From Oricola indica (lineage in GTDB: Bacteria > Pseudomonadota > Alphaproteobacteria > Rhizobiales > Rhizobiaceae), in assembly GCF_019966595.1 (NCBI RefSeq), contig NZ_JAINFJ010000015.1:1-61071 (forward strand): 61,071 nt of DNA. The letters run 5' to 3'. Position numbers and translations under genes: made by a program. The notes beneath the pieces were generated by a model, which had not been told where the DNA came from, made no database searches, and saw nothing but the letters and a program-made list of their open reading frames with translations. Numbering within the stretch: position 1 is the stretch's first letter; each line of letters starts with the position of its first letter. Positions 1 through 61,071 of the stretch are shown piece by piece.

Positions 1-483
1 CGCGCAAAACATGGCCCCCCGGTCTTCACATGGTCCGCGTCGGAAGCAAAGCGCATGGGGCGGCGCGATGTCTCGCAGATGTTTGCGGCTGCGGCAGAGT
101 TCGGCATTCGGTCCGGTCTCTCAATATCGGTGCCTGTTGGCTTCAAGAATCGGATGATTTTTACTTTGGTTACTGACCGTGCGGACCCACTCGACGCGCG
201 GAAGGTAGATCCTGTGACCGCGGCAGTTTGCGTTGCCTTTGTTCACGCGCGGCTCGCCGGCGCAAACCAGGATGTGTCTCTAGCAACCGATATTCGTCTT
301 TCGCCAAGAGAGGCAGAATGCCTTAGATGGTTTGCGGAAGGCGTGACAATGCCCGATATCGCGCTGTCTGTGGGCGTCTCCTATTCTTCAGTGCGCTCAT
401 ATCTCGATGCGGCAACGCAGAAACTCGGAGCTGCCAATACCCGCCAGGCCGCGTCCATGGCAATACGTATTGGACTTATTTGA
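1..483 (+). CDS. traR: TraR-like LuxR-family quorum-sensing regulator, 3' part
   Basis: C-terminal part of a LuxR/TraR-type regulator. The frame is open from base 1, so the true start lies outside the window and the ATG at 55 is internal. The visible 160 codons hold the end of the autoinducer-binding domain (PVFTWS near base 20, then VGFKNRMIFTLVTD) and a LuxR-type helix-turn-helix running from LSPREAECLRW to about KLGAANTRQA. In rhizobial and Agrobacterium plasmids TraR with an acyl-homoserine lactone activates the tra and trb conjugation operons. The convergent traM 134 bases downstream supports traR over a generic LuxR protein. The ligand cannot be inferred. Confidence 0.8.
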   Translation, partial: RAKHGPPVFTWSASEAKRMGRRDVSQMFAAAAEFGIRSGLSISVPVGFKNRMIFTLVTDRADPLDARKVDPVTAAVCVAFVHARLAGANQDVSLATDIRLSPREAECLRWFAEGVTMPDIALSVGVSYSSVRSYLDAATQKLGAANTRQAASMAIRIGLI

Positions 484-617
484 GAAGGACGATCCGGAAC
501 GGAATAAAGTCAGAATCGGACGATGGAAGTGTCGCATCCTAACTGGCCGAACTGTCGCATTACTAAATGGCTGCTATAAGCGCATATCGCATAAGTTTCG
601 TTATGGAACTAAAACGG

Positions 618-944
618 TCAGTGAAGCCCGGAGTCCGCCGGCACCTCCGGCACATGGCCCAGAATATCGACGACAATCCGCACCAGTTCGTGATGAAGCT
701 TCAATTCGAGCAACGCCAGACGGTAGCTGTGCCTCAGATCCCCGTTCTCGCAACCTGCCGAATCCTGCTCTTCAAGCCGCTCGAACAGCGATTGAGCACA
801 ATCGACAAGCCGGCGGTTCTTGACGATGATATCAACCGCAAGGCGCGCAAGTTCGTCAGTTGTCAACTCTTCGAGGATGACACGGACCAGCCGGTCATTG
901 ATCTGACCGGGCTGAAAACTACTGATCGACGCTCGGTTCGGCAT
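618..944 (-). CDS. traM: TraM-like antiactivator of TraR
   Basis: A 108-residue protein matching the TraM family in length and pattern: LTTDELARLAVDIIVKNRRL, then SLFERLEE, and a C-terminal helix ending VDILGHVPEV. Agrobacterium TraM has LPPTDLETITIDAIRTHRRL and ends LISILGFIPKV. TraM binds TraR and blocks DNA binding, setting the cell-density threshold for plasmid transfer. It is convergent with the traR fragment and on the same strand as traAFB at the far end of the window. A dense hairpin element starts immediately upstream of its ATG, so its promoter must lie inside or beyond that element. The family assignment is from remembered motifs, not a search. Confidence 0.82.
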   Translation of the reverse strand: MPNRASISSFQPGQINDRLVRVILEELTTDELARLAVDIIVKNRRLVDCAQSLFERLEEQDSAGCENGDLRHSYRLALLELKLHHELVRIVVDILGHVPEVPADSGLH

Positions 945-1180
945 TCACGTCCCGCGGCTTGAGCCGCGGTGCGCCCCCGCGACAAGATAAGATCTCGACC
1001 CCAAGCCGGGGGTTGGAAAACCGTCTTCGACGGTCCCTGCGACCTTTAGCACCGGGGCGCCTGGACATGCGTCACAGGCCCCCGGCCGAAAGCCGAAGGA
1101 TCTTGGTACCGATACGGTCGGCACCAATCCGCGAAGATGGGGTTTCCACGCCCCGGGGCGGCGCGTACCGCCCCGGGGCC
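945..1180 (+). ncRNA. GC-rich multi-hairpin element, possible HEARO/omega-like structured RNA
   Basis: No convincing gene lies here, but the stretch is packed with consecutive hairpins. CCGCGGCT/AGCCGCGG pair at 952-959 and 962-969. ACCGTC/GACGGT pair at 1020-1025 and 1029-1034. A two-part stem joins 1052-1057 with 1080-1085 and 1059-1063 with 1075-1079. A nested hairpin has TTGGT/ACCAA arms at 1103-1107 and 1123-1127 around ACCG-ATA-CGGT. An 11-base perfect stem joins 1151-1161 with 1168-1178. Many separate stems in 235 bases suggest a folded RNA. The first hairpin resembles IS200/IS605-type ends, and the overall form recalls HEARO (IscB omega) RNAs, but this is recollection. A rhizobial palindromic repeat of the RIME type is an alternative. 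Orientation is unresolved. Confidence 0.45.
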
Positions 1181-1240
1181 TTACTATTCCATCCGGCCGC
1201 CGCATACCAGCCATGCGAACCGAATTGCAACATCATCGTG

Positions 1241-1465
1241 TCAAGCGACGTGCCGATCCGCCAATACGTCTTCCGTTTGCCATGACGGGCCGGCAAGGAC
1301 AGTAGAAGGAAGATCGCCGACGGCGCCAAGCCGGCTGCGCAACGTATCCGTCATCTCGAAGACGCCGGCATAGGTCATGGTTTTGCCGATCCGTGTCGGC
1401 GTCCCGATGACCTCATAGGGACAGTCCGCGGCCCGGAGGATCCGCGCGATGCGGGCATCTAATAT
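1241..1465 (-). pseudogene. Fragment of an unrecognised protein
   Basis: An open frame of about 75 codons runs on the minus strand from just after the TAG at 1466-1468 to a TGA at 1241-1243. Readable parts are LDARIARILRAADCPYEVIG, GKTMTYAGVFEMTDTLRSRL and SWQTEDVLADRHVA. It has no start codon with a ribosome site, it follows the IS630 relic in the same frame, and it looks like a leftover C-terminus. I do not recognise the family and assign no function. Confidence 0.35.
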
Positions 1466-1888
1466 CTAGACGATATGGTCAATGCCCGCCGTTTTGGCAG
1501 ACCTCGACGATGCCGCGGAGCAGCGAAGAGCTTTTTTGAACCGCAGACCCTCGCGCCGCAGGAAACGCCACACTGTGTCGTGCGATACCGTCACCCCGCG
1601 CGCCGCCAATTCCGCCTTCGGCCCGTGCAGCGACAGGTGCGGCGTCTCGCGTAGACGCTCCACAATGAAGTCGCGATACGGCTCCAGAACACGTTTGCGG
1701 TGGTCGCCTATCCTGCCGGGCTCGACAGACCCGCGCCGCCGCCGAATTGGCCCTTGCCCGATACATCGACGGCTTCTACACTCCACGTCGGCGACATTCC
1801 GCTCTAGGATACAAATCGCCGGCATTGTTCGAGGCCGATATGACCATCTCAGAGTGAAAGCCTCTCCACTAAATCCGGGCAAGTCCAA
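1466..1888 (-). pseudogene. IS630-family transposase relic
   Basis: The middle of this frame reads like the N-terminal helix-turn-helix part of IS630-type transposases: EPYRDFIVERLRETPHLSLH, then KAELAARGVTVSHDTVWRFL and RREGLRFKKAL. The catalytic DDE half is absent: after FKKAL the frame changes character and stops at GIDHIV. The upstream end (MDLPGFSGEAF and onward) does not look like transposase and is probably unrelated. It is therefore a truncated, inactive insertion-sequence remnant at the left edge of the catabolic region. Confidence 0.75.
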
Positions 1889-1940
1889 TTACTCGCCCTA
1901 AACGATCGGAGGCTCATCGGGAGGATACTTCCCCGGCCGG

Positions 1941-2819
1941 TCAGGAGCAGGAAACTTCTACTTTCGCGAGCAACTTGCGCGCGGCCTCGGCATGAAGCCG
2001 CTCGATCATCCGACCGTTGAACGAGACCACGCCCTTGTCGGCGTTTTCCGGTTGATCGAAGAAGGAGACAATGGTTCTTGCCTCTTCAATTGCGGCCGAT
2101 GACGGCGAGAACGCCGTGTTAGCCGGCTCGATCTGACCCGGATGGATCAGGGTCTTGCCATCAAAGCCGAGTAACACACCTTCGCCGCATTCGGCGGCAA
2201 AACCATCGGTATCACGGAAATCATTATAAACGCCATCCAGCACGTCGATATCGAACGCGCGGGCATGAATAACAAGCGAAGCCAGCCAATGGATGATGGT
2301 CGCACGGCCCTCGGGAAGCGGCAGCGACATCTCCTTGGCAATATCGTTGGTACCCGCGACCATGCAATCGAGACGGATCGCGCTGTCGGATCCGCACCTG
2401 GCAATATCGCCGATGTTGACGAAGGCAAGCGGCGTCTCGATCATCGCCCAGAGCGGCGTGCCGGTTGCACCGGCGTCATCGACCACGCGCCGCGCCTCGG
2501 TGAGCATGGCAGCGGTCTCCACCTTGGGCAGAAGAATTGCATCGGGCCCGGCCTCGGCGGCGGCTGCGATATCGCCCCGACCCCATTCGCTCGACAGCGA
2601 ATTGACGCGAATGACCCGTTCGCGGCCGTTGGCCTCGGTGGATTTCAAATGTTCTACGATAGCCGCGCGCGCGCCTGACTTGGCGTCCGGGGCGACCGCG
2701 TCCTCCAGATCAAAAATGACGGAATCGCAAGCAAGCTGACCTGTTTTGGCCATCGCCTTTCCATTGGAACCGGGCACGTAGAGAACGGATCGGCGCGCCC
2801 TTGGCTGTCTTGTGCTCAT
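1941..2819 (-). CDS. HpcH/HpaI (CitE-like) CoA-ester lyase
   Basis: A 292-residue TIM-barrel lyase of the citrate-lyase-beta/malyl-CoA lyase family, which splits hydroxyacyl-CoA esters such as malyl- or citramalyl-CoA. It shows the N-terminal signature RRSVLYVPGSN, the barrel segment DSVIFDLEDAVAPDAK, the putative metal ligands Glu in AMIETPLAF and Asp in AGTNDIAKE, and the C-terminal IHPGQIEPAN. The start at 2819 (MSTRQPRARRS) is preferred over the longer frame because the neighbouring hydrolase ends at 2824. It is the last gene of a four-gene operon with mcl1 and mch. Its exact substrate is open. Two different lyases in one operon suggest two cleavage steps or a thioesterase-like variant. 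Confidence 0.85.
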   Translation of the reverse strand: MSTRQPRARRSVLYVPGSNGKAMAKTGQLACDSVIFDLEDAVAPDAKSGARAAIVEHLKSTEANGRERVIRVNSLSSEWGRGDIAAAAEAGPDAILLPKVETAAMLTEARRVVDDAGATGTPLWAMIETPLAFVNIGDIARCGSDSAIRLDCMVAGTNDIAKEMSLPLPEGRATIIHWLASLVIHARAFDIDVLDGVYNDFRDTDGFAAECGEGVLLGFDGKTLIHPGQIEPANTAFSPSSAAIEEARTIVSFFDQPENADKGVVSFNGRMIERLHAEAARKLLAKVEVSCS

Positions 2820-2823
2820 TGTC

Positions 2824-3894
2824 TCACGCTTTTGTCTTATATCGGGAAATGCCCGGCTCGCCGGAAACATCGGCAACAACGCCAAGATGAACGAGATGGT
2901 TGATATGCGCGAGCGTCTCGCCAAGCGCGAAACCGATATTTGCCACCCCCTCGATCTTCGGGAACATTTTCTTCGAGAGTTCCAGCCCCGTGGAAGGCTC
3001 GGCCAGAAATTTCGCCGTGGCCTCCAGACGCTCCCGATGATGCTCGCCGAGTTGCGCGATCCGCTCCCTGATCCCGATATAGGGCGAACCGTGTGACGGC
3101 AGGATCAGCGTACCGTCCGCTACGCCGTCGAATTGCGCAAAGGAAGAGAGATAATCGCCAAGCGGATCGGCTTTCGGCAGCATTTCATAGACGGCAATGA
3201 CCGGAGAAATCTTGGGCAGAAGGTGGTCGCCTGCAATCAGAATGCCGGAGTCCGGGTCGTAAAACGATGCATGTTCATGCGCATGACCGCCGGTCACGAT
3301 CACCTGCCACTCACGCGAACCGAGCCGGATCCTGTCGCCGTCGCGGATTTCCGTCAGAAAGCCCGGAAGCGGCGTTGCCAGATCCATGAATTCGGCGCGG
3401 TTGCGAACCAGTTCCTCCGCATCCGCCGGCGCAAACCCGTTGCGCAGCAGATATGCGCGGTGAGCGCTATCCGAACGCGGCACATCATGCGTGTGGCTGA
3501 TGCGAGCCCACATCCATTCTGTGAAGGTCCCGACGAAATCGCTGTCGAACCGCTCGACCATCCAGCCCGTCAGACCGATGTGATCAACATGCCCATGCGT
3601 GGCGACGACGCGCGTCACCTTGCGCCCGCCCATCGGACCGGCAAACAGACCGTCCCACAGCCGGTAGATCTCCGGTGTCGCACATCCGGTATCGATCACG
3701 GTCCAGCCATCGTCTTCCTCGATAAGCCAGACATTGACGTGGTTCAGCCGGAACGGCAGCGGAATCCGCGCCCACAGGATGCCCGGCGCGACTTCCGTCA
3801 CCTCACCGGGCGATGGCGGCTTGCCCCAGGGATATTCGAGTGGTGTGGATTGCCCCCCAGACATCCCGCTTGCGGTACCGTTCACGCGCGGCAT
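2824..3894 (-). CDS. Metallo-beta-lactamase-fold hydrolase
   Basis: About 356 residues with the MBL-fold metal motif THGHVDHIG around residue 100 and later ligands in GGHAHEHASFYD, AGDHLLPKISP and LPSHGSPY. It belongs to the glyoxalase-II-like group with an extra C-terminal helical domain (ETLAHINHLVHLG), often found near CoA pathways as thioesterase-like or detoxifying hydrolases. The start is uncertain: a TTG at 3909, ATGs at 3894 and 3864, none with a strong ribosome site. The first two overlap the upstream mch by a few bases. It is third in the mcl1-mch operon. Hydrolysis of an acyl-CoA or lactone intermediate is plausible but inferred. Confidence 0.8.
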   Translation of the reverse strand: MPRVNGTASGMSGGQSTPLEYPWGKPPSPGEVTEVAPGILWARIPLPFRLNHVNVWLIEEDDGWTVIDTGCATPEIYRLWDGLFAGPMGGRKVTRVVATHGHVDHIGLTGWMVERFDSDFVGTFTEWMWARISHTHDVPRSDSAHRAYLLRNGFAPADAEELVRNRAEFMDLATPLPGFLTEIRDGDRIRLGSREWQVIVTGGHAHEHASFYDPDSGILIAGDHLLPKISPVIAVYEMLPKADPLGDYLSSFAQFDGVADGTLILPSHGSPYIGIRERIAQLGEHHRERLEATAKFLAEPSTGLELSKKMFPKIEGVANIGFALGETLAHINHLVHLGVVADVSGEPGISRYKTKA

Positions 3895-4931
3895 GGGATC
3901 AAGAGCCAATAATCGAGTTCAAGGAGAAGGTTGTCCTTCGGCATTTCCCCCGTCTGCGCGAATGAAGCGCAGGAAACATCCTTCGTGGCATATGTGCGCA
4001 CGCGCAAGGCACCAACATCGGAGCGGCCGGCAACCGGGCTGCGGTCCACAATCTCGCTGGCGCAATAGACCGTGTCGCCCGCTGCCGCCGGATTGACATG
4101 GCGCCCCCCATTGATGGCGGCGACGAACGCGCCATTGCCCAGGCCGTTGAACGAAAGCGAACGGGCAAGCGAGATGACATGCCCGCCATAGACGATCCGC
4201 CGTCCGAATCGGCTGTCACGCTGGAGCACATTGTCGAAATGGCCCTTGGCCGTGTTTTGATAAAGGCGCGTCGCGATCTGGTGCTCGGCCTCCTCGATGG
4301 TCATGCCATCAATGTGGTCGATCCGCTCGCCAACCGCATAGTCCTCGAAGAAATACGGACTGCCCGCCACGGCTTGGTCATAGGCTGAGAAATCGAGACC
4401 GTCAGGCACTGTCAGCGTTTCGCCGGCAACCTCCGTAGCGGTCTCCGGCGTTACGGGATCGGGTGCCGGAGCCGAGTGATCGCGCTTGTTGACCATGACC
4501 CAGCGAATGAAGCTCAGCACGGTTGCCCCGTGCTGGTTGATGCCGGTGGATCGGACATAAACAATGCCGGTCTTGCCGCTGGAGTTCTCGCGAAGACCGA
4601 TCACCTCTGACTTTGCGGTAAAGCTGTCGCCCGGCATTGCCTGTTCGAGAAACCGGCATTCGGCATAACCGAGATTGGCGACCGCATTGAGTGAGATATC
4701 CGGCACGGTCTTGCCGAAAATCACATGGAACAGCAGCAGATTGTCGATCGGCGCGCGGCTCAATCCGACCGACTGCGCGAAGGCATCCGACGACTGCACC
4801 GGAAACCGCATTCCGTAAAGCGCCGAATAAAGCGAGACGTCACCGGTCGTAATCGTACGCGGCACGGCGTGGACGATCTCCTGACCAAGCCGGAAATCCT
4901 CAAAGAAATTGCCTGAGGTGGACTTGGCCAT
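3882..4931 (-). CDS. mch: Mesaconyl-CoA hydratase (beta-methylmalyl-CoA dehydratase)
   Basis: A double hot-dog MaoC-type hydratase of about 349 residues. It matches Rhodobacter mesaconyl-CoA hydratase closely in remembered segments: GNFFEDFRLGQ, APIDNLLLFHVIFGKTVPDI, ANLGYAECRF, FIRWVMVNKRD, HIDGMTIEEAEHQIATRLYQ and RFGRRIVYGGHVISLARSLS. The enzyme interconverts mesaconyl-CoA and beta-methylmalyl-CoA, which the neighbouring lyase splits to propionyl-CoA and glyoxylate. The ATG at 4931 (MAKSTSGN) has GAAGGG upstream and lies two bases after the mcl1 stop. The two genes are adjacent in the ethylmalonyl-CoA pathway of other alphaproteobacteria. Here the other genes of that pathway are not visible. 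Confidence 0.9.
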   Translation of the reverse strand: MAKSTSGNFFEDFRLGQEIVHAVPRTITTGDVSLYSALYGMRFPVQSSDAFAQSVGLSRAPIDNLLLFHVIFGKTVPDISLNAVANLGYAECRFLEQAMPGDSFTAKSEVIGLRENSSGKTGIVYVRSTGINQHGATVLSFIRWVMVNKRDHSAPAPDPVTPETATEVAGETLTVPDGLDFSAYDQAVAGSPYFFEDYAVGERIDHIDGMTIEEAEHQIATRLYQNTAKGHFDNVLQRDSRFGRRIVYGGHVISLARSLSFNGLGNGAFVAAINGGRHVNPAAAGDTVYCASEIVDRSPVAGRSDVGALRVRTYATKDVSCASFAQTGEMPKDNLLLELDYWLLIPCRA

Positions 4932-4933
4932 GC

Positions 4934-5863
4934 TCAAAGCCCTTCGCTCGGCTTGATGCCAGCCAGTTCGGCCTGGTCGATAACCTTCTGCACGAGACGG
5001 ACGGTGGCGACATCGACCATCTGACCGTCAACCTGGATCGCGCCAAGGCCCTGTTCCTGCGCCTCACGATAGGCGGCAACAGCCTCGTAGGCCTTGTCGA
5101 CCTCTTCCTGCGACGGGCTGAAAACCTCCTGTGCGATGGCGACCTGGCTCGGATGAATGGCCCATTTGCCCACGGCGCCAAGCTGCTTGGCGCGTACGCA
5201 TTCGGTACGGAACCAGTCTCCATCGCGGAAATTGACGAAGGGTCCGTCAACCGCATCCAACCCGTATGTCCGCGCCGCGACAATCATCTTGAAGCGCGCG
5301 TAATGCCAGATATCGCCCGGATAGCCGGAATCGCCAGCAATCGCGCGGGTATCGATGCCTTGCGATGCGGAGTAGTCGCCCATGCCGAAGATCAGCGCTT
5401 CGATACGGTCCGACGCACCGGCAATCTCATCGACGCGCATCATCGCTTCGGCTTCCTCGATCAGAAGCTCGATACCGATGCGTCGGGTAATGCCAAGCTT
5501 CATTTCGATCTGCGTCAGGAGGCGGTCGACAAAGCGCACGTCGCAGGCGTTACGAACTTTCGGCACAAGGATCGTGTCGATCTTGTCACCTGCCCCTTCG
5601 ACAACCGTAATGATGTCCTCATAGGCGTAATGCGTATCGAGATCATTGATACGGACACAGCGTATCGTCGAGCCGAAATCCAGCGTGTTCAGTGCGTTGA
5701 CGATCTGGCCGCGCGCTTCAACCTTGGCGTTCGGCGCAACAGCATCCTCCAGGTCGAGAAAGACGTGATCCACGCCAAGCGACGCCGCTTTCGTCATCAT
5801 CTTGTCGCTCGAACCGGGAACCGCCAACTGGCACCGGCGCAATCGTTTCGGCTGCTTCGACAT
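4934..5863 (-). CDS. mcl1: L-malyl-CoA/beta-methylmalyl-CoA lyase
   Basis: A 309-residue HpcH/HpaI-family lyase resembling Rhodobacter Mcl1: RRCQLAVPGSS, DHVFLDLEDAVAPNAK, LVPKVRNACDV, the metal Glu in ELLIEEAEAM, the Asp in FGMGDYSAS, and VGKWAIHPSQVA. It cleaves beta-methylmalyl-CoA to propionyl-CoA plus glyoxylate and malyl-CoA to acetyl-CoA plus glyoxylate. The ATG at 5863 is chosen because GGAGGAG lies at ideal spacing; the longer start would place that site inside the gene. It is the first gene of the leftward operon mcl1-mch-hydrolase-lyase and diverges from an enoyl-CoA hydratase. The operator-like palindrome at 5974-5987 lies in between. Confidence 0.9.
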   Translation of the reverse strand: MSKQPKRLRRCQLAVPGSSDKMMTKAASLGVDHVFLDLEDAVAPNAKVEARGQIVNALNTLDFGSTIRCVRINDLDTHYAYEDIITVVEGAGDKIDTILVPKVRNACDVRFVDRLLTQIEMKLGITRRIGIELLIEEAEAMMRVDEIAGASDRIEALIFGMGDYSASQGIDTRAIAGDSGYPGDIWHYARFKMIVAARTYGLDAVDGPFVNFRDGDWFRTECVRAKQLGAVGKWAIHPSQVAIAQEVFSPSQEEVDKAYEAVAAYREAQEQGLGAIQVDGQMVDVATVRLVQKVIDQAELAGIKPSEGL

Positions 5864-5973
5864 TCTTTGCTCCTCCACAATGACGAGCTTTGCTCGTCCT
5901 GACCCGCCCCCGCAATGGGCCGCTGCCAGTCCACAAATCAGACTTTGACAGCGCGGGATCGTTGTCGTTAAAT

Positions 5974-5987
5974 CTAACTACCGTTCG
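5974..5987. promoter_or_regulatory. Operator-like palindrome, site A
   Basis: CTAAC-TACC-GTTCG with AT-rich flanks, in the divergent promoter region between mcl1 (minus) and the enoyl-CoA hydratase (plus). It is one of at least eight such sites at operon starts across the window. Confidence 0.6.
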
Positions 5988-6042
5988 ATTTTAAGTTCGT
6001 AAACCCCTTTGGCGTTTTGCCACCATCATGAAAGGCAGCCAT

Positions 6043-6813
6043 ATGGCCTTGGTGCTTCTTGAACGTCCCGCCCCGCATGTCGCGCTTCTTCGTCTCAACC
6101 GGACGGAAGCGCGCAATGCCCTGAGCCCGGAACTTCGGGTGGAGCTTCGAGACCATTTTCTTACCTTGTCGGATGACCGCGATTGCAGGGCGATCGTCAT
6201 CACCGGGAACGAAAAGGCTTTTGCCGCCGGTGCCGATATAAAGGCCATGGCCGACATCTCGCCAGCCGAGATCATGGCGCAAGACGACGAAACCAACTGG
6301 GCCGCGATCCGGCACTGCCGCAAACCCATCATAGCTGCGGTACAAGGTTACGCACTCGGAGGCGGTTGCGAACTGGCGATGTGTTGCGACCTGATCGTCG
6401 CAGGCGAAAGCGCCCGATTCGGTCAGCCAGAGGTGAAACTGGGCATCATGCCCGGTGCCGGCGGTACGCAACGCCTTGTCCGGGCCATCGGCAAGCATCG
6501 CGCCATGCGGCTGCTACTGACTGGAGCCATGATGGATGCCGACGAGGCCTTTTCCGCAGGATTGATTACCAAGGTCGTCCCTGACGAGCAGGTTGTTTCG
6601 GACGCCATTTCCATTGCCGCGGAGATCGCGGAAATGCCGCCGCTTGCTGTTTCAGAGATCAAGCAGGTGGTTCTTGCCGGCGTCGACGCGCCACTCGATA
6701 CAGCCATCATGCTGGAGCGCCGAGCCGCCTATATGCTCTTCGGAACCGAGGACAAAAAGGAGGCCATGACGGCCTTTATTGAGAAAAGAACCCCCAACTT
6801 TTCAGGGCGTTAG
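6043..6813 (+). CDS. Enoyl-CoA hydratase (crotonase family)
   Basis: A 256-residue crotonase. Both catalytic glutamates expected in true hydratases are present: in GGGCELAMCCD and in GQPEVKLGIMPGAGGTQRL. The oxyanion-hole segment is FAAGADIKAM. It hydrates trans-2-enoyl-CoA to 3-hydroxyacyl-CoA. The ATG at 6043 (MALVLLERP) is favoured because AAAGG precedes it; the ATG at 6028 has no ribosome site. It diverges from the mcl1 operon and precedes the ABC transporter operon on the same strand, separated by a second operator-like site. It is the only crotonase of the four in the window with an intact pair of glutamates. Confidence 0.88.
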   Translation: MALVLLERPAPHVALLRLNRTEARNALSPELRVELRDHFLTLSDDRDCRAIVITGNEKAFAAGADIKAMADISPAEIMAQDDETNWAAIRHCRKPIIAAVQGYALGGGCELAMCCDLIVAGESARFGQPEVKLGIMPGAGGTQRLVRAIGKHRAMRLLLTGAMMDADEAFSAGLITKVVPDEQVVSDAISIAAEIAEMPPLAVSEIKQVVLAGVDAPLDTAIMLERRAAYMLFGTEDKKEAMTAFIEKRTPNFSGR

Positions 6814-6856
6814 TCAAATCACCGGTGAAACTCGTCAGCGGATGATGACAAATTTT

Positions 6857-6870
6857 CGAACAGGTGTTAG
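6857..6870. promoter_or_regulatory. Operator-like palindrome, site B
   Basis: CGAAC-AGGT-GTTAG, the reverse complement of the CTAAC-N4-GTTCG form, 49 bases before the leader ORF of the livG operon. It probably controls the transporter genes. Confidence 0.6.
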
Positions 6871-6918
6871 AGTTTTGAAATCCCAGCACCGGCAAGGTGC
6901 GGGATACGGGAGGAAAAG

Positions 6919-6975
6919 ATGAAGACTTGCAAGAATATGCTCCACCGCATGCCGGCACTGGGTCAAGCAGGCTGA
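6919..6975 (+). CDS. 18-residue leader peptide ORF upstream of livG
   Basis: A short frame (MKTCKNMLHRMPALGQAG, TGA at 6973-6975) starts behind a strong GGGAGGAAAAG ribosome site. It ends one base before the livG ATG at 6977, which has no good ribosome site of its own. This layout fits translational coupling or a leader peptide that sets livG expression. It could instead be an extended 5' region with no translated product. The peptide resembles nothing I know. Confidence 0.45.
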   Translation: MKTCKNMLHRMPALGQAG

Positions 6976-6976
6976 C

Positions 6977-7756
6977 ATGCTGGACATCGAGGACATTCAG
7001 CTCTCCTTCGGCGGAGTGAAGGCCCTTTCGGGCGTCACGGTCAACGCCGAGACCGGCATGATCACATCCGTGATCGGACCGAACGGCGCAGGCAAGACGA
7101 GTCTTTTCAACGTCATTTCGGGTTTTTATCGTCCCCAGAAGGGCCGCGTGACGCTGGCCGGCGAGGATATCTCGTCGCTGAAGCCGCATCAGCGCGCCTA
7201 TCGCGGCATGGCCCGCACGTTTCAGAATATCGCCCTGTTCCATGGCATGACCGTCGCCGACAACATCAAGCTCGGCGCACACACACACCTCAAGAGCGGC
7301 ATCCTGTCGGCTGGCCTGCGCCTGCCCTCCACCCGCAACGAGGAAGCCAACCTGGACAAGGAAGCCGACGAAATCATTGACCTGCTTGAACTCGACAAGG
7401 TCCGCAACGATCAGGTCGAGGACCTCGCCTACGGGCTTCAAAAGCGCGTCGAGATGGCCCGTGCGCTCATCATGCGCCCGAAAATCCTTCTGCTCGACGA
7501 GCCGGTGGCGGGCATGAACCGCGAGGAAAAAAGCGAAATGAGCCGCTTTGTCCTGCGGGTCAAGAATGACCTCAACACCACGGTTCTGCTAATCGAGCAC
7601 GACATGAGCATGGTCATGGGCATCTCCGACGCGATCGTCGTGTTGTCGTTCGGACAACCAATCGCGTCGGGCACGCCCGACGAAGTCCGCAATAATCCCG
7701 ACGTCATCAAGGCCTATCTCGGCTCTGTCGACGAAACCACGCAGAACGCGGCTTGA
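6977..7756 (+). CDS. livG: Branched-chain amino acid-type ABC transporter ATPase
   Basis: A 259-residue ATPase of the LivG subgroup. Walker A is GPNGAGKT at residues 34-41, the Q-loop is in ARTFQNIALF, the signature is the LivG-style variant AYGLQKR near 151-157, and Walker B is LLLDEP at 171-176, followed by IEHDMSMVM. It powers the importer made of LivH, LivM, LivF and the periplasmic binding protein encoded next to it. HAAT-family importers also carry aromatic acids, urea and other carboxylates. In a CoA-catabolic cluster the cargo is probably the pathway substrate. Translation appears coupled to the leader ORF just upstream. Confidence 0.92.
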   Translation: MLDIEDIQLSFGGVKALSGVTVNAETGMITSVIGPNGAGKTSLFNVISGFYRPQKGRVTLAGEDISSLKPHQRAYRGMARTFQNIALFHGMTVADNIKLGAHTHLKSGILSAGLRLPSTRNEEANLDKEADEIIDLLELDKVRNDQVEDLAYGLQKRVEMARALIMRPKILLLDEPVAGMNREEKSEMSRFVLRVKNDLNTTVLLIEHDMSMVMGISDAIVVLSFGQPIASGTPDEVRNNPDVIKAYLGSVDETTQNAA

Positions 7757-7766
7757 GGAGGACACG

Positions 7767-8648
7767 GTGAGCCCACTTCAGTTGTTCATCGAATACTCGA
7801 TCGTCGGCATCGCGGCGGGCGGCATCTATGCCCTCATCGCGCTCGGCATCATCGTTATCTTCAAGGCATCGCATACCTTCAACTTCGCCATGGGCGAGAT
7901 GATGATGTTGTCGGCCTATTTCTTTTATGCCGCCTCTGTAACTTTCGCGCTTGGCCCCGCCCTCGGCCTGATCGTCGCCATGATCGGTTCGATCATCGTT
8001 GCATTGATCATTGAGCGCGTCGCAATCCGCCCCATGCTTGGCCGCCCCTTCATCGCCGTTGTCATGGTCACATTCGGCATCGGCTCGATTCTGCGCGGCA
8101 TCGTCGGCATGGTCTGGGGGCCGAACGAGGTCCAGATTCCGTCCATCCTGTCACGCTCACCCATTTTCCTTGGCGACATCTTTGTCCCGGGCAAGACCGC
8201 ACGCGGCTTCGCCATTGCCGTCATCCTCGTCGTCGCCCTGATCGCGTATTTGCGCTTCTCACGCGCTGGCGTGGCATTGCGCGCAGCAGCCGAAAGCGCC
8301 ACCACCGCCTATTCGATGGGTATCAACGTGCGCAATGTCGTCGCTTTCGCCTGGGTTATCGCCGCCATTACCGGCTGCATCAGCGGCGTCTTGATGGCCA
8401 ACATCAATACACTAACCCCGCATCTCGGACTGGTCGCGCTCAATGTGCTGTCCGTTGTCATTCTCGGCGGCTTGAGTTCGATCAGCGGAGTTCTCGTGGC
8501 CGGGCTGATCATTGGCTGGCTTGAGGCGATCACCGGCCTCTATCTGCCGACCGAATTCCGCGAAATCACGCCATATGTGCTCGTTCTGATCGTACTCCTC
8601 GTCCGGCCGACCGGCCTGTTCGGCGCCAAGGAGGTCGAGAGAATCTGA
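7767..8648 (+). CDS. livH: Branched-chain amino acid-type ABC permease
   Basis: A 293-residue inner-membrane permease of the LivH type with about eight hydrophobic segments and the family feature GGIYALIALGIIVIFKASHT near the N-terminus. It ends in LVRPTGLFGAKE, typical for these permeases. The start is GTG at 7767 behind GAGGAGG. The stop overlaps the livM ATG by one base (TGATG), so the two permeases are translationally coupled. Confidence 0.92.
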   Translation: MSPLQLFIEYSIVGIAAGGIYALIALGIIVIFKASHTFNFAMGEMMMLSAYFFYAASVTFALGPALGLIVAMIGSIIVALIIERVAIRPMLGRPFIAVVMVTFGIGSILRGIVGMVWGPNEVQIPSILSRSPIFLGDIFVPGKTARGFAIAVILVVALIAYLRFSRAGVALRAAAESATTAYSMGINVRNVVAFAWVIAAITGCISGVLMANINTLTPHLGLVALNVLSVVILGGLSSISGVLVAGLIIGWLEAITGLYLPTEFREITPYVLVLIVLLVRPTGLFGAKEVERI

Positions 8649-9688
8649 TGAGCAGTGCAATCGACCAGTCGTCCATCATGCCCGCCAAGAAAGCCAGTTA
8701 CGTGACAGACAACCGCCTGTGGCTCGTTATCTTCATTGTCGCCCTCGCCGGATTGCCCTTTGCGCTGCCCGGTTACTGGATCTTTTTCGCCGGCCTGCTC
8801 GGCATCAACATCATCGCGTCCCACGGCCTGAACATCATGATGGGTTATACAGGTCTGTTGTCGCTCGGACATGGAGCGTTCGTCGGCGTCGGCGCATATA
8901 CGGTTGCGATTCTCCAGACAAATTTCGACTTGCCGTTCTGGATCACCATTCCGCTGGCGGGCATCATCGCCACGGTAATCGGTATCGCTTTCGGCCTGCC
9001 GTCGCTGCGCATTCGCGGACTTTACCTGGTCATCGCCACGCTTGCCGCCCAGTTCATCCTCTACTTCATTTTCGTGCACTGGGAATCGGTAACAAACAGC
9101 GATGTCGGCCTGTCCGTCGCTCCGGCTGAAATCTTCGGCTACCAGTTCAACACCGAGACCCGGATCTACTATTTCATCCTGGCTTTCGTGATCGCCTCGA
9201 CGATATTTGCGCGCAACGTCATCCGGTCGCGTGTCGGACGCGCCTTCATCGCCATTCGCGAACGCGACCTCACTGCACAGGTCCTCGGCGTCGAGATCGT
9301 CTGGTACAAGCTGCTGTCTTTCGGGCTCGGCTCTTTCTATGCCGGCATTGCGGGCGCGCTGCTCGCCTATTTCAACCGCTTTGTGAATCCCGAGCAATTC
9401 GAGCTCATGCTTTCGGTCTTTTTCCTGTCGGCGGTCATCGTCGGCGGAATGGGATCGATCCTCGGAGCAATACTTGGCGCTGTCTTTGTCACGCTCCTGC
9501 CGGAATTTCTCAGGGAGGCCTCGCTGCTTGCCGCCCATGGTCTCGGCATCGACCTTTCGTCCATCCTGACGCCCCTGCGCGAAACCATTTTCGGGCTCAT
9601 CATAGTTGGCTTCCTGATCCTCGAACCGCGCGGCCTTGCCCATCTGTGGCAAAGAGCGCGCCGAAAATTCTCGCGTGCACGCGCGTGA
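8648..9688 (+). CDS. livM: Branched-chain amino acid-type ABC permease
   Basis: A 346-residue permease of the LivM type. It shows the conserved YTGLLSLGHGAFVGVGAYT segment, the loop RSRVGRAFIAIRERD with LTAQVLGVEI that contacts the ATPase, and a C-terminus LILEPRGLAHLW. It forms the membrane channel with LivH. A hydrophilic N-terminal tail of about 20 residues precedes the first membrane segment. Start overlap with livH indicates one transcript. Confidence 0.92.
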   Translation: MSSAIDQSSIMPAKKASYVTDNRLWLVIFIVALAGLPFALPGYWIFFAGLLGINIIASHGLNIMMGYTGLLSLGHGAFVGVGAYTVAILQTNFDLPFWITIPLAGIIATVIGIAFGLPSLRIRGLYLVIATLAAQFILYFIFVHWESVTNSDVGLSVAPAEIFGYQFNTETRIYYFILAFVIASTIFARNVIRSRVGRAFIAIRERDLTAQVLGVEIVWYKLLSFGLGSFYAGIAGALLAYFNRFVNPEQFELMLSVFFLSAVIVGGMGSILGAILGAVFVTLLPEFLREASLLAAHGLGIDLSSILTPLRETIFGLIIVGFLILEPRGLAHLWQRARRKFSRARA

Positions 9689-9760
9689 AGAATCCTTGCC
9701 GAGCGGAGGCTGGCAAGAAACTTGGCCGCGATCGATCGATCGCAGATTGTGGAGGAAGTA

Positions 9761-10960
9761 ATGCTCAAAAGACGTACATTTCTGAAGGCGGCAGGTACCG
9801 CAACAGCACTTAGCTCGATCGGGTTCCCCCGCCTTGCCAACGCGCAGTCGGACAACCTGAACTGGTTCGTCAACTCCGACCTGTCCGGGCCGGCAGCCTA
9901 TTCCAGCGCGGCGGAAGCCGAAGGCATTCAGGATTTCGTTGACTGGATCAACGCCTCCGGTGGCGTCGGTGGCCGCCAGATCAGCCTGACCGTGAAGGAC
10001 ACCGGCTTCAAGCCTGCCGTCAGCGTCGCCAACTTCAACCAGGCCGTCGCCGCCGGCCGGCTGGACTACGTCTATGCCGACAGCACGGGCATGGTTCAGG
10101 CCGTTTCTCCCGAGAACAACACCACGCACAAGATCTTCATGGGCGGCGGCTCCCATGCGTCTGAACTGGCCGATCCGGGAAACTACCCCTACTACATCGT
10201 CAACGGAGCGACCTATCGCCAGCAGATGGTTGCGCTGGTCCAGCACGTCGCCGACACGCAGGGAAACGATGCAAAACTGGCAATCGTTCACTCCAGCATT
10301 TCGTTCGGGCGTGACGGAGTCGACGCTGCCGTGGCTGCAGCGGAAGAACTCGGCGTCGAGGTTGTTCTGGTCCAGCAGACCAGTTTCATTGAAACGGACG
10401 TCAGTGCCTTTGCGCTCGCCATCCGCCAGGCTCAGCCCACTCACGTGATCTTCCATGGTTATGCCATGGCTGTCTGGCCCGAGATCGTGCGCCTCGTACG
10501 CGACTACGGCATGGATGACGTGGTCTTTATGGGCACGCTTTGGCAGAACGAACGCGAAAAGATCATGGAACTCGGCGATATCGCCGATGGCCTGATCGGC
10601 GTTGCCGTCGTCAACATCCGGACCGAGGGTGCCGAAGGCGAGATGCTCAAGGTCATCGACGGCATCCAGCGGGAAAAAGACCCGAACTACACAGGCTATC
10701 TGAAGATCGGCTATGTCGACGGCTGGCTCGACGCGATGCTGGCGGCCAAGGCCACCGAAATGGTCATGGAGGCCGGTGAGGAGGTCAATGGCGACAATCT
10801 CATCAAGGCCGTGACCTCGCTTAAGGATTGGGACACGGGCGGCATCATTGAAACACCCGTGACCTTCAAGAACAATGCGATCGGCCTGGTTCGCGTGTTC
10901 GAGTGGAAGAAGGACGGCTGGGTGCCGGAACCCGTCTCCGACTGGATGCTGATGGACTAA
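9761..10960 (+). CDS. ABC transporter substrate-binding protein, Tat-exported
   Basis: A 399-residue periplasmic binding protein of the LivK-like (type I PBP) family. The start at 9761 follows GGAGGAAG at good spacing. The N-terminus KRRTFLKAAG is a twin-arginine signal followed by a hydrophobic stretch and a probable cleavage after ANAQ, so it is likely exported folded by Tat. The mature protein starts NLNWFVNSDLSGPAA and contains GGVGGRQISL and VYADSTGMVQAV. It delivers the substrate to LivHMGF. The ligand cannot be read from sequence. Confidence 0.9.
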   Translation: MLKRRTFLKAAGTATALSSIGFPRLANAQSDNLNWFVNSDLSGPAAYSSAAEAEGIQDFVDWINASGGVGGRQISLTVKDTGFKPAVSVANFNQAVAAGRLDYVYADSTGMVQAVSPENNTTHKIFMGGGSHASELADPGNYPYYIVNGATYRQQMVALVQHVADTQGNDAKLAIVHSSISFGRDGVDAAVAAAEELGVEVVLVQQTSFIETDVSAFALAIRQAQPTHVIFHGYAMAVWPEIVRLVRDYGMDDVVFMGTLWQNEREKIMELGDIADGLIGVAVVNIRTEGAEGEMLKVIDGIQREKDPNYTGYLKIGYVDGWLDAMLAAKATEMVMEAGEEVNGDNLIKAVTSLKDWDTGGIIETPVTFKNNAIGLVRVFEWKKDGWVPEPVSDWMLMD

Positions 10961-11070
10961 ACCGTTCCCTGTTTCTCCGGAAACCGGACAACGGCGTAAC
11001 CCATTGAATTAAAAGCGCATTCTGGCTTTGCCATATCGGCGAAGCCGGAATTGCTCCAGGAAGCAACGCC

Positions 11071-11811
<741 letters not shown>

Positions 11812-11844
11812 CCAATATCACTGCGCACCTCCCAAGCGCATAAG

Positions 11845-11881
11845 AAAGGGGCCATGCCAAAACGGCAAGGGCCCCTTTTTT
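11845..11881 (+). terminator. Rho-independent terminator of the liv operon
   Basis: A GC-rich hairpin (GGGGCC and TGCC arms pairing with GGCA and GGCCCC around an AAAAC loop, one bulge) is followed by six T residues. It lies between livF and the convergent SDR gene. Confidence 0.8.
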
Positions 11882-11937
11882 CATGCCATCGCAGGGCGTC
11901 GGGCTTCCTTTATGCGTCCATATGGACCCACGGCAAT

Positions 11938-12678
11938 TTAATAAAGCGTGATGCCCATCGAACGACCGCCATCAAGCGCCAAAATCTGACCAGTGACGTT
12001 CTTCGTGCGCGGGCTCGCGAAGAAGGCGATGCCATTGGCGATATCTTCCGGCTGGCCGATTTCCTTTGTCGGCTGCTTGGCAATCAGCTCCTGCTGCCGC
12101 TCCGGCGTCAAAGAACGGAACATCTCGGTTTCGATCAGGCCCGGCGCGACGCTGTTGACCAGAATCCCCCGTCCCGCCAGATCGATGGCCATGGCGCGTG
12201 TCAGGCCGATGGAACCAGCTTTCGACGTGATGTAGGGCGCATGCGCATAACCGGCGAGATAGGCCCGAGACGCCACATTGATGATGCGCGCGCCGCGCTC
12301 CATCTGTTTTGCCGCCTCCTGTGCCATGACGAAAGAGCCGATGACATTGACCTCGTACATCTTGCGGAAGTCGTCCTCGGTCACCTCGTCGAACTTACCG
12401 TCCCAGAAAATCGCCGCGTTGTTGACCAGCACGTCGATACGGGGAAACGACGACGTCAGGGCTGCGACAGCAGCGCGGTCCGTCACCGACAAAACATGAT
12501 GCTCGACCGAGTTGCTTGCAGCCCGCAGCTCGTCCGCATTGGCGGTGAGCGGATCCGGGTTCACATCGAGCATGACGACATGAAAACCGTCTTCCAGCAG
12601 TCTCTTCGTCGTTGCCAGACCGATCCCACGCCCTGCCCCGGTAACGAGAGCGACTTCCTTTTCACTTGTCATTTCCAC
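11938..12678 (-). CDS. SDR-family NAD(P)-dependent oxidoreductase
   Basis: A 246-residue short-chain dehydrogenase. It has the nucleotide-binding TGAGRGIG motif near residue 13, the NNAA motif, and the active site YITSK with an upstream Ser in NVASR. Asp in MLDVNPD after the second beta strand suggests NAD rather than NADP. It probably oxidises a hydroxyl on a CoA ester or free intermediate. It is the last gene of a five-gene leftward operon with a crotonase, CoA ligase and two more SDRs. Substrate unknown. Confidence 0.88.
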   Translation of the reverse strand: MEMTSEKEVALVTGAGRGIGLATTKRLLEDGFHVVMLDVNPDPLTANADELRAASNSVEHHVLSVTDRAAVAALTSSFPRIDVLVNNAAIFWDGKFDEVTEDDFRKMYEVNVIGSFVMAQEAAKQMERGARIINVASRAYLAGYAHAPYITSKAGSIGLTRAMAIDLAGRGILVNSVAPGLIETEMFRSLTPERQQELIAKQPTKEIGQPEDIANGIAFFASPRTKNVTGQILALDGGRSMGITLY

Positions 12679-12684
12679 TAACTC

Positions 12685-13470
12685 CTAAGCCGCATCCACA
12701 GGCAGCATGAAAGTTTCGGTCAGGCCGCCATCCACGACGAGGACGTGGCCGTTCATGTAGCTCGATGCCTTCGACACCATGAAGGCGACGACACCACCGG
12801 CCTCTTCAGGATCACCCCAGCGGCCAAGCGGAATGCGGCTCGACACGCCTTTCTCATATCCCGGCCGTGCCAGGATCGTGGTGTTGATCTCCGTCAGGAA
12901 ATAGCCGGGCGCCATCATGTTGACGGTCACGCCCCTCCCGCCAAGTTCGGCAGCCATGGCCCGCGTCATGCCGGCAAGACCATGCTTGCTCGACACATAG
13001 GCGGTAACGTTCTCCCGCCCCACGACGGCAAGCGCCGAGCCGATATTGACGATGCGGCCATAACCCTTCTCGGTCATATGGCGCGCCGCCTCCCGGCAGA
13101 GCAGATAGGGCGCGCGCACATTGGTCCCCATCACCCGGTCCCAGGTCGCCGTCGTCGCTTCGGCGAGCGGCTCCCAGGCGTTAATACCGGCATTGTTGAC
13201 GAGGATATCGAGGCGTCCCTCCGCCTCGGCGATTTCGTTGATTGCAGCAACGCAAGCTTCGCCATCGGACAGGTCGAACGCACGCACATCGATATCGTGC
13301 CCTTCGGCGCGCAGCTTTGCCGCCGACTCTTCGAGTTGCTCCTTGCCGCGTGCGGTAATCCAGACCTTGGCACCGGACTCGGCGATGGCCTTGGCCATTT
13401 CGTAACCGAGGCCACGCGAGGCGCCCGTCACGATGGCAACCTGCCCTTTGAGCGAAAACCGTTCCGTCAT
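12685..13470 (-). CDS. SDR-family oxidoreductase
   Basis: A 261-residue short-chain dehydrogenase with TGASRGLG (residue 14 on), NNAG, Ser in NIGSALAVV and the active site YVSSK. ITARGKEQ after strand two fits NADP binding (Arg in place of Asp), so its cofactor may differ from the 11938-12678 paralogue. It closely resembles the adjacent 13483-14268 SDR in layout (both have MAPGYFLTEIN-like segments), suggesting an old tandem duplication. It is the fourth gene of the leftward operon. Confidence 0.88.
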   Translation of the reverse strand: MTERFSLKGQVAIVTGASRGLGYEMAKAIAESGAKVWITARGKEQLEESAAKLRAEGHDIDVRAFDLSDGEACVAAINEIAEAEGRLDILVNNAGINAWEPLAEATTATWDRVMGTNVRAPYLLCREAARHMTEKGYGRIVNIGSALAVVGRENVTAYVSSKHGLAGMTRAMAAELGGRGVTVNMMAPGYFLTEINTTILARPGYEKGVSSRIPLGRWGDPEEAGGVVAFMVSKASSYMNGHVLVVDGGLTETFMLPVDAA

Positions 13471-13482
13471 GATCGCCCCTCC

Positions 13483-14268
13483 CTACGCTGCAAGCTGGAA
13501 TTTGAAAGAAGACGACACGCCACCATCGACATGCAGCACCTGCCCGTTGACGAATGTCGCGGCATCGGACGCCAGGAAAATCATCGCGCCGACGATCTCC
13601 TCCGGCTTGCCCCACCGTTCCATCGGCGTAACGCCGTTAATCGCGTCCATGTAGCCGGGACGCGATTGCAAATTGGCGTTGATCTCGGTCAGGAAATAGC
13701 CCGGCGCCACGCAATTGACGGTGATTTCCTCGCGGCCGAGTTCGGATGCGAGCGAGCGGGTCAGCCCGATGATCGCCGACTTCGAGGCGCAGTAAGCATG
13801 CAGCTTTGCCCGGCCAAGCGGCCCCAGAACCGAAGCCGTCGTGATGATGCGCCCGCCTCGTCCGCCGGCGCGCATGACGGCGGCGCATTCCTGCGACATG
13901 ACGAACGTGCCGCGCACATTCGTGTCCATCGTGCGCTGGAAGTCCTCCTCGTCGCTGTCGAGAAGCGGCTGCCAGTTGATGATGCCGGCAATATTGGCGC
14001 AGATGTCGATGCGGCCGAGCTCTGCGGCAACATTACGAACGCCAGCGCGGACCGCATCCTCATCGGACAAATCGAGGGCGAGAACGGTTGCCTTGCCGCC
14101 CGCTTCCTCGATTTCCTGTTTGGTTTGCTGCAGTTTCTCTTCATCGCGGGCGACGGCAACGACATGCGCGCCGGCCGCGGCCATGCCCTTGGCGACAGGC
14201 TTGCCGAGACCACGACTTGCGCCGGTTACCAGTGCGACCTTGCCTTTGAGCGAAAACATCTCAAGCAT
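13483..14268 (-). CDS. SDR-family oxidoreductase
   Basis: A 261-residue short-chain dehydrogenase with TGASRGLG, Ser in TTASVLGPL and the active site YCASK, ending in a VDGGVSSSF segment. The Asn-rich active-site motif is slightly altered: NIAG instead of NNAG (ICANIAGIINW). It is paralogous to the SDR encoded just downstream; both carry an APGYFLTEIN segment and a PEE motif before the last helix. It lies between the CoA ligase and the second SDR of the operon. Its reaction is unknown. Confidence 0.87.
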   Translation of the reverse strand: MLEMFSLKGKVALVTGASRGLGKPVAKGMAAAGAHVVAVARDEEKLQQTKQEIEEAGGKATVLALDLSDEDAVRAGVRNVAAELGRIDICANIAGIINWQPLLDSDEEDFQRTMDTNVRGTFVMSQECAAVMRAGGRGGRIITTASVLGPLGRAKLHAYCASKSAIIGLTRSLASELGREEITVNCVAPGYFLTEINANLQSRPGYMDAINGVTPMERWGKPEEIVGAMIFLASDAATFVNGQVLHVDGGVSSSFKFQLAA

Positions 14269-14293
14269 GAAAACCTCCTCCTTGTTCGTCTTT

Positions 14294-15850
14294 TCAGCCG
14301 TACAGCTTGCGCAGACGAACCTTGTCGATCTTGCCGCTGGGCAGCTTCACGATGTCATCAACGAATGTGACGTGACGTGGCTTCTTGTAGCTGGCGATAA
14401 GCGTTCGGCAGTGGGCGATCAGCTCTTCCGCGCTGACATCCCCGCCCGGCTTGCGGACCACGACAGCCATGACCGCCTCACCGTATTTCTCGTCCGGCAC
14501 GCCGATGACGGCCACTTCCGACACCGCATCGTGAGCAACGACGGCCTCCTCCACCTCGCGCGAGTAGATGTTCTCACCGCCCGAGATGATCATGTCCTTC
14601 TTGCGGTCGACCAGATAGAGGTAGCCCTCGTCATCGAGCTTGCCGATATCGCCGGTATGCACCCAGCCGTCGCGCAGCGTCTCGATGGTCGCCGCCGAGT
14701 TGTTCCAGTAGCCTTTCATCACGCCGGGGCTGGTCAGCAGGATCTCGCCGACCTCGCCGGTGGGAAGATCCACACCGTGGTCATCGACAATGCGGACATT
14801 GACGCGCGGCGATACCTGCCCGACCGATGTCAGGATCTCTCGGTCGCGATCGGTGCCGTCAGGCCGGTGCTGATGCGCCAGCAAGGTCGTACCGATCCCC
14901 TCCGTCTGGCCGAACTGGTGCTGAAACACCGGGCCAAGCATCTTCAACCCCTTCTTCAGGACCGGAAGCGGCATCGGCGCAGCGGCATAGACAATCATGC
15001 GCAGGCTGGAGAGGTCCGCCGCCTCGACCGACGGCGAATCCAGCAGCATCTGGACCATCGTCGGCGCCATATGCGTGACCGTGATCCGTTCCTTCTCGAT
15101 GCACTCGACAATCGCCTGCGGATCGAAACCACGCTGCACCACAACGCTGCCGGCGCGCCAATGCTGGGCAAGCTGGATGATCTTCGCGCCGATATGGAAC
15201 AGCGGCATCATGATGAGCAGCCGGTCTGCCGGCGAATTGCGCTGGTCCGAACCGAGGATTTCGGCGGCGGCGACCTGACCGGCCTGCCCCAGCATGACGC
15301 CCTTCGGTCTGCCGGTCGTCCCGGACGTATATATCAGGAAGGCGATATCGTCCGGCAATGGGCGGAAAGGCACTCCGGAACTGTCGCCGGATGCGATGAG
15401 ATCCTCATAGTCGATCGCAAACTCAAGACCGGGCACGCCCTTCCCGCCAATACAAACGAAATGCTGGACGGAGGTGAGCTGCGGGCGCAGTTCGATAACG
15501 GCTTCCGCATATTCGGCATCGAAGATGAAGACCTTCGGCGAACCGTCATTGACGATATAGACCATCTCGGGCACGGCGAGCCGCCAGTTCACTGTGGCGC
15601 AGATATAGCCCGATATCTCGCAGGCGCTGTAAACCTCCTGAAACTCCAGAGAGTTCTGACTGAGAATACCGACACGGTCCTGACGGCGCATTCCGAGGCT
15701 CAGCAGGCCGCTGGCCAGCTTCGATGCCCTCGTGTGATGCTCGGCATGGGTGACGCGCTTATCGCCCCAGACGAACGCGGTTTCGTCAGGGTTTTTCCAG
15801 GCGTTGTTGTCGAGCATATCCGCAAGCGTCTGCGGGACTTTCGTGATCAA
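14294..15850 (-). CDS. AMP-forming acyl-CoA ligase
   Basis: A 518-residue ANL-superfamily ligase. The P-loop is IYTSGTTGRPKG, the A5-like motif is HQFGQTEGIG, the hinge and A8 region is GYLYLVDRKKDMIISGGENI, and the catalytic Lys is in KLPSGKIDKVRLR. It activates a carboxylic acid to its CoA ester with ATP. It is about as long as medium-chain and aryl-CoA ligases and is clearly paralogous to the ligase at 20790-22343 (same HMAPTMVQ, NNSAATI and NIYSREVEEA blocks). It is the second gene of the leftward operon, after the crotonase. Confidence 0.92.
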   Translation of the reverse strand: MITKVPQTLADMLDNNAWKNPDETAFVWGDKRVTHAEHHTRASKLASGLLSLGMRRQDRVGILSQNSLEFQEVYSACEISGYICATVNWRLAVPEMVYIVNDGSPKVFIFDAEYAEAVIELRPQLTSVQHFVCIGGKGVPGLEFAIDYEDLIASGDSSGVPFRPLPDDIAFLIYTSGTTGRPKGVMLGQAGQVAAAEILGSDQRNSPADRLLIMMPLFHIGAKIIQLAQHWRAGSVVVQRGFDPQAIVECIEKERITVTHMAPTMVQMLLDSPSVEAADLSSLRMIVYAAAPMPLPVLKKGLKMLGPVFQHQFGQTEGIGTTLLAHQHRPDGTDRDREILTSVGQVSPRVNVRIVDDHGVDLPTGEVGEILLTSPGVMKGYWNNSAATIETLRDGWVHTGDIGKLDDEGYLYLVDRKKDMIISGGENIYSREVEEAVVAHDAVSEVAVIGVPDEKYGEAVMAVVVRKPGGDVSAEELIAHCRTLIASYKKPRHVTFVDDIVKLPSGKIDKVRLRKLYG

Positions 15851-15862
15851 GACGGCCCCTCC

Positions 15863-16642
15863 CTATTCAACGGATGGGTCAAAATTCGGCTTGCGCTTGT
15901 CCCGGAAGGCCGCCAGCCCTTCCTGGAAGTCATCGCTTGCAAAGCACAACGGTTGCGCCATGGCTTCGAAGTCGAGAACGGCCTCGGCGTCGCCGCTGTA
16001 ACGCAGCATCCGCTTGGTCAGCGCAGCGGCATGAGACGGCAACGCGGCCAGTCGGCGCGCCCGCTCCATCGCCTTCTCCTGCACCTGATCGTCTTCGACC
16101 ACATCATCAGCCAAACCGATGTCACGGGCGTCGACGCCTGTGAAGTTGCGCGCATAAAGCAGCGCCTGACGCGCCTTGGCCATGCCGATGCGCTGAGGCA
16201 GCGTGTGCGCAATGGCAAAATCGGGCGCGAGACCAACCTTCGGGAAGGGGAAGCCGAGCGTCGCGTTTTCACTGAGCACGATGGTGTCGCACATCAGCAC
16301 CAGCCCTGCGCCGGCGCCCATCGCATATCCGCGCACTTCGGCCACCATCGGCTTGTCAGCGGCAAGCAGGACGCGCGCCAGCCTGTGCGCTGAAGTCAAC
16401 CGCTCGCGGCCGGCTTTCGGGTCGGTCAGCGAGTCCATGCGAGAGAGATCGCCGCCCACGGAGAAGTCCTTCAGGGACGACGTGATGATGATGACGCGGC
16501 AAGTGCGGTCCTGCAGCAGAGTTTGGAACGCGAGCAGCAACTCGCCGCGCAACGCCTCCCCCATGCCGTTGCGCGCTTCCGCATGAGACATTACGAGACG
16601 CACAATACCGCGCTCATGACGCTCCAGTTCGATAAATTCCAT
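15863..16642 (-). CDS. Crotonase-family protein lacking hydratase glutamates
   Basis: A 259-residue crotonase-fold protein. The fold motifs are clear (SVGGDLSRMD, YAMGAGAGLVLMCD, FPKVGLAPDFAIAHTLP). At the positions where hydratases have two catalytic Glu residues, this protein has Gly (GAGAGL) and Pro (FPKVG). It is therefore unlikely to be a plain enoyl-CoA hydratase. An isomerase, thioesterase, ring-cleavage or C-C hydrolase role is possible. It is the first gene of the operon that continues into the CoA ligase and three SDRs, and it faces the tetR gene across operator site C. Confidence 0.85.
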   Translation of the reverse strand: MEFIELERHERGIVRLVMSHAEARNGMGEALRGELLLAFQTLLQDRTCRVIIITSSLKDFSVGGDLSRMDSLTDPKAGRERLTSAHRLARVLLAADKPMVAEVRGYAMGAGAGLVLMCDTIVLSENATLGFPFPKVGLAPDFAIAHTLPQRIGMAKARQALLYARNFTGVDARDIGLADDVVEDDQVQEKAMERARRLAALPSHAAALTKRMLRYSGDAEAVLDFEAMAQPLCFASDDFQEGLAAFRDKRKPNFDPSVE

Positions 16643-16694
16643 GCGCTCCTCCCACGGTCCATTCTCGAAGTTTCAGACTACACCAATCCAAAAC

Positions 16695-16708
16695 CTAACA
16701 CTAGTTAG
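16695..16708. promoter_or_regulatory. Operator-like palindrome, site C
   Basis: CTAAC-ACTA-GTTAG, a perfect inverted repeat of the arms, in the divergent region between the crotonase operon and tetR. This position is where an autoregulating TetR protein would bind. Confidence 0.65.
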
Positions 16709-16723
16709 AAAAAACATTTTCAT

Positions 16724-16741
16724 ATGGTTGTTCGAAACCAT
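16724..16741. promoter_or_regulatory. Second palindrome beside tetR
   Basis: ATGGTT-GTTCGA-AACCAT, an 18-base inverted repeat 15 bases from site C and 61 bases before the tetR ATG. It may be a second operator or a part of the tetR promoter. It shares GTTCG with the other sites but has different arms. Confidence 0.4.
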
Positions 16742-16802
16742 TCCATCGGATCGCCTGACGGCGTAATATGAATCAATAACGGTGAGCCAAATCGGAGGGG
16801 AC

Positions 16803-17435
16803 ATGGCAAAGAAACTCGCAAAATCGACAATATCGCAAAGGCGAGTTCTGGATGCCGCAGCCAAAATGTTTCGCGACTATGGCTATGCCGGAACTACAAT
16901 GCGGGCAATTGCGGACGAATCTGATCTGAAAGCTGGCAGCATATACTATCACTACAAGTCGAAAGACGAGTTGATCACTGCCGTTCTCGATCTCGGCATC
17001 AATACTGTCATCAACACGGTCCAGGATGCACTGGATGCATTGCCGGAGACAGCGACGGGTCGTGAACGGATTGAAACCGCCGTGCGTGCGCACCTTTCCG
17101 CGATTATCGAGAACGGCGATTACACGCTGGCGACGCGCCGCGTTTTCGGGCAGGTTCCCGAGGCGATCCGCCTCAAGAACACCAAGCTGCGCGACAGCTA
17201 TGGCGCGACTTGGCAGAACATCCTGCGCGACGCCCATGACCGCGGTGAGTTCCAAACCGGCGCCGACCTGACGCTCGCCCGCCTGTTCATCCTCGGCGCA
17301 CTCAATTGGACCGTCGAATGGTACAAGCCGGGCGGACGCATGATCGACGATGTCGCCCGGGAGTTCACTTCGGTCGTCGTCGACGGCCTTGCTGGCCAAC
17401 AAGGCAGCTTCGGCCTGAGTGACGTCGGCACCTGA
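16803..17435 (+). CDS. TetR-family transcriptional regulator
   Basis: A 210-residue TetR regulator. The N-terminal helix-turn-helix runs from RRVLDAAAKMF to AGSIYYHYKSKDEL (residues 13-58) and the rest is a ligand-binding domain. The ATG at 16803 follows GGAGGGG at the right spacing; a GTG at 16782 is less likely. In catabolic clusters such regulators usually repress and are released by an acyl-CoA intermediate. It is divergent from the crotonase operon, with a perfect CTAAC-N4-GTTAG palindrome in between. It is the natural candidate for binding all eight such sites. This is inference from position and palindrome form. Confidence 0.9.
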   Translation: MAKKLAKSTISQRRVLDAAAKMFRDYGYAGTTMRAIADESDLKAGSIYYHYKSKDELITAVLDLGINTVINTVQDALDALPETATGRERIETAVRAHLSAIIENGDYTLATRRVFGQVPEAIRLKNTKLRDSYGATWQNILRDAHDRGEFQTGADLTLARLFILGALNWTVEWYKPGGRMIDDVAREFTSVVVDGLAGQQGSFGLSDVGT

Positions 17436-17514
17436 CACCTGACCAAGCGATCAATTCGACAGGTTTGGCCTGACACGATCGGGACGACGAACGCGAACGT
17501 TCGCAGGCGTGTTA

Positions 17515-18681
17515 TCAGTCCCGACCCCTGCCAAGCAGATGGTCGGAAATGATCCGCATCTGGATCTCTGAAGTACCCTCGAAAATCTTCGTCAGGCGAG
17601 CGTCGCGCCAATGGCGTTCGACCTGATTGAGGGTCGTGTAACCGCCCCCGCCGAAAATCTGCAAGGCCTCGCTGGTCACCCGCTCTGACATCTCCGATGC
17701 GAACAGTTTGACCATCGACGCTTCCTTGTCGCAGCGCTTGCCCTGATCGATGGAATGGCAAACCGAGTACATCAGCGACCGGGCGGCCTCGATTTCGGTC
17801 GCCATGTTGGCGATCTTGAAGCGGATGGCCTGAAAGCTCGAAATTGCGTTACCGAATTGGCGCCGTTCCTGCGCATGCGCGATGGCGTCGTCCAGCGCAG
17901 CCTGCGCCAGCCCGATCGACCGCGCTGCCGTATGCGCACGCGCCGTCTCCAGACCAGCGGTGGCGAGGTAGAAGCCCCCGCCCTCTTCGCCAATCAAGTT
18001 TGCGGCCGGCACCCGGCATTTGTCGAAAGCCAGTTCCCAGGTCGTCCAGCCATGGTAGCCGATTTTCGGGATCGGGTTGCCCGACACACCTTCCGGCAAT
18101 TGCCCGCGCGGCTTTTCGACCATGAAGGCGGAGATCCCGCGATGGCGCTTTTTCGGATCGACACTCGAATCGGTACGGGCAAAGACCATGATGAAATCCG
18201 CCCCGTCGGCGAAAGTGCACCAGTACTTGTTGCCGGTGATTTCCCATTCGTCGCCGACGCGCTTCGCCCGGCAGGAAATGTTGGCGACATCGGAGCCGGC
18301 ATCCGGCTCTGACAGCGAGAATGCGCCAAGGAACTCACCCTGCACCATACGCGGCAGATACTCGGCTTTCTGTTCCGGCGTCATGGCTTTCAGCGAGCCG
18401 ATCAGCGCATTGCCGCGCGCTATCAGCGAAGCCACGCTCATCCAGCCGCGCGCCAGCTCCTCAGCGACAAGGCAGTATTCAAAGGCGCCGAGCCCCAGAC
18501 CGCCATATTCTTCCGGAATGAGAATGCCGAAATAGCCAAGCTCGGCCATCTGGTCGATCAGTTCGCGCGGAATCTCGCCCTTGATCGGGTCGAGACGGTC
18601 CGCCGTCGGCCGAACGACATCGCGCGTGAATTCACGCGCGGATTCCTGGATCATCCGGTGTTCGTCCGACAACTCAAGCAT
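17515..18681 (-). CDS. Acyl-CoA dehydrogenase
   Basis: A 388-residue flavin acyl-CoA dehydrogenase. It has FSLSEPDAGSDVAN for substrate and FAD contacts, the RRQFGNAISSFQAIRFKIA region, and the catalytic-base motif in IFEGTSEIQ near the C-terminus. It introduces a 2,3-double bond and passes electrons to electron transfer flavoprotein, which this window encodes at 36995-38693. The ATG at 18681 (MLELSDEHRM) is chosen over a long N-terminal extension, because that extension lies over the upstream SDR. It overlaps the SDR stop by 8 bases. It is the last gene of its operon. Confidence 0.92.
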   Translation of the reverse strand: MLELSDEHRMIQESAREFTRDVVRPTADRLDPIKGEIPRELIDQMAELGYFGILIPEEYGGLGLGAFEYCLVAEELARGWMSVASLIARGNALIGSLKAMTPEQKAEYLPRMVQGEFLGAFSLSEPDAGSDVANISCRAKRVGDEWEITGNKYWCTFADGADFIMVFARTDSSVDPKKRHRGISAFMVEKPRGQLPEGVSGNPIPKIGYHGWTTWELAFDKCRVPAANLIGEEGGGFYLATAGLETARAHTAARSIGLAQAALDDAIAHAQERRQFGNAISSFQAIRFKIANMATEIEAARSLMYSVCHSIDQGKRCDKEASMVKLFASEMSERVTSEALQIFGGGGYTTLNQVERHWRDARLTKIFEGTSEIQMRIISDHLLGRGRD

Positions 18682-19429
18682 ATGGCGACTCCTCAGGCGG
18701 CAATTGTCCCTGGCCGAGCGAGCGTCCGCCATCAACGACCAGAACATGTCCCGTGATGTAACGATTGTCCGGGGAGCAGAGGAACGAGACCGCCCTCGCA
18801 ATGTCCTCGGGCTGGCCGATGCGGCCAAGAAGCTGGAGCGAAAGCATTTTCTGCTGCATTTCGTCCGACATGTAATGAAGCATGTCCGTATCGACGACGC
18901 CGGGCGCGATGGCGTTGATGCGGATATCGCGCGGAGAAAGGTCGATCGCCATCGCCCGCGTCAGCCCGACCACGGCGGTCTTCGAGGCCACGTAATGCCC
19001 CATGTTCGGCGCGCCCGCGAAGGAGCGCGATGCGAGATTGACGATCCGGCCGCCATTGCGCATGCGCCGCGCGCCCTCCTGCGCAACGACGAAAGTGCCG
19101 ACAGTGTTGATGTCGAAGGCTTCCCGGAAGTCGTCCTCGGTCAGTTCCTCGAACGGATGCGTGTCGGTGATCGCCGCGTTGTTGATGATCACATCGATCG
19201 GCGCATATTTGTCCATCAAGGCGGCGATGGCTTCGCGGTCGCGAATATCGATGATGGCGGACTCGATATTGCCGCCCGCAGCGCGCAGCCCGTCGGCAAC
19301 GTCATGAACAGCATCCAGCCGATCCAGCGCGACGACGTGATAGCCCTCGCCGACAAGCCGCTCGACAATGCCGCGGCCAATCCCCTTGGCCGCACCGGTG
19401 ACGATCGCAGTTCCCAATTCGTCGCTCAT
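18674..19429 (-). CDS. SDR-family oxidoreductase
   Basis: A 251-residue short-chain dehydrogenase with TGAAKGIG (residue 11 on), NNAA, NLASRSF and the active site YVASK. ALDRLDA after strand two carries Asp, suggesting NAD. It ends VVDGGRSLGQG. The start forms a 4-base ATGA overlap with the end of the MmgE/PrpD gene and its stop overlaps the acyl-CoA dehydrogenase start by 8 bases, so expression is tightly coupled. It resembles the 11938-12678 SDR (GRSLG/GRSMG tail). Likely role: oxidation of a hydroxyl formed earlier in the pathway. Confidence 0.88.
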   Translation of the reverse strand: MSDELGTAIVTGAAKGIGRGIVERLVGEGYHVVALDRLDAVHDVADGLRAAGGNIESAIIDIRDREAIAALMDKYAPIDVIINNAAITDTHPFEELTEDDFREAFDINTVGTFVVAQEGARRMRNGGRIVNLASRSFAGAPNMGHYVASKTAVVGLTRAMAIDLSPRDIRINAIAPGVVDTDMLHYMSDEMQQKMLSLQLLGRIGQPEDIARAVSFLCSPDNRYITGHVLVVDGGRSLGQGQLPPEESPYA

Positions 19430-20784
19430 GCCGCACCTGCCATTTCCATGATTTTAGAAACATTTGCGCCGCCGCCGAATGCGGTCAGCGCGCCACGCAA
19501 ACCCGACGCCCGCGCGCCGAGCACCGGCTCGACCAACGCATCGAATTTCTGCGCAAGTTTGCCGCCCTGCCTGTCGAGATCACTATCTGCCAGACCGGCA
19601 TCATGTGTCGCTGAATAGCGCTGACCGGCCTCAGTGGTGATCGTCACTTCGGCCTTGGCTTCGGGCAGCGTGTCGACGAATTCGATTTGCGCCATGTCGC
19701 GCAAGCGTACCAGTTCGGGATCACGCGTGAGGTCGTCGGTATAGGTCGAAATCGCTGCGGTCTCGCGTCCGGCAAGCGCCATGGCGACCGTCAGGCGTAA
19801 CGAGAATTTCGCCTCCAGTCCGGTCGACGGCTTTGGCAGATTGCAGACCCGGTCGGCGACCGGCGGCACGCGCATGACAATCGACTGGATCGCATTGGAC
19901 GACGCAGCGCTTTGCGAGCGGATCGCCTGCGCAGCCTCGATGGCACCATGCGTCAGGTAGCAGGCGGCGTGATACTTGAAGAGGTTGTTGGCGATGTGAT
20001 GGTCGAGACCGGCCTCTTTCATCGCTTCGCCGGGATTGAAATCCACGCTCTGTGTGGCGGCCAAGCCCTGCTCGCATTCGAGCGCATCGGGGCGGCTGGT
20101 AAAGCCCTTCGCTGCCAGACGCGCCGCCATCAGGCCGTTTCGCGCCGCCATGCCTGCATGCATCGGCTTGCACATGGTGCCGAACATCGACTTCAAACCG
20201 GATGCCTTCGTCGCCGCAATGCCATAGGCAATCGCAGTCGTCTCGGCATCGAGCCCCATCAGATGCGCACAGGCCGCCGCCGCACCGACACTGCCGACCG
20301 TCGAGGTCGCATGAAAGCCGTGTCCGTAATGGCCGGGACTCATCAGCGCGCCCGTCCGGCAGGCAACGTCATAGCCGGCGACAAACGCGGCAATCACATC
20401 GTCCTGCGACGCACCGGTCTCCTCGGCAAGCGCAAGCAAACCCGGCAAGATGGCGACGGTCGGGTGGCCGATAATCGCCATGTTCACATCGTCATAATCG
20501 ATAGCATGCGAGGCCGTGCCGTTGATCAGCGCCGCATTGAGCACGGATGTGCGCGACGGCGAGCCGGCCAGTGAGGCGACCGGCCTTGCGCCATCCGAAA
20601 GGACTTCCTCCGACAGGATCCTGACCGCCGGCTCGCTGAAACCCGGGATCGTCACGGCAAACCAGTCGAGAATGCACTGCCGCGCTACGGTGACCGCGGT
20701 TTCCGGCAAATCCTCGTAGCGGATCGCGCAGGCCCGCTCGGCCAGCCACCGTGTTACGGGCGGACGTTCATTCGGCGTGTTCAC
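19426..20784 (-). CDS. MmgE/PrpD-family protein
   Basis: A 452-residue protein of the MmgE/PrpD family (2-methylcitrate dehydratase, cis-aconitate decarboxylase and relatives). Typical features are NGTASHAIDYDDVN near residue 90, the alpha-helical first domain and FGTMCKPMHAGMAARNGLMA. The family acts on branched tricarboxylic or dicarboxylic acids. Here it sits in a CoA pathway between a CoA ligase and an SDR. The GTG at 20784 is preferred because the longer frame runs through the ligase gene. The GTG lies a few bases beyond the ligase stop, implying coupling. The exact reaction is not predictable. Confidence 0.87.
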   Translation of the reverse strand: MNTPNERPPVTRWLAERACAIRYEDLPETAVTVARQCILDWFAVTIPGFSEPAVRILSEEVLSDGARPVASLAGSPSRTSVLNAALINGTASHAIDYDDVNMAIIGHPTVAILPGLLALAEETGASQDDVIAAFVAGYDVACRTGALMSPGHYGHGFHATSTVGSVGAAAACAHLMGLDAETTAIAYGIAATKASGLKSMFGTMCKPMHAGMAARNGLMAARLAAKGFTSRPDALECEQGLAATQSVDFNPGEAMKEAGLDHHIANNLFKYHAACYLTHGAIEAAQAIRSQSAASSNAIQSIVMRVPPVADRVCNLPKPSTGLEAKFSLRLTVAMALAGRETAAISTYTDDLTRDPELVRLRDMAQIEFVDTLPEAKAEVTITTEAGQRYSATHDAGLADSDLDRQGGKLAQKFDALVEPVLGARASGLRGALTAFGGGANVSKIMEMAGAA

Positions 20785-20789
20785 AGGGA

Positions 20790-22343
20790 TCAGGCCTTCG
20801 CGTCCGGCGCGCCATATTCCTTGCGCAGCACCACCTTGTTGATCTTGCCGCTCGGCAGCTTGGGAAGATCGTCGATAAAGACGATCGACTTCGGCTTCTT
20901 GTAGCTCGCGATCTGCGTCTTCGTGTGCTCGATCAGGTCCGCCTCGCTGACGGACTGGCCCGCATTCAGAACACAGACGGCGCGCACGGTCTCGCCCCAA
21001 TAGTCGTCCTTCACGCCGATGACCGCGACATCCATGATCGCCGGATGGGTGGCAATCGCCTCCTCGACCTCGCGCGAATAGATGTTCTCGCCGCCGGAAA
21101 CGATCATGTCCTTCTTGCGGTCAACCAGGAACAGGAAGCCCTGCTCATCCACGTAGCCAACATCGCCGGTGTAGTACCAGCCGTCCTTCAGCGCCGCGAT
21201 GGTGGCCGCGGAATTGTTCCAGTAGCCCGCCATGTGGGTCGCGGTCCGGGTCAGGATCTCGCCGGGCTGCCCGACCGGCAGTTCGTTGCCCTCTTCATCG
21301 ATGATCTTGATATCGACATTCGGGGCCGCCTGGCCGATCGAACCGAGAAGCTTGACCTCCTCCGGCGTTCCATCCGGCTTGTGCTGCCGCTTGTGCAATG
21401 TCGTGCCGCCACCTTCGGTCATGCCGTAAAGCTGCAGGAAAACCGGGCCAAGCAGCTTCAGGCCGCGCTTGAGCAGCGGCACCGGCATGGGCGCAGCTGA
21501 ATAGCAAACTGTGTGCAGCGACGACAGATCGCGATCCTCGATGCCCGGCACGTTCAGCATCGCCTGCACCATGGTCGGTGCCATATGCGTCATCGTCACG
21601 CGTTCGCTTTCGATGGTGTCGACGATCTCCTGCGGATTGAATCCGTAGTGCAGAACGACGGTGCCGCCACGGATATGCATGGCGAGTTGCAGGAACCTCG
21701 CCCCGACATGGAAGACCGGCATCATGAGTTGCAGCCTGTCGGACACGATGAGACCGAGTTCGGTTGCCATGAGGATCGCGACAGCGATTTCGGCACGATG
21801 GGTCCGCATCACGCCCTTCGGTCTGCCTGTCGTGCCGGACGTATAGATCAGATGCATGATCTCGTCAGGCAGAGGTCTGCTGGGCGCGCCCTCGACATCA
21901 CCGGTGGCAAGAAACGTCTCGTAGTCTTCCGCCCATTCGGGAACATCGCCGCCGAAGCACAGGAAGATTTCAACGTAGTCAAGCTGATCGCGGATCTTGT
22001 CGAGGATCTCGGCGTATTGGGCTTCGAAGATCAGAACGCGCGGCGTGGAGTCGCCGATGATGAAGGCAAGCTCCGGCGCCGCCAGACGCCAGTTCAGCGT
22101 TGCCGCGATGTAGCCCGCCAGCTCGCAGGCAGCATAGGACTCCATGAACTCGATGGTGTTCTGCGACAGGATGGATACACGATCCTGGCGGCGCAGTCCG
22201 CGCTTCCACAGAGCCGAAGCAAGCCGGTTGCTCCGGTCGAGATGCGCGGAATAGGTAACCTCTCTCCCGTGATAGCTGAACGCAAGCTCATTGGGGAACT
22301 TGTATGCGTTGTTGCGCAGGATATCGCCAACTGTCTCAATCAT
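20790..22343 (-). CDS. AMP-forming acyl-CoA ligase
   Basis: A 517-residue ANL-superfamily ligase with IYTSGTTGRPKGVM, LQLYGMTEGGG, FLVDRKKDMIVSGGENIYSR and the catalytic Lys in KLPSGKINKVVLRK. The ATG at 22343 has GGGAGGAG upstream. It is a paralogue of the ligase at 14294-15850. Two close ligases in two similar operons (crotonase, ligase, SDR) point to duplication of an activation module for related acids. It is the third gene of the operon starting at 24378. Confidence 0.92.
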   Translation of the reverse strand: MIETVGDILRNNAYKFPNELAFSYHGREVTYSAHLDRSNRLASALWKRGLRRQDRVSILSQNTIEFMESYAACELAGYIAATLNWRLAAPELAFIIGDSTPRVLIFEAQYAEILDKIRDQLDYVEIFLCFGGDVPEWAEDYETFLATGDVEGAPSRPLPDEIMHLIYTSGTTGRPKGVMRTHRAEIAVAILMATELGLIVSDRLQLMMPVFHVGARFLQLAMHIRGGTVVLHYGFNPQEIVDTIESERVTMTHMAPTMVQAMLNVPGIEDRDLSSLHTVCYSAAPMPVPLLKRGLKLLGPVFLQLYGMTEGGGTTLHKRQHKPDGTPEEVKLLGSIGQAAPNVDIKIIDEEGNELPVGQPGEILTRTATHMAGYWNNSAATIAALKDGWYYTGDVGYVDEQGFLFLVDRKKDMIVSGGENIYSREVEEAIATHPAIMDVAVIGVKDDYWGETVRAVCVLNAGQSVSEADLIEHTKTQIASYKKPKSIVFIDDLPKLPSGKINKVVLRKEYGAPDAKA

Positions 22344-22368
22344 CGTTGCTCCTCCCGTCCAATTCGCC

Positions 22369-23532
22369 TCAGGCTTTCGGCAGCCCCATGCGATTGGCAA
22401 TGTTGTTTTTCTGAATGGCCGTCGAGCCGCCGATGATCGGCATCAGCAGCATGTCACGGACAAAGCGCTCCATGTCGAAACCCTTGGCGTAGCCATAAGC
22501 ACCGAGCACCTTCTGGCAGGTCAGAACGATATCGAGACCTGTCTCGCAGACATACATCTTCGCCATGGATGTCTCCGCCGAACAGGGCAAATCGTTGTCG
22601 GCCAGCCAGCAGCCGCGATAGAGCATCAGCCGCGCCGAGGCGAGCTTGGTCTGCACGTCGGCCAGCATGTGCCGGATCGACTGATGAGAACAGATACGCT
22701 TGCCGAACTGGTTGCGTGTCTGGGAATATTCCCATGCATCATCGACTGCCTGCGCGGCAATGCCGAGCGCCATGGCCGCGACTTCCAGCTTCTCGACCTC
22801 AAGCGCCGGACCCGCAAGCTTCGACCAGCCCTGGTTCCAGCCCTCCTCGCCGCCGACAACATCCTCGATCGGGATTTCGACATTGTCGAGCGTCACGTCA
22901 TTGGTGTTGAGGCCGCGCGCGCCCATCGCCGGAATGTGTGTGAGCGTCACACCCTCTGCCGTCGGCGGAATGAGCACCAGCGACAGGTTCTTGTAGCGCT
23001 CGTCAGGATCGCCGGAGCGAACCAGCGCATAGATGTAGTCAGCGCTTTCCGCACCGGAGCACCAGCGCTTGTAGCCATTGATGATGACCTTGTCGCCACG
23101 GCGCTCGGCGCGCGTCTTGACGCTGGCGAGGTCCGATCCGACATCCGGCTCGGAAAGACCGTAAGCGAACAGGATTTCGCCCGCTGCCATCTTCGGCAGG
23201 AGACGCTGTTTCTGCTCCTCGCTGCCCGACGCCAGAATGTTCATCGCGCCATAACAGGAATTCATCAGGTAGAGCGTGCCGATAACCATCGAGCGCCGCG
23301 ATAGCTCCTCCACCGTAACCATCGTCGCCAGAACATCACGGCCATAGCCGCCATACTCTTCCGGAATGGTCATGCCGCAGACGCCAAGCTCCGAAATCGG
23401 CCCCATCAGGGAACGGGGAACCTTGTCCTCCTCGTCCCATTTGGCCATCATCTCGCGCGTGGCATGGCGCTCCAGCATGCGGCGGATGCTCTCGCGGAGC
23501 ATGCCGATATGTTCGGGTTCGCCGAAATCCAT
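22369..23532 (-). CDS. Acyl-CoA dehydrogenase with relocated catalytic Glu
   Basis: A 387-residue acyl-CoA dehydrogenase (YGLSEPDVGSD, RNQFGKRICSHQSIRHMLAD). The usual C-terminal base motif (YEGT) is replaced by IIGGSTAIQ, so Glu is missing there. A Glu in the helix LEVEKLEVAA aligns with the alternative catalytic position used by isovaleryl-CoA dehydrogenase (LDLERLV). This suggests activity on branched-chain acyl-CoA esters. It is the second gene of the operon that begins with the crotonase at 24378. Confidence in the family is high; the substrate class is inferred from that single residue shift. Confidence 0.9.
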   Translation of the reverse strand: MDFGEPEHIGMLRESIRRMLERHATREMMAKWDEEDKVPRSLMGPISELGVCGMTIPEEYGGYGRDVLATMVTVEELSRRSMVIGTLYLMNSCYGAMNILASGSEEQKQRLLPKMAAGEILFAYGLSEPDVGSDLASVKTRAERRGDKVIINGYKRWCSGAESADYIYALVRSGDPDERYKNLSLVLIPPTAEGVTLTHIPAMGARGLNTNDVTLDNVEIPIEDVVGGEEGWNQGWSKLAGPALEVEKLEVAAMALGIAAQAVDDAWEYSQTRNQFGKRICSHQSIRHMLADVQTKLASARLMLYRGCWLADNDLPCSAETSMAKMYVCETGLDIVLTCQKVLGAYGYAKGFDMERFVRDMLLMPIIGGSTAIQKNNIANRMGLPKA

Positions 23533-23577
23533 GAAACTTCTCCTCCTGCGGTCTCCGCGCCTGGGCGCGGCCGAAAA

Positions 23578-24378
23578 TCAAAGTCCGGTGAACTTCGGCT
23601 TCCGCTTTTCGCTAAAGGCATTGATCGCCTCCAGATGATCCTGGCTGCGATTGGTCAGAGCCTCATAGGCCATGCAGGTATCCATCATCGTGTGCGCAAG
23701 CTGCTTGAGACCGACATTGACGGCTGTCTTGGTGTACTTGATCGACTTCATCGCGCCGGCACCGATCTTCTTGGCGAAGGCATCGACGCGTTCATCGAGT
23801 TCGTCAGCCGGTACGGAATAGTTGATCAGGCCCATCGCCTCGGCATCCTTGGCCGAAACCAGATCGCCGGTCATCAGGTATTCCTTGGCCTTTGCGTAAC
23901 CAATGGCCTGCGGCCAGATCACCGCGCCACCGTCGCCGGCAGCCAGACCGACGCGAACATGCGGATCGCCAAAACGGGCGTGATCGGCCGCAATAATGAT
24001 GTCGCAGAACAGCGCCATCGTTGCACCAAGGCCGATGGCGTCTCCGTTCACCTTGGCAATGATGACCTTGTCGCAATCGAGAATGCCGAAAACGACCTTC
24101 TTGGCCTCGTTGATCGAGCGGTCGAACAGCTCGGTATCCTCGTACATCTGCTTCATGCCGACGATATCGCCGCCGGCGGAGAAGGCACGGCCTGCTCCGG
24201 TGAAGATCACCACGTCGATGGAGTGGTCCATGCCGAGATCGTAGAAAACGCGCGAGGCTTCCTCATGCATCTGCCAGGTCATGGCATTGAGCTGATCGGG
24301 ACGGTTCATCGTCACCGTCATCGTGCGGCCTTCCTTCTCGAAGAGGAAGTATTTGTAGTTGGAATAATCGACGCTCAT
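23578..24378 (-). CDS. Crotonase-family protein
   Basis: A 266-residue crotonase-fold protein. The oxyanion-hole segment is FSAGGDIVGM, then DAIGLGATMALFCD and GDPHVRVGLAAGDGGAVIWP. The two Glu residues of classical hydratases are absent (Thr and His-Val at those places), but an Asp is present in AAGDGG. It may be an isomerase-type or decarboxylase-type crotonase rather than a hydratase. The ATG at 24378 follows GGGAGGACC at good spacing; upstream in-frame codons belong to the intergenic region. It leads the operon ending at 17515. Confidence 0.85.
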   Translation of the reverse strand: MSVDYSNYKYFLFEKEGRTMTVTMNRPDQLNAMTWQMHEEASRVFYDLGMDHSIDVVIFTGAGRAFSAGGDIVGMKQMYEDTELFDRSINEAKKVVFGILDCDKVIIAKVNGDAIGLGATMALFCDIIIAADHARFGDPHVRVGLAAGDGGAVIWPQAIGYAKAKEYLMTGDLVSAKDAEAMGLINYSVPADELDERVDAFAKKIGAGAMKSIKYTKTAVNVGLKQLAHTMMDTCMAYEALTNRSQDHLEAINAFSEKRKPKFTGL

Positions 24379-24422
24379 GAGGTCCTCCCGGTTGGGTACC
24401 CGGCATGGCCCGGGATATTTTT

Positions 24423-24436
24423 CTAACAATAGTTCA
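24423..24436. promoter_or_regulatory. Operator-like palindrome, site D
   Basis: CTAAC-AATA-GTTCA, 45 bases upstream of the crotonase ATG at 24378, in the only gap between two leftward operons. Confidence 0.58.
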
Positions 24437-24478
24437 AAAACTGAAAGGCCGCAAGCCGACAAGGCTTCGGAATTCAGT

Positions 24479-26584
24479 TCAATTATCCTGTCTTGGCACC
24501 ACCAGTGCATCCAGCGCGACGACGCCTTCGCCCATCGGCAACGCAATCACCGGGTTCAAATCCACGGTCTCGACATCGTCGGCATGCGCCGCGGCAAATT
24601 GCGAAATCATAACAAGCAGATCGGCCAGTGCGTTCACATCGCTTGGAGCTGCTCCGCGTGCGCCCGAAAGCATGGCCCGGCCGCGAATGCTGTCGATCAT
24701 GCGCATCGCCTCTTCCCGCCCGAATGGTGCAAGACGGAAGGCAACGTCCTTCAGCACTTCGACATGGACTCCGCCAAGCCCGAACATGACCGCAGGCCCG
24801 AAGACCGGGTCTCGCGACACGCCGACAATCGTCTCGACGCCCTTGCCCGCCATCGGCGCAACCAGCACGCCCTCGATGCTTGCTTTCGGCGCATGTTCCG
24901 CCGCGCGCTGCATGAGGGTTGCATAGCCGGCTTCGACACCTGCCCTGTCGGCGACACCGACCATCACACCACCGATTTCGGTCTTGTGCTCGATATCGGG
25001 CGACACGATCTTGAGAACGACCGGATAACCGATTGCATCGGCCGCATTGCCGGCAGAAGCCGCATTCGTCGCCAGCCGCTCGTCAAGAAACGGAATACCG
25101 GCCTTGCCGAGCAGGTCCTTTGCGGCACGCTCGGATAGTGCCTGCTTGCCGATGGGAGCCGCCGGCGCAGGTGCGGCGACGCTCTCCGACTGCTCGAACG
25201 CAATAGCAAATCGTCGCAGAGCAGAAAGCGCGGCCACGGCACGGTCGGCATCCTCGAAGACAAGAAAACCGGCGCGCTCATAGTCACGCACGACCTCTTC
25301 GTCAGCGACCATCTCCAGCGCGATCAGCCGATCCGGATATTTGGCGCAGCCCTCTTCCACAGCCTTGCGCAGCGGGCCGGAAAGCGTGCGCGTATTCGGC
25401 ACGGTCGAGAAAAAGCCGATCAGCGCGTCATAGCCGCCCTGATCGAGAATGACCTCGATATTGCGGGCAAGCAGGCTCATGTCGTTGAGCGCCTGCGCCG
25501 TCGTATCGACCGGATTGACCACGGTCGCATAGGGCAGAAGTTCCTGCAGCGTCTTCTGCGCATCGTCAGGCATCGGCGCGACATCGAGGCCGTAGCGCTC
25601 GGCGGCGTCGGAAATCAGCACACCGGCACCGCCGGACAAGGTGACGACGCCGAGCTTGTTGTCTTTCGGGAAAATGCCGCGCGCACAGGCATAGGCGACA
25701 TCGATCTGCTCTTCCGTCGTCTGCGCCCGGTGAACACCGTATTGCTGGAACAGAGCGTCATAGATTGCATCCGATCCGGCAAGGGACGCCGTATGCGACG
25801 AGGCAGCCTTCGCGCCGATTTCCGAGCGGCCGACCTTCATCATGACCACCGGCTTGCGGTTCTTGCGCGCAAGCTCAAGCGCCTGGCGGAACCGCGCACC
25901 ATCGCGCACGCCCTCGACATAGGCCATGATGACCTTGATATCATCCTGCCCTGCCATCCATTCGAGAGCCTCGGAAATGTCGATATCGGCTTCGTTTCCG
26001 GTCGTGATCCAGTAGTTGATGCCGATGCCGCGCTGGCGGGCGAGATAGGCGATATGCGAACCGTAAGCGCCGGACTGGCTGATAATGCCGAGCGGGCCGC
26101 CATGCGGCATTTCCTTGTCCAGCGACTGCGTGAACGTGCCGAAGAAGCCGAGATTGGGATTGAACAGGCCGAGACAATTCGGCCCCAGAATCCGCATGCC
26201 GCCGGCCCGTGCCGTCTGCAAAAGGCGGTTCTGGATCACAAGGCCTTCCTCACCGCTTTCCGCATAGCCCGCGGAAAAGATGACGGCTGCCTTCACGCCT
26301 TTTTCGACACAATCGGCAACGGCCTTCTCGGTCATGCTGGCCGGCACTGCCAGCAGCGCCACATCCGGTACTTCCAGCACATCGGCAAGCGAGGCATAGG
26401 CCTTGATGCCCTGAACCGTCTCCCGGTTCGGGTTGACCGGATAAAGACCGCCGGCAAAGCCGCCTTCCTTCAGGTAGCGAAGCGGACGTCCGGAAACACG
26501 GGTCGGATCGTCGGACGCGCCGAGAATGGCGACCGATCGGGGCCGGAAAAGCGCGTCGAGGCCAGTGGATGACAGATGCTTCAT
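24479..26584 (-). CDS. ADP-forming acyl-CoA synthetase (acetate-CoA ligase type)
   Basis: A 701-residue fused protein. The N-terminal CoA-binding domain starts with SVAILGASDDPTRVSG, then comes the succinyl-CoA-synthetase-like domain with the phosphohistidine-type segment SSHTASLAGSD, and then a C-terminal ATP-grasp domain (KDLLGKAGIPFLDER, VVLKIVSPDIEHKTEIGG). Such enzymes interconvert acid, ATP and CoA with acyl-CoA, ADP and phosphate. The ATG at 26584 is chosen because GAGGG precedes it and the longer frame lies over the acyl-CoA dehydrogenase. It is the last gene of the operon beginning at 32009. Confidence 0.9.
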   Translation of the reverse strand: MKHLSSTGLDALFRPRSVAILGASDDPTRVSGRPLRYLKEGGFAGGLYPVNPNRETVQGIKAYASLADVLEVPDVALLAVPASMTEKAVADCVEKGVKAAVIFSAGYAESGEEGLVIQNRLLQTARAGGMRILGPNCLGLFNPNLGFFGTFTQSLDKEMPHGGPLGIISQSGAYGSHIAYLARQRGIGINYWITTGNEADIDISEALEWMAGQDDIKVIMAYVEGVRDGARFRQALELARKNRKPVVMMKVGRSEIGAKAASSHTASLAGSDAIYDALFQQYGVHRAQTTEEQIDVAYACARGIFPKDNKLGVVTLSGGAGVLISDAAERYGLDVAPMPDDAQKTLQELLPYATVVNPVDTTAQALNDMSLLARNIEVILDQGGYDALIGFFSTVPNTRTLSGPLRKAVEEGCAKYPDRLIALEMVADEEVVRDYERAGFLVFEDADRAVAALSALRRFAIAFEQSESVAAPAPAAPIGKQALSERAAKDLLGKAGIPFLDERLATNAASAGNAADAIGYPVVLKIVSPDIEHKTEIGGVMVGVADRAGVEAGYATLMQRAAEHAPKASIEGVLVAPMAGKGVETIVGVSRDPVFGPAVMFGLGGVHVEVLKDVAFRLAPFGREEAMRMIDSIRGRAMLSGARGAAPSDVNALADLLVMISQFAAAHADDVETVDLNPVIALPMGEGVVALDALVVPRQDN

Positions 26585-26591
26585 GTCGCCC

Positions 26592-27827
26592 TCAGAAATT
26601 GACGCCATTGACGAGCATGTCGCGCGCGATCGTGCGGCGCTGTATCTCGCTCGTGCCGTCGGGAATGCGCATGGACCGCGTGAAACGATAACCCGCCTCA
26701 AGCCGCAGCTCGTTAGTGAGCCCCATGCCGCCATGAACCTGAATACAGCGGTCGAAAACGCGGTTGGCCGCATCCGTGCAATGCAGCTTGACCATCGATG
26801 TTTCGGCAAGCGCCCGCTCGCCGCGCTCCAGTTTCGTGGCGCAATCGATGAGCATCGTTTCGGCAGCGTAGATATCGGCGGCACTGTCTGCGAGCAGAAT
26901 TTGCACCGCCTGGTGATCACCGATCGGCACGCCGAATGTCTTGCGGACCTTCGCGTATTCGACGGCCTGCATCAGTGCCCAGCGGGCAAGCCCGATGCAC
27001 GTTGCCGACAGACCGAGACGGCCATTGTTGACGCCCTTCAGCGCCACTTTCAGGCCCTGATCCACCGGCCCGAGCCTGTGACTGTCAGGCACGCGCAGCC
27101 CGTCGAAGGACAGGATGCCGATCTCAGCACCCAGATGCCCCATGATCGGAATGGTCGATACGGCCTGAAACCCCGGCCAAGCCGTTTCGATGAAGAAGCC
27201 GGTGATGCCGCCCTTGCGCTGCGCGGCCAGTTCCGGGTCGGTGACCGCGAAGATCATGGCATAGTCGGCATAGGGACCATTGGTGATCCACTGCTTCGAT
27301 CCGGTAATGACCCATTCGTCGCCGTCCTTCACGGCGCGCGTCTTCATGGCAAAGACATCGGAGCCGGCATCCGGCTCGGACAGGCCGAAACAAAGCGACT
27401 TGTCGCCGCTTGCAAGCGGCGGCAGGTAGGTGTCGCGCAACTCAGGCGACAGGTTTGTCAGGATCGGTGACAAGCCGTTGGTGAATGGCGACGGGATGAC
27501 GACCGGGTGCACCAGCAGCCGGTCCGGACCGGTCTTTTCAGCCAGAAGCGCATTGAGATAGACCGCCGCCAGCGGGCCAAGGCCGCTGCCGCCGATCTCT
27601 TCCGGGCCGAACATGGTGTAGAAACCGGCCTCGGAGGACTTCATCCGAACCTGACGCTTCAGCGCCTCGACCTCGGGCACATAGCGGCCCTGCTCGTCGA
27701 AAATCGTCCGCTCCGAGCCAAGAAGCGCCGCATTGGCCTTCTCGATCGGAACGACTTCCTGCTCCACAAAGCGGATCAGGCTTTCGCCGATGCTGACAAT
27801 CTCTTCCGGGATGTTTTCGCTTTTCAT
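26592..27827 (-). CDS. Acyl-CoA dehydrogenase (FadE-type)
   Basis: A 411-residue acyl-CoA dehydrogenase with CFGLSEPDAGSDVFAM, GSKQWITNGPYADY and RKTFGVPIGDHQAVQILLAD. The base motif reads IPDGTSEIQ, with Asp where many members have Glu, as in the ACAD10/11-like bacterial group. It lies one base after the end of its neighbour and seven bases before the ADP-forming synthetase, within the operon that also encodes the DUF35-thiolase pair. It would desaturate the acyl chain before hydration by the MaoC-fold proteins. Confidence 0.9.
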   Translation of the reverse strand: MKSENIPEEIVSIGESLIRFVEQEVVPIEKANAALLGSERTIFDEQGRYVPEVEALKRQVRMKSSEAGFYTMFGPEEIGGSGLGPLAAVYLNALLAEKTGPDRLLVHPVVIPSPFTNGLSPILTNLSPELRDTYLPPLASGDKSLCFGLSEPDAGSDVFAMKTRAVKDGDEWVITGSKQWITNGPYADYAMIFAVTDPELAAQRKGGITGFFIETAWPGFQAVSTIPIMGHLGAEIGILSFDGLRVPDSHRLGPVDQGLKVALKGVNNGRLGLSATCIGLARWALMQAVEYAKVRKTFGVPIGDHQAVQILLADSAADIYAAETMLIDCATKLERGERALAETSMVKLHCTDAANRVFDRCIQVHGGMGLTNELRLEAGYRFTRSMRIPDGTSEIQRRTIARDMLVNGVNF

Positions 27828-27828
27828 G

Positions 27829-28245
27829 TCAGTCCTTGTCGAGCGTGAATTTCGGCAAGGTCAGCTCCGGCGTCACGTCGTCGTAGCGCACCGTGACACG
27901 ATCGCCGATGGCGACCTGCTCGACATCGTCCGTGATGATGTTGGTCAACATCCGCGGCCCTTCGTCGAGCGCGATCATCGCGATGACATAGGGCACATCG
28001 TCGGCAAAGACCGGGCCGGCCGGCTTGCGCGCGATCGTAAACGTGTAGATCTCGCCCTTGCCGCTGACATCGGACCACTCGAGATCGTCCGAATGACAAT
28101 GCGGGCAAAGCTCGCGCGGGTAGAAATGATGCTGGCCGCAGGAATTACAGCGCGGGATCGAAAGCCGGTGCTCGCGCGCGGCATCCCAGAACGGCTTCGT
28201 GCCGGGATCGATGACAGGCTGGGGCTTCTGATAGGTATCGCTCAT
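27829..28245 (-). CDS. DUF35 Zn-ribbon/OB-fold protein
   Basis: A 138-residue protein with the DUF35 layout: an N-terminal helix (GTKPFWDAAREHRLSIPRC), a zinc ribbon with two CxxC pairs (CNSCG and CPHCH, residues 33-50), and an OB-fold (GEIYTFTIARKPAGP to RVTVRYD). DUF35 proteins are partners of thiolase-fold enzymes, bringing substrate CoA to them, as in steroid side-chain aldolases and archaeal HMG-CoA synthesis. It lies next to such a thiolase-fold gene, so a complex is very likely. It has no catalytic role by itself. Confidence 0.9.
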   Translation of the reverse strand: MSDTYQKPQPVIDPGTKPFWDAAREHRLSIPRCNSCGQHHFYPRELCPHCHSDDLEWSDVSGKGEIYTFTIARKPAGPVFADDVPYVIAMIALDEGPRMLTNIITDDVEQVAIGDRVTVRYDDVTPELTLPKFTLDKD

Positions 28246-28255
28246 CGCCCTCTCC

Positions 28256-29422
28256 TCAATGGTTCGCCAGAATCACAGTCGCGCCGGACGACAGCGTGCC
28301 GCCCGTGCCGTGAACCAGCGCCGTATTCACATTGTCGACCTGACGCTCTCCGGCCTCGCCGCGAAGCTGCCGCACCGCTTCGATGAGCAGGAACATGCCG
28401 TACATGCCCGGGTGGCAGTAAGACAGGCCGCCGCCATTCGTATTGAGTGGGAACGCACCGCCGGGTGCCGTTCGCTGACCGGAAACGAAAGCGCCACCCT
28501 CGCCCGGCTTGCAGAAACCGAGCGCCTCCAGCGTCATCAAGACGGTGATCGTGAAGGAGTCGTAGCATTCGACAAGATCGATGGCGTCATGGCTGACGCC
28601 TGCCATCTCGAAAGCGTGGCGCGAGGCGATTTCCGCCGCCGTCAGCCGCGCCAGATCTGGCATCGTACCAATCGACCAATGCGTATGGGCCTCGCCATAG
28701 CCGCGAAGATGGATCGCCTTTGCGCCATGAGCGCGGGCATTGTCCGCAGTCGTCATGACGATCGCGCCGGCGCCATCGGTCACAAGACAGCAGTCGAGCA
28801 GCTTCAGCGGGTCCGCAATCGGCATCGAGTTCATCACGTCGTAGATGGTGATCGGATCGCGTTTCGTCGCCGCCGGATTGAGCGATGCCCATTTGCGCGT
28901 TGCGACCGCGATCTCGGCAAGCTGTTCTTCCGTGGTTCCGAATTCGTGCATGTGCCGGCGCGCCGCCATGGCGTATCCGCCAACGGGCTGCGGAATGCCC
29001 CAGACATTCTCGAACTGCATGGTCAAAATGGAAGGGCGGCCGCCCAGCGTCCGGCTTCGCTCGCTGCGTTGCGTCGAGCCGTAGACGATCAGCGCGACAT
29101 CGCAGTAGCCCTTCTCGATAGCCATGGCTGCGTGCGCGACATGCGCTTCGAAAGCCGAACCGCCGATATTCGTCGTATCGGCAAAGCGCGGAGCGATGCC
29201 GAGATATTCGCCAAGGGTGACAGACGGCAAAAGCCCCGGCCCCGGCACACCCCAAAGACCGGCAACAAGAAGCCCGTCCACATCGCCCATCGAAAGGCGC
29301 GCATCGTCGAGCGCCGCCTTGGCAGCACGCGCCTGCACCTGCAGGACCGACCCGCCTCCGACGACCTTTCCATCTTCGAGAGGGACGTCACCTGCCCCCA
29401 CGATCACCGCTTCACGCGCCAT
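28256..29422 (-). CDS. Thiolase-fold (SCP-x/Ltp2-like) protein, no nucleophilic Cys
   Basis: A 388-residue thiolase-superfamily protein of the lipid-transfer/SCP-x type. The loop that normally holds the nucleophilic Cys reads TTNIGGSAF (residues 83-91) with no Cys. Other thiolase landmarks remain: ECYDSFTITVL, NGGGLSYCHPGMYGM and HGTGGTLSSGATV. Loss of Cys plus a DUF35 neighbour is the hallmark of the Ltp2-type retro-aldolases that cleave 3-hydroxyacyl-CoA side chains in steroid degradation. A C-C lyase function is therefore more likely than thiolysis. It lies between the DUF35 gene and two MaoC-fold genes. Confidence 0.85.
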   Translation of the reverse strand: MAREAVIVGAGDVPLEDGKVVGGGSVLQVQARAAKAALDDARLSMGDVDGLLVAGLWGVPGPGLLPSVTLGEYLGIAPRFADTTNIGGSAFEAHVAHAAMAIEKGYCDVALIVYGSTQRSERSRTLGGRPSILTMQFENVWGIPQPVGGYAMAARRHMHEFGTTEEQLAEIAVATRKWASLNPAATKRDPITIYDVMNSMPIADPLKLLDCCLVTDGAGAIVMTTADNARAHGAKAIHLRGYGEAHTHWSIGTMPDLARLTAAEIASRHAFEMAGVSHDAIDLVECYDSFTITVLMTLEALGFCKPGEGGAFVSGQRTAPGGAFPLNTNGGGLSYCHPGMYGMFLLIEAVRQLRGEAGERQVDNVNTALVHGTGGTLSSGATVILANH

Positions 29423-29424
29423 CG

Positions 29425-29862
29425 CTATTCATTCTCCGCATTGATCGGTTGATAGGCATGTCCGGCCAGGATCGAGCGGTCGCCCACCCTGCAGATCAGC
29501 CGGACCTTGGCGACCTGACGGCCGTCCCGTTCACAGATTTCCTCGATTTCCCCGGTCACCTCGACCGTGTCGCCGGCATAGACCGGGGAAATAAAGGTCA
29601 GTTCGATTTCGCCGTTTTCGTCGAAAGCCCCGTCCGTCCACTGGTTCAGCATCTGCGACACGTAGGCGAGCGTCATCAGCCCGTGCGCAATGGTTTTGCC
29701 GAACGGGCCGGACCTGGCGAACTCCGGATCGACATGGATCGGATTATGATCGCCGGACGCGTTCGCATAGGCATCGATGACCGGCTGGGTGACCAGATGC
29801 GACACCAGCGGCAGCGGCGCTCCTGCATCGAATCGTGTTTCCGTTTCGCGCGCCATACTCAC
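29425..29862 (-). CDS. MaoC-fold enoyl-CoA hydratase
   Basis: A 145-residue single hot-dog MaoC-type protein with the hydratase-2 motif SGDHNPIHVDPEFARSGPFG and the following IAHGLMTLAYVS. The Asp and His of the catalytic motif are present. It should hydrate 2-enoyl-CoA to a 3-hydroxyacyl-CoA, the substrate form needed by the neighbouring thiolase-fold protein. It overlaps the next upstream MaoC-like gene by 4 bases, which suggests the two small proteins form one heteromeric hydratase. Confidence 0.88.
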   Translation of the reverse strand: MSMARETETRFDAGAPLPLVSHLVTQPVIDAYANASGDHNPIHVDPEFARSGPFGKTIAHGLMTLAYVSQMLNQWTDGAFDENGEIELTFISPVYAGDTVEVTGEIEEICERDGRQVAKVRLICRVGDRSILAGHAYQPINAENE

Positions 29863-30278
29863 GGGTCTTTCCCCCAGATAGAGGTAATGCGTCCGCTCGA
29901 CACCAGCTCGCCATCGGCGGCGCGCGCCTCGAAATCCGAGACGACATAAGGCCGCTCCTTGCGAACATAGGTGTCGGTTACGCGCGCCTGCAGCGAGAGC
30001 TTGTCGCCGATGCGCACGGCCCGATGGAATCGGATCGCCTGCTTGGCGTGAATGCCACCGGGCGGGCTCATGCGCGCCTTCAGCAGATCGATCAGGTAAA
30101 CCGACGCGATCATCGACGGCGCGCGATCCCCGGCCTCGAAGCCGTAATCTCCGCTGTCGCCGCCGGTTGCGGCGAGAAACTCTCTCGTCGCATCCGGTCC
30201 AACTTCGAAAATCAACGGTTCGGCGGGATAAACATCACCGACCGCCACTTCCTCATAGCGGCGATATTCGGGCATCAC
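29859..30278 (-). CDS. MaoC-like hot-dog protein without catalytic motif
   Basis: A 139-residue protein with the FAS1-type dehydratase N-terminal hot-dog layout (YEEVAVGDVYPAEP, FLAATGGDSGDYG, RFHRAVRIGDKL). The Asp/His hydratase motif is missing. Catalytic and non-catalytic hot-dog pairs are known in the ChsH1/ChsH2-type steroid hydratases, so this is probably the non-catalytic partner of the adjacent MaoC protein. It has 4-base overlaps on both sides (with 29425-29862 and 30275-31186). Confidence 0.82.
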   Translation of the reverse strand: MMPEYRRYEEVAVGDVYPAEPLIFEVGPDATREFLAATGGDSGDYGFEAGDRAPSMIASVYLIDLLKARMSPPGGIHAKQAIRFHRAVRIGDKLSLQARVTDTYVRKERPYVVSDFEARAADGELVSSGRITSIWGKDP

Positions 30279-31186
30279 ACCGGCGTCCAGGAGAAGACGT
30301 CGCGCGACATCTCAAGCGGAATGAAGGACGTCTTCAAGGTCGGCAGCATGTGATCACGCAGGGTTTCCGGCGTCCATCCTTCCGAGCGGTGAACCGAGCG
30401 CAACGGGCGCGGCTGGCTCATCAGGAAGACCTCGTTTCCGCGAACCGCGAAGATCTGGCCGTTGACCTCAGCCGTATCCTCGCTGGCGAGGAAAACCGCA
30501 ACCGGCGCGATCTTGTCCGGCGTCAGCATGCGCAGACCCTTCAGGCGCTCTTCCTGATCCGGCGTATTCGGGATCGAGCCGACCATGCGGCTCCATGCGA
30601 ATGGCGAAATACAGTTCGAACGAACGTTGAAACGGGCCATGTCGAGCGCGATCGACTTGGAAAGGCCGATGATGCCCATCTTGGCGGCCGAATAGTTCGC
30701 CTGCCCCGGATTACCGACCAGACCGGACGTCGACGTCATATGGACGAAGGTGCCGCTTTCCTGCTTGCGGAAATATTCCGCTGCCGAACGGCTGACATTG
30801 TAGGTGCCGTAGAGGTGAACCTTGATGACGGCGTCCCAGTCCTCGTCGGTCATCTTGTGAAAGATGACATCGCGCAGGATGCCGGCATTGTTCACGACGA
30901 TGTCGATCTTGCCGAACGTATCGACGGCGCGCGCGACCATGTCGTTGGCCGCGCCACGATCCGAAACGCTGCCGAAATCTGCAACCGCCTCGCCGCCAGC
31001 CGCCTTGATCTCGCTGACGACTTCGCCGGCAGGGCTGTCGCCCTCTTCCTCGCCTCCCAGCGACATGCCCGGATCGTTGACCACGACCTTCGCACCGTGG
31101 GCAGCCATCATGAGCGCGATTTCACGGCCAATACCGCGCCCCGCGCCGGTGACGAGCGCCACCTTGTTCTCAAGCATCAAAGTCAT
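30275..31186 (-). CDS. SDR dehydrogenase resembling the peroxisomal MFE-2 SDR domain
   Basis: A 303-residue short-chain dehydrogenase with TGAGRGIGREIALMMA, the long insert VVNDPGMSLGGEEE, NNAGILRDVIF, Ser in MTSTSGLVG and the active site YSAAK. The DPG-type insert and the C-terminal tail of about 50 residues after VNGQIFAVRGNE match the (3R)-hydroxyacyl-CoA dehydrogenase domain of multifunctional enzyme type 2. It would oxidise 3-hydroxyacyl-CoA made by the MaoC-fold pair. Its stop overlaps the start of the downstream MaoC-like gene by 4 bases. Confidence 0.9.
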   Translation of the reverse strand: MTLMLENKVALVTGAGRGIGREIALMMAAHGAKVVVNDPGMSLGGEEEGDSPAGEVVSEIKAAGGEAVADFGSVSDRGAANDMVARAVDTFGKIDIVVNNAGILRDVIFHKMTDEDWDAVIKVHLYGTYNVSRSAAEYFRKQESGTFVHMTSTSGLVGNPGQANYSAAKMGIIGLSKSIALDMARFNVRSNCISPFAWSRMVGSIPNTPDQEERLKGLRMLTPDKIAPVAVFLASEDTAEVNGQIFAVRGNEVFLMSQPRPLRSVHRSEGWTPETLRDHMLPTLKTSFIPLEMSRDVFSWTPV

Positions 31187-31253
31187 CTCTGCCTTTCAAT
31201 CTTCAACTTAGAATTTCAATTATTTGTCGGTCGTCATGCGGTCCCGCAGTTGC

Positions 31254-32009
31254 TCAGACCATCCAGCGCCCGCCATCGACCACAACGGACTGGCCGGTCA
31301 TGTATCGGGCGTCGTCGCTGCCAAGGAATGCGGCGACGGCTGCGATGTCCTCAGGCTCGGCAAAGTAGCCAAGCGGGATCGAGACCCGGATCTTCTCGAC
31401 GATCTCATCGGAAATGCGCTCGATGACGCGGGTCTTGGTCACACCCGGACAGACCGCGTTCACATTGACCTTGAACGGTGCAAGTTCGCGCGCCAGCGAA
31501 CGTGTAAAGCCGATAACGCCCATCTTGGCGGCGGCGTACTCGCTGATTCCCACCTCACCGGCCAGACCGGCATTCGACGCAACATTGACGATCTTGCCGC
31601 GCCCGGCCTCACGCATCGACGGCACGACCTGACGGGACGCCAGCAGCGTTGAGAAGAGCGAGACGTCCATCACGAAATGCCAGACATCGGAATTGGACTG
31701 GTAAAACTCCGAGGCTCGCTCGCGGGCACTCTGCCCGACATTGTTCATCAGCAGATCGATGAACCCGGCGTCCGCATAGATTTCCTTGAAGGTATCGACG
31801 AGAAAATCTTCTTTGGTGCAATCGCCAGCCTTGGTGAAAACCTTCGCACCGCCCTTGCGTGCCTCCTCGGCGACCGCCTCAAGCCCGTCGGCCTCCAGAT
31901 CCATGATCGCCAGATTTGCGCCCTCGGACGCAAAACGCAGCGCGGAAGCGCGCCCGATACCGTTAGCTGCCCCGGTAACGACAGCAAGCCTACCCTCAAG
32001 ACGACGCAT
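31254..32009 (-). CDS. SDR-family oxidoreductase
   Basis: A 251-residue short-chain dehydrogenase with TGAANGIGRASALRFA, MNNVGQSARERA, Ser in NVASNAGLAG and the active site YAAAK. Asp in IMDLEADG suggests NAD. The ATG at 32009 follows GGAGGA at good spacing; the longer frame would start in the promoter. It is the first gene of the operon running to 24479, with operator site E 98 bases upstream. It may oxidise an alcohol before CoA activation. Confidence 0.88.
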   Translation of the reverse strand: MRRLEGRLAVVTGAANGIGRASALRFASEGANLAIMDLEADGLEAVAEEARKGGAKVFTKAGDCTKEDFLVDTFKEIYADAGFIDLLMNNVGQSARERASEFYQSNSDVWHFVMDVSLFSTLLASRQVVPSMREAGRGKIVNVASNAGLAGEVGISEYAAAKMGVIGFTRSLARELAPFKVNVNAVCPGVTKTRVIERISDEIVEKIRVSIPLGYFAEPEDIAAVAAFLGSDDARYMTGQSVVVDGGRWMV

Positions 32010-32106
32010 GACATTTTCCTCCTCGAATTTCCTCCCGGTCGCGGCGTCTTCGCGCAGGCTGTCGGCCCGTTGTTTGAGCGCCACCGTCATCCGGTTCGAT
32101 TAAAAA

Positions 32107-32120
32107 CTAACAATTGTTCG
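32107..32120. promoter_or_regulatory. Operator-like palindrome, site E
   Basis: CTAAC-AATT-GTTCG with AAAA on the left and AAAG on the right, 98 bases before the first gene (ATG at 32009) of the long SDR/MaoC/thiolase operon. Confidence 0.6.
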
Positions 32121-32180
32121 AAAGTTGCGCAAGTGGATAAATCTCACCGTCATCACTGACAGGCGATCAGGAAGTTTGGA

Positions 32181-33119
32181 TCATCCCGGTGGCGGCACAG
32201 CGGAAGCAGGGCGCGGACGGATCGTCGAGATGGCAACGCCGGTCAGCACCAGAATGACGCCGGCAGCGGATTGCAGCGTTAAAGGCTCACCGAGAAAAAT
32301 CGTGCCACATCCAACGGCAACAGCCGGCACAAGGTAGTTGTTGTAGGACGTTACGGCAGGCCCTGCGCGCGACACTGTGATGAACAGGAGCAAGCTACCG
32401 GCCGCCGTGTTCCAGAGCGCGAGAACCAGCAGCGCTCCGAGAATTCCTGGCGATGGCAATGTCTGGGGAACACCATCGAAAAGCAGCGCCGCCGTCATCG
32501 TCCAGATTGCCGCCGACGTCAGCGAATACGTCGCAACAGTCACCGAGTTGTGGTGCCGAACCAGCGAGACGACGAACAGCGACGCCGAAAAGGTGATAGC
32601 CGCCCCCATGGCCGCGAGAAGCCCGCGCATGTCGTCTCCGAACGATGCGAACGCATCCAGGCCGAACAGAACGACAATACCGGCCAGTCCGACGAAAACG
32701 CCGAACAGGGCCCTGACTGTCGGATATACACCGCGAAACATGCCGAAGATCACAGTGATGACCGGCACCAGTGCCAGCGCAGTCGCCGTCACGGACGAGT
32801 CGACATACATCACCGAAGTGCTGATGAAACAGAGCGGCGCGGCGTTGGACATCAGCCCGACTAGCACAAAGGCGGCGATGTCCCGACGCGAAAGCCGCGG
32901 CAGCCTGCGCCGTGCAGCCAGGAAGCAAAGCAGGATCGATGATGCGATGAGCGTGCGAAGCGCAATCAGCGTAAATGGCGGCAAGGCCTCGACCGCGATC
33001 TTCGAAAACATGAACGACGTGCCCCATGCAAAGCTCAGCACGGCAAGCAAGCCAAACTCCGCAGCACCAAGCGTGGGGTTCTCTCCCCTCGCTCTGGCGG
33101 CAGCATCCGCGCTGGACAT
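32181..33119 (-). CDS. EamA (DMT) family transporter
   Basis: A 312-residue inner-membrane protein with about ten hydrophobic segments in two EamA repeats (LSFAWGTSFMFSKIAVEALP in the first, YNNYLVPAVAVGCGTIFLGE in the second). DMT exporters carry metabolites or drugs out of the cell. Placed inside the regulon, it may export an intermediate or relieve substrate toxicity. It is a single-gene leftward unit diverging from an NmrA-like gene across operator site F. Confidence 0.88.
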   Translation of the reverse strand: MSSADAAARARGENPTLGAAEFGLLAVLSFAWGTSFMFSKIAVEALPPFTLIALRTLIASSILLCFLAARRRLPRLSRRDIAAFVLVGLMSNAAPLCFISTSVMYVDSSVTATALALVPVITVIFGMFRGVYPTVRALFGVFVGLAGIVVLFGLDAFASFGDDMRGLLAAMGAAITFSASLFVVSLVRHHNSVTVATYSLTSAAIWTMTAALLFDGVPQTLPSPGILGALLVLALWNTAAGSLLLFITVSRAGPAVTSYNNYLVPAVAVGCGTIFLGEPLTLQSAAGVILVLTGVAISTIRPRPASAVPPPG

Positions 33120-33143
33120 GGCGACGACTCCTCCTGTAGAAAA

Positions 33144-33157
33144 CGAACATCTGTTAG
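33144..33157. promoter_or_regulatory. Operator-like palindrome, site F
   Basis: CGAAC-ATCT-GTTAG in the 84-base gap between the divergent EamA and NmrA-like genes. Read on the other strand it is CTAAC-AGAT-GTTCG. Confidence 0.6.
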
Positions 33158-33203
33158 ATTTTTAGCGCGGTCAAGGCCGGGCGACGCAACGGGAGGAAAA
33201 CTG

Positions 33204-34091
33204 ATGACCCGACGGGTTCTCGTAACAGGCGCCACTGGAACGGTGGGCGGCGCGGCACTCCGCCAGCTCAAAGGTGACGCGGATGGTGGAAAGCTGACCG
33301 TTCTCGGCGCATCGCGGAGCGAAAAAGGCGCCGCGAAACTGCAGGACGGCGGTTTCGAGCCGGTTCACATGGATTTCGACAAGCCCGAAAGACTGCGGCC
33401 GGCCCTGCGTGGCGTGGACAGCGTGTTTCTGGTCACCGGCTACACAGTTGACATGCTGGTGCAGTCCAAGCGCCTGCTGGACGCCGCGAAAGCCGAAGGC
33501 GTAAAGCATATCGTCCATCTCGGCGCGCTTGCCGCCGACGACACGCCGCATGCGCATTTCGCCTGGCATCAAATGGTCGAGCGCACCATCGAGGCGATGG
33601 GCTTCGACTGGACGCATCTGCGGCCCAACTTCTTCATGGATACGATCTGGGAGGGCTTCCGCCGGCGCCCGGACCGGCTTGTCCACTTCATCGGGGACCG
33701 CGCCGGTTCTTTCGTCTCAGCCGATGACATGGGCGCCGTGGCAGCGGCGGCACTAAGCGACCCCGATACACATAAGGGCAAGACTTATCCGCTGGCCGTT
33801 GAAGCCATGCCCTTCGCGGAGGTTGCGAAAATCTTCTCGGAAGTCACCGGGCGATCGGTGGAATACCGCCCTCGCCCCGCGTCCAGCCTGTTCGAAACCA
33901 TGACCCGGCAAGGCGCCGAACCCGTCTACGCAAAGAGTTTAGCCGAAGGAATCGCCGCCATCGAGGACGGCCAACTGCCGCTTGCCGATGCAGTCTATGA
34001 TACAGTCGAGACCGTAACCGGCCGCAAAGGCATAGGCTGGAAGGAATATGCGGAAGCGCGACTGGATCAACTGCCGGCAGCCAATGCATAG
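33204..34091 (+). CDS. NmrA-like NAD(P)-binding protein
   Basis: A 295-residue atypical SDR of the NmrA/TMR type: N-terminal VLVTGATGTVGGAALRQL dinucleotide site, VFLVTGYTVDM, HLGALAADDTPHAHFAWHQM and YRPRPASSLFET. Such proteins reduce quinones or isoflavones, or sense the NADP/NADPH ratio. The start follows GGGAGGAAAAC. It stands alone between operator site F and the terminator at 34101-34127. Its link to the CoA pathway is by location only. Confidence 0.83.
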   Translation: MTRRVLVTGATGTVGGAALRQLKGDADGGKLTVLGASRSEKGAAKLQDGGFEPVHMDFDKPERLRPALRGVDSVFLVTGYTVDMLVQSKRLLDAAKAEGVKHIVHLGALAADDTPHAHFAWHQMVERTIEAMGFDWTHLRPNFFMDTIWEGFRRRPDRLVHFIGDRAGSFVSADDMGAVAAAALSDPDTHKGKTYPLAVEAMPFAEVAKIFSEVTGRSVEYRPRPASSLFETMTRQGAEPVYAKSLAEGIAAIEDGQLPLADAVYDTVETVTGRKGIGWKEYAEARLDQLPAANA

Positions 34092-34100
34092 CGCACTTGA

Positions 34101-34127
34101 AAACGGCGGCCATTCGAGCCGCCGTTT
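34101..34127. terminator. Bidirectional terminator-like hairpin
   Basis: AAACGGCGGC and GCCGCCGTTT arms around a 7-base loop, between the convergent NmrA-like and acyl-CoA dehydrogenase genes. Short A and T runs flank the stem on both sides. Confidence 0.7.
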
Positions 34128-34170
34128 CCCGCTTGGTGCCTATTCAGGCTGCCGCCTAACCTTGTAACCT

Positions 34171-35304
34171 CTATAATGTCCGGCCGATCAGTTCCTTCAT
34201 GATTTCGTTGGTGCCGGCATATATCCGCTGCACGCGCGCGTCGGCATAGGCACGAGTGATCGGATACTCCCACATGAAGCCATAACCGCCGTGCAATTGC
34301 AGCAGCACGTCGAGAACCTTGCCCTGCATCTCACTGGTCCAGAGCTTCACCATTGCCGCTGTTGTCGTATCGAGTTTACCATCCAGAACCAGTTCGAGAC
34401 AGCGATCGAGAAAAACACGTCCAACCTGAATCTCTGTCTTCATCTCGGCCAAAGTGAATCGCGAATTCTGGAAATCCAGAACCGGTTTTCCAAAGGCCTT
34501 GCGGTTGCGTGTATAGTCGAGGGTCCACTCCAGCGCCGCCTCGCAGCAGGATATAGCCTGAATGCCGACATGCATCCGTTCCCAGGCGAGTTCCTGCATC
34601 ATATAACCGAAGCCCTTGCCCTCCTCGCCGATCAGGTTGGAGGCCGGCACGCGCACCTCGTTGAAAAACAACTCCGATGTGTCCTGCGCCTTGGTGCCCA
34701 ACTTCTTCAAACGACGGCCGCGCTCGAAACCTGGCCGGTCGGTTTCCACGACAATCAGGCTGATACCTTTCGCTCCCTGAGACCGATCCGTCTTGCAGGC
34801 GACCAGAAACAGATCGGCGGTCTGACCGTTGGTGATGAACGTCTTCTGGCCGGAGATGACATATTCATCGCCGTCACGCGTCGCCGTCGTACGAATCGCT
34901 TGAAGATCGGAGCCCCCGCCCGGTTCGGTCATCGCTATGCCGGCGACATAGTCCCCCGAAGTCATCTTCGGTAACCAGCGCTGCTTTTGCTCGGCCGTAC
35001 CGTAATGATCGAAATAGGGAGCAACGATGTCGGAATGCAACGCAAAGCCGAGACCGGTCAAATTCAGCCGCGCCTGCTCTTCCATCAGGATAATCGAATA
35101 GCGCCGATCGGCACCGACTCCGCCTGATTCCTCTGGAATCGCCGCGCAAAGGAAACCCTGTTCGCCGGCCTTTTTCCAGGCCCAGCGAGGCACTTCCCCT
35201 TTCTCTTCCCACTCCTCGTGGTGGGGGGCGAGTTCTTCCATGAAACGTCGAACAGATTCCCTGAAGATTTCATGTTCTTCGGAAAACAGCGAGCGCGGAA
35301 CCAT
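34171..35304 (-). CDS. Acyl-CoA dehydrogenase
   Basis: A 377-residue acyl-CoA dehydrogenase with AMTEPGGGSDLQAIRT, GQKTFITNGQTADL and RKAFGKPVLDFQNSRFTLAE. The C-terminal base motif reads IYAGTNEIMKE, lacking the YEGT Glu, as in the long-chain/FadE-like bacterial subgroup where Glu sits in another helix. It is transcribed alone, divergently from the NIPSNAP gene, with operator site G in the shared promoter. It is the fourth intact acyl-CoA dehydrogenase of the window. Confidence 0.9.
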   Translation of the reverse strand: MVPRSLFSEEHEIFRESVRRFMEELAPHHEEWEEKGEVPRWAWKKAGEQGFLCAAIPEESGGVGADRRYSIILMEEQARLNLTGLGFALHSDIVAPYFDHYGTAEQKQRWLPKMTSGDYVAGIAMTEPGGGSDLQAIRTTATRDGDEYVISGQKTFITNGQTADLFLVACKTDRSQGAKGISLIVVETDRPGFERGRRLKKLGTKAQDTSELFFNEVRVPASNLIGEEGKGFGYMMQELAWERMHVGIQAISCCEAALEWTLDYTRNRKAFGKPVLDFQNSRFTLAEMKTEIQVGRVFLDRCLELVLDGKLDTTTAAMVKLWTSEMQGKVLDVLLQLHGGYGFMWEYPITRAYADARVQRIYAGTNEIMKELIGRTL

Positions 35305-35370
35305 TCGGTCATCCTCCAGAGTCCAATATGATCGATCCGGAGAACATGTAGCACGACCTCCGGCAACAAT

Positions 35371-35384
35371 CTAACAATCGTTTG
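35371..35384. promoter_or_regulatory. Operator-like palindrome, site G
   Basis: CTAAC-AATC-GTTTG followed by ATTTT, in the divergent region between the acyl-CoA dehydrogenase and the NIPSNAP-family gene. Confidence 0.55.
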
Positions 35385-35439
35385 ATTTTATCCGCCCACC
35401 CGGTTAGTGTCGATGCCCAGAGAGGCTAGGAGGAAACCC

Positions 35440-35751
35440 ATGATCATCGAAAAACGCACATACACCTTCCACCCCGGCAAAGTGCAGGAGTTTCTCGAGC
35501 TTTACGAACGCGAAGGCCTCCCGCTCCACACAAAGTACCTTCCACTGGCCGGATATTTCGTTTCCGATATCGGAACGTTGAACCAGGTGATCACGATGTG
35601 GCGCTATGAATCGATGGCGGACCGGGAGGAAAAGCGCGCGGCGCTATATGCGGATCCGGAATGGACGGCTTTCGCCCCCAAGACGACGCACATGATCCAG
35701 AAAATGGAAACGACGATCCTGCGACCGACGCCTTGGTCGCCTTTGAACTGA
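35440..35751 (+). CDS. NIPSNAP-family protein
   Basis: A 103-residue dimeric alpha/beta-barrel protein. It starts MIIEKRTYTFHPGKVQEFLE and has the typical GYFVSDIGTLNQVITMWRYE block. The ATG at 35440 follows AGGAGGAAACCC. NIPSNAP proteins have no firmly known reaction; in bacteria they often sit in catabolic clusters. It diverges from an acyl-CoA dehydrogenase. Confidence 0.88.
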   Translation: MIIEKRTYTFHPGKVQEFLELYEREGLPLHTKYLPLAGYFVSDIGTLNQVITMWRYESMADREEKRAALYADPEWTAFAPKTTHMIQKMETTILRPTPWSPLN

Positions 35752-35781
35752 GCCAAAGACCGCCGCAACGGGGTCGGCGCA

Positions 35782-36993
35782 TCAGGCGATAACGCGCCTT
35801 TTCTTCAAGTCCGCAATCTCGTCGTTAGCCAAGCCCAAACGACTAAGCACTCGATCCGTGTCCTCGCCAGTAAGCGGCGCGCGTCGTGACACTCCACCGG
35901 GTGTGGCGGTCATGCGTATCGGCGAAGCCGCTATCGTGACAGGCTGTTCGGTTCCTGGATTTTCGACATCAACCAACATCTCGCGAGCGGCGATGTGCGG
36001 ATCGGCATAGATATCGGCAGCGGTATTCACCGGACCAAAGGGGACACGTAGCCCCAGCGCTTCCGATATCTCGGCCTTGGTACGCGTTCTGGTCCACTCC
36101 TCGACGATCGCGACAGTTTCTTCGCGATGGGCGAGACGGTCGTTGTTGGTGGCAAATTTCGGGTCCGCCGCCAGTTCCGGCCGACCGATGATAGTGACCA
36201 GGTCAACCCAGAAACTGTCGCGCGGGCAGCCGATCGTGACCTGACCGTCCTTTGCAGTGAACACCCCGAACGGACACAAAATCGGGTGCTGGTTGCCCTC
36301 CGGGACAGGCGACTTTCCTGAATAGGAGTACTGGTAGACGATACGCTCGCACAACGCGACGACAGCATCATACATCGCGACATCCACGAACTGCCCCTGC
36401 CCCGTCCGCACGGTATGATGGTAGGCAGCGAGAATACCAAACGCGCTCATCGCTGCGGGGAAGATGTCGCCGATGCCCGGACCAAGCTTGATCGGTGTGT
36501 GCGCGTCGGGGCCGGTTATACCCATCGCGCCACCCATGGCCTGGGCGACCACGTCAAAAGCCGGTCGGTCGATATAGGGGCTGGCGCCTGTTCTGGGGTC
36601 GCCGAAACCGCGGATCGCCGCATACACCAACCTGGGATTGACCTCCGAGAGCGTTTCGTAGCCGACACCCAGCCTATCCATCACGCCCGCACGGAAATTC
36701 TCGACCAGTATGTCGGCGTCTTCGACGAGCTTTATAAGGAGGTCTTTGCCTTCGGGCGACTTGAGGTCGATACCTATGCTCATTTTGTTGCGGTTGGTGC
36801 TCTGGAAGTAACCGCCGAAATGGCGATCGGTGTCACCTTCCTGGAACGGCCCAAAGGAACGCGTTGGGTCGCCCGCAATGGGCTCGATCTTGATGACTTC
36901 GGCCCCTTGGTCTGCCAGCATCATTGTACAATACGGACCGGCGAGCATTTGCGTGAGGTCAATGACCCGGGTGCCAGCGAGAGCTCCGCCCAT
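35782..36993 (-). CDS. CaiB/BaiF family III CoA-transferase
   Basis: A 403-residue family III CoA-transferase with [20 protein letters not shown] at the N-terminus, [27 protein letters not shown] and the catalytic Asp region [16 protein letters not shown]. It moves CoA from a donor ester to an acid without ATP. It follows etfA with a one-base gap as the last gene of the etf operon, so electron transfer and CoA transfer are co-expressed. Donor and acceptor are unknown. Confidence 0.92.
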
Positions 36994-36994
36994 C

Positions 36995-37924
36995 TTACAG
37001 CGCCTTTTCGAGTTCCGGCAGCACGTCGAAGAGATCCGCCACCAGGCCGTAATCGGCGACCTGGAAGATCGGCGCCTCGTCGTCCTTGTTGATGGCGACG
37101 ATGACCTTGGAGTCCTTCATCCCGGCCAGGTGCTGGATCGCTCCCGAGATGCCGCAGGCGATGTAGAGTTCCGGCGCCACCACCTTGCCAGTCTGGCCGA
37201 CCTGCCAGTCGTTCGGCGCGTAACCGGCATCGACGGCGGCGCGCGAGGCGCCGACCGCGGCGCCCAGCTTGTCGGCGACCGGCAGGATGACTTCCTCGAA
37301 CTTCTCCGCCGAACCGAGCGCGCGGCCGCCGGAGATGATGATCTTGGCGGAGGTCAGCTCCGGGCGGTCCGTTTCGGCGATCTTGTTCTCGACGAAGGAG
37401 GACAGGCCCGGATCGGCCGCGGCCGACACCGTGTCGACGGAGGCGGAACCGCCCTCTCCGGCCGCGTTGAACGAGGCCGTGCGCACGGTGATGACGTTCT
37501 TGGCGTCGGTCGCCTGCACGGTCTGGATCGCGTTGCCGGCATAGATCGGCCGCTTGAACGTGTCGGCGGACACCACCTCGATGATGTCGGAGACCTGCAT
37601 CACGTCGAGCAGCGCGGCGACGCGCGGCATGATGTTCTTGCCGTTGGTCGTCGCCGGCGCGACGAAGGTGTCGTAGCCGTCGGCGAGCGAGACGATCAGC
37701 GCGGCCATCGGCTCGGCCAGGTTCTGGTCGAGCGAGGCGTCGTCGGCGAGCAGCACCTTGGCGGCACCGTCGAGCTTGGCAGCCGCGTCGGCCGCGGGCT
37801 TCGCGCCCTTGCCGGCCACCAGCACATGCACGTCGCCGCCCATTGCGGCTGCCGCGCTCATCGCCTTCGCGGTCTGGTCCGACAGGGTCTCGTTGTCGTG
37901 TTCGGCAATCAGAAGGATTGTCAT
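36995..37924 (-). CDS. etfA: Electron transfer flavoprotein alpha subunit
   Basis: A 309-residue EtfA. The FAD-binding C-terminal domain shows [48 protein letters not shown] and [19 protein letters not shown]. With EtfB it accepts electrons from acyl-CoA dehydrogenases and hands them to ETF-quinone oxidoreductase, which is not in the window. A plasmid-borne copy probably serves the acyl-CoA dehydrogenases encoded nearby. The etf genes look richer in GC than their neighbours, hinting at separate origin. Confidence 0.95.
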
Positions 37925-37943
37925 TGTCTTTTTCTCCCCGTCC

Positions 37944-38693
37944 TTAGAGTACGCCGGCTTCGTTCTTCAGCTTGTCGACCAGTTCCGCGACGTCGGCGAC
38001 TTTCACGCCGGCCTTGCGGCCTTCCGGCTCCTCGGTCTTGAGCACCTTCAGGCGCGGCGCGGTGTCGACTCCGTAATCGCCGGGGGCCTTCTCGTCGAGC
38101 GGCTTCTTCTTGGCCTTCATGATGTTCGGCAGCGAGGCGTAGCGCGGCTGGTTCAGCCGCAGGTCGGTCGTCACGATGGCCGGCATCTTGAGCTCGATGG
38201 TCTGCAGACCGCCGTCGATCTCGCGGGTCACCTTGGCGCTGTCGCCCTCGATCTTGACCTCGGAGGCGAACGTGCCCTGGCTCCAGCCCGTCAGGGCGGC
38301 GAGCATCTGGCCGGTCTGGTTGGCGTCGTCGTCGATCGCCTGTTTGCCGAGGATCACCAGCCCCGGCTGCTCATCCTCGACCACGCCCTTCAGGATCTTC
38401 GCGACGGCGAGCGGCTCGGTCACGTCGTCGGTCTTGACCAGGATGCCGCGGTCGGCGCCCATCGCCAGCGCGGTGCGGATCGTCTCCTGCGCTTGGCTCG
38501 GGCCGATCGAGACCGCGACGATCTCGGAGACCGTGCCCGCTTCCTTCAGCCGGATCGCCTCCTCGACGGCGATCTCGTCGAACGGGTTCATGCTCATCTT
38601 CACGTTCGCCAGTTCGACGCCCGAACCGTCCGCCTTCACGCGTGCCTTCACGTTATAGTCAATCACCCGCTTGACCGGGACGAGTACTTTCAT
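37944..38693 (-). CDS. etfB: Electron transfer flavoprotein beta subunit
   Basis: A 249-residue EtfB beginning [20 protein letters not shown], with [36 protein letters not shown] for AMP binding, and [20 protein letters not shown], the recognition-loop region. It pairs with EtfA. Its ATG overlaps the stop of a small 53-codon frame by 4 bases, so its translation is coupled to the upstream small genes. Confidence 0.95.
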
Positions 38694-38851
38694 TCGACCA
38701 TTTCCTTTCCTGCAAATTCAGCCCACCGTTTCCGCTGGGGTTCGGGGTCATAGGTCCTTAAATCCAGACCATTCGCTTGTCCTGCAAGGCAGGCGAGAGC
38801 GGCAAGCGGAGTACAGCTGACACTGCGTAGCGCCTGCGCGCGTAACCTCAT
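38690..38851 (-). CDS. 53-residue ORF coupled to etfB
   Basis: A small frame ([20 protein letters not shown] at the start, [14 protein letters not shown] at the end) with 4-base ATGA overlaps on both sides: with the EthD-like frame upstream and with etfB downstream. Such overlaps suggest a translated coupling gene. I do not recognise the protein; it could be a degraded fragment. No clear ribosome site other than the overlap. Confidence 0.4.
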
Positions 38852-39045
38852 ATCGTTGAATCGATCTCGTAGATCACCTTGTATTCATACGAACTCGAAT
38901 CGGCAAAATGCTGCGTCCCGGAAAGACGGAAGAGCTTCGCGGACGTAACGCCGGTGAGCTTCAGCACATCAGCCAGATGAATATTCGTGTACCAGTCCCT
39001 GAATGGATCTTCCTCACCGGGTTTCGCATTCGTGAAAGCAAGCAG
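38848..39045 (-). CDS. EthD-like small protein, start unclear
   Basis: A 65-codon frame reading LLAFTNAKPGEEDPFRDWYT, then NIHLADVLKLTGVTSAKLFR and YEYKVIYEID, which resembles EthD/DUF4286-type dimeric alpha/beta-barrel proteins. An in-frame TGA lies directly before the first codon, so the only possible start is CTG at 39045. GGAGGAG sits 18 bases upstream, too far for ideal use. The family is usually near 100 residues, so this copy is short. It may be partly degraded, or start at CTG. It follows operator site H and leads into etfB. Confidence 0.45.
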   Translation of the reverse strand: MLAFTNAKPGEEDPFRDWYTNIHLADVLKLTGVTSAKLFRLSGTQHFADSSSYEYKVIYEIDSTI

Positions 39046-39084
39046 TCAGTGTTGCAGCGGCTTCTCCTCCAGCGTCGGAAGATT

Positions 39085-39098
39085 CTAACTTCTGTTAG
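39085..39098. promoter_or_regulatory. Operator-like palindrome, site H
   Basis: CTAAC-TTCT-GTTAG, perfect arms, followed by AAAAATG. It lies 40 bases before the EthD-like frame that leads the etfB-etfA-CoA-transferase operon. Confidence 0.62.
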
Positions 39099-39158
39099 AA
39101 AAATGCAAGTGGCTTTCTCGCTAGTTCGAATATTTTCCACATTTAGGTCAGTCAGCGC

Positions 39159-39935
39159 CTATTTGAACGACGGCTTGCGGCGCTCGCGGAAGGCCGCAAT
39201 GCCCTCGGCAGCGTCTGCGCCCTGGAGATGACGCACAACAGCGTCGCATTCCATTTTCAAAGCATCGCTCATCGGCATATCGGAACCTTGCCGCGCCAGC
39301 CGCTTCATTTCCGACAGTCCGCTGCGTGACCGCCCTGCCAGTTCGGCGCTGTATTTCATCGCCTCTTCGTTCAGTGTGGTGTCGGTAACCACGTAATTGA
39401 CAAGGCCGATGCGTTGCGCGTCTTCGGCTTCCAGCCACCTACCGGAATACATCAGGTCGAGCGCGCGACGCATGCCGATAAGGCGCGGCAGACGTTGGCT
39501 GGCACCCCAGCCCGGCAGCAGGCCAAATCGCGAATGTTGGTCGCCGAAGCGCGCGCTTTTCGCTGCGAAACACACATCTGCTGCAAGCATCAGTTCCATG
39601 CCGCCCGCAAGGCACAAGCCCTGCACCGCGACGACAACCGGCAGCGGACTTTCCTCGATCCGCGTCATTGTTCGGTGTCCGAAACTCATGAAGCGCTCGA
39701 CCGCCGCCGGATCGTCCATCATGCCGGTAATTTCCTGCAAATCCGCGCCAGTGCAGAAATGCTCTCCCTCAGCGCGGATCAGGATTGCGCGCATCGAAGC
39801 GTCGGCCTCGAATGCGCCGCATGCCTGCTGGATCGCCGCGTGGGTGGCGTAGGACAGGCAGTTGAACCTGTCGGGACGGTTTAGAACAATGATCCCGACA
39901 CCGTCCCGTTTCTGCACAATGACGGGTTCGCTCAT
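39159..39935 (-). CDS. Crotonase-family protein
   Basis: A 258-residue crotonase with FCTGADLQEI, LCLAGGMELMLAAD, GDQHSRFGLLPGWGASQRLP. The first hydratase Glu is kept (GGMELM), the second is replaced (His-Ser in DQHSRFG). It has a 4-base overlap with the upstream acyl-CoA dehydrogenase fragment. That operon has lost its promoter to the IS21 insertion, so this gene may be silent or read from within the IS remnant. Confidence 0.85.
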   Translation of the reverse strand: MSEPVIVQKRDGVGIIVLNRPDRFNCLSYATHAAIQQACGAFEADASMRAILIRAEGEHFCTGADLQEITGMMDDPAAVERFMSFGHRTMTRIEESPLPVVVAVQGLCLAGGMELMLAADVCFAAKSARFGDQHSRFGLLPGWGASQRLPRLIGMRRALDLMYSGRWLEAEDAQRIGLVNYVVTDTTLNEEAMKYSAELAGRSRSGLSEMKRLARQGSDMPMSDALKMECDAVVRHLQGADAAEGIAAFRERRKPSFK

Positions 39936-40732
39936 TTGGCCGCGGCCTTTCGCTGCGCATATTGCAACGCCACGCGGCCAGCCTTTTCGCGCGCGATGAC
40001 GAGCTTCTGGATTTGGGCGGTACCGTCGCCGATCTGAAGACCCAGAACATCGTTATAGCGCTGATGGAACGGCAGGCCATGCGTATACGCAAAGTGTCCG
40101 TGCAACAGCAGACATTGGTGCAATATTTCGCACGTCACCTTTGGAACGTACCATTTGCACATGGCAGCTTCGGTCGTGTGCGGGCGTTGCGCATCGCGTA
40201 GCGCAAGCGTATGATAGCAGAGCTGGCGCATCATGGTCAGTTGCGTTTCGGCTTCTGCAAGCGGGAAGCTCACGCCTTGATACTGCACGATCGGTGCACC
40301 GAATGCTTCACGCTCCTGCACATAGGCCCAACTTTCATCGACGGATGCCTGCCCCGGTCCGACGCATTCCAGGCCAATCAATGCGCGGCTGTAATCGAAT
40401 CCAGCCATAATCGTGCCGAAGGCGCGATCCTGCTCGGCCATGATGCACTCTGCCGGCACATGCACATCATCGAAAAACAGCGAGCCACGGCCTACCGGCT
40501 TCGTGCCGATGTCGTCCAGATGCGTCCGGATGATGCCCTTGGAATTGAGATCGACAAAGAATGCACTGACCCCGCGCGAACCGCCTGCCGGGTCACCGCT
40601 GCGGGCAAACACCACGGCAGCATCTGCCTGCGTGGAAAAGCTGATCGAGGTTTTCTCGCCGTTCAACCGCCACCCATTCGCGGTCTTGTCGGCGCGCAAT
40701 TTTACGCACCGGGTGGTCGAGGTCTTCCACAA
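39932..40732 (-). pseudogene. Acyl-CoA dehydrogenase, 5' end lost to IS21
   Basis: Only the C-terminal two thirds of an acyl-CoA dehydrogenase remains: WRLNGEKTSISF, SALIGLECVGPGQASVDES-like helices, REAFGAPIVQYQGVSFPLAE and the end motif IGDGTAQIQKLVIAREKAG. About 120 N-terminal residues, including the LSEPDAGSD region, are missing. Homology ends near 40705, where IS21 istA sequence begins. The first codon (TTG at 40732) lies in IS sequence. It is almost certainly non-functional. Confidence 0.8.
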
Positions 40733-41150
40733 TCATAGACGCGTCGCCAATCATGTCCGCCGTCCTCAGCGTTCCGGTCACGTCACCGTCAACGCGCACA
40801 TGCCCAGGGCCGATCAGGGCTACACCAACACGACACCGGCGACCCTGATCAGACAAGCCGCGTGGATCGGTCCCAACACAGGCATTCTGGTCGAACACAT
40901 GATGCGCGACCGGCCGCATCCCAAGCAGGGATACCGATCAGCTATGGGCATTCTCTCGCTAGCTCGGCGCTACGAGCGGGGCCGGCTGGAAGCCGCTTGC
41001 GAGCGGTCGCTGACCATTAACGCCGTCACCTAATCCTCCGTCGCGGCGATCCTCAAATCCGGCCTCGACCGGGCGAAGCCCGCTGCCGAACCCATCAAGC
41101 CGACACCGCCGCACACCAAAATCCGCGGCAGATCCTACTATAAATCAACG
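40705..41150 (+). pseudogene. IS21-family istA transposase, 3' fragment
   Basis: The plus strand encodes the C-terminal part of an IstA-type transposase: VVEVFHNHRRVANHVRRPQR, then HMPRADQGYTNTTPATLIRQ and DRPHPKQGYRSAMGILSLAR. An in-frame TAA at 41031-41033 interrupts the typical SYSSVAAILKSGLDR segment, and the frame then resumes to IRGRSYYK. The integrase core is missing. It is a dead fragment. Confidence 0.8.
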
Positions 41151-41164
41151 AAAGGAACCGACCT

Positions 41165-41425
41165 ATGCTCACACATCCCACCCTGGATCAGATGCCGGCA
41201 CTCGGGCTTGGCAGGATGGCATCCGCCTATCGGGATCTGGCGGACCAGAACAACGCAAACCATCTCAGCCGCGATGAATGGCTCGGCCTCATGCTCGATC
41301 GCGAAGCGGCCATGCGCGTGGACAAACGGCGCACCAACAGACTCGCCGCCGCCAAACTGCGGTTCTCCGATGCATGCATCGAGAACATCGATTTTGCCGC
41401 CCGACGTGGCCTCGATCGGCACCAC
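41165..41425 (+). pseudogene. IS21-family istB helper, N-terminal fragment
   Basis: Starts [20 protein letters not shown] behind AAAGGAACC, exactly like IstB AAA+ helpers, and continues [20 protein letters not shown] to FAARRGLDR. The ATPase domain is gone: from about 41420 the sequence is the antisense of an IS110 fragment. Later codons of this frame are not IstB. Confidence 0.8.
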
Positions 41426-41480
41426 AAACCTGGAAGCTTCGCTTGGCTAGATCGATCGCCTGAATATGCACGCCTGACAT
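41410..41480 (-). pseudogene. IS110-family transposase N-terminal fragment
   Basis: On the minus strand, GGAGGAGCAC precedes an ATG at 41480 and then [20 protein letters not shown], the RuvC-like start of IS110/IS1111 transposases (IDLAKxxFQV). Only about 24 codons remain before the sequence turns into istB antisense. The 138 bases behind it (41481-41618) are probably the IS110 upstream end and hold no gene that I can see. Confidence 0.65.
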
Positions 41481-41618
41481 GTGCTCCTCCTTCGAAAGCG
41501 CCACACCGGCGCAGATGGTATAATACGATGCCGGACGAAGGGGGCATCAACCCCAGCAGTTCAAAACCAAGTGTCCACGAAACCGGCAGCAGGCCACCCG
41601 TTTCCAGCAAACTTGCAG

Positions 41619-43040
41619 TTATGAGCCGGGAGAAACGAAGCTTCCCCAAATCAGGAACACACCCATCGAAATGCCGGCAAATGCGATTGCAAACAAACCG
41701 TTCCAGCGCAGTCCGATTACATCGGTACCTTTTCCTGCCGCCCCGGCCGCGATTGCGACGGTAGCAGTGACCGGAGAAATGGTCATGGCGCTACACCAGC
41801 CAGACAGTGCGGCAGCCATGAGCATCGGCTCCGGGATAGGCACCCCGGCTGCGGTCAGCGAACCGACGATGACCGTGCCCGTGATGAAAGGGTTGACGCC
41901 GACTATGCTCAAGAGCGGCATGACCAGTACGATGAGACAGGCAATAACGCCGGGTCCTGCATTGAGACCGGAAACCAGGGCCTGAACGAATTCCATCGGG
42001 ATCATCTCCGCAAGCAAAAGGCCGAGGAAGCTCGTGGACGCCATAATGCAAATCTCCGAAACGGACGAAGGCAATGCGCGATAGCCGTTGATGCCCAACA
42101 TCGCCGTGCTGGCACGTGGCGACGCGGCACCTGTCAGAACCGTCCACAGGACCGCGGATAAGGGCACGACGATCAGAATCGCTGCGCGTATGGGAATACC
42201 GAAAATCAATTCCCCCATCGCTGCCGAACCCGTGATAGCGAAAACAAGCCCGAGCAACATGAAGACAGCGCCGACCCCTCCGTCGCGGTTTGTCGGCGTG
42301 ATCCGAGCTTTCGGCTTCGGCTCAAGAAAATCGAATATCCATCCCGTAAAAAGAAAGAGAACCATCATGCCAAGGCCATATGGCAGATAATCCACCCAGC
42401 TCATTGTCGGCATAAGAGGAATGACAAGATTCATCGCGACACCGACGGGTGACCACAACACCGTGGAAACGAAGCCGCGCATAACGGCATTCGTAATTCG
42501 CCGGGTACGGATCTCGGTAACAGCCGCATCCTCTTTCTCGCGAACGGTTCCGGCGAGAGCGATCCGCAACAGGAACTGCAGCCCGCCAACATTCAACAGA
42601 ACGCCGAAAATATGTCCGCCGGCCGTGAGTAACCAGAAACGGCGGCGCGGCGGCTGATCGACAACGAAATGAGCCGCGGTTTGAACCTGCCGCGATTGTT
42701 GCGCTGCCACACGCAAGAGGGTCATCACGGCAAGCAATGCAGGCAAATAGATTGCCCGGCTCGCCGCCAGTGCAAGCGCTTCAAGTCCACCCCCGAGAAC
42801 CACGAAGAAAACGGCCGCTGCAGCCGCCGCAAGGACCGTAATGCGCGAACTGGACCGCATCGCCGGCCAACCGGCGATTACGTAGACGACGATAGAAAAC
42901 AGCGCGACGAGCGCCGCCATGTGATGGCCGCTGAGCGTATCGAAAAGCGTCAGCATCGCCGCGCATATTATCGCAATTGCGGAAATATGCTCGACAACTG
43001 AAATCGACCGGTCAACCGACAGCCCCGGCGGCAAGGTCAT
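41619..43040 (-). CDS. Multi-pass membrane protein, probable permease
   Basis: A 473-residue protein with about 11-12 hydrophobic segments, a basic central loop ([17 protein letters not shown]), and a C-terminal [20 protein letters not shown] region. The duplicated arrangement and glycine-rich half-helices are reminiscent of ion-transporter superfamily permeases, but I do not recognise a family. It is leftward, in a different unit from the TRAP operon. A role in uptake of an organic acid is a guess from context. Confidence 0.7.
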
Positions 43041-43173
43041 GAACTGCCCGTTTTGCTATTGAACAAGATAAACCGTTCCTGACCGTGCCCCTGCCGATAA
43101 GAAGGCGCTTGCCGGCGTGACTGCATGTCCGCCCTGGGCAATCCAACAAAATACCAGAAACGTCTCCCGGCGG

Positions 43174-44382
43174 TTAAACCCGTTCGATCACCATGGCTTC
43201 ACCCTGCCCTATTCCAACGCAAAGACTGACAACAGCATAACGTCCGTTGCGTTCATGCAGAGCACGCGCCGCCGTCAATGCCAGCCTCGCTCCGGAGGCC
43301 CCGAGAGGATGGCCGATGGCAATTGCGCCGCCATTCGGGTTGACGCGCTCATCGTCAAACTGGAGGTCAAGGCCTTTCAGGCAGCCAAGCACCTGGGCCG
43401 CGAACGCCTCGTTGATCTCGATAATGTCCATATCGGACAATTCGAGACCGGCGCGCTGCAATGCCTTTTGAATTGATGTGATCGGCCCCAGCCCCATGAC
43501 GCGCGCGGGCACGCCTACCGCTGCGGTCGAGACGACCTTTGCAAGCGGCTTGCGTCCCAATGCTTCGCAACCCGCCTTGTCGGCGACAGCAATCACGCAA
43601 GCGCCATCATTCACGCCAGACGCGTTGCCGGCCGTCACCTGACCTTCGGGGGAAATTGTCCGGAGCCCGGCAAGATCATCGGCGGTCGTGCCGGGCCTCG
43701 GATGCTCGTCCTGCTCCAATCTGAATGGCTTCCTGCCCTTGACGTCGACCGGCACGAGTTCATCGGCAAAAAATCCGCGTGCCAGAGCTGCCGCGTAGCG
43801 CTGCTGTGAGCGATAGGCATAGGCATCGGAATCCTCGCGACTGATGCCCCATTCCACCGCAACGTTCTCCGCGGTATCTGCCAGGCTGTCGTCGCCGATG
43901 CGTTCGAGCAGCGCCTTGTTGGGAAACCGCCAGCCCAGGGTCGAGTCATAGGTTTCGACCGTACGCTGATATGCTTTCGAGGGCTTGGCAGTCACATAGG
44001 GCGCCCGGCTCATGCTTTCGGCGCCCCCCGCAATGAGCAGACCGGCATCACCGCAGGAAATCATGCGCGAAGCCGCAGCCAGAGCTGCAAGTCCGCTGGC
44101 ACACAGCCGGTTGACCGTATGCCCCGGCGTCTCTTCCGGCAGGCCGGCGAGCAGAAGCGCATTGCGCGCGATATTGCGGCTGTCCTCGCCACCCTGGTTG
44201 GAACATCCGAGGATGACCTCTTCCACCAGCGCCGGATCCATGCCGGTGCGCTGCATAAGTGACATGATCAGCGCGGCGGCCATGTCGTCCGGCCTGACGC
44301 TCGCGAGCGCGCCGCCATAGCGGCCAAAGGGTGTGCGCACGCCGTCGACGAGGTAAGCGGTATTTTCGGTCAACTCGGTCAT
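43174..44382 (-). CDS. Acetyl-CoA acyltransferase (thiolase)
   Basis: A 402-residue classical thiolase with the nucleophilic Cys in VNRLCASGLAAL, GGAESMSRAPYV, EINEAFAAQVLG, the His in NPNGGAIAIGHPLGASG and the second Cys in VVSLCVGIGQGEAM. It performs thiolytic release of acetyl-CoA or propionyl-CoA from a 3-ketoacyl-CoA. The ATG at 44382 lies directly after the CoA ligase stop. It ends the long operon that starts with the CoA-transferase at 51447. Unlike the 28256-29422 protein, its active site is complete. Confidence 0.93.
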   Translation of the reverse strand: MTELTENTAYLVDGVRTPFGRYGGALASVRPDDMAAALIMSLMQRTGMDPALVEEVILGCSNQGGEDSRNIARNALLLAGLPEETPGHTVNRLCASGLAALAAASRMISCGDAGLLIAGGAESMSRAPYVTAKPSKAYQRTVETYDSTLGWRFPNKALLERIGDDSLADTAENVAVEWGISREDSDAYAYRSQQRYAAALARGFFADELVPVDVKGRKPFRLEQDEHPRPGTTADDLAGLRTISPEGQVTAGNASGVNDGACVIAVADKAGCEALGRKPLAKVVSTAAVGVPARVMGLGPITSIQKALQRAGLELSDMDIIEINEAFAAQVLGCLKGLDLQFDDERVNPNGGAIAIGHPLGASGARLALTAARALHERNGRYAVVSLCVGIGQGEAMVIERV

Positions 44383-44384
44383 AA

Positions 44385-45917
44385 TCAAACCTTCGCGTCC
44401 GCTCCCTGCCAATAACGCTCGCGCAAGACGCGTTTCAGAACCTTGCCTGTCGGATTGCGCGGCAGTTCATCCACGAAGTCGTAGCTGCGCGGCTTGAGGT
44501 AATCGGCGAGATGGTCCGCGCAGTACGCAGTCAGTTCGTCTTCGGTCACGCTAAAGCCCGGCTTCACGCAGACCGCGGCTTTCAGGGTCTCGCCCCATTT
44601 TGGGTCCGGAACGCCAAACACGGCCACGTCCGAGACGGCAGGATGGTGCTGCAACACGTCCTCGACCTCGCTCGGATAGATGTTCTCGCCACCGCTGATC
44701 ACCATGTCGTGGCGCCGGTCGACGATGTAGAGATAACCATCCTCATCGAGCCGGCCCATGTCGCCGAGCGAAAACCAGCTGCCGCGAAATGCCTGGGCCG
44801 TCTTTTCCGGGTCGTTGTAATAACCGCTGAAAAGCGTCGGTGTGCGCAGATAGATCTCTCCCACCGTTCCTGACGGCACTTCATTGCCTTCGGTGTCGAG
44901 AATGCGCACATCGATATCGCGCACCGGCCGGCCGACGCTGCGGGTCTTGTTTTTCAGTTCTTCCGATCCGATCGACGCAATGATCCGCGTTTCGGTCGCA
45001 GCGTAGAATTCCTGCAGGATCGGCCCGAAGCCTTCGAGAACGTCGTTCTTGATCTTGGTCGGCAATGGCGCACCCCCGCTGATCAGAAGCCGCATAGAAC
45101 TGGTGTCGAAAGATGCGAAGTCCTCGCATTCCAGCATCATGCGAAACATGGTTGGCACGAAGAACCCGTTGGTCACCTTGTATTTCTGGATCAACTCCAG
45201 ACATTCGCGCGCCTTGAAGTCTCGCATCACGATGGACGTACCACCGAGATAGATTTGCAGCTGGGCAAAATCGCGCGGTGCGGAATGCCAGAAATACCCG
45301 GGATTCAGGGAAACTTCCTCCGGCCGGAAATCATAGAGAAGCGTCTTGTAGAGATAGCCGACGGCGATTGCGCGATGGCTGACGATTGCGGCCTTGGCCC
45401 GCCCCGTCGTGCCTGAAGTATAGCCGAGATAAAGCGGCTCCTCCGGCGTGAAATCGACCTCGGGCGCGATCTCCCGGCCGGCTTCGAGGATGGTTTCGTA
45501 ATTCTGTTCGCCGCCTGCCTCGTCGTCGAGAACGATCGTGCGTGCCGCAATGGTCGCCGCCATGTCCGGCTGAAGGGTTGCCAGCAACTCGGTAAATTCC
45601 GGCTCGATGAAAACGCCGGTGACCTGTGCATGTTCAAGCCGCACGGCAACTTCTGCAGCCCGCAGGCGGTGGTTGATCGGCACCATGCAGATACCGGCCA
45701 GGCCGAGCGCAAAGGAAATCTCCAGATAGCGATGGCTATTGCGGGCCAGCACGGCGATGCGGTCGCCCCTGCGATACCCGCGCGCATTCAGGGCATCGGC
45801 AAGCTTGTTTACACGTGCATGCAGTTCGCGGTGGGTCCAGCTTTTTCCCTCGAAGACGATTGCAGGCCGGTCCCGATATTGAATTGCAGTATATGCAAGC
45901 GACTTTCCAACTATCAT
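44385..45917 (-). CDS. AMP-forming acyl-CoA ligase
   Basis: A 510-residue ANL-superfamily ligase: YLGYTSGTTGRAKAA, QEFYAATETRIIAS, GYLYIVDRRHDMVISGGENI and RNPTGKVLKRVLRE with the catalytic Lys. The ATG at 45917 forms a 4-base overlap with the 69-residue membrane protein, so it is translated after the TRAP transporter genes. Direct coupling of importer and ligase suggests that the TRAP substrate is a carboxylate activated here. Confidence 0.92.
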   Translation of the reverse strand: MIVGKSLAYTAIQYRDRPAIVFEGKSWTHRELHARVNKLADALNARGYRRGDRIAVLARNSHRYLEISFALGLAGICMVPINHRLRAAEVAVRLEHAQVTGVFIEPEFTELLATLQPDMAATIAARTIVLDDEAGGEQNYETILEAGREIAPEVDFTPEEPLYLGYTSGTTGRAKAAIVSHRAIAVGYLYKTLLYDFRPEEVSLNPGYFWHSAPRDFAQLQIYLGGTSIVMRDFKARECLELIQKYKVTNGFFVPTMFRMMLECEDFASFDTSSMRLLISGGAPLPTKIKNDVLEGFGPILQEFYAATETRIIASIGSEELKNKTRSVGRPVRDIDVRILDTEGNEVPSGTVGEIYLRTPTLFSGYYNDPEKTAQAFRGSWFSLGDMGRLDEDGYLYIVDRRHDMVISGGENIYPSEVEDVLQHHPAVSDVAVFGVPDPKWGETLKAAVCVKPGFSVTEDELTAYCADHLADYLKPRSYDFVDELPRNPTGKVLKRVLRERYWQGADAKV

Positions 45918-46123
45918 TTGGTTTCCTTGTAAGTGTCGGAGCTTGTTGGTTTGAGCGGCGCCACCTTGTGAACGAACCGCATGCCAACCATGACCGCGAC
46001 CGCGCAGACCAGCGTCAGGGCCAGGTATTCGAGGTAGTTCGTGAAATGCATTCCGAGATAGGCCGGGACAAAACAGATGCCGGTGAGCAGCAGGACCATG
46101 ATCCATTGGAGTAAGAATTTCAT
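45914..46123 (-). CDS. 69-residue two-helix membrane protein
   Basis: A small protein with two hydrophobic segments (FLLQWIMVLLLTGICFVPAY and LALTLVCAVAVMVGM) and a basic, soluble tail. It overlaps the TRAP permease end by 4 bases and the CoA ligase start by 4 bases, so it is surely translated. It may be an accessory subunit of the TAXI-TRAP transporter, whose permease is a fused protein. I know no named family. Confidence 0.7.
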   Translation of the reverse strand: MKFLLQWIMVLLLTGICFVPAYLGMHFTNYLEYLALTLVCAVAVMVGMRFVHKVAPLKPTSSDTYKETK

Positions 46124-48120
46124 GTTCTAACCTCCTTGGTGCGGTTCGCATTGCCCTGGCGGCGCTGACGGAATGCGACAAACGCGACCAGGGTGACCGC
46201 GGCGAGCCCGTAACGCGCATCGGGGGTGATCAGCAGCATGGCAGCGGCCGCAAGGAGCAGCCGTTCCCAGGCAGCCAGTTGGGACATGAAATAGCCCTGG
46301 ATAGAGGCAGCCAGGACGATCACGCCCAGCCCCGCGGATGCAGCGGCAATACCGATTTCGAACGGTGACCCGTTCAGCAGCAGGCCCGGCGTGTAAACGA
46401 ACATGAACGGAATGATGAAAGATGCGATCCCGATCTTGGACGCGGTCCAGCCGGTCGTCCAGGGACTGGAGCCGGCAATGCCGGCCGCCGCATATGTCGT
46501 CAATGCGATCGGCGGAGTGACGCCCGACAGGGCACCGAAATAGAACACGAACAGGTTCGCGGCCATTGGCGAAACGCCCATGTCGACGATTGACGGGACA
46601 ACGAGCGCCGCAAGCGTGATGTAAATGATCGTCGTGGTCATGCCCATTCCGAGCACGACGCAGATGATCATCGTCATGATCAGCGCAGGCAGCATGTTGC
46701 CCTGCGACACTTCCAGAATGAGCCTGGAGAACCTGCCGGCGAGCCCCGAGAGGTCCATCGAACCAATGATCAGGCCCGCGGCGGCACAGGCGATCGCGAT
46801 CGGTATCGTCGCCCTGATCGCATTCTCCAGGCCGGCGATCACGTCTGCCGGTCCGAGCCTGGTTTCGGGGCGGAACTGGATCACGACCAGCGTCACGATC
46901 AACGCTGCGACGCCGGCAACCATCGGCGTGAATCCCATGATCAGAAGCGTAATGATCGCAACAAGAGACAGCAGGAGCGGCCAGCCGCGGCGCAGAACCT
47001 TCAGGAAATCCGGAAGCTCGCTGCGCGGCATGCCCACAAGGCCCTTCTTGCCGGCCTCGAAGTGGATCATGGCAAGAAGCGAGAGAAAGTAGAGAAGCGC
47101 CGGAATCAACGCCGCCATAACCACGTCACGGTAACCGGTGCCCGGGATGTACATCGGAATGATAAATGCGGCGGCGCCCATGATTGGCGGCATGATCTGC
47201 CCCCCATTCGACGCAATGGCCTCGACCGAAGCCGCAACTCGCGCACTGAATCCCGACGACTTCATCAAAGGGATGGTGAAGGAACCGGAGGTGACCACGT
47301 TCGCGGTCGTGCTTCCAGACAGCGTCCCGTAAAGCGCGCTCGCGATTGCCGCAGCCTTGGCCGGACCGCCCCTCATGTTTCCTGTGGTGGCAATCGCAAG
47401 ATCCGTGAAGAATTGTCCGGCACCGGAACGGACCAGGATCGCGCCGAACATCATGAATGCAATGATGAAGGTCGAGGCAACAGAGACCGGAATGCCGAGC
47501 ATGCCGTCAGTGTCCATCGTGAGATAGGAAATGAGGGATTCATACTCGGTCGGCGCAGCATAGAAGATGCCCGGAAAACTCGGCGCAAACACGGCGTGCA
47601 GCATGAAAAAGACGGGCAGTATCACCAGCGCCATTCCGACCGTGCGGCGAATGGATTCCAGAACCAGGAGTACCAACACCGTGCCGTTGATGACGTCCCC
47701 CGGATCGGGCAGACCCGAACGCATCGCCAATCCATCGATGTCACTGATCATGTAGGTGTAGCAGCCGACAGTACCGAGGATCAGCGCAAGATCGACAAGA
47801 GAGACCAGACGCAGCGGCGCGGTCCAGCTCTTCCGGCCGAGCGGATAGAAAATAAAAGTCAGAAGCAGAAAGAGGGTTATATGCGTCAGCCTGTGGCGAA
47901 ACGCTTCCGCAACACCGAAAAGTCCTCCTGCGAGATGATATATGGCGGTGGCAAAAGCCAACGTGGCGGCGGCGAATACCAACCAGCCGGGTATCGTGCG
48001 AACCGTTCCATTGAACCAGGAGTCGGCTGCATTTTCTTCCTCGTAGTGAATTGCCACTACATCCTCCCCACGCCACCGCGCATGATAAATGCCGGGACGC
48101 GCTTCAAGCAGATGGTTCAC
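46120..48120 (-). CDS. TRAP transporter permease, fused small and large subunits (TAXI type)
   Basis: A 666-residue membrane protein of the fused 4TM/12TM TRAP class. The N-terminal quarter has four helices (small-subunit-like), and the rest is the DctM-like large subunit with PAKAAAIASALYGTLSGSTT, NGGQIMPPIMGAAAFIIP and FYFGALSGVTPPIALTTYAA. It uses a cation gradient to import substrate delivered by the TAXI binding protein encoded just upstream. Confidence 0.93.
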   Translation of the reverse strand: MNHLLEARPGIYHARWRGEDVVAIHYEEENAADSWFNGTVRTIPGWLVFAAATLAFATAIYHLAGGLFGVAEAFRHRLTHITLFLLLTFIFYPLGRKSWTAPLRLVSLVDLALILGTVGCYTYMISDIDGLAMRSGLPDPGDVINGTVLVLLVLESIRRTVGMALVILPVFFMLHAVFAPSFPGIFYAAPTEYESLISYLTMDTDGMLGIPVSVASTFIIAFMMFGAILVRSGAGQFFTDLAIATTGNMRGGPAKAAAIASALYGTLSGSTTANVVTSGSFTIPLMKSSGFSARVAASVEAIASNGGQIMPPIMGAAAFIIPMYIPGTGYRDVVMAALIPALLYFLSLLAMIHFEAGKKGLVGMPRSELPDFLKVLRRGWPLLLSLVAIITLLIMGFTPMVAGVAALIVTLVVIQFRPETRLGPADVIAGLENAIRATIPIAIACAAAGLIIGSMDLSGLAGRFSRLILEVSQGNMLPALIMTMIICVVLGMGMTTTIIYITLAALVVPSIVDMGVSPMAANLFVFYFGALSGVTPPIALTTYAAAGIAGSSPWTTGWTASKIGIASFIIPFMFVYTPGLLLNGSPFEIGIAAASAGLGVIVLAASIQGYFMSQLAAWERLLLAAAAMLLITPDARYGLAAVTLVAFVAFRQRRQGNANRTKEVRT

Positions 48121-48166
48121 AGAGAAAGCGCGGCCGCCACGAACGTAGCGGCCGCGCCGTGACGCC

Positions 48167-49156
48167 TTACCAGGCGTTCTTCTTCTTCAGATAGGCGATG
48201 GCACCGTCATGGAACGGGATCGGGCCGTCCTTCAGGCTGCTCGTCGCAAGCTCGACATTCAACGAAGGGCCCCCACCCATGAATTTCTGCAGGTCAGGGT
48301 CTTCATAGATCGTCTTGGTGATTTCCTCGACCAGATCGTTCGGCATATCCGCGGAGACGAGGAAGATCGACCACATGACGGGAACCGGGAAGTCACCCTT
48401 CACGCCCTTATAGGGATCGGCCGGATACATCATCTTGGTGTAGGCGCCCTTCGGCGTGAGCGCGTCAAGCGCTTGCTCCACTTCTTCCTCAGTGTAGGGC
48501 GGGATATCGATGCCCGGCGACTCGGAAAGCTTCAGAAGCAGCGGACTGGGCACCGACCCGTAATACATGAAGGCGTCAAGGCGACGGTCCTGCATCATGT
48601 TGCCTGCGTCGTTCAAACCCAGAAACTGCATTTGTCCGCCATTGGCAGCCAGCGATTCCTCGGTGATTCCCTTGGTCTCCAGGATCTGCATGACAGCCTG
48701 GGCCGTAGACCATTCGCGTTTACCGGGGCTGACAACCTTGCCCTGAAGGTCTGCCATCGACTTGATGTTGGCGTCCTTGCGAGTAACGGCGTGGAGATAC
48801 GCCGGATAGAATGTGCCGATCAGGCGGACATTCTGGTACTTCCGGTCGAAGCTGCCCTCTCCGTTCCACGCCTCAAGCGACACAGGCGTAAAGCTGAAAC
48901 CCATCTGCGCCTTGCCTTCACTGACCAGCATCTGGTTCTTCTGCGAACCGCCGGGTGTGTGACTGAAAGCGATATCCGGGAACTTCTTCTGCAGCTTTTC
49001 GGAAAGCTGTGTTCCGAAAGTATGCCAGATGCCGCCGGGCGACGTGGAAACAATCTTGAAGAACTCCGGATTGTCGTCAGCGGCTGCGGCCATCTGGCTC
49101 GCCGCCCCGAATATGGCGGCGCTTAGAACGGCCGCCTTGGCAAATTGCTTTATCAT
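48167..49156 (-). CDS. TAXI-family TRAP substrate-binding protein
   Basis: A 329-residue periplasmic protein. The signal peptide is MIKQFAKAAVLSAAIFGAAS with cleavage near MAAAADD. The mature part shows TSPGGIWHTFGTQLSEKLQK, SHTPGGSQKNQMLV and GKVVSPGKREWSTAQAVM, typical of TAXI receptors. It delivers ligand, in known cases glutamate-like or other organic anions, to the TRAP permease encoded next. The ligand is not predictable. Confidence 0.92.
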   Translation of the reverse strand: MIKQFAKAAVLSAAIFGAASQMAAAADDNPEFFKIVSTSPGGIWHTFGTQLSEKLQKKFPDIAFSHTPGGSQKNQMLVSEGKAQMGFSFTPVSLEAWNGEGSFDRKYQNVRLIGTFYPAYLHAVTRKDANIKSMADLQGKVVSPGKREWSTAQAVMQILETKGITEESLAANGGQMQFLGLNDAGNMMQDRRLDAFMYYGSVPSPLLLKLSESPGIDIPPYTEEEVEQALDALTPKGAYTKMMYPADPYKGVKGDFPVPVMWSIFLVSADMPNDLVEEITKTIYEDPDLQKFMGGGPSLNVELATSSLKDGPIPFHDGAIAYLKKKNAW

Positions 49157-49220
49157 GCTTTCTCCTCCACTTGGGTTGCATGCTGGGTTGAATGACTAGT
49201 TCGGTATCTAGTTCTTGTGT

Positions 49221-49718
49221 TTATTCCGCTGCGGCCAACGGCGCGGCGATGGTGAGTTCATCGGGGAACTCGGCCATGGCCCTTCCGCTCGCAACCTGTT
49301 CATCCCTCTGGTTGAACACTGCGACATCGAAGACGACCCAACGTCCCTTGTCCGTGATCTGCTTTTCGCTGACCGTCACTTTCGGCGTGATCGTGTCTCC
49401 GGGCTTCACCGGGCTGAGCCAACGGGTCTCAAGGCGCCGGTGATAGCCGCCGCGCGGCATCAGCCAATCGGTCAGCGTACGGGTGATCAGCGCGAAATTC
49501 TGCATGCCGTGCATGATCACGCCGCCGAAATTCGTCTTGCCGAAATCATCCGCCATGTAATTGTCGTCGAAATGAAGCGGGTTGAAATCCAGCGACGCTT
49601 CGGCGAAGCGCTTGATCGTTTCCCGGCTCGGGGTGAAGGGCGTGCCTTCGAAGCGATCCCCTTCGTTGATTTCCGAAAAATGCTGTTCGGTTGTCTTGTT
49701 CGTCATCGGTCGTTCCAT
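49221..49718 (-). CDS. MaoC-family hydratase
   Basis: A 165-residue MaoC-type protein with FAEASLDFNPLHFDDNYMAD and FGGVIMHGMQNFALITRT. The motif has Asn-Pro-Leu-His-Phe-Asp in place of the exact SGDxNPIHxD, but the Asp/His pair seems retained. The start may be the ATG at 49718 or the one at 49706 (MTNKTTEQ), which has GGAACG upstream. It is paired with a second MaoC protein and a CoA-transferase. Confidence 0.85.
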   Translation of the reverse strand: MERPMTNKTTEQHFSEINEGDRFEGTPFTPSRETIKRFAEASLDFNPLHFDDNYMADDFGKTNFGGVIMHGMQNFALITRTLTDWLMPRGGYHRRLETRWLSPVKPGDTITPKVTVSEKQITDKGRWVVFDVAVFNQRDEQVASGRAMAEFPDELTIAAPLAAAE

Positions 49719-49721
49719 TTC

Positions 49722-50204
49722 TTATTGAGGGCGGATGGTCCAGCCGCGGCCGGAACAAACCACGTCACCGTTCTGGTTCGTGAAAACATTGTCATGGATG
49801 ACGAAGAGGCGGCCCTTGCGCATGTAGCGGTCGAGCGCCCTGCCCTGCATGGTGATCGTGTCACCGGGTCTGGCCGGAACGTTGTAGAACCAGCTCTGGC
49901 TGGCGTTGATTGTCCCGGGCGAACGCATCCAGTCTTCCGTGCCCGTGCATGCGAACATCAGGAGAATGTGAATGGTCGGCGGCGCGACAATTCCGCCATA
50001 CGGCGTTTTGCGCGCATACTCTTCATCGAAATAGAGCGGATTGGTCTCGCCCATCGCTTCTGCGAAGGTGGCGATGATCTCTTTCGTCAGCGTATACGGC
50101 TTCGTATCGCGCGGCGCGCCCGGAACGATTTGATCCCATGTTTGCCGCGCTCCTGCGTCTTTCCAGAAATCGGTCTCGAATTCGCCCGTTGAAATCGCTT
50201 GCAT
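49722..50204 (-). CDS. MaoC-family hydratase
   Basis: A 160-residue MaoC-type protein: FAEAMGETNPLYFDEEYARK and YGGIVAPPTIHILLMFACTG. The motif position has Tyr-Phe-Asp instead of His-x-Asp, which puts its catalytic ability in doubt. It may be the partner chain of the 49221-49718 protein, as in heteromeric two-chain hydratases. The ATG at 50204 is chosen because the longer frame runs into the CoA-transferase gene. Confidence 0.82.
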   Translation of the reverse strand: MQAISTGEFETDFWKDAGARQTWDQIVPGAPRDTKPYTLTKEIIATFAEAMGETNPLYFDEEYARKTPYGGIVAPPTIHILLMFACTGTEDWMRSPGTINASQSWFYNVPARPGDTITMQGRALDRYMRKGRLFVIHDNVFTNQNGDVVCSGRGWTIRPQ

Positions 50205-50235
50205 TCCTTGTTGTCCTCTCTGATTTGAAAAGGGG

Positions 50236-51447
50236 TTAGGCGGCTTCGGCCGGCCCGTTTGACACCAAAAGACTGCTTTCAAGCGCAGCCTCGATTTCTG
50301 CGGCCGACAGACCAGCTTCACTCAAAATTTTTCTTCCGTGCTCACCCAGCAGGGGTGGCGGCAAGCGGAGTTCGGCAGGAGTTCGTCCATAGCGAACGGG
50401 CAGACCGATTGTCGGGACTGTTCGGCCCGAGCCGTCCGAGATCCTCGCACCCATCCCGTTTTGCTGAATCTGCGGATCCGAAAAGACTTCTGCATAGTCG
50501 AGCACGAGGCCGATCGGCACGCCCGCGCCGCCGAGCACGGAAACCCAGTGGTCGGCCGTTCTGGCGCGAAAAAGCGGAACGATAAGTTTATCGAGTTCAG
50601 TGCGGTGACGAACACGGTCGGAATTGTTCGTGAATCTTGGGTCGTGCACCCAATCTTCGGCACCCAAAGCGGAACACATCGCTTTCCAGTGCTTGTTGCT
50701 CATCACGCAGATATTGATCGGCCTGTCGGCTGTCTCATAACTATCCGTGGGGGCCGAGAAGTACGAGCCGTTGCCCACTTTCGGCGTCTGCTCGCCGGTT
50801 GCGAAATAGTTGGAAATCTGGGGCGCCTGCAGAGCGACCAGGCAGTCAACCAGCGAAAGCTCGATGAACTGGCCTTCGCCGTCACGATCGCGCGCGCGCA
50901 GGGCGGCAACAATCGCGAGCGCAGCATTCAGACCGGCAACCATGTCGGCTACCCTCTCGCCACACTTGACCGGCCGGGAGTTGGGGCCGGTGACGGCCAT
51001 CAGGCCGGCCATGCCCTGGAAGATATTGTCGAGGCCGGGACGGTCGGCATAAGGCCCTGTCTGGCCAAAGCCGGAGATCGAGCAGTAAACGACTTGGGGA
51101 TTGCGGGCCCGGACCGCTTCATAATCGATACCGAGCTTCTCCTTCACCCTTGGCAGGAAGTTCTCGACGACGACGTCGGCCTTCTCAGCCATTTTCAGCA
51201 GTAACGCGCCGGCCTCCGGATGCCGGAAATCGATGCACAGGCTGCGCTTGTTGCGATTGACGCTCTGATAGTAGGCTGACTCGCCATCGATACTCGGGGG
51301 GCAAAGATCCCGACTGGGATCGCCCTCCTTCGGCTCGACCTTCCAGACGTCCGCACCGAGATCAGCCAATTGCATCGTGGCAAAAGGCCCCGAAAGCACT
51401 CGGGACAGATCAAGAATGCGCACTCCTGACAGTGGCGCTCCTCCCAT
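50236..51447 (-). CDS. CaiB/BaiF family III CoA-transferase
   Basis: A 403-residue family III CoA-transferase: GVRILDLSRVLSGPFATMQL, VWKVEPKEGDPSRDLCPP, VVVENFLPRVKEKLG and the catalytic Asp in YADRPGLDNIFQGMAG. The ATG at 51447 follows GGGAG at good spacing. It is the first gene of the leftward operon with MaoC, TRAP and ligase genes, divergent from an IclR regulator. It may start the pathway by moving CoA from an available donor such as succinyl-CoA onto the imported acid. Confidence 0.92.
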   Translation of the reverse strand: MGGAPLSGVRILDLSRVLSGPFATMQLADLGADVWKVEPKEGDPSRDLCPPSIDGESAYYQSVNRNKRSLCIDFRHPEAGALLLKMAEKADVVVENFLPRVKEKLGIDYEAVRARNPQVVYCSISGFGQTGPYADRPGLDNIFQGMAGLMAVTGPNSRPVKCGERVADMVAGLNAALAIVAALRARDRDGEGQFIELSLVDCLVALQAPQISNYFATGEQTPKVGNGSYFSAPTDSYETADRPINICVMSNKHWKAMCSALGAEDWVHDPRFTNNSDRVRHRTELDKLIVPLFRARTADHWVSVLGGAGVPIGLVLDYAEVFSDPQIQQNGMGARISDGSGRTVPTIGLPVRYGRTPAELRLPPPLLGEHGRKILSEAGLSAAEIEAALESSLLVSNGPAEAA

Positions 51448-51491
51448 CGAATTGTTCTCCCTGCGAACTTTTGTTCTTAGATCGAACATAT

Positions 51492-51556
51492 TCGACGATT
51501 GTTAGATCGGTCAACCGCCTTGACTGCCGTTTTTCAATATTTCAAACATTTGTTCG
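51492..51556. promoter_or_regulatory. Two degenerate operator-like sites, I and J
   Basis: Between the CoA-transferase and the IclR gene, TCGAC-GATT-GTTAG (51492-51505) and CAAAC-ATTT-GTTCG (51543-51556) keep one good half each of the CTAAC-N4-GTTCG pattern. They could be TetR-regulon sites, IclR sites, or coincidence. Confidence 0.35.
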
Positions 51557-51585
51557 CTGAGAGCACAAAATCGGATGTAGGTGAC

Positions 51586-52362
51586 GTGGTAGATAGTGAA
51601 TCGAACGGGATCGAATCCGTTCAGGGGTTTACGCGCGGATTGGCAGTCATTCGTTGCTTTGGAGAGGACGCCGCGCGTCTGACACTTACCGATGTCGCCA
51701 AGCGGACAGGCCTGTCGCGGGCAGGCGCAAGGCGTCTGCTCTACACGCTATGCAACGAAAATTACGCAGACACCGACGGCAAGTTCTTCTGGTTGACCCC
51801 GCGCATTCTCGATCTGGGCTATTCCTATCTGTCCTCGATGGAGCTTTGGGGCTTTGCGCAGGAATATCTCGAGAAGCTCCGCGAGAGCCTGGGCGAATCG
51901 GCTTCGATTGCGGTCCTCGACGGTAATGATGTCGTCTACGTGTTGCGGGCCCAGACCAAACGGATGCTGGCATCCTATCTCGGCGTCGGAAGTCGCATTC
52001 CTGCCTATGTGGTCTCGCTTGGCCGCATTCAACTCGCCATGTTGCCCGACGCAAAGCTCGAGCAATATCTTTCCCAGGCCACCCTGGAAAAGTTCACTCC
52101 CTTCACGATCGACAACGTCGATGATCTTCGCGAGCGGCTAAAGATCGACCGCGAACGCGGATACTCGATTGTCATGAAAGAACTCGAACTCGGCATTTCC
52201 GGCGTCGCCATGCCCGTGCGCGATCGCCTTCATCGCACCATCGCGGCGATAAGCTGCAACTTCCGGCCGGATATCGGCGAGGAGCCGGCGAAGATGAAGG
52301 AAATTATCTCAAACCTTCAGCAGACCCGCGACGAGATCGAGACCGTTTTGCGCATGCGCTGA
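51586..52362 (+). CDS. IclR-family transcriptional regulator
   Basis: About 258 residues. The N-terminal winged helix reads VQGFTRGLAVIRCFGED, LTLTDVAKRTGLSRAGARRL and the wing DGKFFWLTPRILDLG. The C-terminal effector domain includes VAMPVRDRLHRTIAAISCN. The GTG at 51586 gives the usual family length; a TTG at 51499 would lie inside site I. The closest named relatives are PcaR/PcaU-like regulators of aromatic catabolism. It probably controls the divergent CoA-transferase/TRAP operon. It is convergent with the second IclR gene. Confidence 0.88.
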   Translation: MVDSESNGIESVQGFTRGLAVIRCFGEDAARLTLTDVAKRTGLSRAGARRLLYTLCNENYADTDGKFFWLTPRILDLGYSYLSSMELWGFAQEYLEKLRESLGESASIAVLDGNDVVYVLRAQTKRMLASYLGVGSRIPAYVVSLGRIQLAMLPDAKLEQYLSQATLEKFTPFTIDNVDDLRERLKIDRERGYSIVMKELELGISGVAMPVRDRLHRTIAAISCNFRPDIGEEPAKMKEIISNLQQTRDEIETVLRMR

Positions 52363-52394
52363 GACCCACACGACGCCGGTTAGCCCGGTCGGGT

Positions 52395-53168
52395 TCAGGA
52401 ACCTGTACTTGCCCGGATACGGGCCGCCGTGTGCTGCAATGCCGGTAAAAGCTCTTTCACCGCCGTCGCTTCGGTGAACAGGCCTGCTGGCAGGCTGATA
52501 TTGATCGCCGCGACCACATCGCCAGCCATGTCGCGGACAGGCATGGCGATACCCGCAATCGATTCGTCGAATTCCCCATCTCCCCAGCAATAGCCCTGCC
52601 TGCGGACTTTCCTGATTTCCTCGGCCAGCAATTCCTTGTCCGTTATCGTCTTGGATGTCAGTCGCCTGACCTCAGCTCTTTCCAGATAGGCGGCGAGTTC
52701 CTCATCCGACAGGCCCGACAACAAGGCCCGCCCCATCGATACGCTGTAGGCCGGCATCCTGCTGCCCAATGACGGGCTCATTGGAAGAATCCGCAGGGCG
52801 TGCTGACGCTGAAGGTACACGATGTCGTCGCCGTCAAGCACCGAAAGCGCGCATGACTGGTTCATGTTCGCACTGAGTTCCTCCAGCGCGAACTGGGCCT
52901 CCCGCCAATAAGGCAGGGTCGCCAGATAGGACAGTCCAAGCCGCAATACCCTCGGCGTCAGCCAGTATCGTTTGCCGTCGCTGCGCACCATCTCAAGATC
53001 CAGCAGCGTCAGGAGAAAGCGCCTCAAGGCGGTGCGCGGCAGGCCGGTCGTCGTGGCGAGCTGGGCCAGGGACTGGCCGTCGGTCTCAACGCTCAACGCC
53101 TCAATGACCTTCAGTCCCCGAGCGAATGTTCGCACGAAGGATTCGCTCTCCGGAGTCGCCATTTCCAT
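52395..53168 (-). CDS. IclR-family transcriptional regulator
   Basis: A 257-residue IclR regulator with FARGLKVIEALSVETDGQSL, LAQLATTTGLPRTALRRFLL and GKRYWLTPRVLRLGLSYLAT, then the effector domain with GYCWGDGEFDESIAGIAMPV. It diverges from the rhodanese and monooxygenase genes across a two-palindrome operator (53205-53244) and is therefore their likely regulator. It is similar in organisation to the IclR at 51586-52362. Confidence 0.9.
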   Translation of the reverse strand: MEMATPESESFVRTFARGLKVIEALSVETDGQSLAQLATTTGLPRTALRRFLLTLLDLEMVRSDGKRYWLTPRVLRLGLSYLATLPYWREAQFALEELSANMNQSCALSVLDGDDIVYLQRQHALRILPMSPSLGSRMPAYSVSMGRALLSGLSDEELAAYLERAEVRRLTSKTITDKELLAEEIRKVRRQGYCWGDGEFDESIAGIAMPVRDMAGDVVAAINISLPAGLFTEATAVKELLPALQHTAARIRASTGS

Positions 53169-53204
53169 CGCCTTTCTTGACGGAACTGTTCAACGCGGCC
53201 TAAT

Positions 53205-53244
53205 ATGACCGCTTAGCGGCTAAGAATAACCGCTTAGCGGTCAT
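53205..53244. promoter_or_regulatory. Twin-palindrome IclR operator
   Basis: Two identical 11-base palindromes CCGCTTAGCGG at 53209-53219 and 53230-53240, with centres 21 bases apart (two helical turns). The outer ends ATGACC and GGTCAT extend the symmetry. The position in the divergent iclR/rhodanese promoter fits an IclR dimer-of-dimers site. Confidence 0.7.
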
Positions 53245-53362
53245 TTTACAAGAGAAAATTCATGATCCAGGAGGAGAGTCGAAAAATGCGTGCCAAATCC
53301 ATCCGGACGGAGGTCCACAACCATCCGGTCCTGCCCGTTTCGGGAATCCGGGCGGGAGGAAA

Positions 53363-54265
53363 ATGATGAACATCGCCGCTCCCGCCTATCTGATGCCCGT
53401 TTCCAGCCAGATCGTTCAGGCCGGACAGTTGGTCTCGGAGCCGCATCCCGACCGACTTTTCATCGACGCCCATTTCGGCACCGAGTTGCAGGAGGAGATC
53501 GACAATTTCAGGGAGGGTCACATTCACGGCGCCGTCTATGCGCAGATTCGTGACGTGTTTGCCGGCCCGGAGACACCAACGAGCGGAAGCCTTCCGCTGC
53601 CCGATATCGCCCGGCTGCAGGAGCAGATCGACGCCTGGCAAGTGGGCGTCGATACCGAGATCATTGTCTATGGTCCCTCGCCTGCCCTTGCCGCGCGCGG
53701 ATGGTGGGTTCTCAAATGGGCAGGCCTAGACAATGTTCGCTTCCTTGATGGCGGCCTGCGTGCCTGGGAGTTGGCCGGCGGCGCCGTCGCGCAGGGCGAT
53801 TCCCGGCCGCGCCCGGCGCGAAAATCCAGCCGCGCAAACCTGTCTCCAGGGAATTTGCCGTCGATAGACATCGACGATGTCGAACGGCTCGACGAGCGCA
53901 CGATCCTGATCGATGCGCGCGATGAGACCGCCTATCTATCCGGATGCATCCCCGGGGCAATCAATCTACCGGCGTCCGACCAATGGACGCCGTCCCGCCT
54001 CATGCGGTCGTCAAGCGAGATATCGGAACTTTTCAAGAAGGCCGGTATCACACCGGGCGCCGAAGTCGTCGTCTATTGCGGCGGCGGCGTTCTGTCGGCC
54101 CTCGTCTTCATGACACTGGAAACGGTTGGCATTCAGCCACGCCTCTTTGTCGGCTCCTGGTCGCAATGGAGCAGATTTCAGGAACGCATGGCGAGTAGCG
54201 CGCCTTATCTGCGCCACCTCATCGAAAACGGAAAACAACAGCTCAAAGGGAGGCATCGGGCATGA
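53363..54265 (+). CDS. Two-domain rhodanese (sulfurtransferase)
   Basis: A 300-residue protein with two rhodanese domains. The first is inactive: its loop reads YGPSPALAAR without Cys. The second has the catalytic Cys239 in VVYCGGGVLSALV. Rhodaneses transfer sulfane sulfur from thiosulfate or persulfide. Tandem starts ATG-ATG follow GGGAGGAAA. It overlaps the flavin monooxygenase gene by 4 bases, so the two proteins are produced together. Its job in this cluster is not obvious. Confidence 0.9.
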   Translation: MMNIAAPAYLMPVSSQIVQAGQLVSEPHPDRLFIDAHFGTELQEEIDNFREGHIHGAVYAQIRDVFAGPETPTSGSLPLPDIARLQEQIDAWQVGVDTEIIVYGPSPALAARGWWVLKWAGLDNVRFLDGGLRAWELAGGAVAQGDSRPRPARKSSRANLSPGNLPSIDIDDVERLDERTILIDARDETAYLSGCIPGAINLPASDQWTPSRLMRSSSEISELFKKAGITPGAEVVVYCGGGVLSALVFMTLETVGIQPRLFVGSWSQWSRFQERMASSAPYLRHLIENGKQQLKGRHRA

Positions 54266-56025
54266 ATTCCGAAGCGAACAAGGAAGAAACGCACAGTCAA
54301 CCGGCCGAACTGATCGATGTCGCAATCTGCGGCGGAGGCCCTGTTGGACTTTCGCTTGCCTATCTTCTGGGCCGCGAGGGCATTCGCGTCCGCCTGTTCG
54401 AAAAGCGGGCCGGCACGACCACCCTGCCAAAGGGCCAGTACATGCATGCCCAAACAGCCGAGCTCTACCGGCAATGGGGTATCTGGGACGAACTGGCAAA
54501 CAAGGGCTGGCCAATCAACAAGTCCAATGGACAGGGCTACTATGTCAATATCGCCAGCGGTCCGGTCGCGCAGGTTCGCGCAAATATGGGAAGCGAAGAG
54601 GACTATAAGGAAAAATGGGCTCCGCTAACGCCCGTCTACCCGCGTAAAATCCCTGCCTCCGACTACGAAGCGGCGATCTGCCGCAAAGCGGAAGAATGGC
54701 CGAATGTCGACCTCAACTTCAACCGTCGCGTTACCGATATCCAGGAGGCCGACACTTATCTGGCTCTCGAGGTGCGTGACCAGAATGACGGTTCGCCAGA
54801 GACCGTAAGGGCACGATATGTCGTCGCCTGCGACGGCGCGCACAGCTTCATTCGCAACCGTATCGGCAAGGGCGAAGATAACGGGCCTGCTTTCATCAAC
54901 CAGGTTCTGGTCGAATTCGAAGCGGAACTCGATCATAGCCTCGGCAAGGACGGTTTCTTTCATTCCTTCGTTCTCGATCCGCGCTATGCCGGCTGGTTCG
55001 GCAGCAAACATCCGGAAACCGGGTCATGGCGCTACAGTTTCCGGCATGATGAGGATGAGCTGCCGCATCCCGATGTGGTGCTGGCACGGATTCGCGGGGC
55101 GCTCGGCGAACCCGGCCTGCCGATCAAGGTCATTCGCACCTACCGGTTTGACTATACCACGGGGCTCCTGAGGCGCTGGCGCGAAGGCAATGTGATCTTT
55201 GCCGGCGATGCGGCCCACTGGCATTCGCCTTGGGGCGGCTTCGGTGCGAATTCGGGGATCCAGGATGCCAACAATCTCGCCTGGAAACTCAATCTCGTCA
55301 TCAAGGGCGCGGCTTCGGAAGACCTGCTCGACACCTTTGAGATCGAGCGCAAGTCGAAGGCGTTGCAGACCGTGAAGTCGGCCACCTACAACTCGCTGCA
55401 TTATCAGTCGATCGTACAGTCAGCGCTGGTCGGAGAGCCGCGGCTCTACACCCATGGAGAGGTCAGCGAGGCATGTCAGCAGTTCCTGCAGGAACGCATG
55501 AAGCCGCATGGCGATAATGCCGTGCTTCATACAGGCTATCAGCTCGGCACGGTTTACCGATCTGATTCCGTGATCTGCGACGGCACGACTGCGCCCGATC
55601 CGACGCTGAAAGACTATGTCGAAACGACAATCCCGGGCACCAGAGCCCCGCATGTCTGGTTGCAGACAGGGGATGGCGACACGATTTCCACAATCGACCT
55701 CTACGGTGGCCGGTTTGTTCTCGTGGCGATCGACGAAGCCGCGGCATGGCAGGAAATAGCGGCGGGCATTCGCGACACCTTCGACATCGGCCTTTCGGTC
55801 GCCGATCTGAGCGGACGGGGCGATTACCAGCCGGAAGAACCGAAGTTTTCGCGCATCTACCGGGGAGATGAAGCAGTCTCGATGGTGCTTGTCCGGCCGG
55901 ACGGATACATCGCCGGGCGCTTCCGCGGCGATGTGCAACGCGACGGCCGCCGTTTTCTACACGACGCCTTCCGGCAGATACTCGGCAAGGACGCCGCTTC
56001 CGCGAAGGAAGAACTCGCTGCCTGA
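54262..56025 (+). CDS. FAD-dependent aromatic hydroxylase (MhpA/PheA type)
   Basis: A 587-residue class A flavoprotein monooxygenase. It has the FAD dinucleotide site GGGPVG (residues 24-29), the DG motif CDGAHSFIRNRIG, and the GD motif GDAAHWHSPWGGFGANSGIQ. The C-terminal 150 residues look like the thioredoxin-like domain of phenol hydroxylase-type members. Such enzymes add hydroxyl to an activated aromatic ring with NAD(P)H and oxygen. Direct operon coupling to a rhodanese is unusual. It is the end of the two-gene operon. Confidence 0.9.
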   Translation: MNSEANKEETHSQPAELIDVAICGGGPVGLSLAYLLGREGIRVRLFEKRAGTTTLPKGQYMHAQTAELYRQWGIWDELANKGWPINKSNGQGYYVNIASGPVAQVRANMGSEEDYKEKWAPLTPVYPRKIPASDYEAAICRKAEEWPNVDLNFNRRVTDIQEADTYLALEVRDQNDGSPETVRARYVVACDGAHSFIRNRIGKGEDNGPAFINQVLVEFEAELDHSLGKDGFFHSFVLDPRYAGWFGSKHPETGSWRYSFRHDEDELPHPDVVLARIRGALGEPGLPIKVIRTYRFDYTTGLLRRWREGNVIFAGDAAHWHSPWGGFGANSGIQDANNLAWKLNLVIKGAASEDLLDTFEIERKSKALQTVKSATYNSLHYQSIVQSALVGEPRLYTHGEVSEACQQFLQERMKPHGDNAVLHTGYQLGTVYRSDSVICDGTTAPDPTLKDYVETTIPGTRAPHVWLQTGDGDTISTIDLYGGRFVLVAIDEAAAWQEIAAGIRDTFDIGLSVADLSGRGDYQPEEPKFSRIYRGDEAVSMVLVRPDGYIAGRFRGDVQRDGRRFLHDAFRQILGKDAASAKEELAA

Positions 56026-56050
56026 GTTGCCCGGGTTTTACATGACGAAG

Positions 56051-56079
56051 GGGCGCGGCTTGGATACCACGCCGCGCCC
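56051..56079 (+). terminator. Hairpin after the monooxygenase gene
   Basis: A perfect 9-base stem (GGGCGCGGC with GCCGCGCCC) and 11-base loop, 26 bases past the monooxygenase stop. No T run follows, so termination may be weak or Rho-dependent. Confidence 0.45.
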
Positions 56080-56175
56080 GACCCATGCACGTGTTATTGA
56101 AAAGTGAATCGCCGCTGTATTCATGTTCAATTGAGCGAATATAGTCAGATGTCACACCCCCTCCGCCGCCACTCA

Positions 56176-56560
56176 TCAACAATTCAGATCCTTGTGGCGA
56201 CGACCAATTCCACAGCGCCCATTTCCTCTTCGGCCCATGGTCCCTACAAAGTCGGTTCCTATGGTGATATGTGTGATGTCGGCGACCCAAAGTTGGTTGG
56301 GACCGTGAACCTCAAGATTCCGTGCCACATTGTGGTAGATCGGGCTGTCGTGATCACGGATCCATGCAGGTTTCTCTGCGATCCTTCGCGGCAGGACTAT
56401 CCCGCCGCTACCGTGGCAGACTTTCTCACCGCCACTCCTAGCGCAGGACGGATTGCGTCGCGTGTTGATCTGAATGAAGCAATACGGGCATTTGTAGTGA
56501 CATTGAATAATGAAACATCACAGTTTTGCCCTTCGTTTGCTGGGTTCGATCATATGGAGA
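56176..56560 (-). pseudogene. IS3-family transposase relic
   Basis: On the minus strand the frame reads IVLPRRIAEKPAWIRDHDSP, IYHNVARNLEVHGPNQLWVA and DITHITIGTDFVGT, the start of the rve integrase domain of IS3-type OrfB (PNQLWVADxTYI). It then turns into unrelated residues and stops at 56176-56178. The upstream frame is degraded. The plus-strand frame across this region is only its shadow. It marks the right edge of the catabolic region. Confidence 0.72.
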
Positions 56561-56613
56561 TGGTCGAGGTCGAATGACTAATATGGTCAATATCGATTAT
56601 CATTGGAGGACTT

Positions 56614-57741
56614 TCAGTCATTGAAAGCGAAAACCAGTGGCAAACCGAACAACGACGCCCACGCCCTGACGTTCGCTTTCTGGATCGGGACGATGTTGGC
56701 GTCGCCGGTCCACCAGCCATTGCCTGTCGCCACGATGACATCCGGGTTAAAGAGCACGGACTGAACGATCGGCCACACGATGAGCTGCTCATAGCAGATC
56801 AAGGGCGCGATCGACGTTCCGGCAAATCTGCCGGTGGGGTTGCCGAAGAACTGCGCTGATGCGCCGCCCGAGGCCCAGGGCCGCCACATCGATATCGGCA
56901 CCGGCATCCGCTCCCTATAGGAGATCCTTGCCCCTTCGCCCGTCAGCTCGATCATGACATTGTCATAGCCGCTCTCGTTGATGACAACGGCGCCGCCGGC
57001 GACGATGGCATCGAGGCCGACCAGGTTTCGGGTCCAGAGGCGCTCCGTGGTCGGCGTCCAGATCCCGAGCGCGCTTTCAGGCAGAACAACTGTGCTGGCA
57101 CCATTCCCCACGGCGCGTCTGACAAGCGCGACCGTCGTCATATGCTGAGCGTAGTCGGCATGGTTTCCGGCAACCTGGTAATCGAACGCCGTATCAATTC
57201 CGACCCATCCCTCCGGCGGTTCGGGATCGGTCCAGGTGAATGAGGAAAGCGCAAAGGCCACGCCCATTGCGACACCCGCCAGCGGCCAGGCGCGTGTGGT
57301 CATAGCCGAAAGGCCAACGGCCGTGGCCGTCAGTCCTGCCCAGCCCCAGCCGGGGAAGAGCACGCCGGCCGCGGTGATCGGACTGGCCCACCCGACGATG
57401 CCGAATGGCGGCACGCTCATCAACGTCGCCGCCACCAGGTATCGCAGCGGCCGATGCCATCCAGGCTTCGGCGACCACAGCACTGTATGAACCACAACGA
57501 ACAGCAGCGATGCGGCAATCCAGAGACCGAGCCCCACCCAGATATCGCTCGCATAGAAAATCGATACGCCGATGGGCAAGCCTCTCGAAGCCGCCATGAA
57601 ATAAGCCATCGAAACAAGGCCGGCGACCAGGCGCGACGGCGCAAAAGCCCAGAGTGCGGGAAACAGACACGCGATCGGAAGCAGAAGCACTTCGCCGCTC
57701 CATCCGATGGCGCCGACCGCCGCAGCCGCGGCGATGAACAT
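56614..57741 (-). CDS. traB: Conjugal transfer protein TraB
   Basis: About 375 residues: seven or so N-terminal membrane segments and a C-terminal nitrilase-like region (VVLPESALGIW, APLICYEQL, NGWWTGDANIVPIQ) resembling apolipoprotein N-acyltransferase. This combination matches TraB of rhizobial and Agrobacterium plasmids. The ATG at 57741 is chosen since it follows the traF stop; an earlier start at 57837 would overlap traF by about 80 bases. Here traH, which normally follows, is missing; the IS3 relic stands in its place. Confidence 0.85.
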   Translation of the reverse strand: MFIAAAAAVGAIGWSGEVLLLPIACLFPALWAFAPSRLVAGLVSMAYFMAASRGLPIGVSIFYASDIWVGLGLWIAASLLFVVVHTVLWSPKPGWHRPLRYLVAATLMSVPPFGIVGWASPITAAGVLFPGWGWAGLTATAVGLSAMTTRAWPLAGVAMGVAFALSSFTWTDPEPPEGWVGIDTAFDYQVAGNHADYAQHMTTVALVRRAVGNGASTVVLPESALGIWTPTTERLWTRNLVGLDAIVAGGAVVINESGYDNVMIELTGEGARISYRERMPVPISMWRPWASGGASAQFFGNPTGRFAGTSIAPLICYEQLIVWPIVQSVLFNPDVIVATGNGWWTGDANIVPIQKANVRAWASLFGLPLVFAFND

Positions 57742-57757
57742 CACCGCGGTGAACAGG

Positions 57758-58288
57758 CTACGGCTCGAGGGTAAGAACCGGTTCCGCCAGGCCGAGAACT
57801 CCGCTTGCGGGGATCGGCCCGAAATATCGCGAGTCATAGGACCCCTCATAATCTGAATGAAGAAGCAGCTTGCCGGCCGGCACGACGCCGCCGGTGAAAG
57901 GCGTGAGCGCCCTGCCCACCCCGTCCACTGGCTGCAGCCCCGAACTCGGCAGGGGGCGCCCGTCGATCGTCACCGACGAACCGATCCCGATGGTCTGCCC
58001 GGGCAGCGCGACGACGGTTTTGATGAGAGGGCTGCGCCAACCGGGGCACAGGCCCGGGCGGATGTAGCCACGCTCGAAAGCCAGATCGAAGGTCGCGGTC
58101 TGCGGCGGGCAAATGAAGACCAGGTCCCCGACACGAACATCACGGTGGAGCACATGGATCCGCCAAAAACCGAGCGGATAGCTGGGCGATAAGTTCACCC
58201 GCAGTCTGGCGCCATAGCCGACAGCGAAGAGTGCGACCGGAACGGCCACGAGAGCTGCAACAATTGCGATGCGCCTGCGCCGGATCAC
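57758..58288 (-). CDS. traF: Conjugal transfer peptidase TraF
   Basis: A 176-residue signal-peptidase-like protease (S26 family). An N-terminal membrane anchor ([20 protein letters not shown]) precedes the catalytic Ser in [13 protein letters not shown]. The Lys lies in [16 protein letters not shown]. In rhizobial plasmids TraF matures (cyclises) the pilin TrbC. It overlaps traA by 4 bases and precedes traB by a few bases. Confidence 0.9.
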
Positions 58289-61071
58289 TGTTTCAGCCTC
58301 TGGCTCTTGGTCTGCGTTTGTCGCATCGCCTCGGACTGTTTCAGGGCCTGCTGCGTGCGCTCATGGGCGGCCAACTGCTGGCCGGCGCGCATGGTCGGCC
58401 ATGCGGTGCTGAGCTTTTCCCGATCGCCGGACGACATGCCTTGCGCTGCCTTGTCGAACGTCGACCCCGTCGGGTCCTGGGCTGCACTGCCGAGTAACGT
58501 ACGCACGCCAAAACGCTCCGAAACCGCCTTGTTGAAGGTGTCGAGTTCGGCCTTCACCATGCGGTCGGCCAACGCAAATCCCAGCGCGGCAGGAAGGTCG
58601 TTCCTGTCGATGGCGTCGCGGACCTTTTCCATTGCCAGCGCCGCGGCCGGCGACAGGGACGGGATATCGATCGAGGTTCGCTTGCGGTGTCCTTCTTCTT
58701 CCAGCCTGTACCTGGCGGTCGCCCTCTCCCTCATGTCGAGATAGCGTTCGAGGTCCTTGCGCAGCGCCGGCACGTTGACTTCCGCCACGCGCCGGTCTTC
58801 GCGGTCCGCGCGGCTCGCCAGCAACCCTTCTCGGCCCTTGAGCGCGCCGAAGCTTGCCGCATTGCGCTCGATCTCACCCAGTCGCTGACGGGCGACGTTC
58901 GGGTCTTCGACGACGGCCTCCATGCGCATAGCCTTGAAGGCGCCTTCGGGATCCGCATAGACGAGGCGGATGCGGTCGGAGAAATTGTCCCATTGCTTTT
59001 GCAGGGCGGGATCGGATTGCAGCTTTTCGTCCGTGACGTCGGCAACCAACATTGTGAAACTGGAAATGCCCTTGACCATCGGCGCGGCCTTTCTGGTTGA
59101 TTGCGGGGACTGGTGAAGCGGTCGATCGACAAGGCCGAGGCGCGCACCAGCGGCCCGAAGCCGAAGGCCGAGATCGACGAGTTTCTGTTTCTGCCGGATC
59201 GTCCATTGGACCCGGTCCCGCATCAGCGTTCGCGCGACACGCACGAGGTGCAGACCGCGATTGTTGGCGAACCGGAGCGCATGGGCGTAGAAGCGGCCGC
59301 CCGCATAGTCGAGGGTGACTTCCTTGGCGTTCTTCCGGGAGAGGAGCTTCTCGAGGCCGCCGGCGAGGTGAAAGGACCGGCTGCCATAATAGAGAGCCAT
59401 GTCTTCCCGGTGGCGCGTCATCGCGACATAGGTCAGGTGCCGGTCGAGCGAGAGCGATGCCAGAACCTTCACGCGATCGACCGTCGCGCCCTGGGATTTG
59501 TGGATCGTCGTGGCATAGCCGTGATCGAGGTTGCGATAGAAGCGCTGGTCGACGATTACACGGGTTGCCCCCTCCCCGTCCCCGACCGTCGCAACGATGC
59601 GGCCCGGCGCGGCCTCGACGACCTTTGCGATCATGCCGTTCTTGACGCCGAGCGAGCCTTCGTTCTTGAGGAAAACGATCTGGTCGCCGGCGGCAAACTG
59701 CCTGGTTCCCTCTTCGGTCCTGAAGGCGTGGCCGGTTTCGATGAGGCCGCGCTCGACGAGCTTTTCACGCGCCATCGTGTTGAGCTCGCGGACATCACGG
59801 CGCAGATGCGCGAGGATCAAACTCGACTTCTCCGGATCGTAGTCCCGGTTCCAGTCGGCAATGAGGGTTTCGACCGCATCGGCTTTCAGCGTTTGCGAAA
59901 TCAGCTTGCCCTTGGCGCGATACGCAGAGAGCGCTTCCGTCACCCGACCACGCGCCAGATCGAGCGACGCGGCCCGCATCCATGGTTCATTCTGACGATA
60001 GATGGTTTCGAGCTCGGCATAGCCGGTGCGTTCGACAATCGCCCGGAACGCAGCACCCGCCTCGATCGGCTGCAGCTGCTCGGCGTCACCGACAAGGATC
60101 AGTTTCGCGCCGGACCTGGTGACCGCTTCAACGAAGGTCGCCATCTGCCGGGACGAGACCATGCCCGCTTCGTCGAGAACGAAGACAGTCTTGTCATCGA
60201 GACGCCGGCGGCCCTGTTGCCAACCCAGCTCCCAGGAAGCGAGCGTGCGCGACGGGATGCCGGCTTCCTTTTCCAGACCCTCGGCCGCCTTGCCCGCAAG
60301 CGCGCCACCGACGACTTTGTAGCCGCCCAGTTCCCAGGCTTCGCGGGCGGCCTTCATCATCGTGGTCTTGCCGGCCCCTGCCCGGCCGACGACGGTTGCG
60401 ATCCGCTCGGCGCCCGCCACATGCTCGATGGCCGTCCGCTGCTCGTCCGACAACCGTTCATGCCGGCCAAAGACGGCTTCCAAAACCGTCGCCCGGACTT
60501 CGAACCCGCCCTTTCCCGAAAGCCAGTCCGCGCGGCTGACCATTTCGGCCTCGAGCCTGATCATCGCCCGTGTGGTCAGCCGTGCCGGAACACGCGCGCC
60601 TGTCGCGAAGTCAATGGTCTCTTCGGCGAGCTTCAGGCATTCCGGGCTTTCCGCAATCCGCGCCAGGAGCCGCTGGAAGCTTCCGGGATCGTCGACATAG
60701 CGATGCAGGACCTTGGCGATGTCGCGCTGATTGAAAACGCTCTTTTCCGAGGTGAGAATGTCGAGCACCAGCTCGGGACGGGCCTCGATGCGCGCGGCGT
60801 TCTTTTGCCGTTGCGCCTCATGAAGGGCGAGCCGTTCGAGATCGATGGCGCTCGCCTTGGTCTCGGCCTTGCGCTGAAGCGCCTTTGCTGCAACGCCGAT
60901 ATGGGTGGTCGGCTCGATGTCGATACCGCGCTCGGTATAGGAGCGGCCATCGACACGGATTTCCAAACCGGCAAGGGCAAGGTGGTGGTTCTGGAGATCG
61001 AGCCATCTTTGCCGTTGCTCGAGGAATTCAGGTTTCTCACCGGACCAGAGCTTGTACTGGATTTTTCCGGT
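58285..61071 (-). CDS. traA: Conjugal transfer relaxase/helicase TraA, truncated by window end
   Basis: A 928-codon partial frame (open to the window end) of the TraA relaxase-helicase. The visible start reads [20 protein letters not shown] and [17 protein letters not shown], the end of the MobA/MobL relaxase domain. The RecD-like helicase has Walker [44 protein letters not shown] and [15 protein letters not shown]. TraA nicks oriT and unwinds the plasmid for transfer. The nicking tyrosine/His motifs lie outside the window. traA, traF and traB form one operon. Confidence 0.93.

What the first reader, a model, noticed from the sequence alone, without database searches (positions are those of the whole stretch)
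5974..39098. Recurrent CTAAC-N4-GTTCG/GTTAG palindrome at every operon start, probable TetR regulon
Eight matches (sites A-H at 5974, 6857, 16695, 24423, 32107, 33144, 35371, 39085; all 14 bases) lie in promoter gaps and none was noticed inside a gene. In a common orientation all begin CTAAC and the second arm is GTTCG (A, B, E, F), GTTAG (C, H), GTTCA (D) or GTTTG (G), with AT-rich flanks. They precede eight separate transcription units, including divergent pairs. Site C lies in front of tetR. The simplest reading is one TetR-type repressor (16803-17435) controlling the whole catabolic island. The motif is not one that I recognise.
Basis: partly seen in the sequence, partly recalled or inferred. 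Interest (0 to 1): 0.8.

Follow-up and report, generated by a model that had tools for sequence, protein, structure and literature searches.

The report
One repressor's operators across a catabolic cluster
Eight copies of a short mirror-image DNA word mark the gene starts of one bacterial degradation gene cluster and follow the cluster's own TetR-type switch protein from species to species, so they are almost certainly its binding sites: a well-supported but ordinary kind of gene switch.

Summary
All eight CTAAC-N4-GTT sites are at the stated places, all between called genes. In the 5.09-Mb genome CTAACN4GTTNG occurs at 9 places: 7 in this 61-kb contig, the other 2 inside reading frames. The 37-kb cluster (1941-38693) recurs, with some genes missing, in the seven closest tetR-bearing genomes of the family examined, most sites in the same gaps. 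The motif tracks the TetR: 74 of 80 fetched loci with tetR relatives (35-86% identical) carry it, almost only with a 4-base spacer; 10 of 11 tetR-bearing genomes have 6-8 sites near tetR, 15 genomes without a close tetR have 0-3 scattered. None of 12 other TetR-like matches in this genome shares the recognition-helix segment. Best explanation: an autoregulated TetR_C_24-type repressor, probably released by a CoA thioester, controls about 12 promoters. The motif has the CNAAC-N4-GTTNG layout of Thermus PaaR and the AAC-N4-GTT core of Pseudomonas PsrA, so the kind is known. Inducer and substrate are unknown. Overlap with a promoter is clear only at site B.

The parts
5974..5987 (+). Site A, CTAACTACCGTTCG, between divergent citE1 (-) and ECH1 (+)
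   Evidence: intergenic; a site in the same gap upstream of citE1 in 7 of 7 relatives' clusters
6857..6870 (-). Site B, CTAACACCTGTTCG, before the liv-type ABC transporter operon; overlaps a predicted -10
   Evidence: same place in 12 of 12 relatives; -35/-10-like pair around it
16695..16708 (.). Site C, perfect palindrome CTAACACTAGTTAG, between ECH2 operon (-) and tetR (+)
   Evidence: perfect palindrome in 10 of 13 relatives, the other 3 hold variants in the same gap
24423..24436 (+). Site D, CTAACAATAGTTCA, before the ECH3 operon (-)
   Evidence: 13 of 13 relatives
32107..32120 (+). Site E, CTAACAATTGTTCG, before the SDR2...ADP-forming acyl-CoA synthetase operon (-)
   Evidence: 7 of 9 relatives
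33144..33157 (-). Site F, CTAACAGATGTTCG, between EamA (-) and NmrA-type SDR (+)
   Evidence: 7 of 7 relatives
35371..35384 (+). Site G, CTAACAATCGTTTG, between acyl-CoA dehydrogenase (-) and NIPSNAP (+)
   Evidence: 8 of 9 relatives, all 8 with GTTTG
39085..39098 (.). Site H, perfect palindrome CTAACTTCTGTTAG, 391 bp before the etfB-etfA-CaiB operon (-)
   Evidence: a site within 450 bp of etfB in 2 of 3 relatives that have etfB in the fetched stretch
16803..17435 (+). tetR, TetR_N + TetR_C_24 regulator (ATG start; an upstream GTG start at 16782 is also open)
   Evidence: Pfam PF00440, PF17932; AlphaFold2 model, mean pLDDT 87.2, closest to PfmR, then DarR, KstR2, AibR, FadR
1941..5863 (-). 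operon: CitE-type lyase, mesaconyl-CoA-hydratase-like MaoC, MBL-fold hydrolase, CitE-type lyase
   Evidence: present in relatives
6043..6813 (+). ECH1, enoyl-CoA hydratase family
6977..11811 (+). branched-chain-amino-acid-type ABC transporter operon
11938..16642 (-). operon: ECH2, acyl-CoA ligase, three SDRs
17515..24378 (-). operon: ECH3, acyl-CoA dehydrogenase, acyl-CoA ligase, MmgE/PrpD, SDR, acyl-CoA dehydrogenase
24479..32090 (-). operon: two SDRs, a 138-aa protein without a Pfam match, MaoC, SCP2-type thiolase/aldolase, ChsH2-type OB protein, acyl-CoA dehydrogenase, ADP-forming acyl-CoA synthetase
32181..33119 (-). EamA-family transporter
33243..34091 (+). NmrA-type SDR
34171..35304 (-). 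acyl-CoA dehydrogenase
35440..35751 (+). NIPSNAP protein
35782..38693 (-). operon: ETF beta, ETF alpha, CaiB-type CoA transferase

Best explanation
The eight palindromes are operators of the TetR-type protein encoded at 16803-17435. A dimer binds CNAAC-N4-GTTNG (half-sites CTAAC or a near variant) in the gaps before about 12 transcription units of a 37-kb, 37-gene catabolic cluster, including its own gene, and represses them. When a substrate of the pathway is taken up and activated, a CoA thioester made by the cluster's ligases most likely binds the regulator's C-terminal pocket and releases it, inducing the cluster as one unit. Shown by computation: the sites, their restriction to this cluster in the genome, their conservation and their co-occurrence with the TetR. 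Inferred: binding by this TetR, repression rather than activation, autoregulation, a CoA-thioester inducer, and blocking of RNA polymerase. The substrate is not known.
For: Genome-wide: 7 of 9 exact CTAACN4GTTNG sites are in the window, binomial P about 1e-12; the other two are inside reading frames. Position: 8 of 8 window sites are outside called genes; in 77 loci of relatives 166 of 169 sites lie outside called genes that cover 82-94% of the DNA (45/45 close, 85/85 beta, 36/39 distant), and in two annotated plasmids all 6 sites with a CTAAC arm lie in annotated gaps. Specificity: in the close, beta and distant locus sets the perfect CTAAC-N4-GTTAG occurs 16, 36 and 29 times; other half-sites of the same letters at most 6 times, other spacers from 0 to 15 at most once. 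Conservation: sites A-G mostly recur in the same gaps of seven relatives' clusters and six further loci. Link to the TetR: 74 of 80 tetR-relative loci carry the motif; 10 of 11 tetR-bearing genomes have 6-8 sites in the tetR region and 15 genomes without a close tetR have 0-3 scattered; the same motif accompanies tetR relatives beside different gene sets. Uniqueness: none of the 12 other TetR-like matches of this genome holds the recognition-helix segment AGSIYYH. Fold: the model resembles PfmR, KstR2, AibR-isovaleryl-CoA and FadR-stearoyl-CoA.
Against: No binding or expression data exist here. TetRs of this genome below the search threshold were not examined. One 56%-identical homologue (G062 = L026; L027) has no clustered sites. 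Six of 80 loci lack the motif; one of them (L028) has a CGAAC...GTTCG variant upstream of tetR. One relative cluster (G133) lacks an exact match at C and G, though a CAAAC...GTTCG variant lies at C (L021, the same region). A Rhodococcus plasmid with a 37% relative has no site. Among all 1024 half-sites some G+C-rich ones form as many or more palindromes in the window, close and beta sets (for example CGCCG 32 against 16 in the close set), so the raw count alone is not decisive there. A general promoter model (GTTAG arm as -10, -35 some 17 bp upstream) failed at group level (p 0.07). Foldseek also ranks DarR high (entry titles name c-di-AMP as ligand), so the ligand class is not fixed by fold.
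Confidence: 0.9

Rival explanations
1. The sites are operators, but of another DNA-binding protein; the local TetR is merely a neighbour.
For: The cluster and its tetR are found together in the close relatives, so within that group alone the two cannot be separated. Three other TetR_C_24-type matches exist in this genome, one below the curated cut-off.
Against: Distant tetR relatives beside different gene sets carry the same motif; the 12 other TetR-like matches of the genome have other recognition helices; the 15 scanned genomes lacking a close tetR lack the site clusters.
Confidence: 0.05
2. The TetR works at some of these sites as an activator, or has a mixed role, rather than as a pure repressor.
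For: PsrA, with a similar operator, represses its own gene and positively regulates rpoS. Site H lies 391 bp from the next called start. No general overlap with a -10 box could be shown.
Against: Sites A to G end 16-110 bp from the called starts in the window, and site B overlaps a conserved -35/-10-like pair, as expected of a repressor.
Confidence: 0.08
3. The palindromes are chance or a repeat element without a regulatory role.
For: The motif is short, and some G+C-rich palindromes are as frequent.
Against: Shuffles and simulations, genome-wide restriction, fixed spacer, intergenic placement and gap-by-gap conservation across genera.
Confidence: 0.005

Closest known systems
PaaR (TTHA0973), Thermus thermophilus HB8
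   Same: TetR family; published operator 5'-CNAACGNNCGTTNG-3', same half-site CNAAC and same 4-base spacer; sites before phenylacetate-degradation operons including its own gene (passages of PMC6651687). Phenylacetyl-CoA as effector is recalled, not read.
   Different: Inner G and C of the spacer are not conserved here (11 and 17 of 65 sites); the cluster encodes other enzymes; a second consensus AACnAACGTTnGTT was reported for PaaR.
PsrA, Pseudomonas
   Same: TetR family, operator TTCAAACN4GTTTGAA at rpoS and C/GAAAC-N2-4-GTTTG/C in general (passages of PMC13104628): same AAC-N4-GTT core.
   Different: Second base of the arm is A in PsrA sites, T here; the window protein scores 47.8 bits against a cut-off of 300 for the NCBIfam PsrA model. 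Long-chain fatty acids as its cue are recalled.
KstR, Mycobacterium
   Same: Autoregulated TetR repressor of a large lipid-catabolic regulon through one short palindrome in many gaps, overlapping a putative -10 region at its own promoter (passages of PMC1995591).
   Different: Operator TnnAACnnGTTnnA has a 2-base spacer; 31.8 bits against cut-off 280.
BkaR, Mycobacterium
   Same: Autoregulated TetR repressor of a neighbouring CoA-metabolism operon, binds as a dimer (passages of PMC3920632).
   Different: Operator GTTA(N)T(N4)A(N)TAAC: inverted arm order and wider spacing.
MbdR, Azoarcus
   Same: TetR family, represses a CoA-dependent catabolic cluster, released by 3-methylbenzoyl-CoA (passages of PMC4424350); PDB 4uds is a weak sequence relative.
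   Different: Operator ATACN10GTAT.

Membership tests
TetR family, TetR_C_24 (PF17932) | TetR_N and TetR_C_24 domains over the curated cut-offs | tested here: met
   PF00440 58.5 bits (cut-off 24), PF17932 86.9 bits (cut-off 26.4)
TetR family, TetR_C_24 (PF17932) | binds a palindrome in its own promoter as a dimer | not testable with these tools
   a perfect palindrome ends 94 bp before the ATG; binding needs an experiment
PaaR-type operator (CNAACGNNCGTTNG) | outer arms CNAAC-N4-GTTNG | tested here: met
   7 of 8 sites exactly; site D ends in CA
PaaR-type operator (CNAACGNNCGTTNG) | inner G and C of the spacer | tested here: not met
   G at spacer position 1 in 11 of 65 and C at position 4 in 17 of 65 sites of the window and seven relatives
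PaaR orthologue | orthology to TTHA0973 and control of paa genes | not tested
   PaaR sequence was not fetched
PsrA | NCBIfam NF053516 over cut-off | tested here: not met
   47.8 bits, cut-off 300
FadR (Bacillus type) | NCBIfam NF053878 over cut-off | tested here: not met
   63.5 bits, cut-off 200
KstR | NCBIfam NF033703 over cut-off; 2-base operator spacer | tested here: not met
   31.8 bits, cut-off 280; no CTAAC-N2-GTTAG in the window or the three locus sets
CoA-thioester-responsive TetR | released from DNA by a CoA thioester | not testable with these tools
   fold resembles FadR-stearoyl-CoA and AibR-isovaleryl-CoA, but also DarR

The most novel reading that the evidence does not exclude
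This TetR is one of a broad group of regulators in Alpha- and Betaproteobacteria (35-86% identical to it), for which I found no name in the papers searched, that keep one operator word, CTAAC-N4-GTTAG, while governing different CoA-thioester degradation clusters (here one with an aldolase/ChsH2-like module and CitE-like lyases, perhaps for a methyl-branched or alicyclic, terpenoid-like acid). Operators keep their own deviations from the perfect palindrome across genera (perfect at tetR, GTTTG at site G, intact arm towards the operon at B, D and E), so affinities would be graded and selected site by site, with the tightest site at tetR.
Probability: 0.45. Interest if true: 0.5.

Novelty: new member of a known kind. 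Interest (0 to 1): 0.38.

Why it matters
It gives a testable whole-regulon prediction (37 genes, 8 operators, one regulator) for an uncharacterised catabolic cluster, and a DNA word by which clusters of the same regulator group can be found in other Proteobacteria. It also offers a natural series of operators of one regulator with conserved differences, suitable for testing graded repression. It does not introduce a new mechanism.

Tried and rejected
Promoter model: I proposed that the gene-proximal GTTAG arm is an extended -10 with TTGACA 17 bp upstream. In the pooled profile spacer 17 was the best outside the operator itself, but when orthologous sites were averaged per group the effect was weak (p 0.07 over 8 groups); it stands for site B and perhaps E only, so it is not claimed in general.

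A pattern of variant arms that excludes CTAAC (YRAACNNNNGTTYR) gave 41 places genome-wide, against 46 for its reversed control, and only one of them (51543) in the window: arms without the T at position 2 are not enriched here.

Site 51543 (CAAACATTTGTTCG, before an IclR gene) was considered as a ninth operator and set aside: it lacks a CTAAC arm, its IclR gene has no hit in the fetched relatives, and the gap holds other CGAAC/GTTCG-like words.

LiuQ or FadP as the name of the beta relatives was considered; the passages of PMC5343134 give no operator letters, and the family search of L033 shows a carboxylase and HMG-CoA lyase but does not settle it.

Literature: nine searches ran and none listed a paper on this regulon. 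Six papers were seen as passages; all others only as search listings.
Full report
What was checked. All eight reported sites exist at the given coordinates with the given arms. Counting both strands and at most one mismatch to CTAACNNNNGTTNG, the window has 18 matches where dinucleotide-preserving shuffles give 4.96 on average and 11 at most. Of the class CTAAC-N4-GTT[ACT][GA] the window holds 8; 100 order-3 Markov simulations averaged 0.1 and never exceeded 2. A codon-usage gene finder that I wrote% of the window coding and places all eight sites outside genes. The variant at 51543 is also outside genes, that at 42225 inside one.

Genome-wide test. The window is the whole of contig C6 of a 5,093,531-base genome in 42 contigs. 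The exact pattern CTAACNNNNGTTNG occurs at 9 places (11 strand matches; the reversed control pattern has 49): seven are sites A, B, C, E, F, G and H, two lie elsewhere. One of those two lies near the start of a cysteine-desulfurase-like reading frame, the other at the very end of an SDR-like one (the two names are my reading of the translations, not a family search). The chance of 7 or more of 9 falling in this 1.2% of the genome is about 1e-12. Variant arms that exclude CTAAC are not enriched: 41 places against 46 for the control pattern.

Gene content. Pfam and NCBIfam scans show a cluster devoted to CoA thioesters: two CitE-type lyases, a mesaconyl-CoA-hydratase-like protein, an MBL-fold hydrolase, enoyl-CoA hydratases, a branched-chain-amino-acid-type ABC transporter, AMP-forming and ADP-forming acyl-CoA ligases, acyl-CoA dehydrogenases, SDRs, MmgE/PrpD, a MaoC protein with an SCP2-type thiolase and a ChsH2-type OB protein, NIPSNAP, a CaiB-type CoA transferase and both ETF subunits. 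The MaoC, thiolase and OB set resembles the Shy-Sal side-chain hydratase-aldolase pair of bile-acid degraders (abstract starts of PMC11321319 and PMC12329534 in the listing), which suggests a retro-aldol step; the substrate remains unknown.

Units. By my gene calls sites A, C, F and G lie between divergent genes (citE1/ECH1, ECH2/tetR, EamA/NmrA, ACAD4/NIPSNAP); B, D, E and H precede single operons. That makes twelve units and covers the 37 called genes from 1941 to 38693. The enoyl-CoA hydratase and the shortened acyl-CoA dehydrogenase just beyond H (39159-40699) have only 27-36% hits in the seven related clusters, so the conserved cluster ends near H.

Conservation. A search with the TetR in the genome collection found 223 relatives and kept the best 80 loci. 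Among 151 genomes of the same family 12, including the window's own, have a match at E 1e-40 or better; the two same-genus genomes of that sample have none, so the cluster is patchy. In the seven other genomes with the closest matches (G121, G030, G129, G130, G046, G074, G133; all seven were examined) most genes from citE2 to CaiB have a counterpart at 50-96% identity. Not all do: citE2 finds only about 30% hits in four, ECH1 about 35% or less in three, livK is missing in one, MmgE/PrpD in one, and the ETF genes are found in three of seven. Sites were sought upstream of the orthologous genes (at least 60% identical) in these seven and six further loci. Site A recurs upstream of citE1 in 7 of 7, B in 12 of 12, D in 13 of 13, E in 7 of 9, F in 7 of 7, G in 8 of 9, H in 2 of 3. 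At C, 10 of 13 have a perfect palindrome; L030 has CTAACTATTGTTCG, and the other two have CAAACGCTAGTTCG (L021, the region of G133) or CGAACACTAGTTCG (L025) in the same gap. Sites keep their own character: all 8 at G have GTTTG, and at B, D and E the CTAAC arm, read as GTTAG, faces the operon in every relative with a site; at the divergent sites F and G it faces NmrA and ACAD4.

Is it the TetR? Within the close group, tetR and targets travel together, so only distant relatives can separate them. Of the 80 loci, 74 hold at least one CTAACN4GTT[ACT][GA], down to 35% identity, in Burkholderiales, Bradyrhizobium, Rhodopseudomonas and others; many of these loci are near relatives of each other. In the sets of 18 close, 42 beta and 17 distant loci the perfect palindrome occurs 16, 36 and 29 times, against at most 6 for any other half-site of the same letters and at most 1 for any other spacer between 0 and 15; over all 1024 half-sites it ranks first in the distant set, but some G+C-rich palindromes are more frequent in the close and beta sets. 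Of 169 sites in these 77 loci 166 lie outside called genes. Neighbouring genes differ between groups though they share broad families: liv-type transporter, AMP-binding ligases and ETF-QO in Hydrogenophaga, an FMN oxidoreductase, acyl-CoA dehydrogenases and SDRs in a Bradyrhizobium MAG, biotin-carboxylase-type and carboxyltransferase-type proteins (below the curated cut-offs) and an HMG-CoA lyase in a Burkholderiales MAG. Two annotated plasmids (Polaromonas JS666 and Phaeobacter G2) have three sites each with a CTAAC arm, all in annotated gaps; two looser variants in the former are inside genes; a Rhodococcus plasmid with a 37% relative has none.

Presence and absence. Eleven tetR-bearing genomes and 15 of the 139 without a match were scanned for CTAACNNNNGTTMG. 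Ten of the eleven have 6 to 8 distinct sites on the tetR contig within about 45 kb of tetR, plus 0 to 2 elsewhere. The exception, G062, has a 56% homologue and one stray site. The 15 others have 0 to 3 scattered sites each. The homologues of the 56% type (L026, L027) differ in the recognition helix region (YYYFGTKD instead of YYHYKSKD) and showed no such palindrome in 260 bp upstream. Four more distant proteins with YYYFDSK nevertheless have sites, so the helix alone does not explain it.

Other regulators of the genome. A search with the TetR gave 12 further TetR-like matches. None holds the segment AGSIYYH: nine were aligned and the other three read. TetRs below that search's threshold were not examined.

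Mechanism. The AlphaFold2 model (mean pLDDT 87.2) matches PfmR best, then DarR, KstR2, AibR with isovaleryl-CoA and FadR. FadR and AibR entries carry acyl-CoA ligands by their titles, DarR c-di-AMP. With ligases and CoA-dependent enzymes in the cluster, a CoA thioester is the likeliest inducer; this is inference. Repression is inferred from the family and from the short distance to start codons (median 62 bp from site centre in the close loci). A promoter-overlap layout is visible at site B (ATGACA-17-TAGAGT; 5.0 of 6 matches to TTGACA on average in 13 sequences), but a general rule did not hold (p 0.07).

Comparison with known systems. The layout CNAAC-N4-GTTNG is that reported for Thermus PaaR (CNAACGNNCGTTNG) and shares AAC-N4-GTT with PsrA. 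The way it works most resembles KstR and BkaR: an autoregulated TetR repressor with one operator word across a catabolic regulon. It is not a member of PsrA, FadR or KstR by the NCBIfam cut-offs, and PaaR orthology was not tested. Nine literature searches ran (one search failed on syntax) and none listed a paper on this regulon; most subscription papers and the RegPrecise entries themselves are outside that library.

Verdict. It is a new member of a known kind. The conserved differences between operators and the breadth of the regulator group are the more interesting aspects.

Noticed in passing
window 39932-40699 and 41165-41764: An acyl-CoA dehydrogenase matching only the middle and C-terminal domains lies next to a reading frame with an IstB (IS21-type) match just outside the conserved cluster: a possible mobile-element scar at its edge.
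   Followed up: partly
window 51430-51560: The gap before an IclR gene holds several CGAAC/GTTCG-like words and the variant CAAACATTTGTTCG; possibly IclR operators.
   Followed up: no
window 27829-29856: MaoC, SCP2-type thiolase and ChsH2-type OB protein set resembling proteobacterial side-chain hydratase-aldolase pairs; substrate unknown.
   Followed up: partly
L026, L027 and genome G062: A 56%-identical TetR homologue without a nearby operator of this class; perhaps a paralogue with changed specificity.
   Followed up: partly
window 46120-49156: A large DctM-type transporter beside an NMT1-like binding protein: looks like a TAXI-TRAP type transport system outside the cluster.
   Followed up: no
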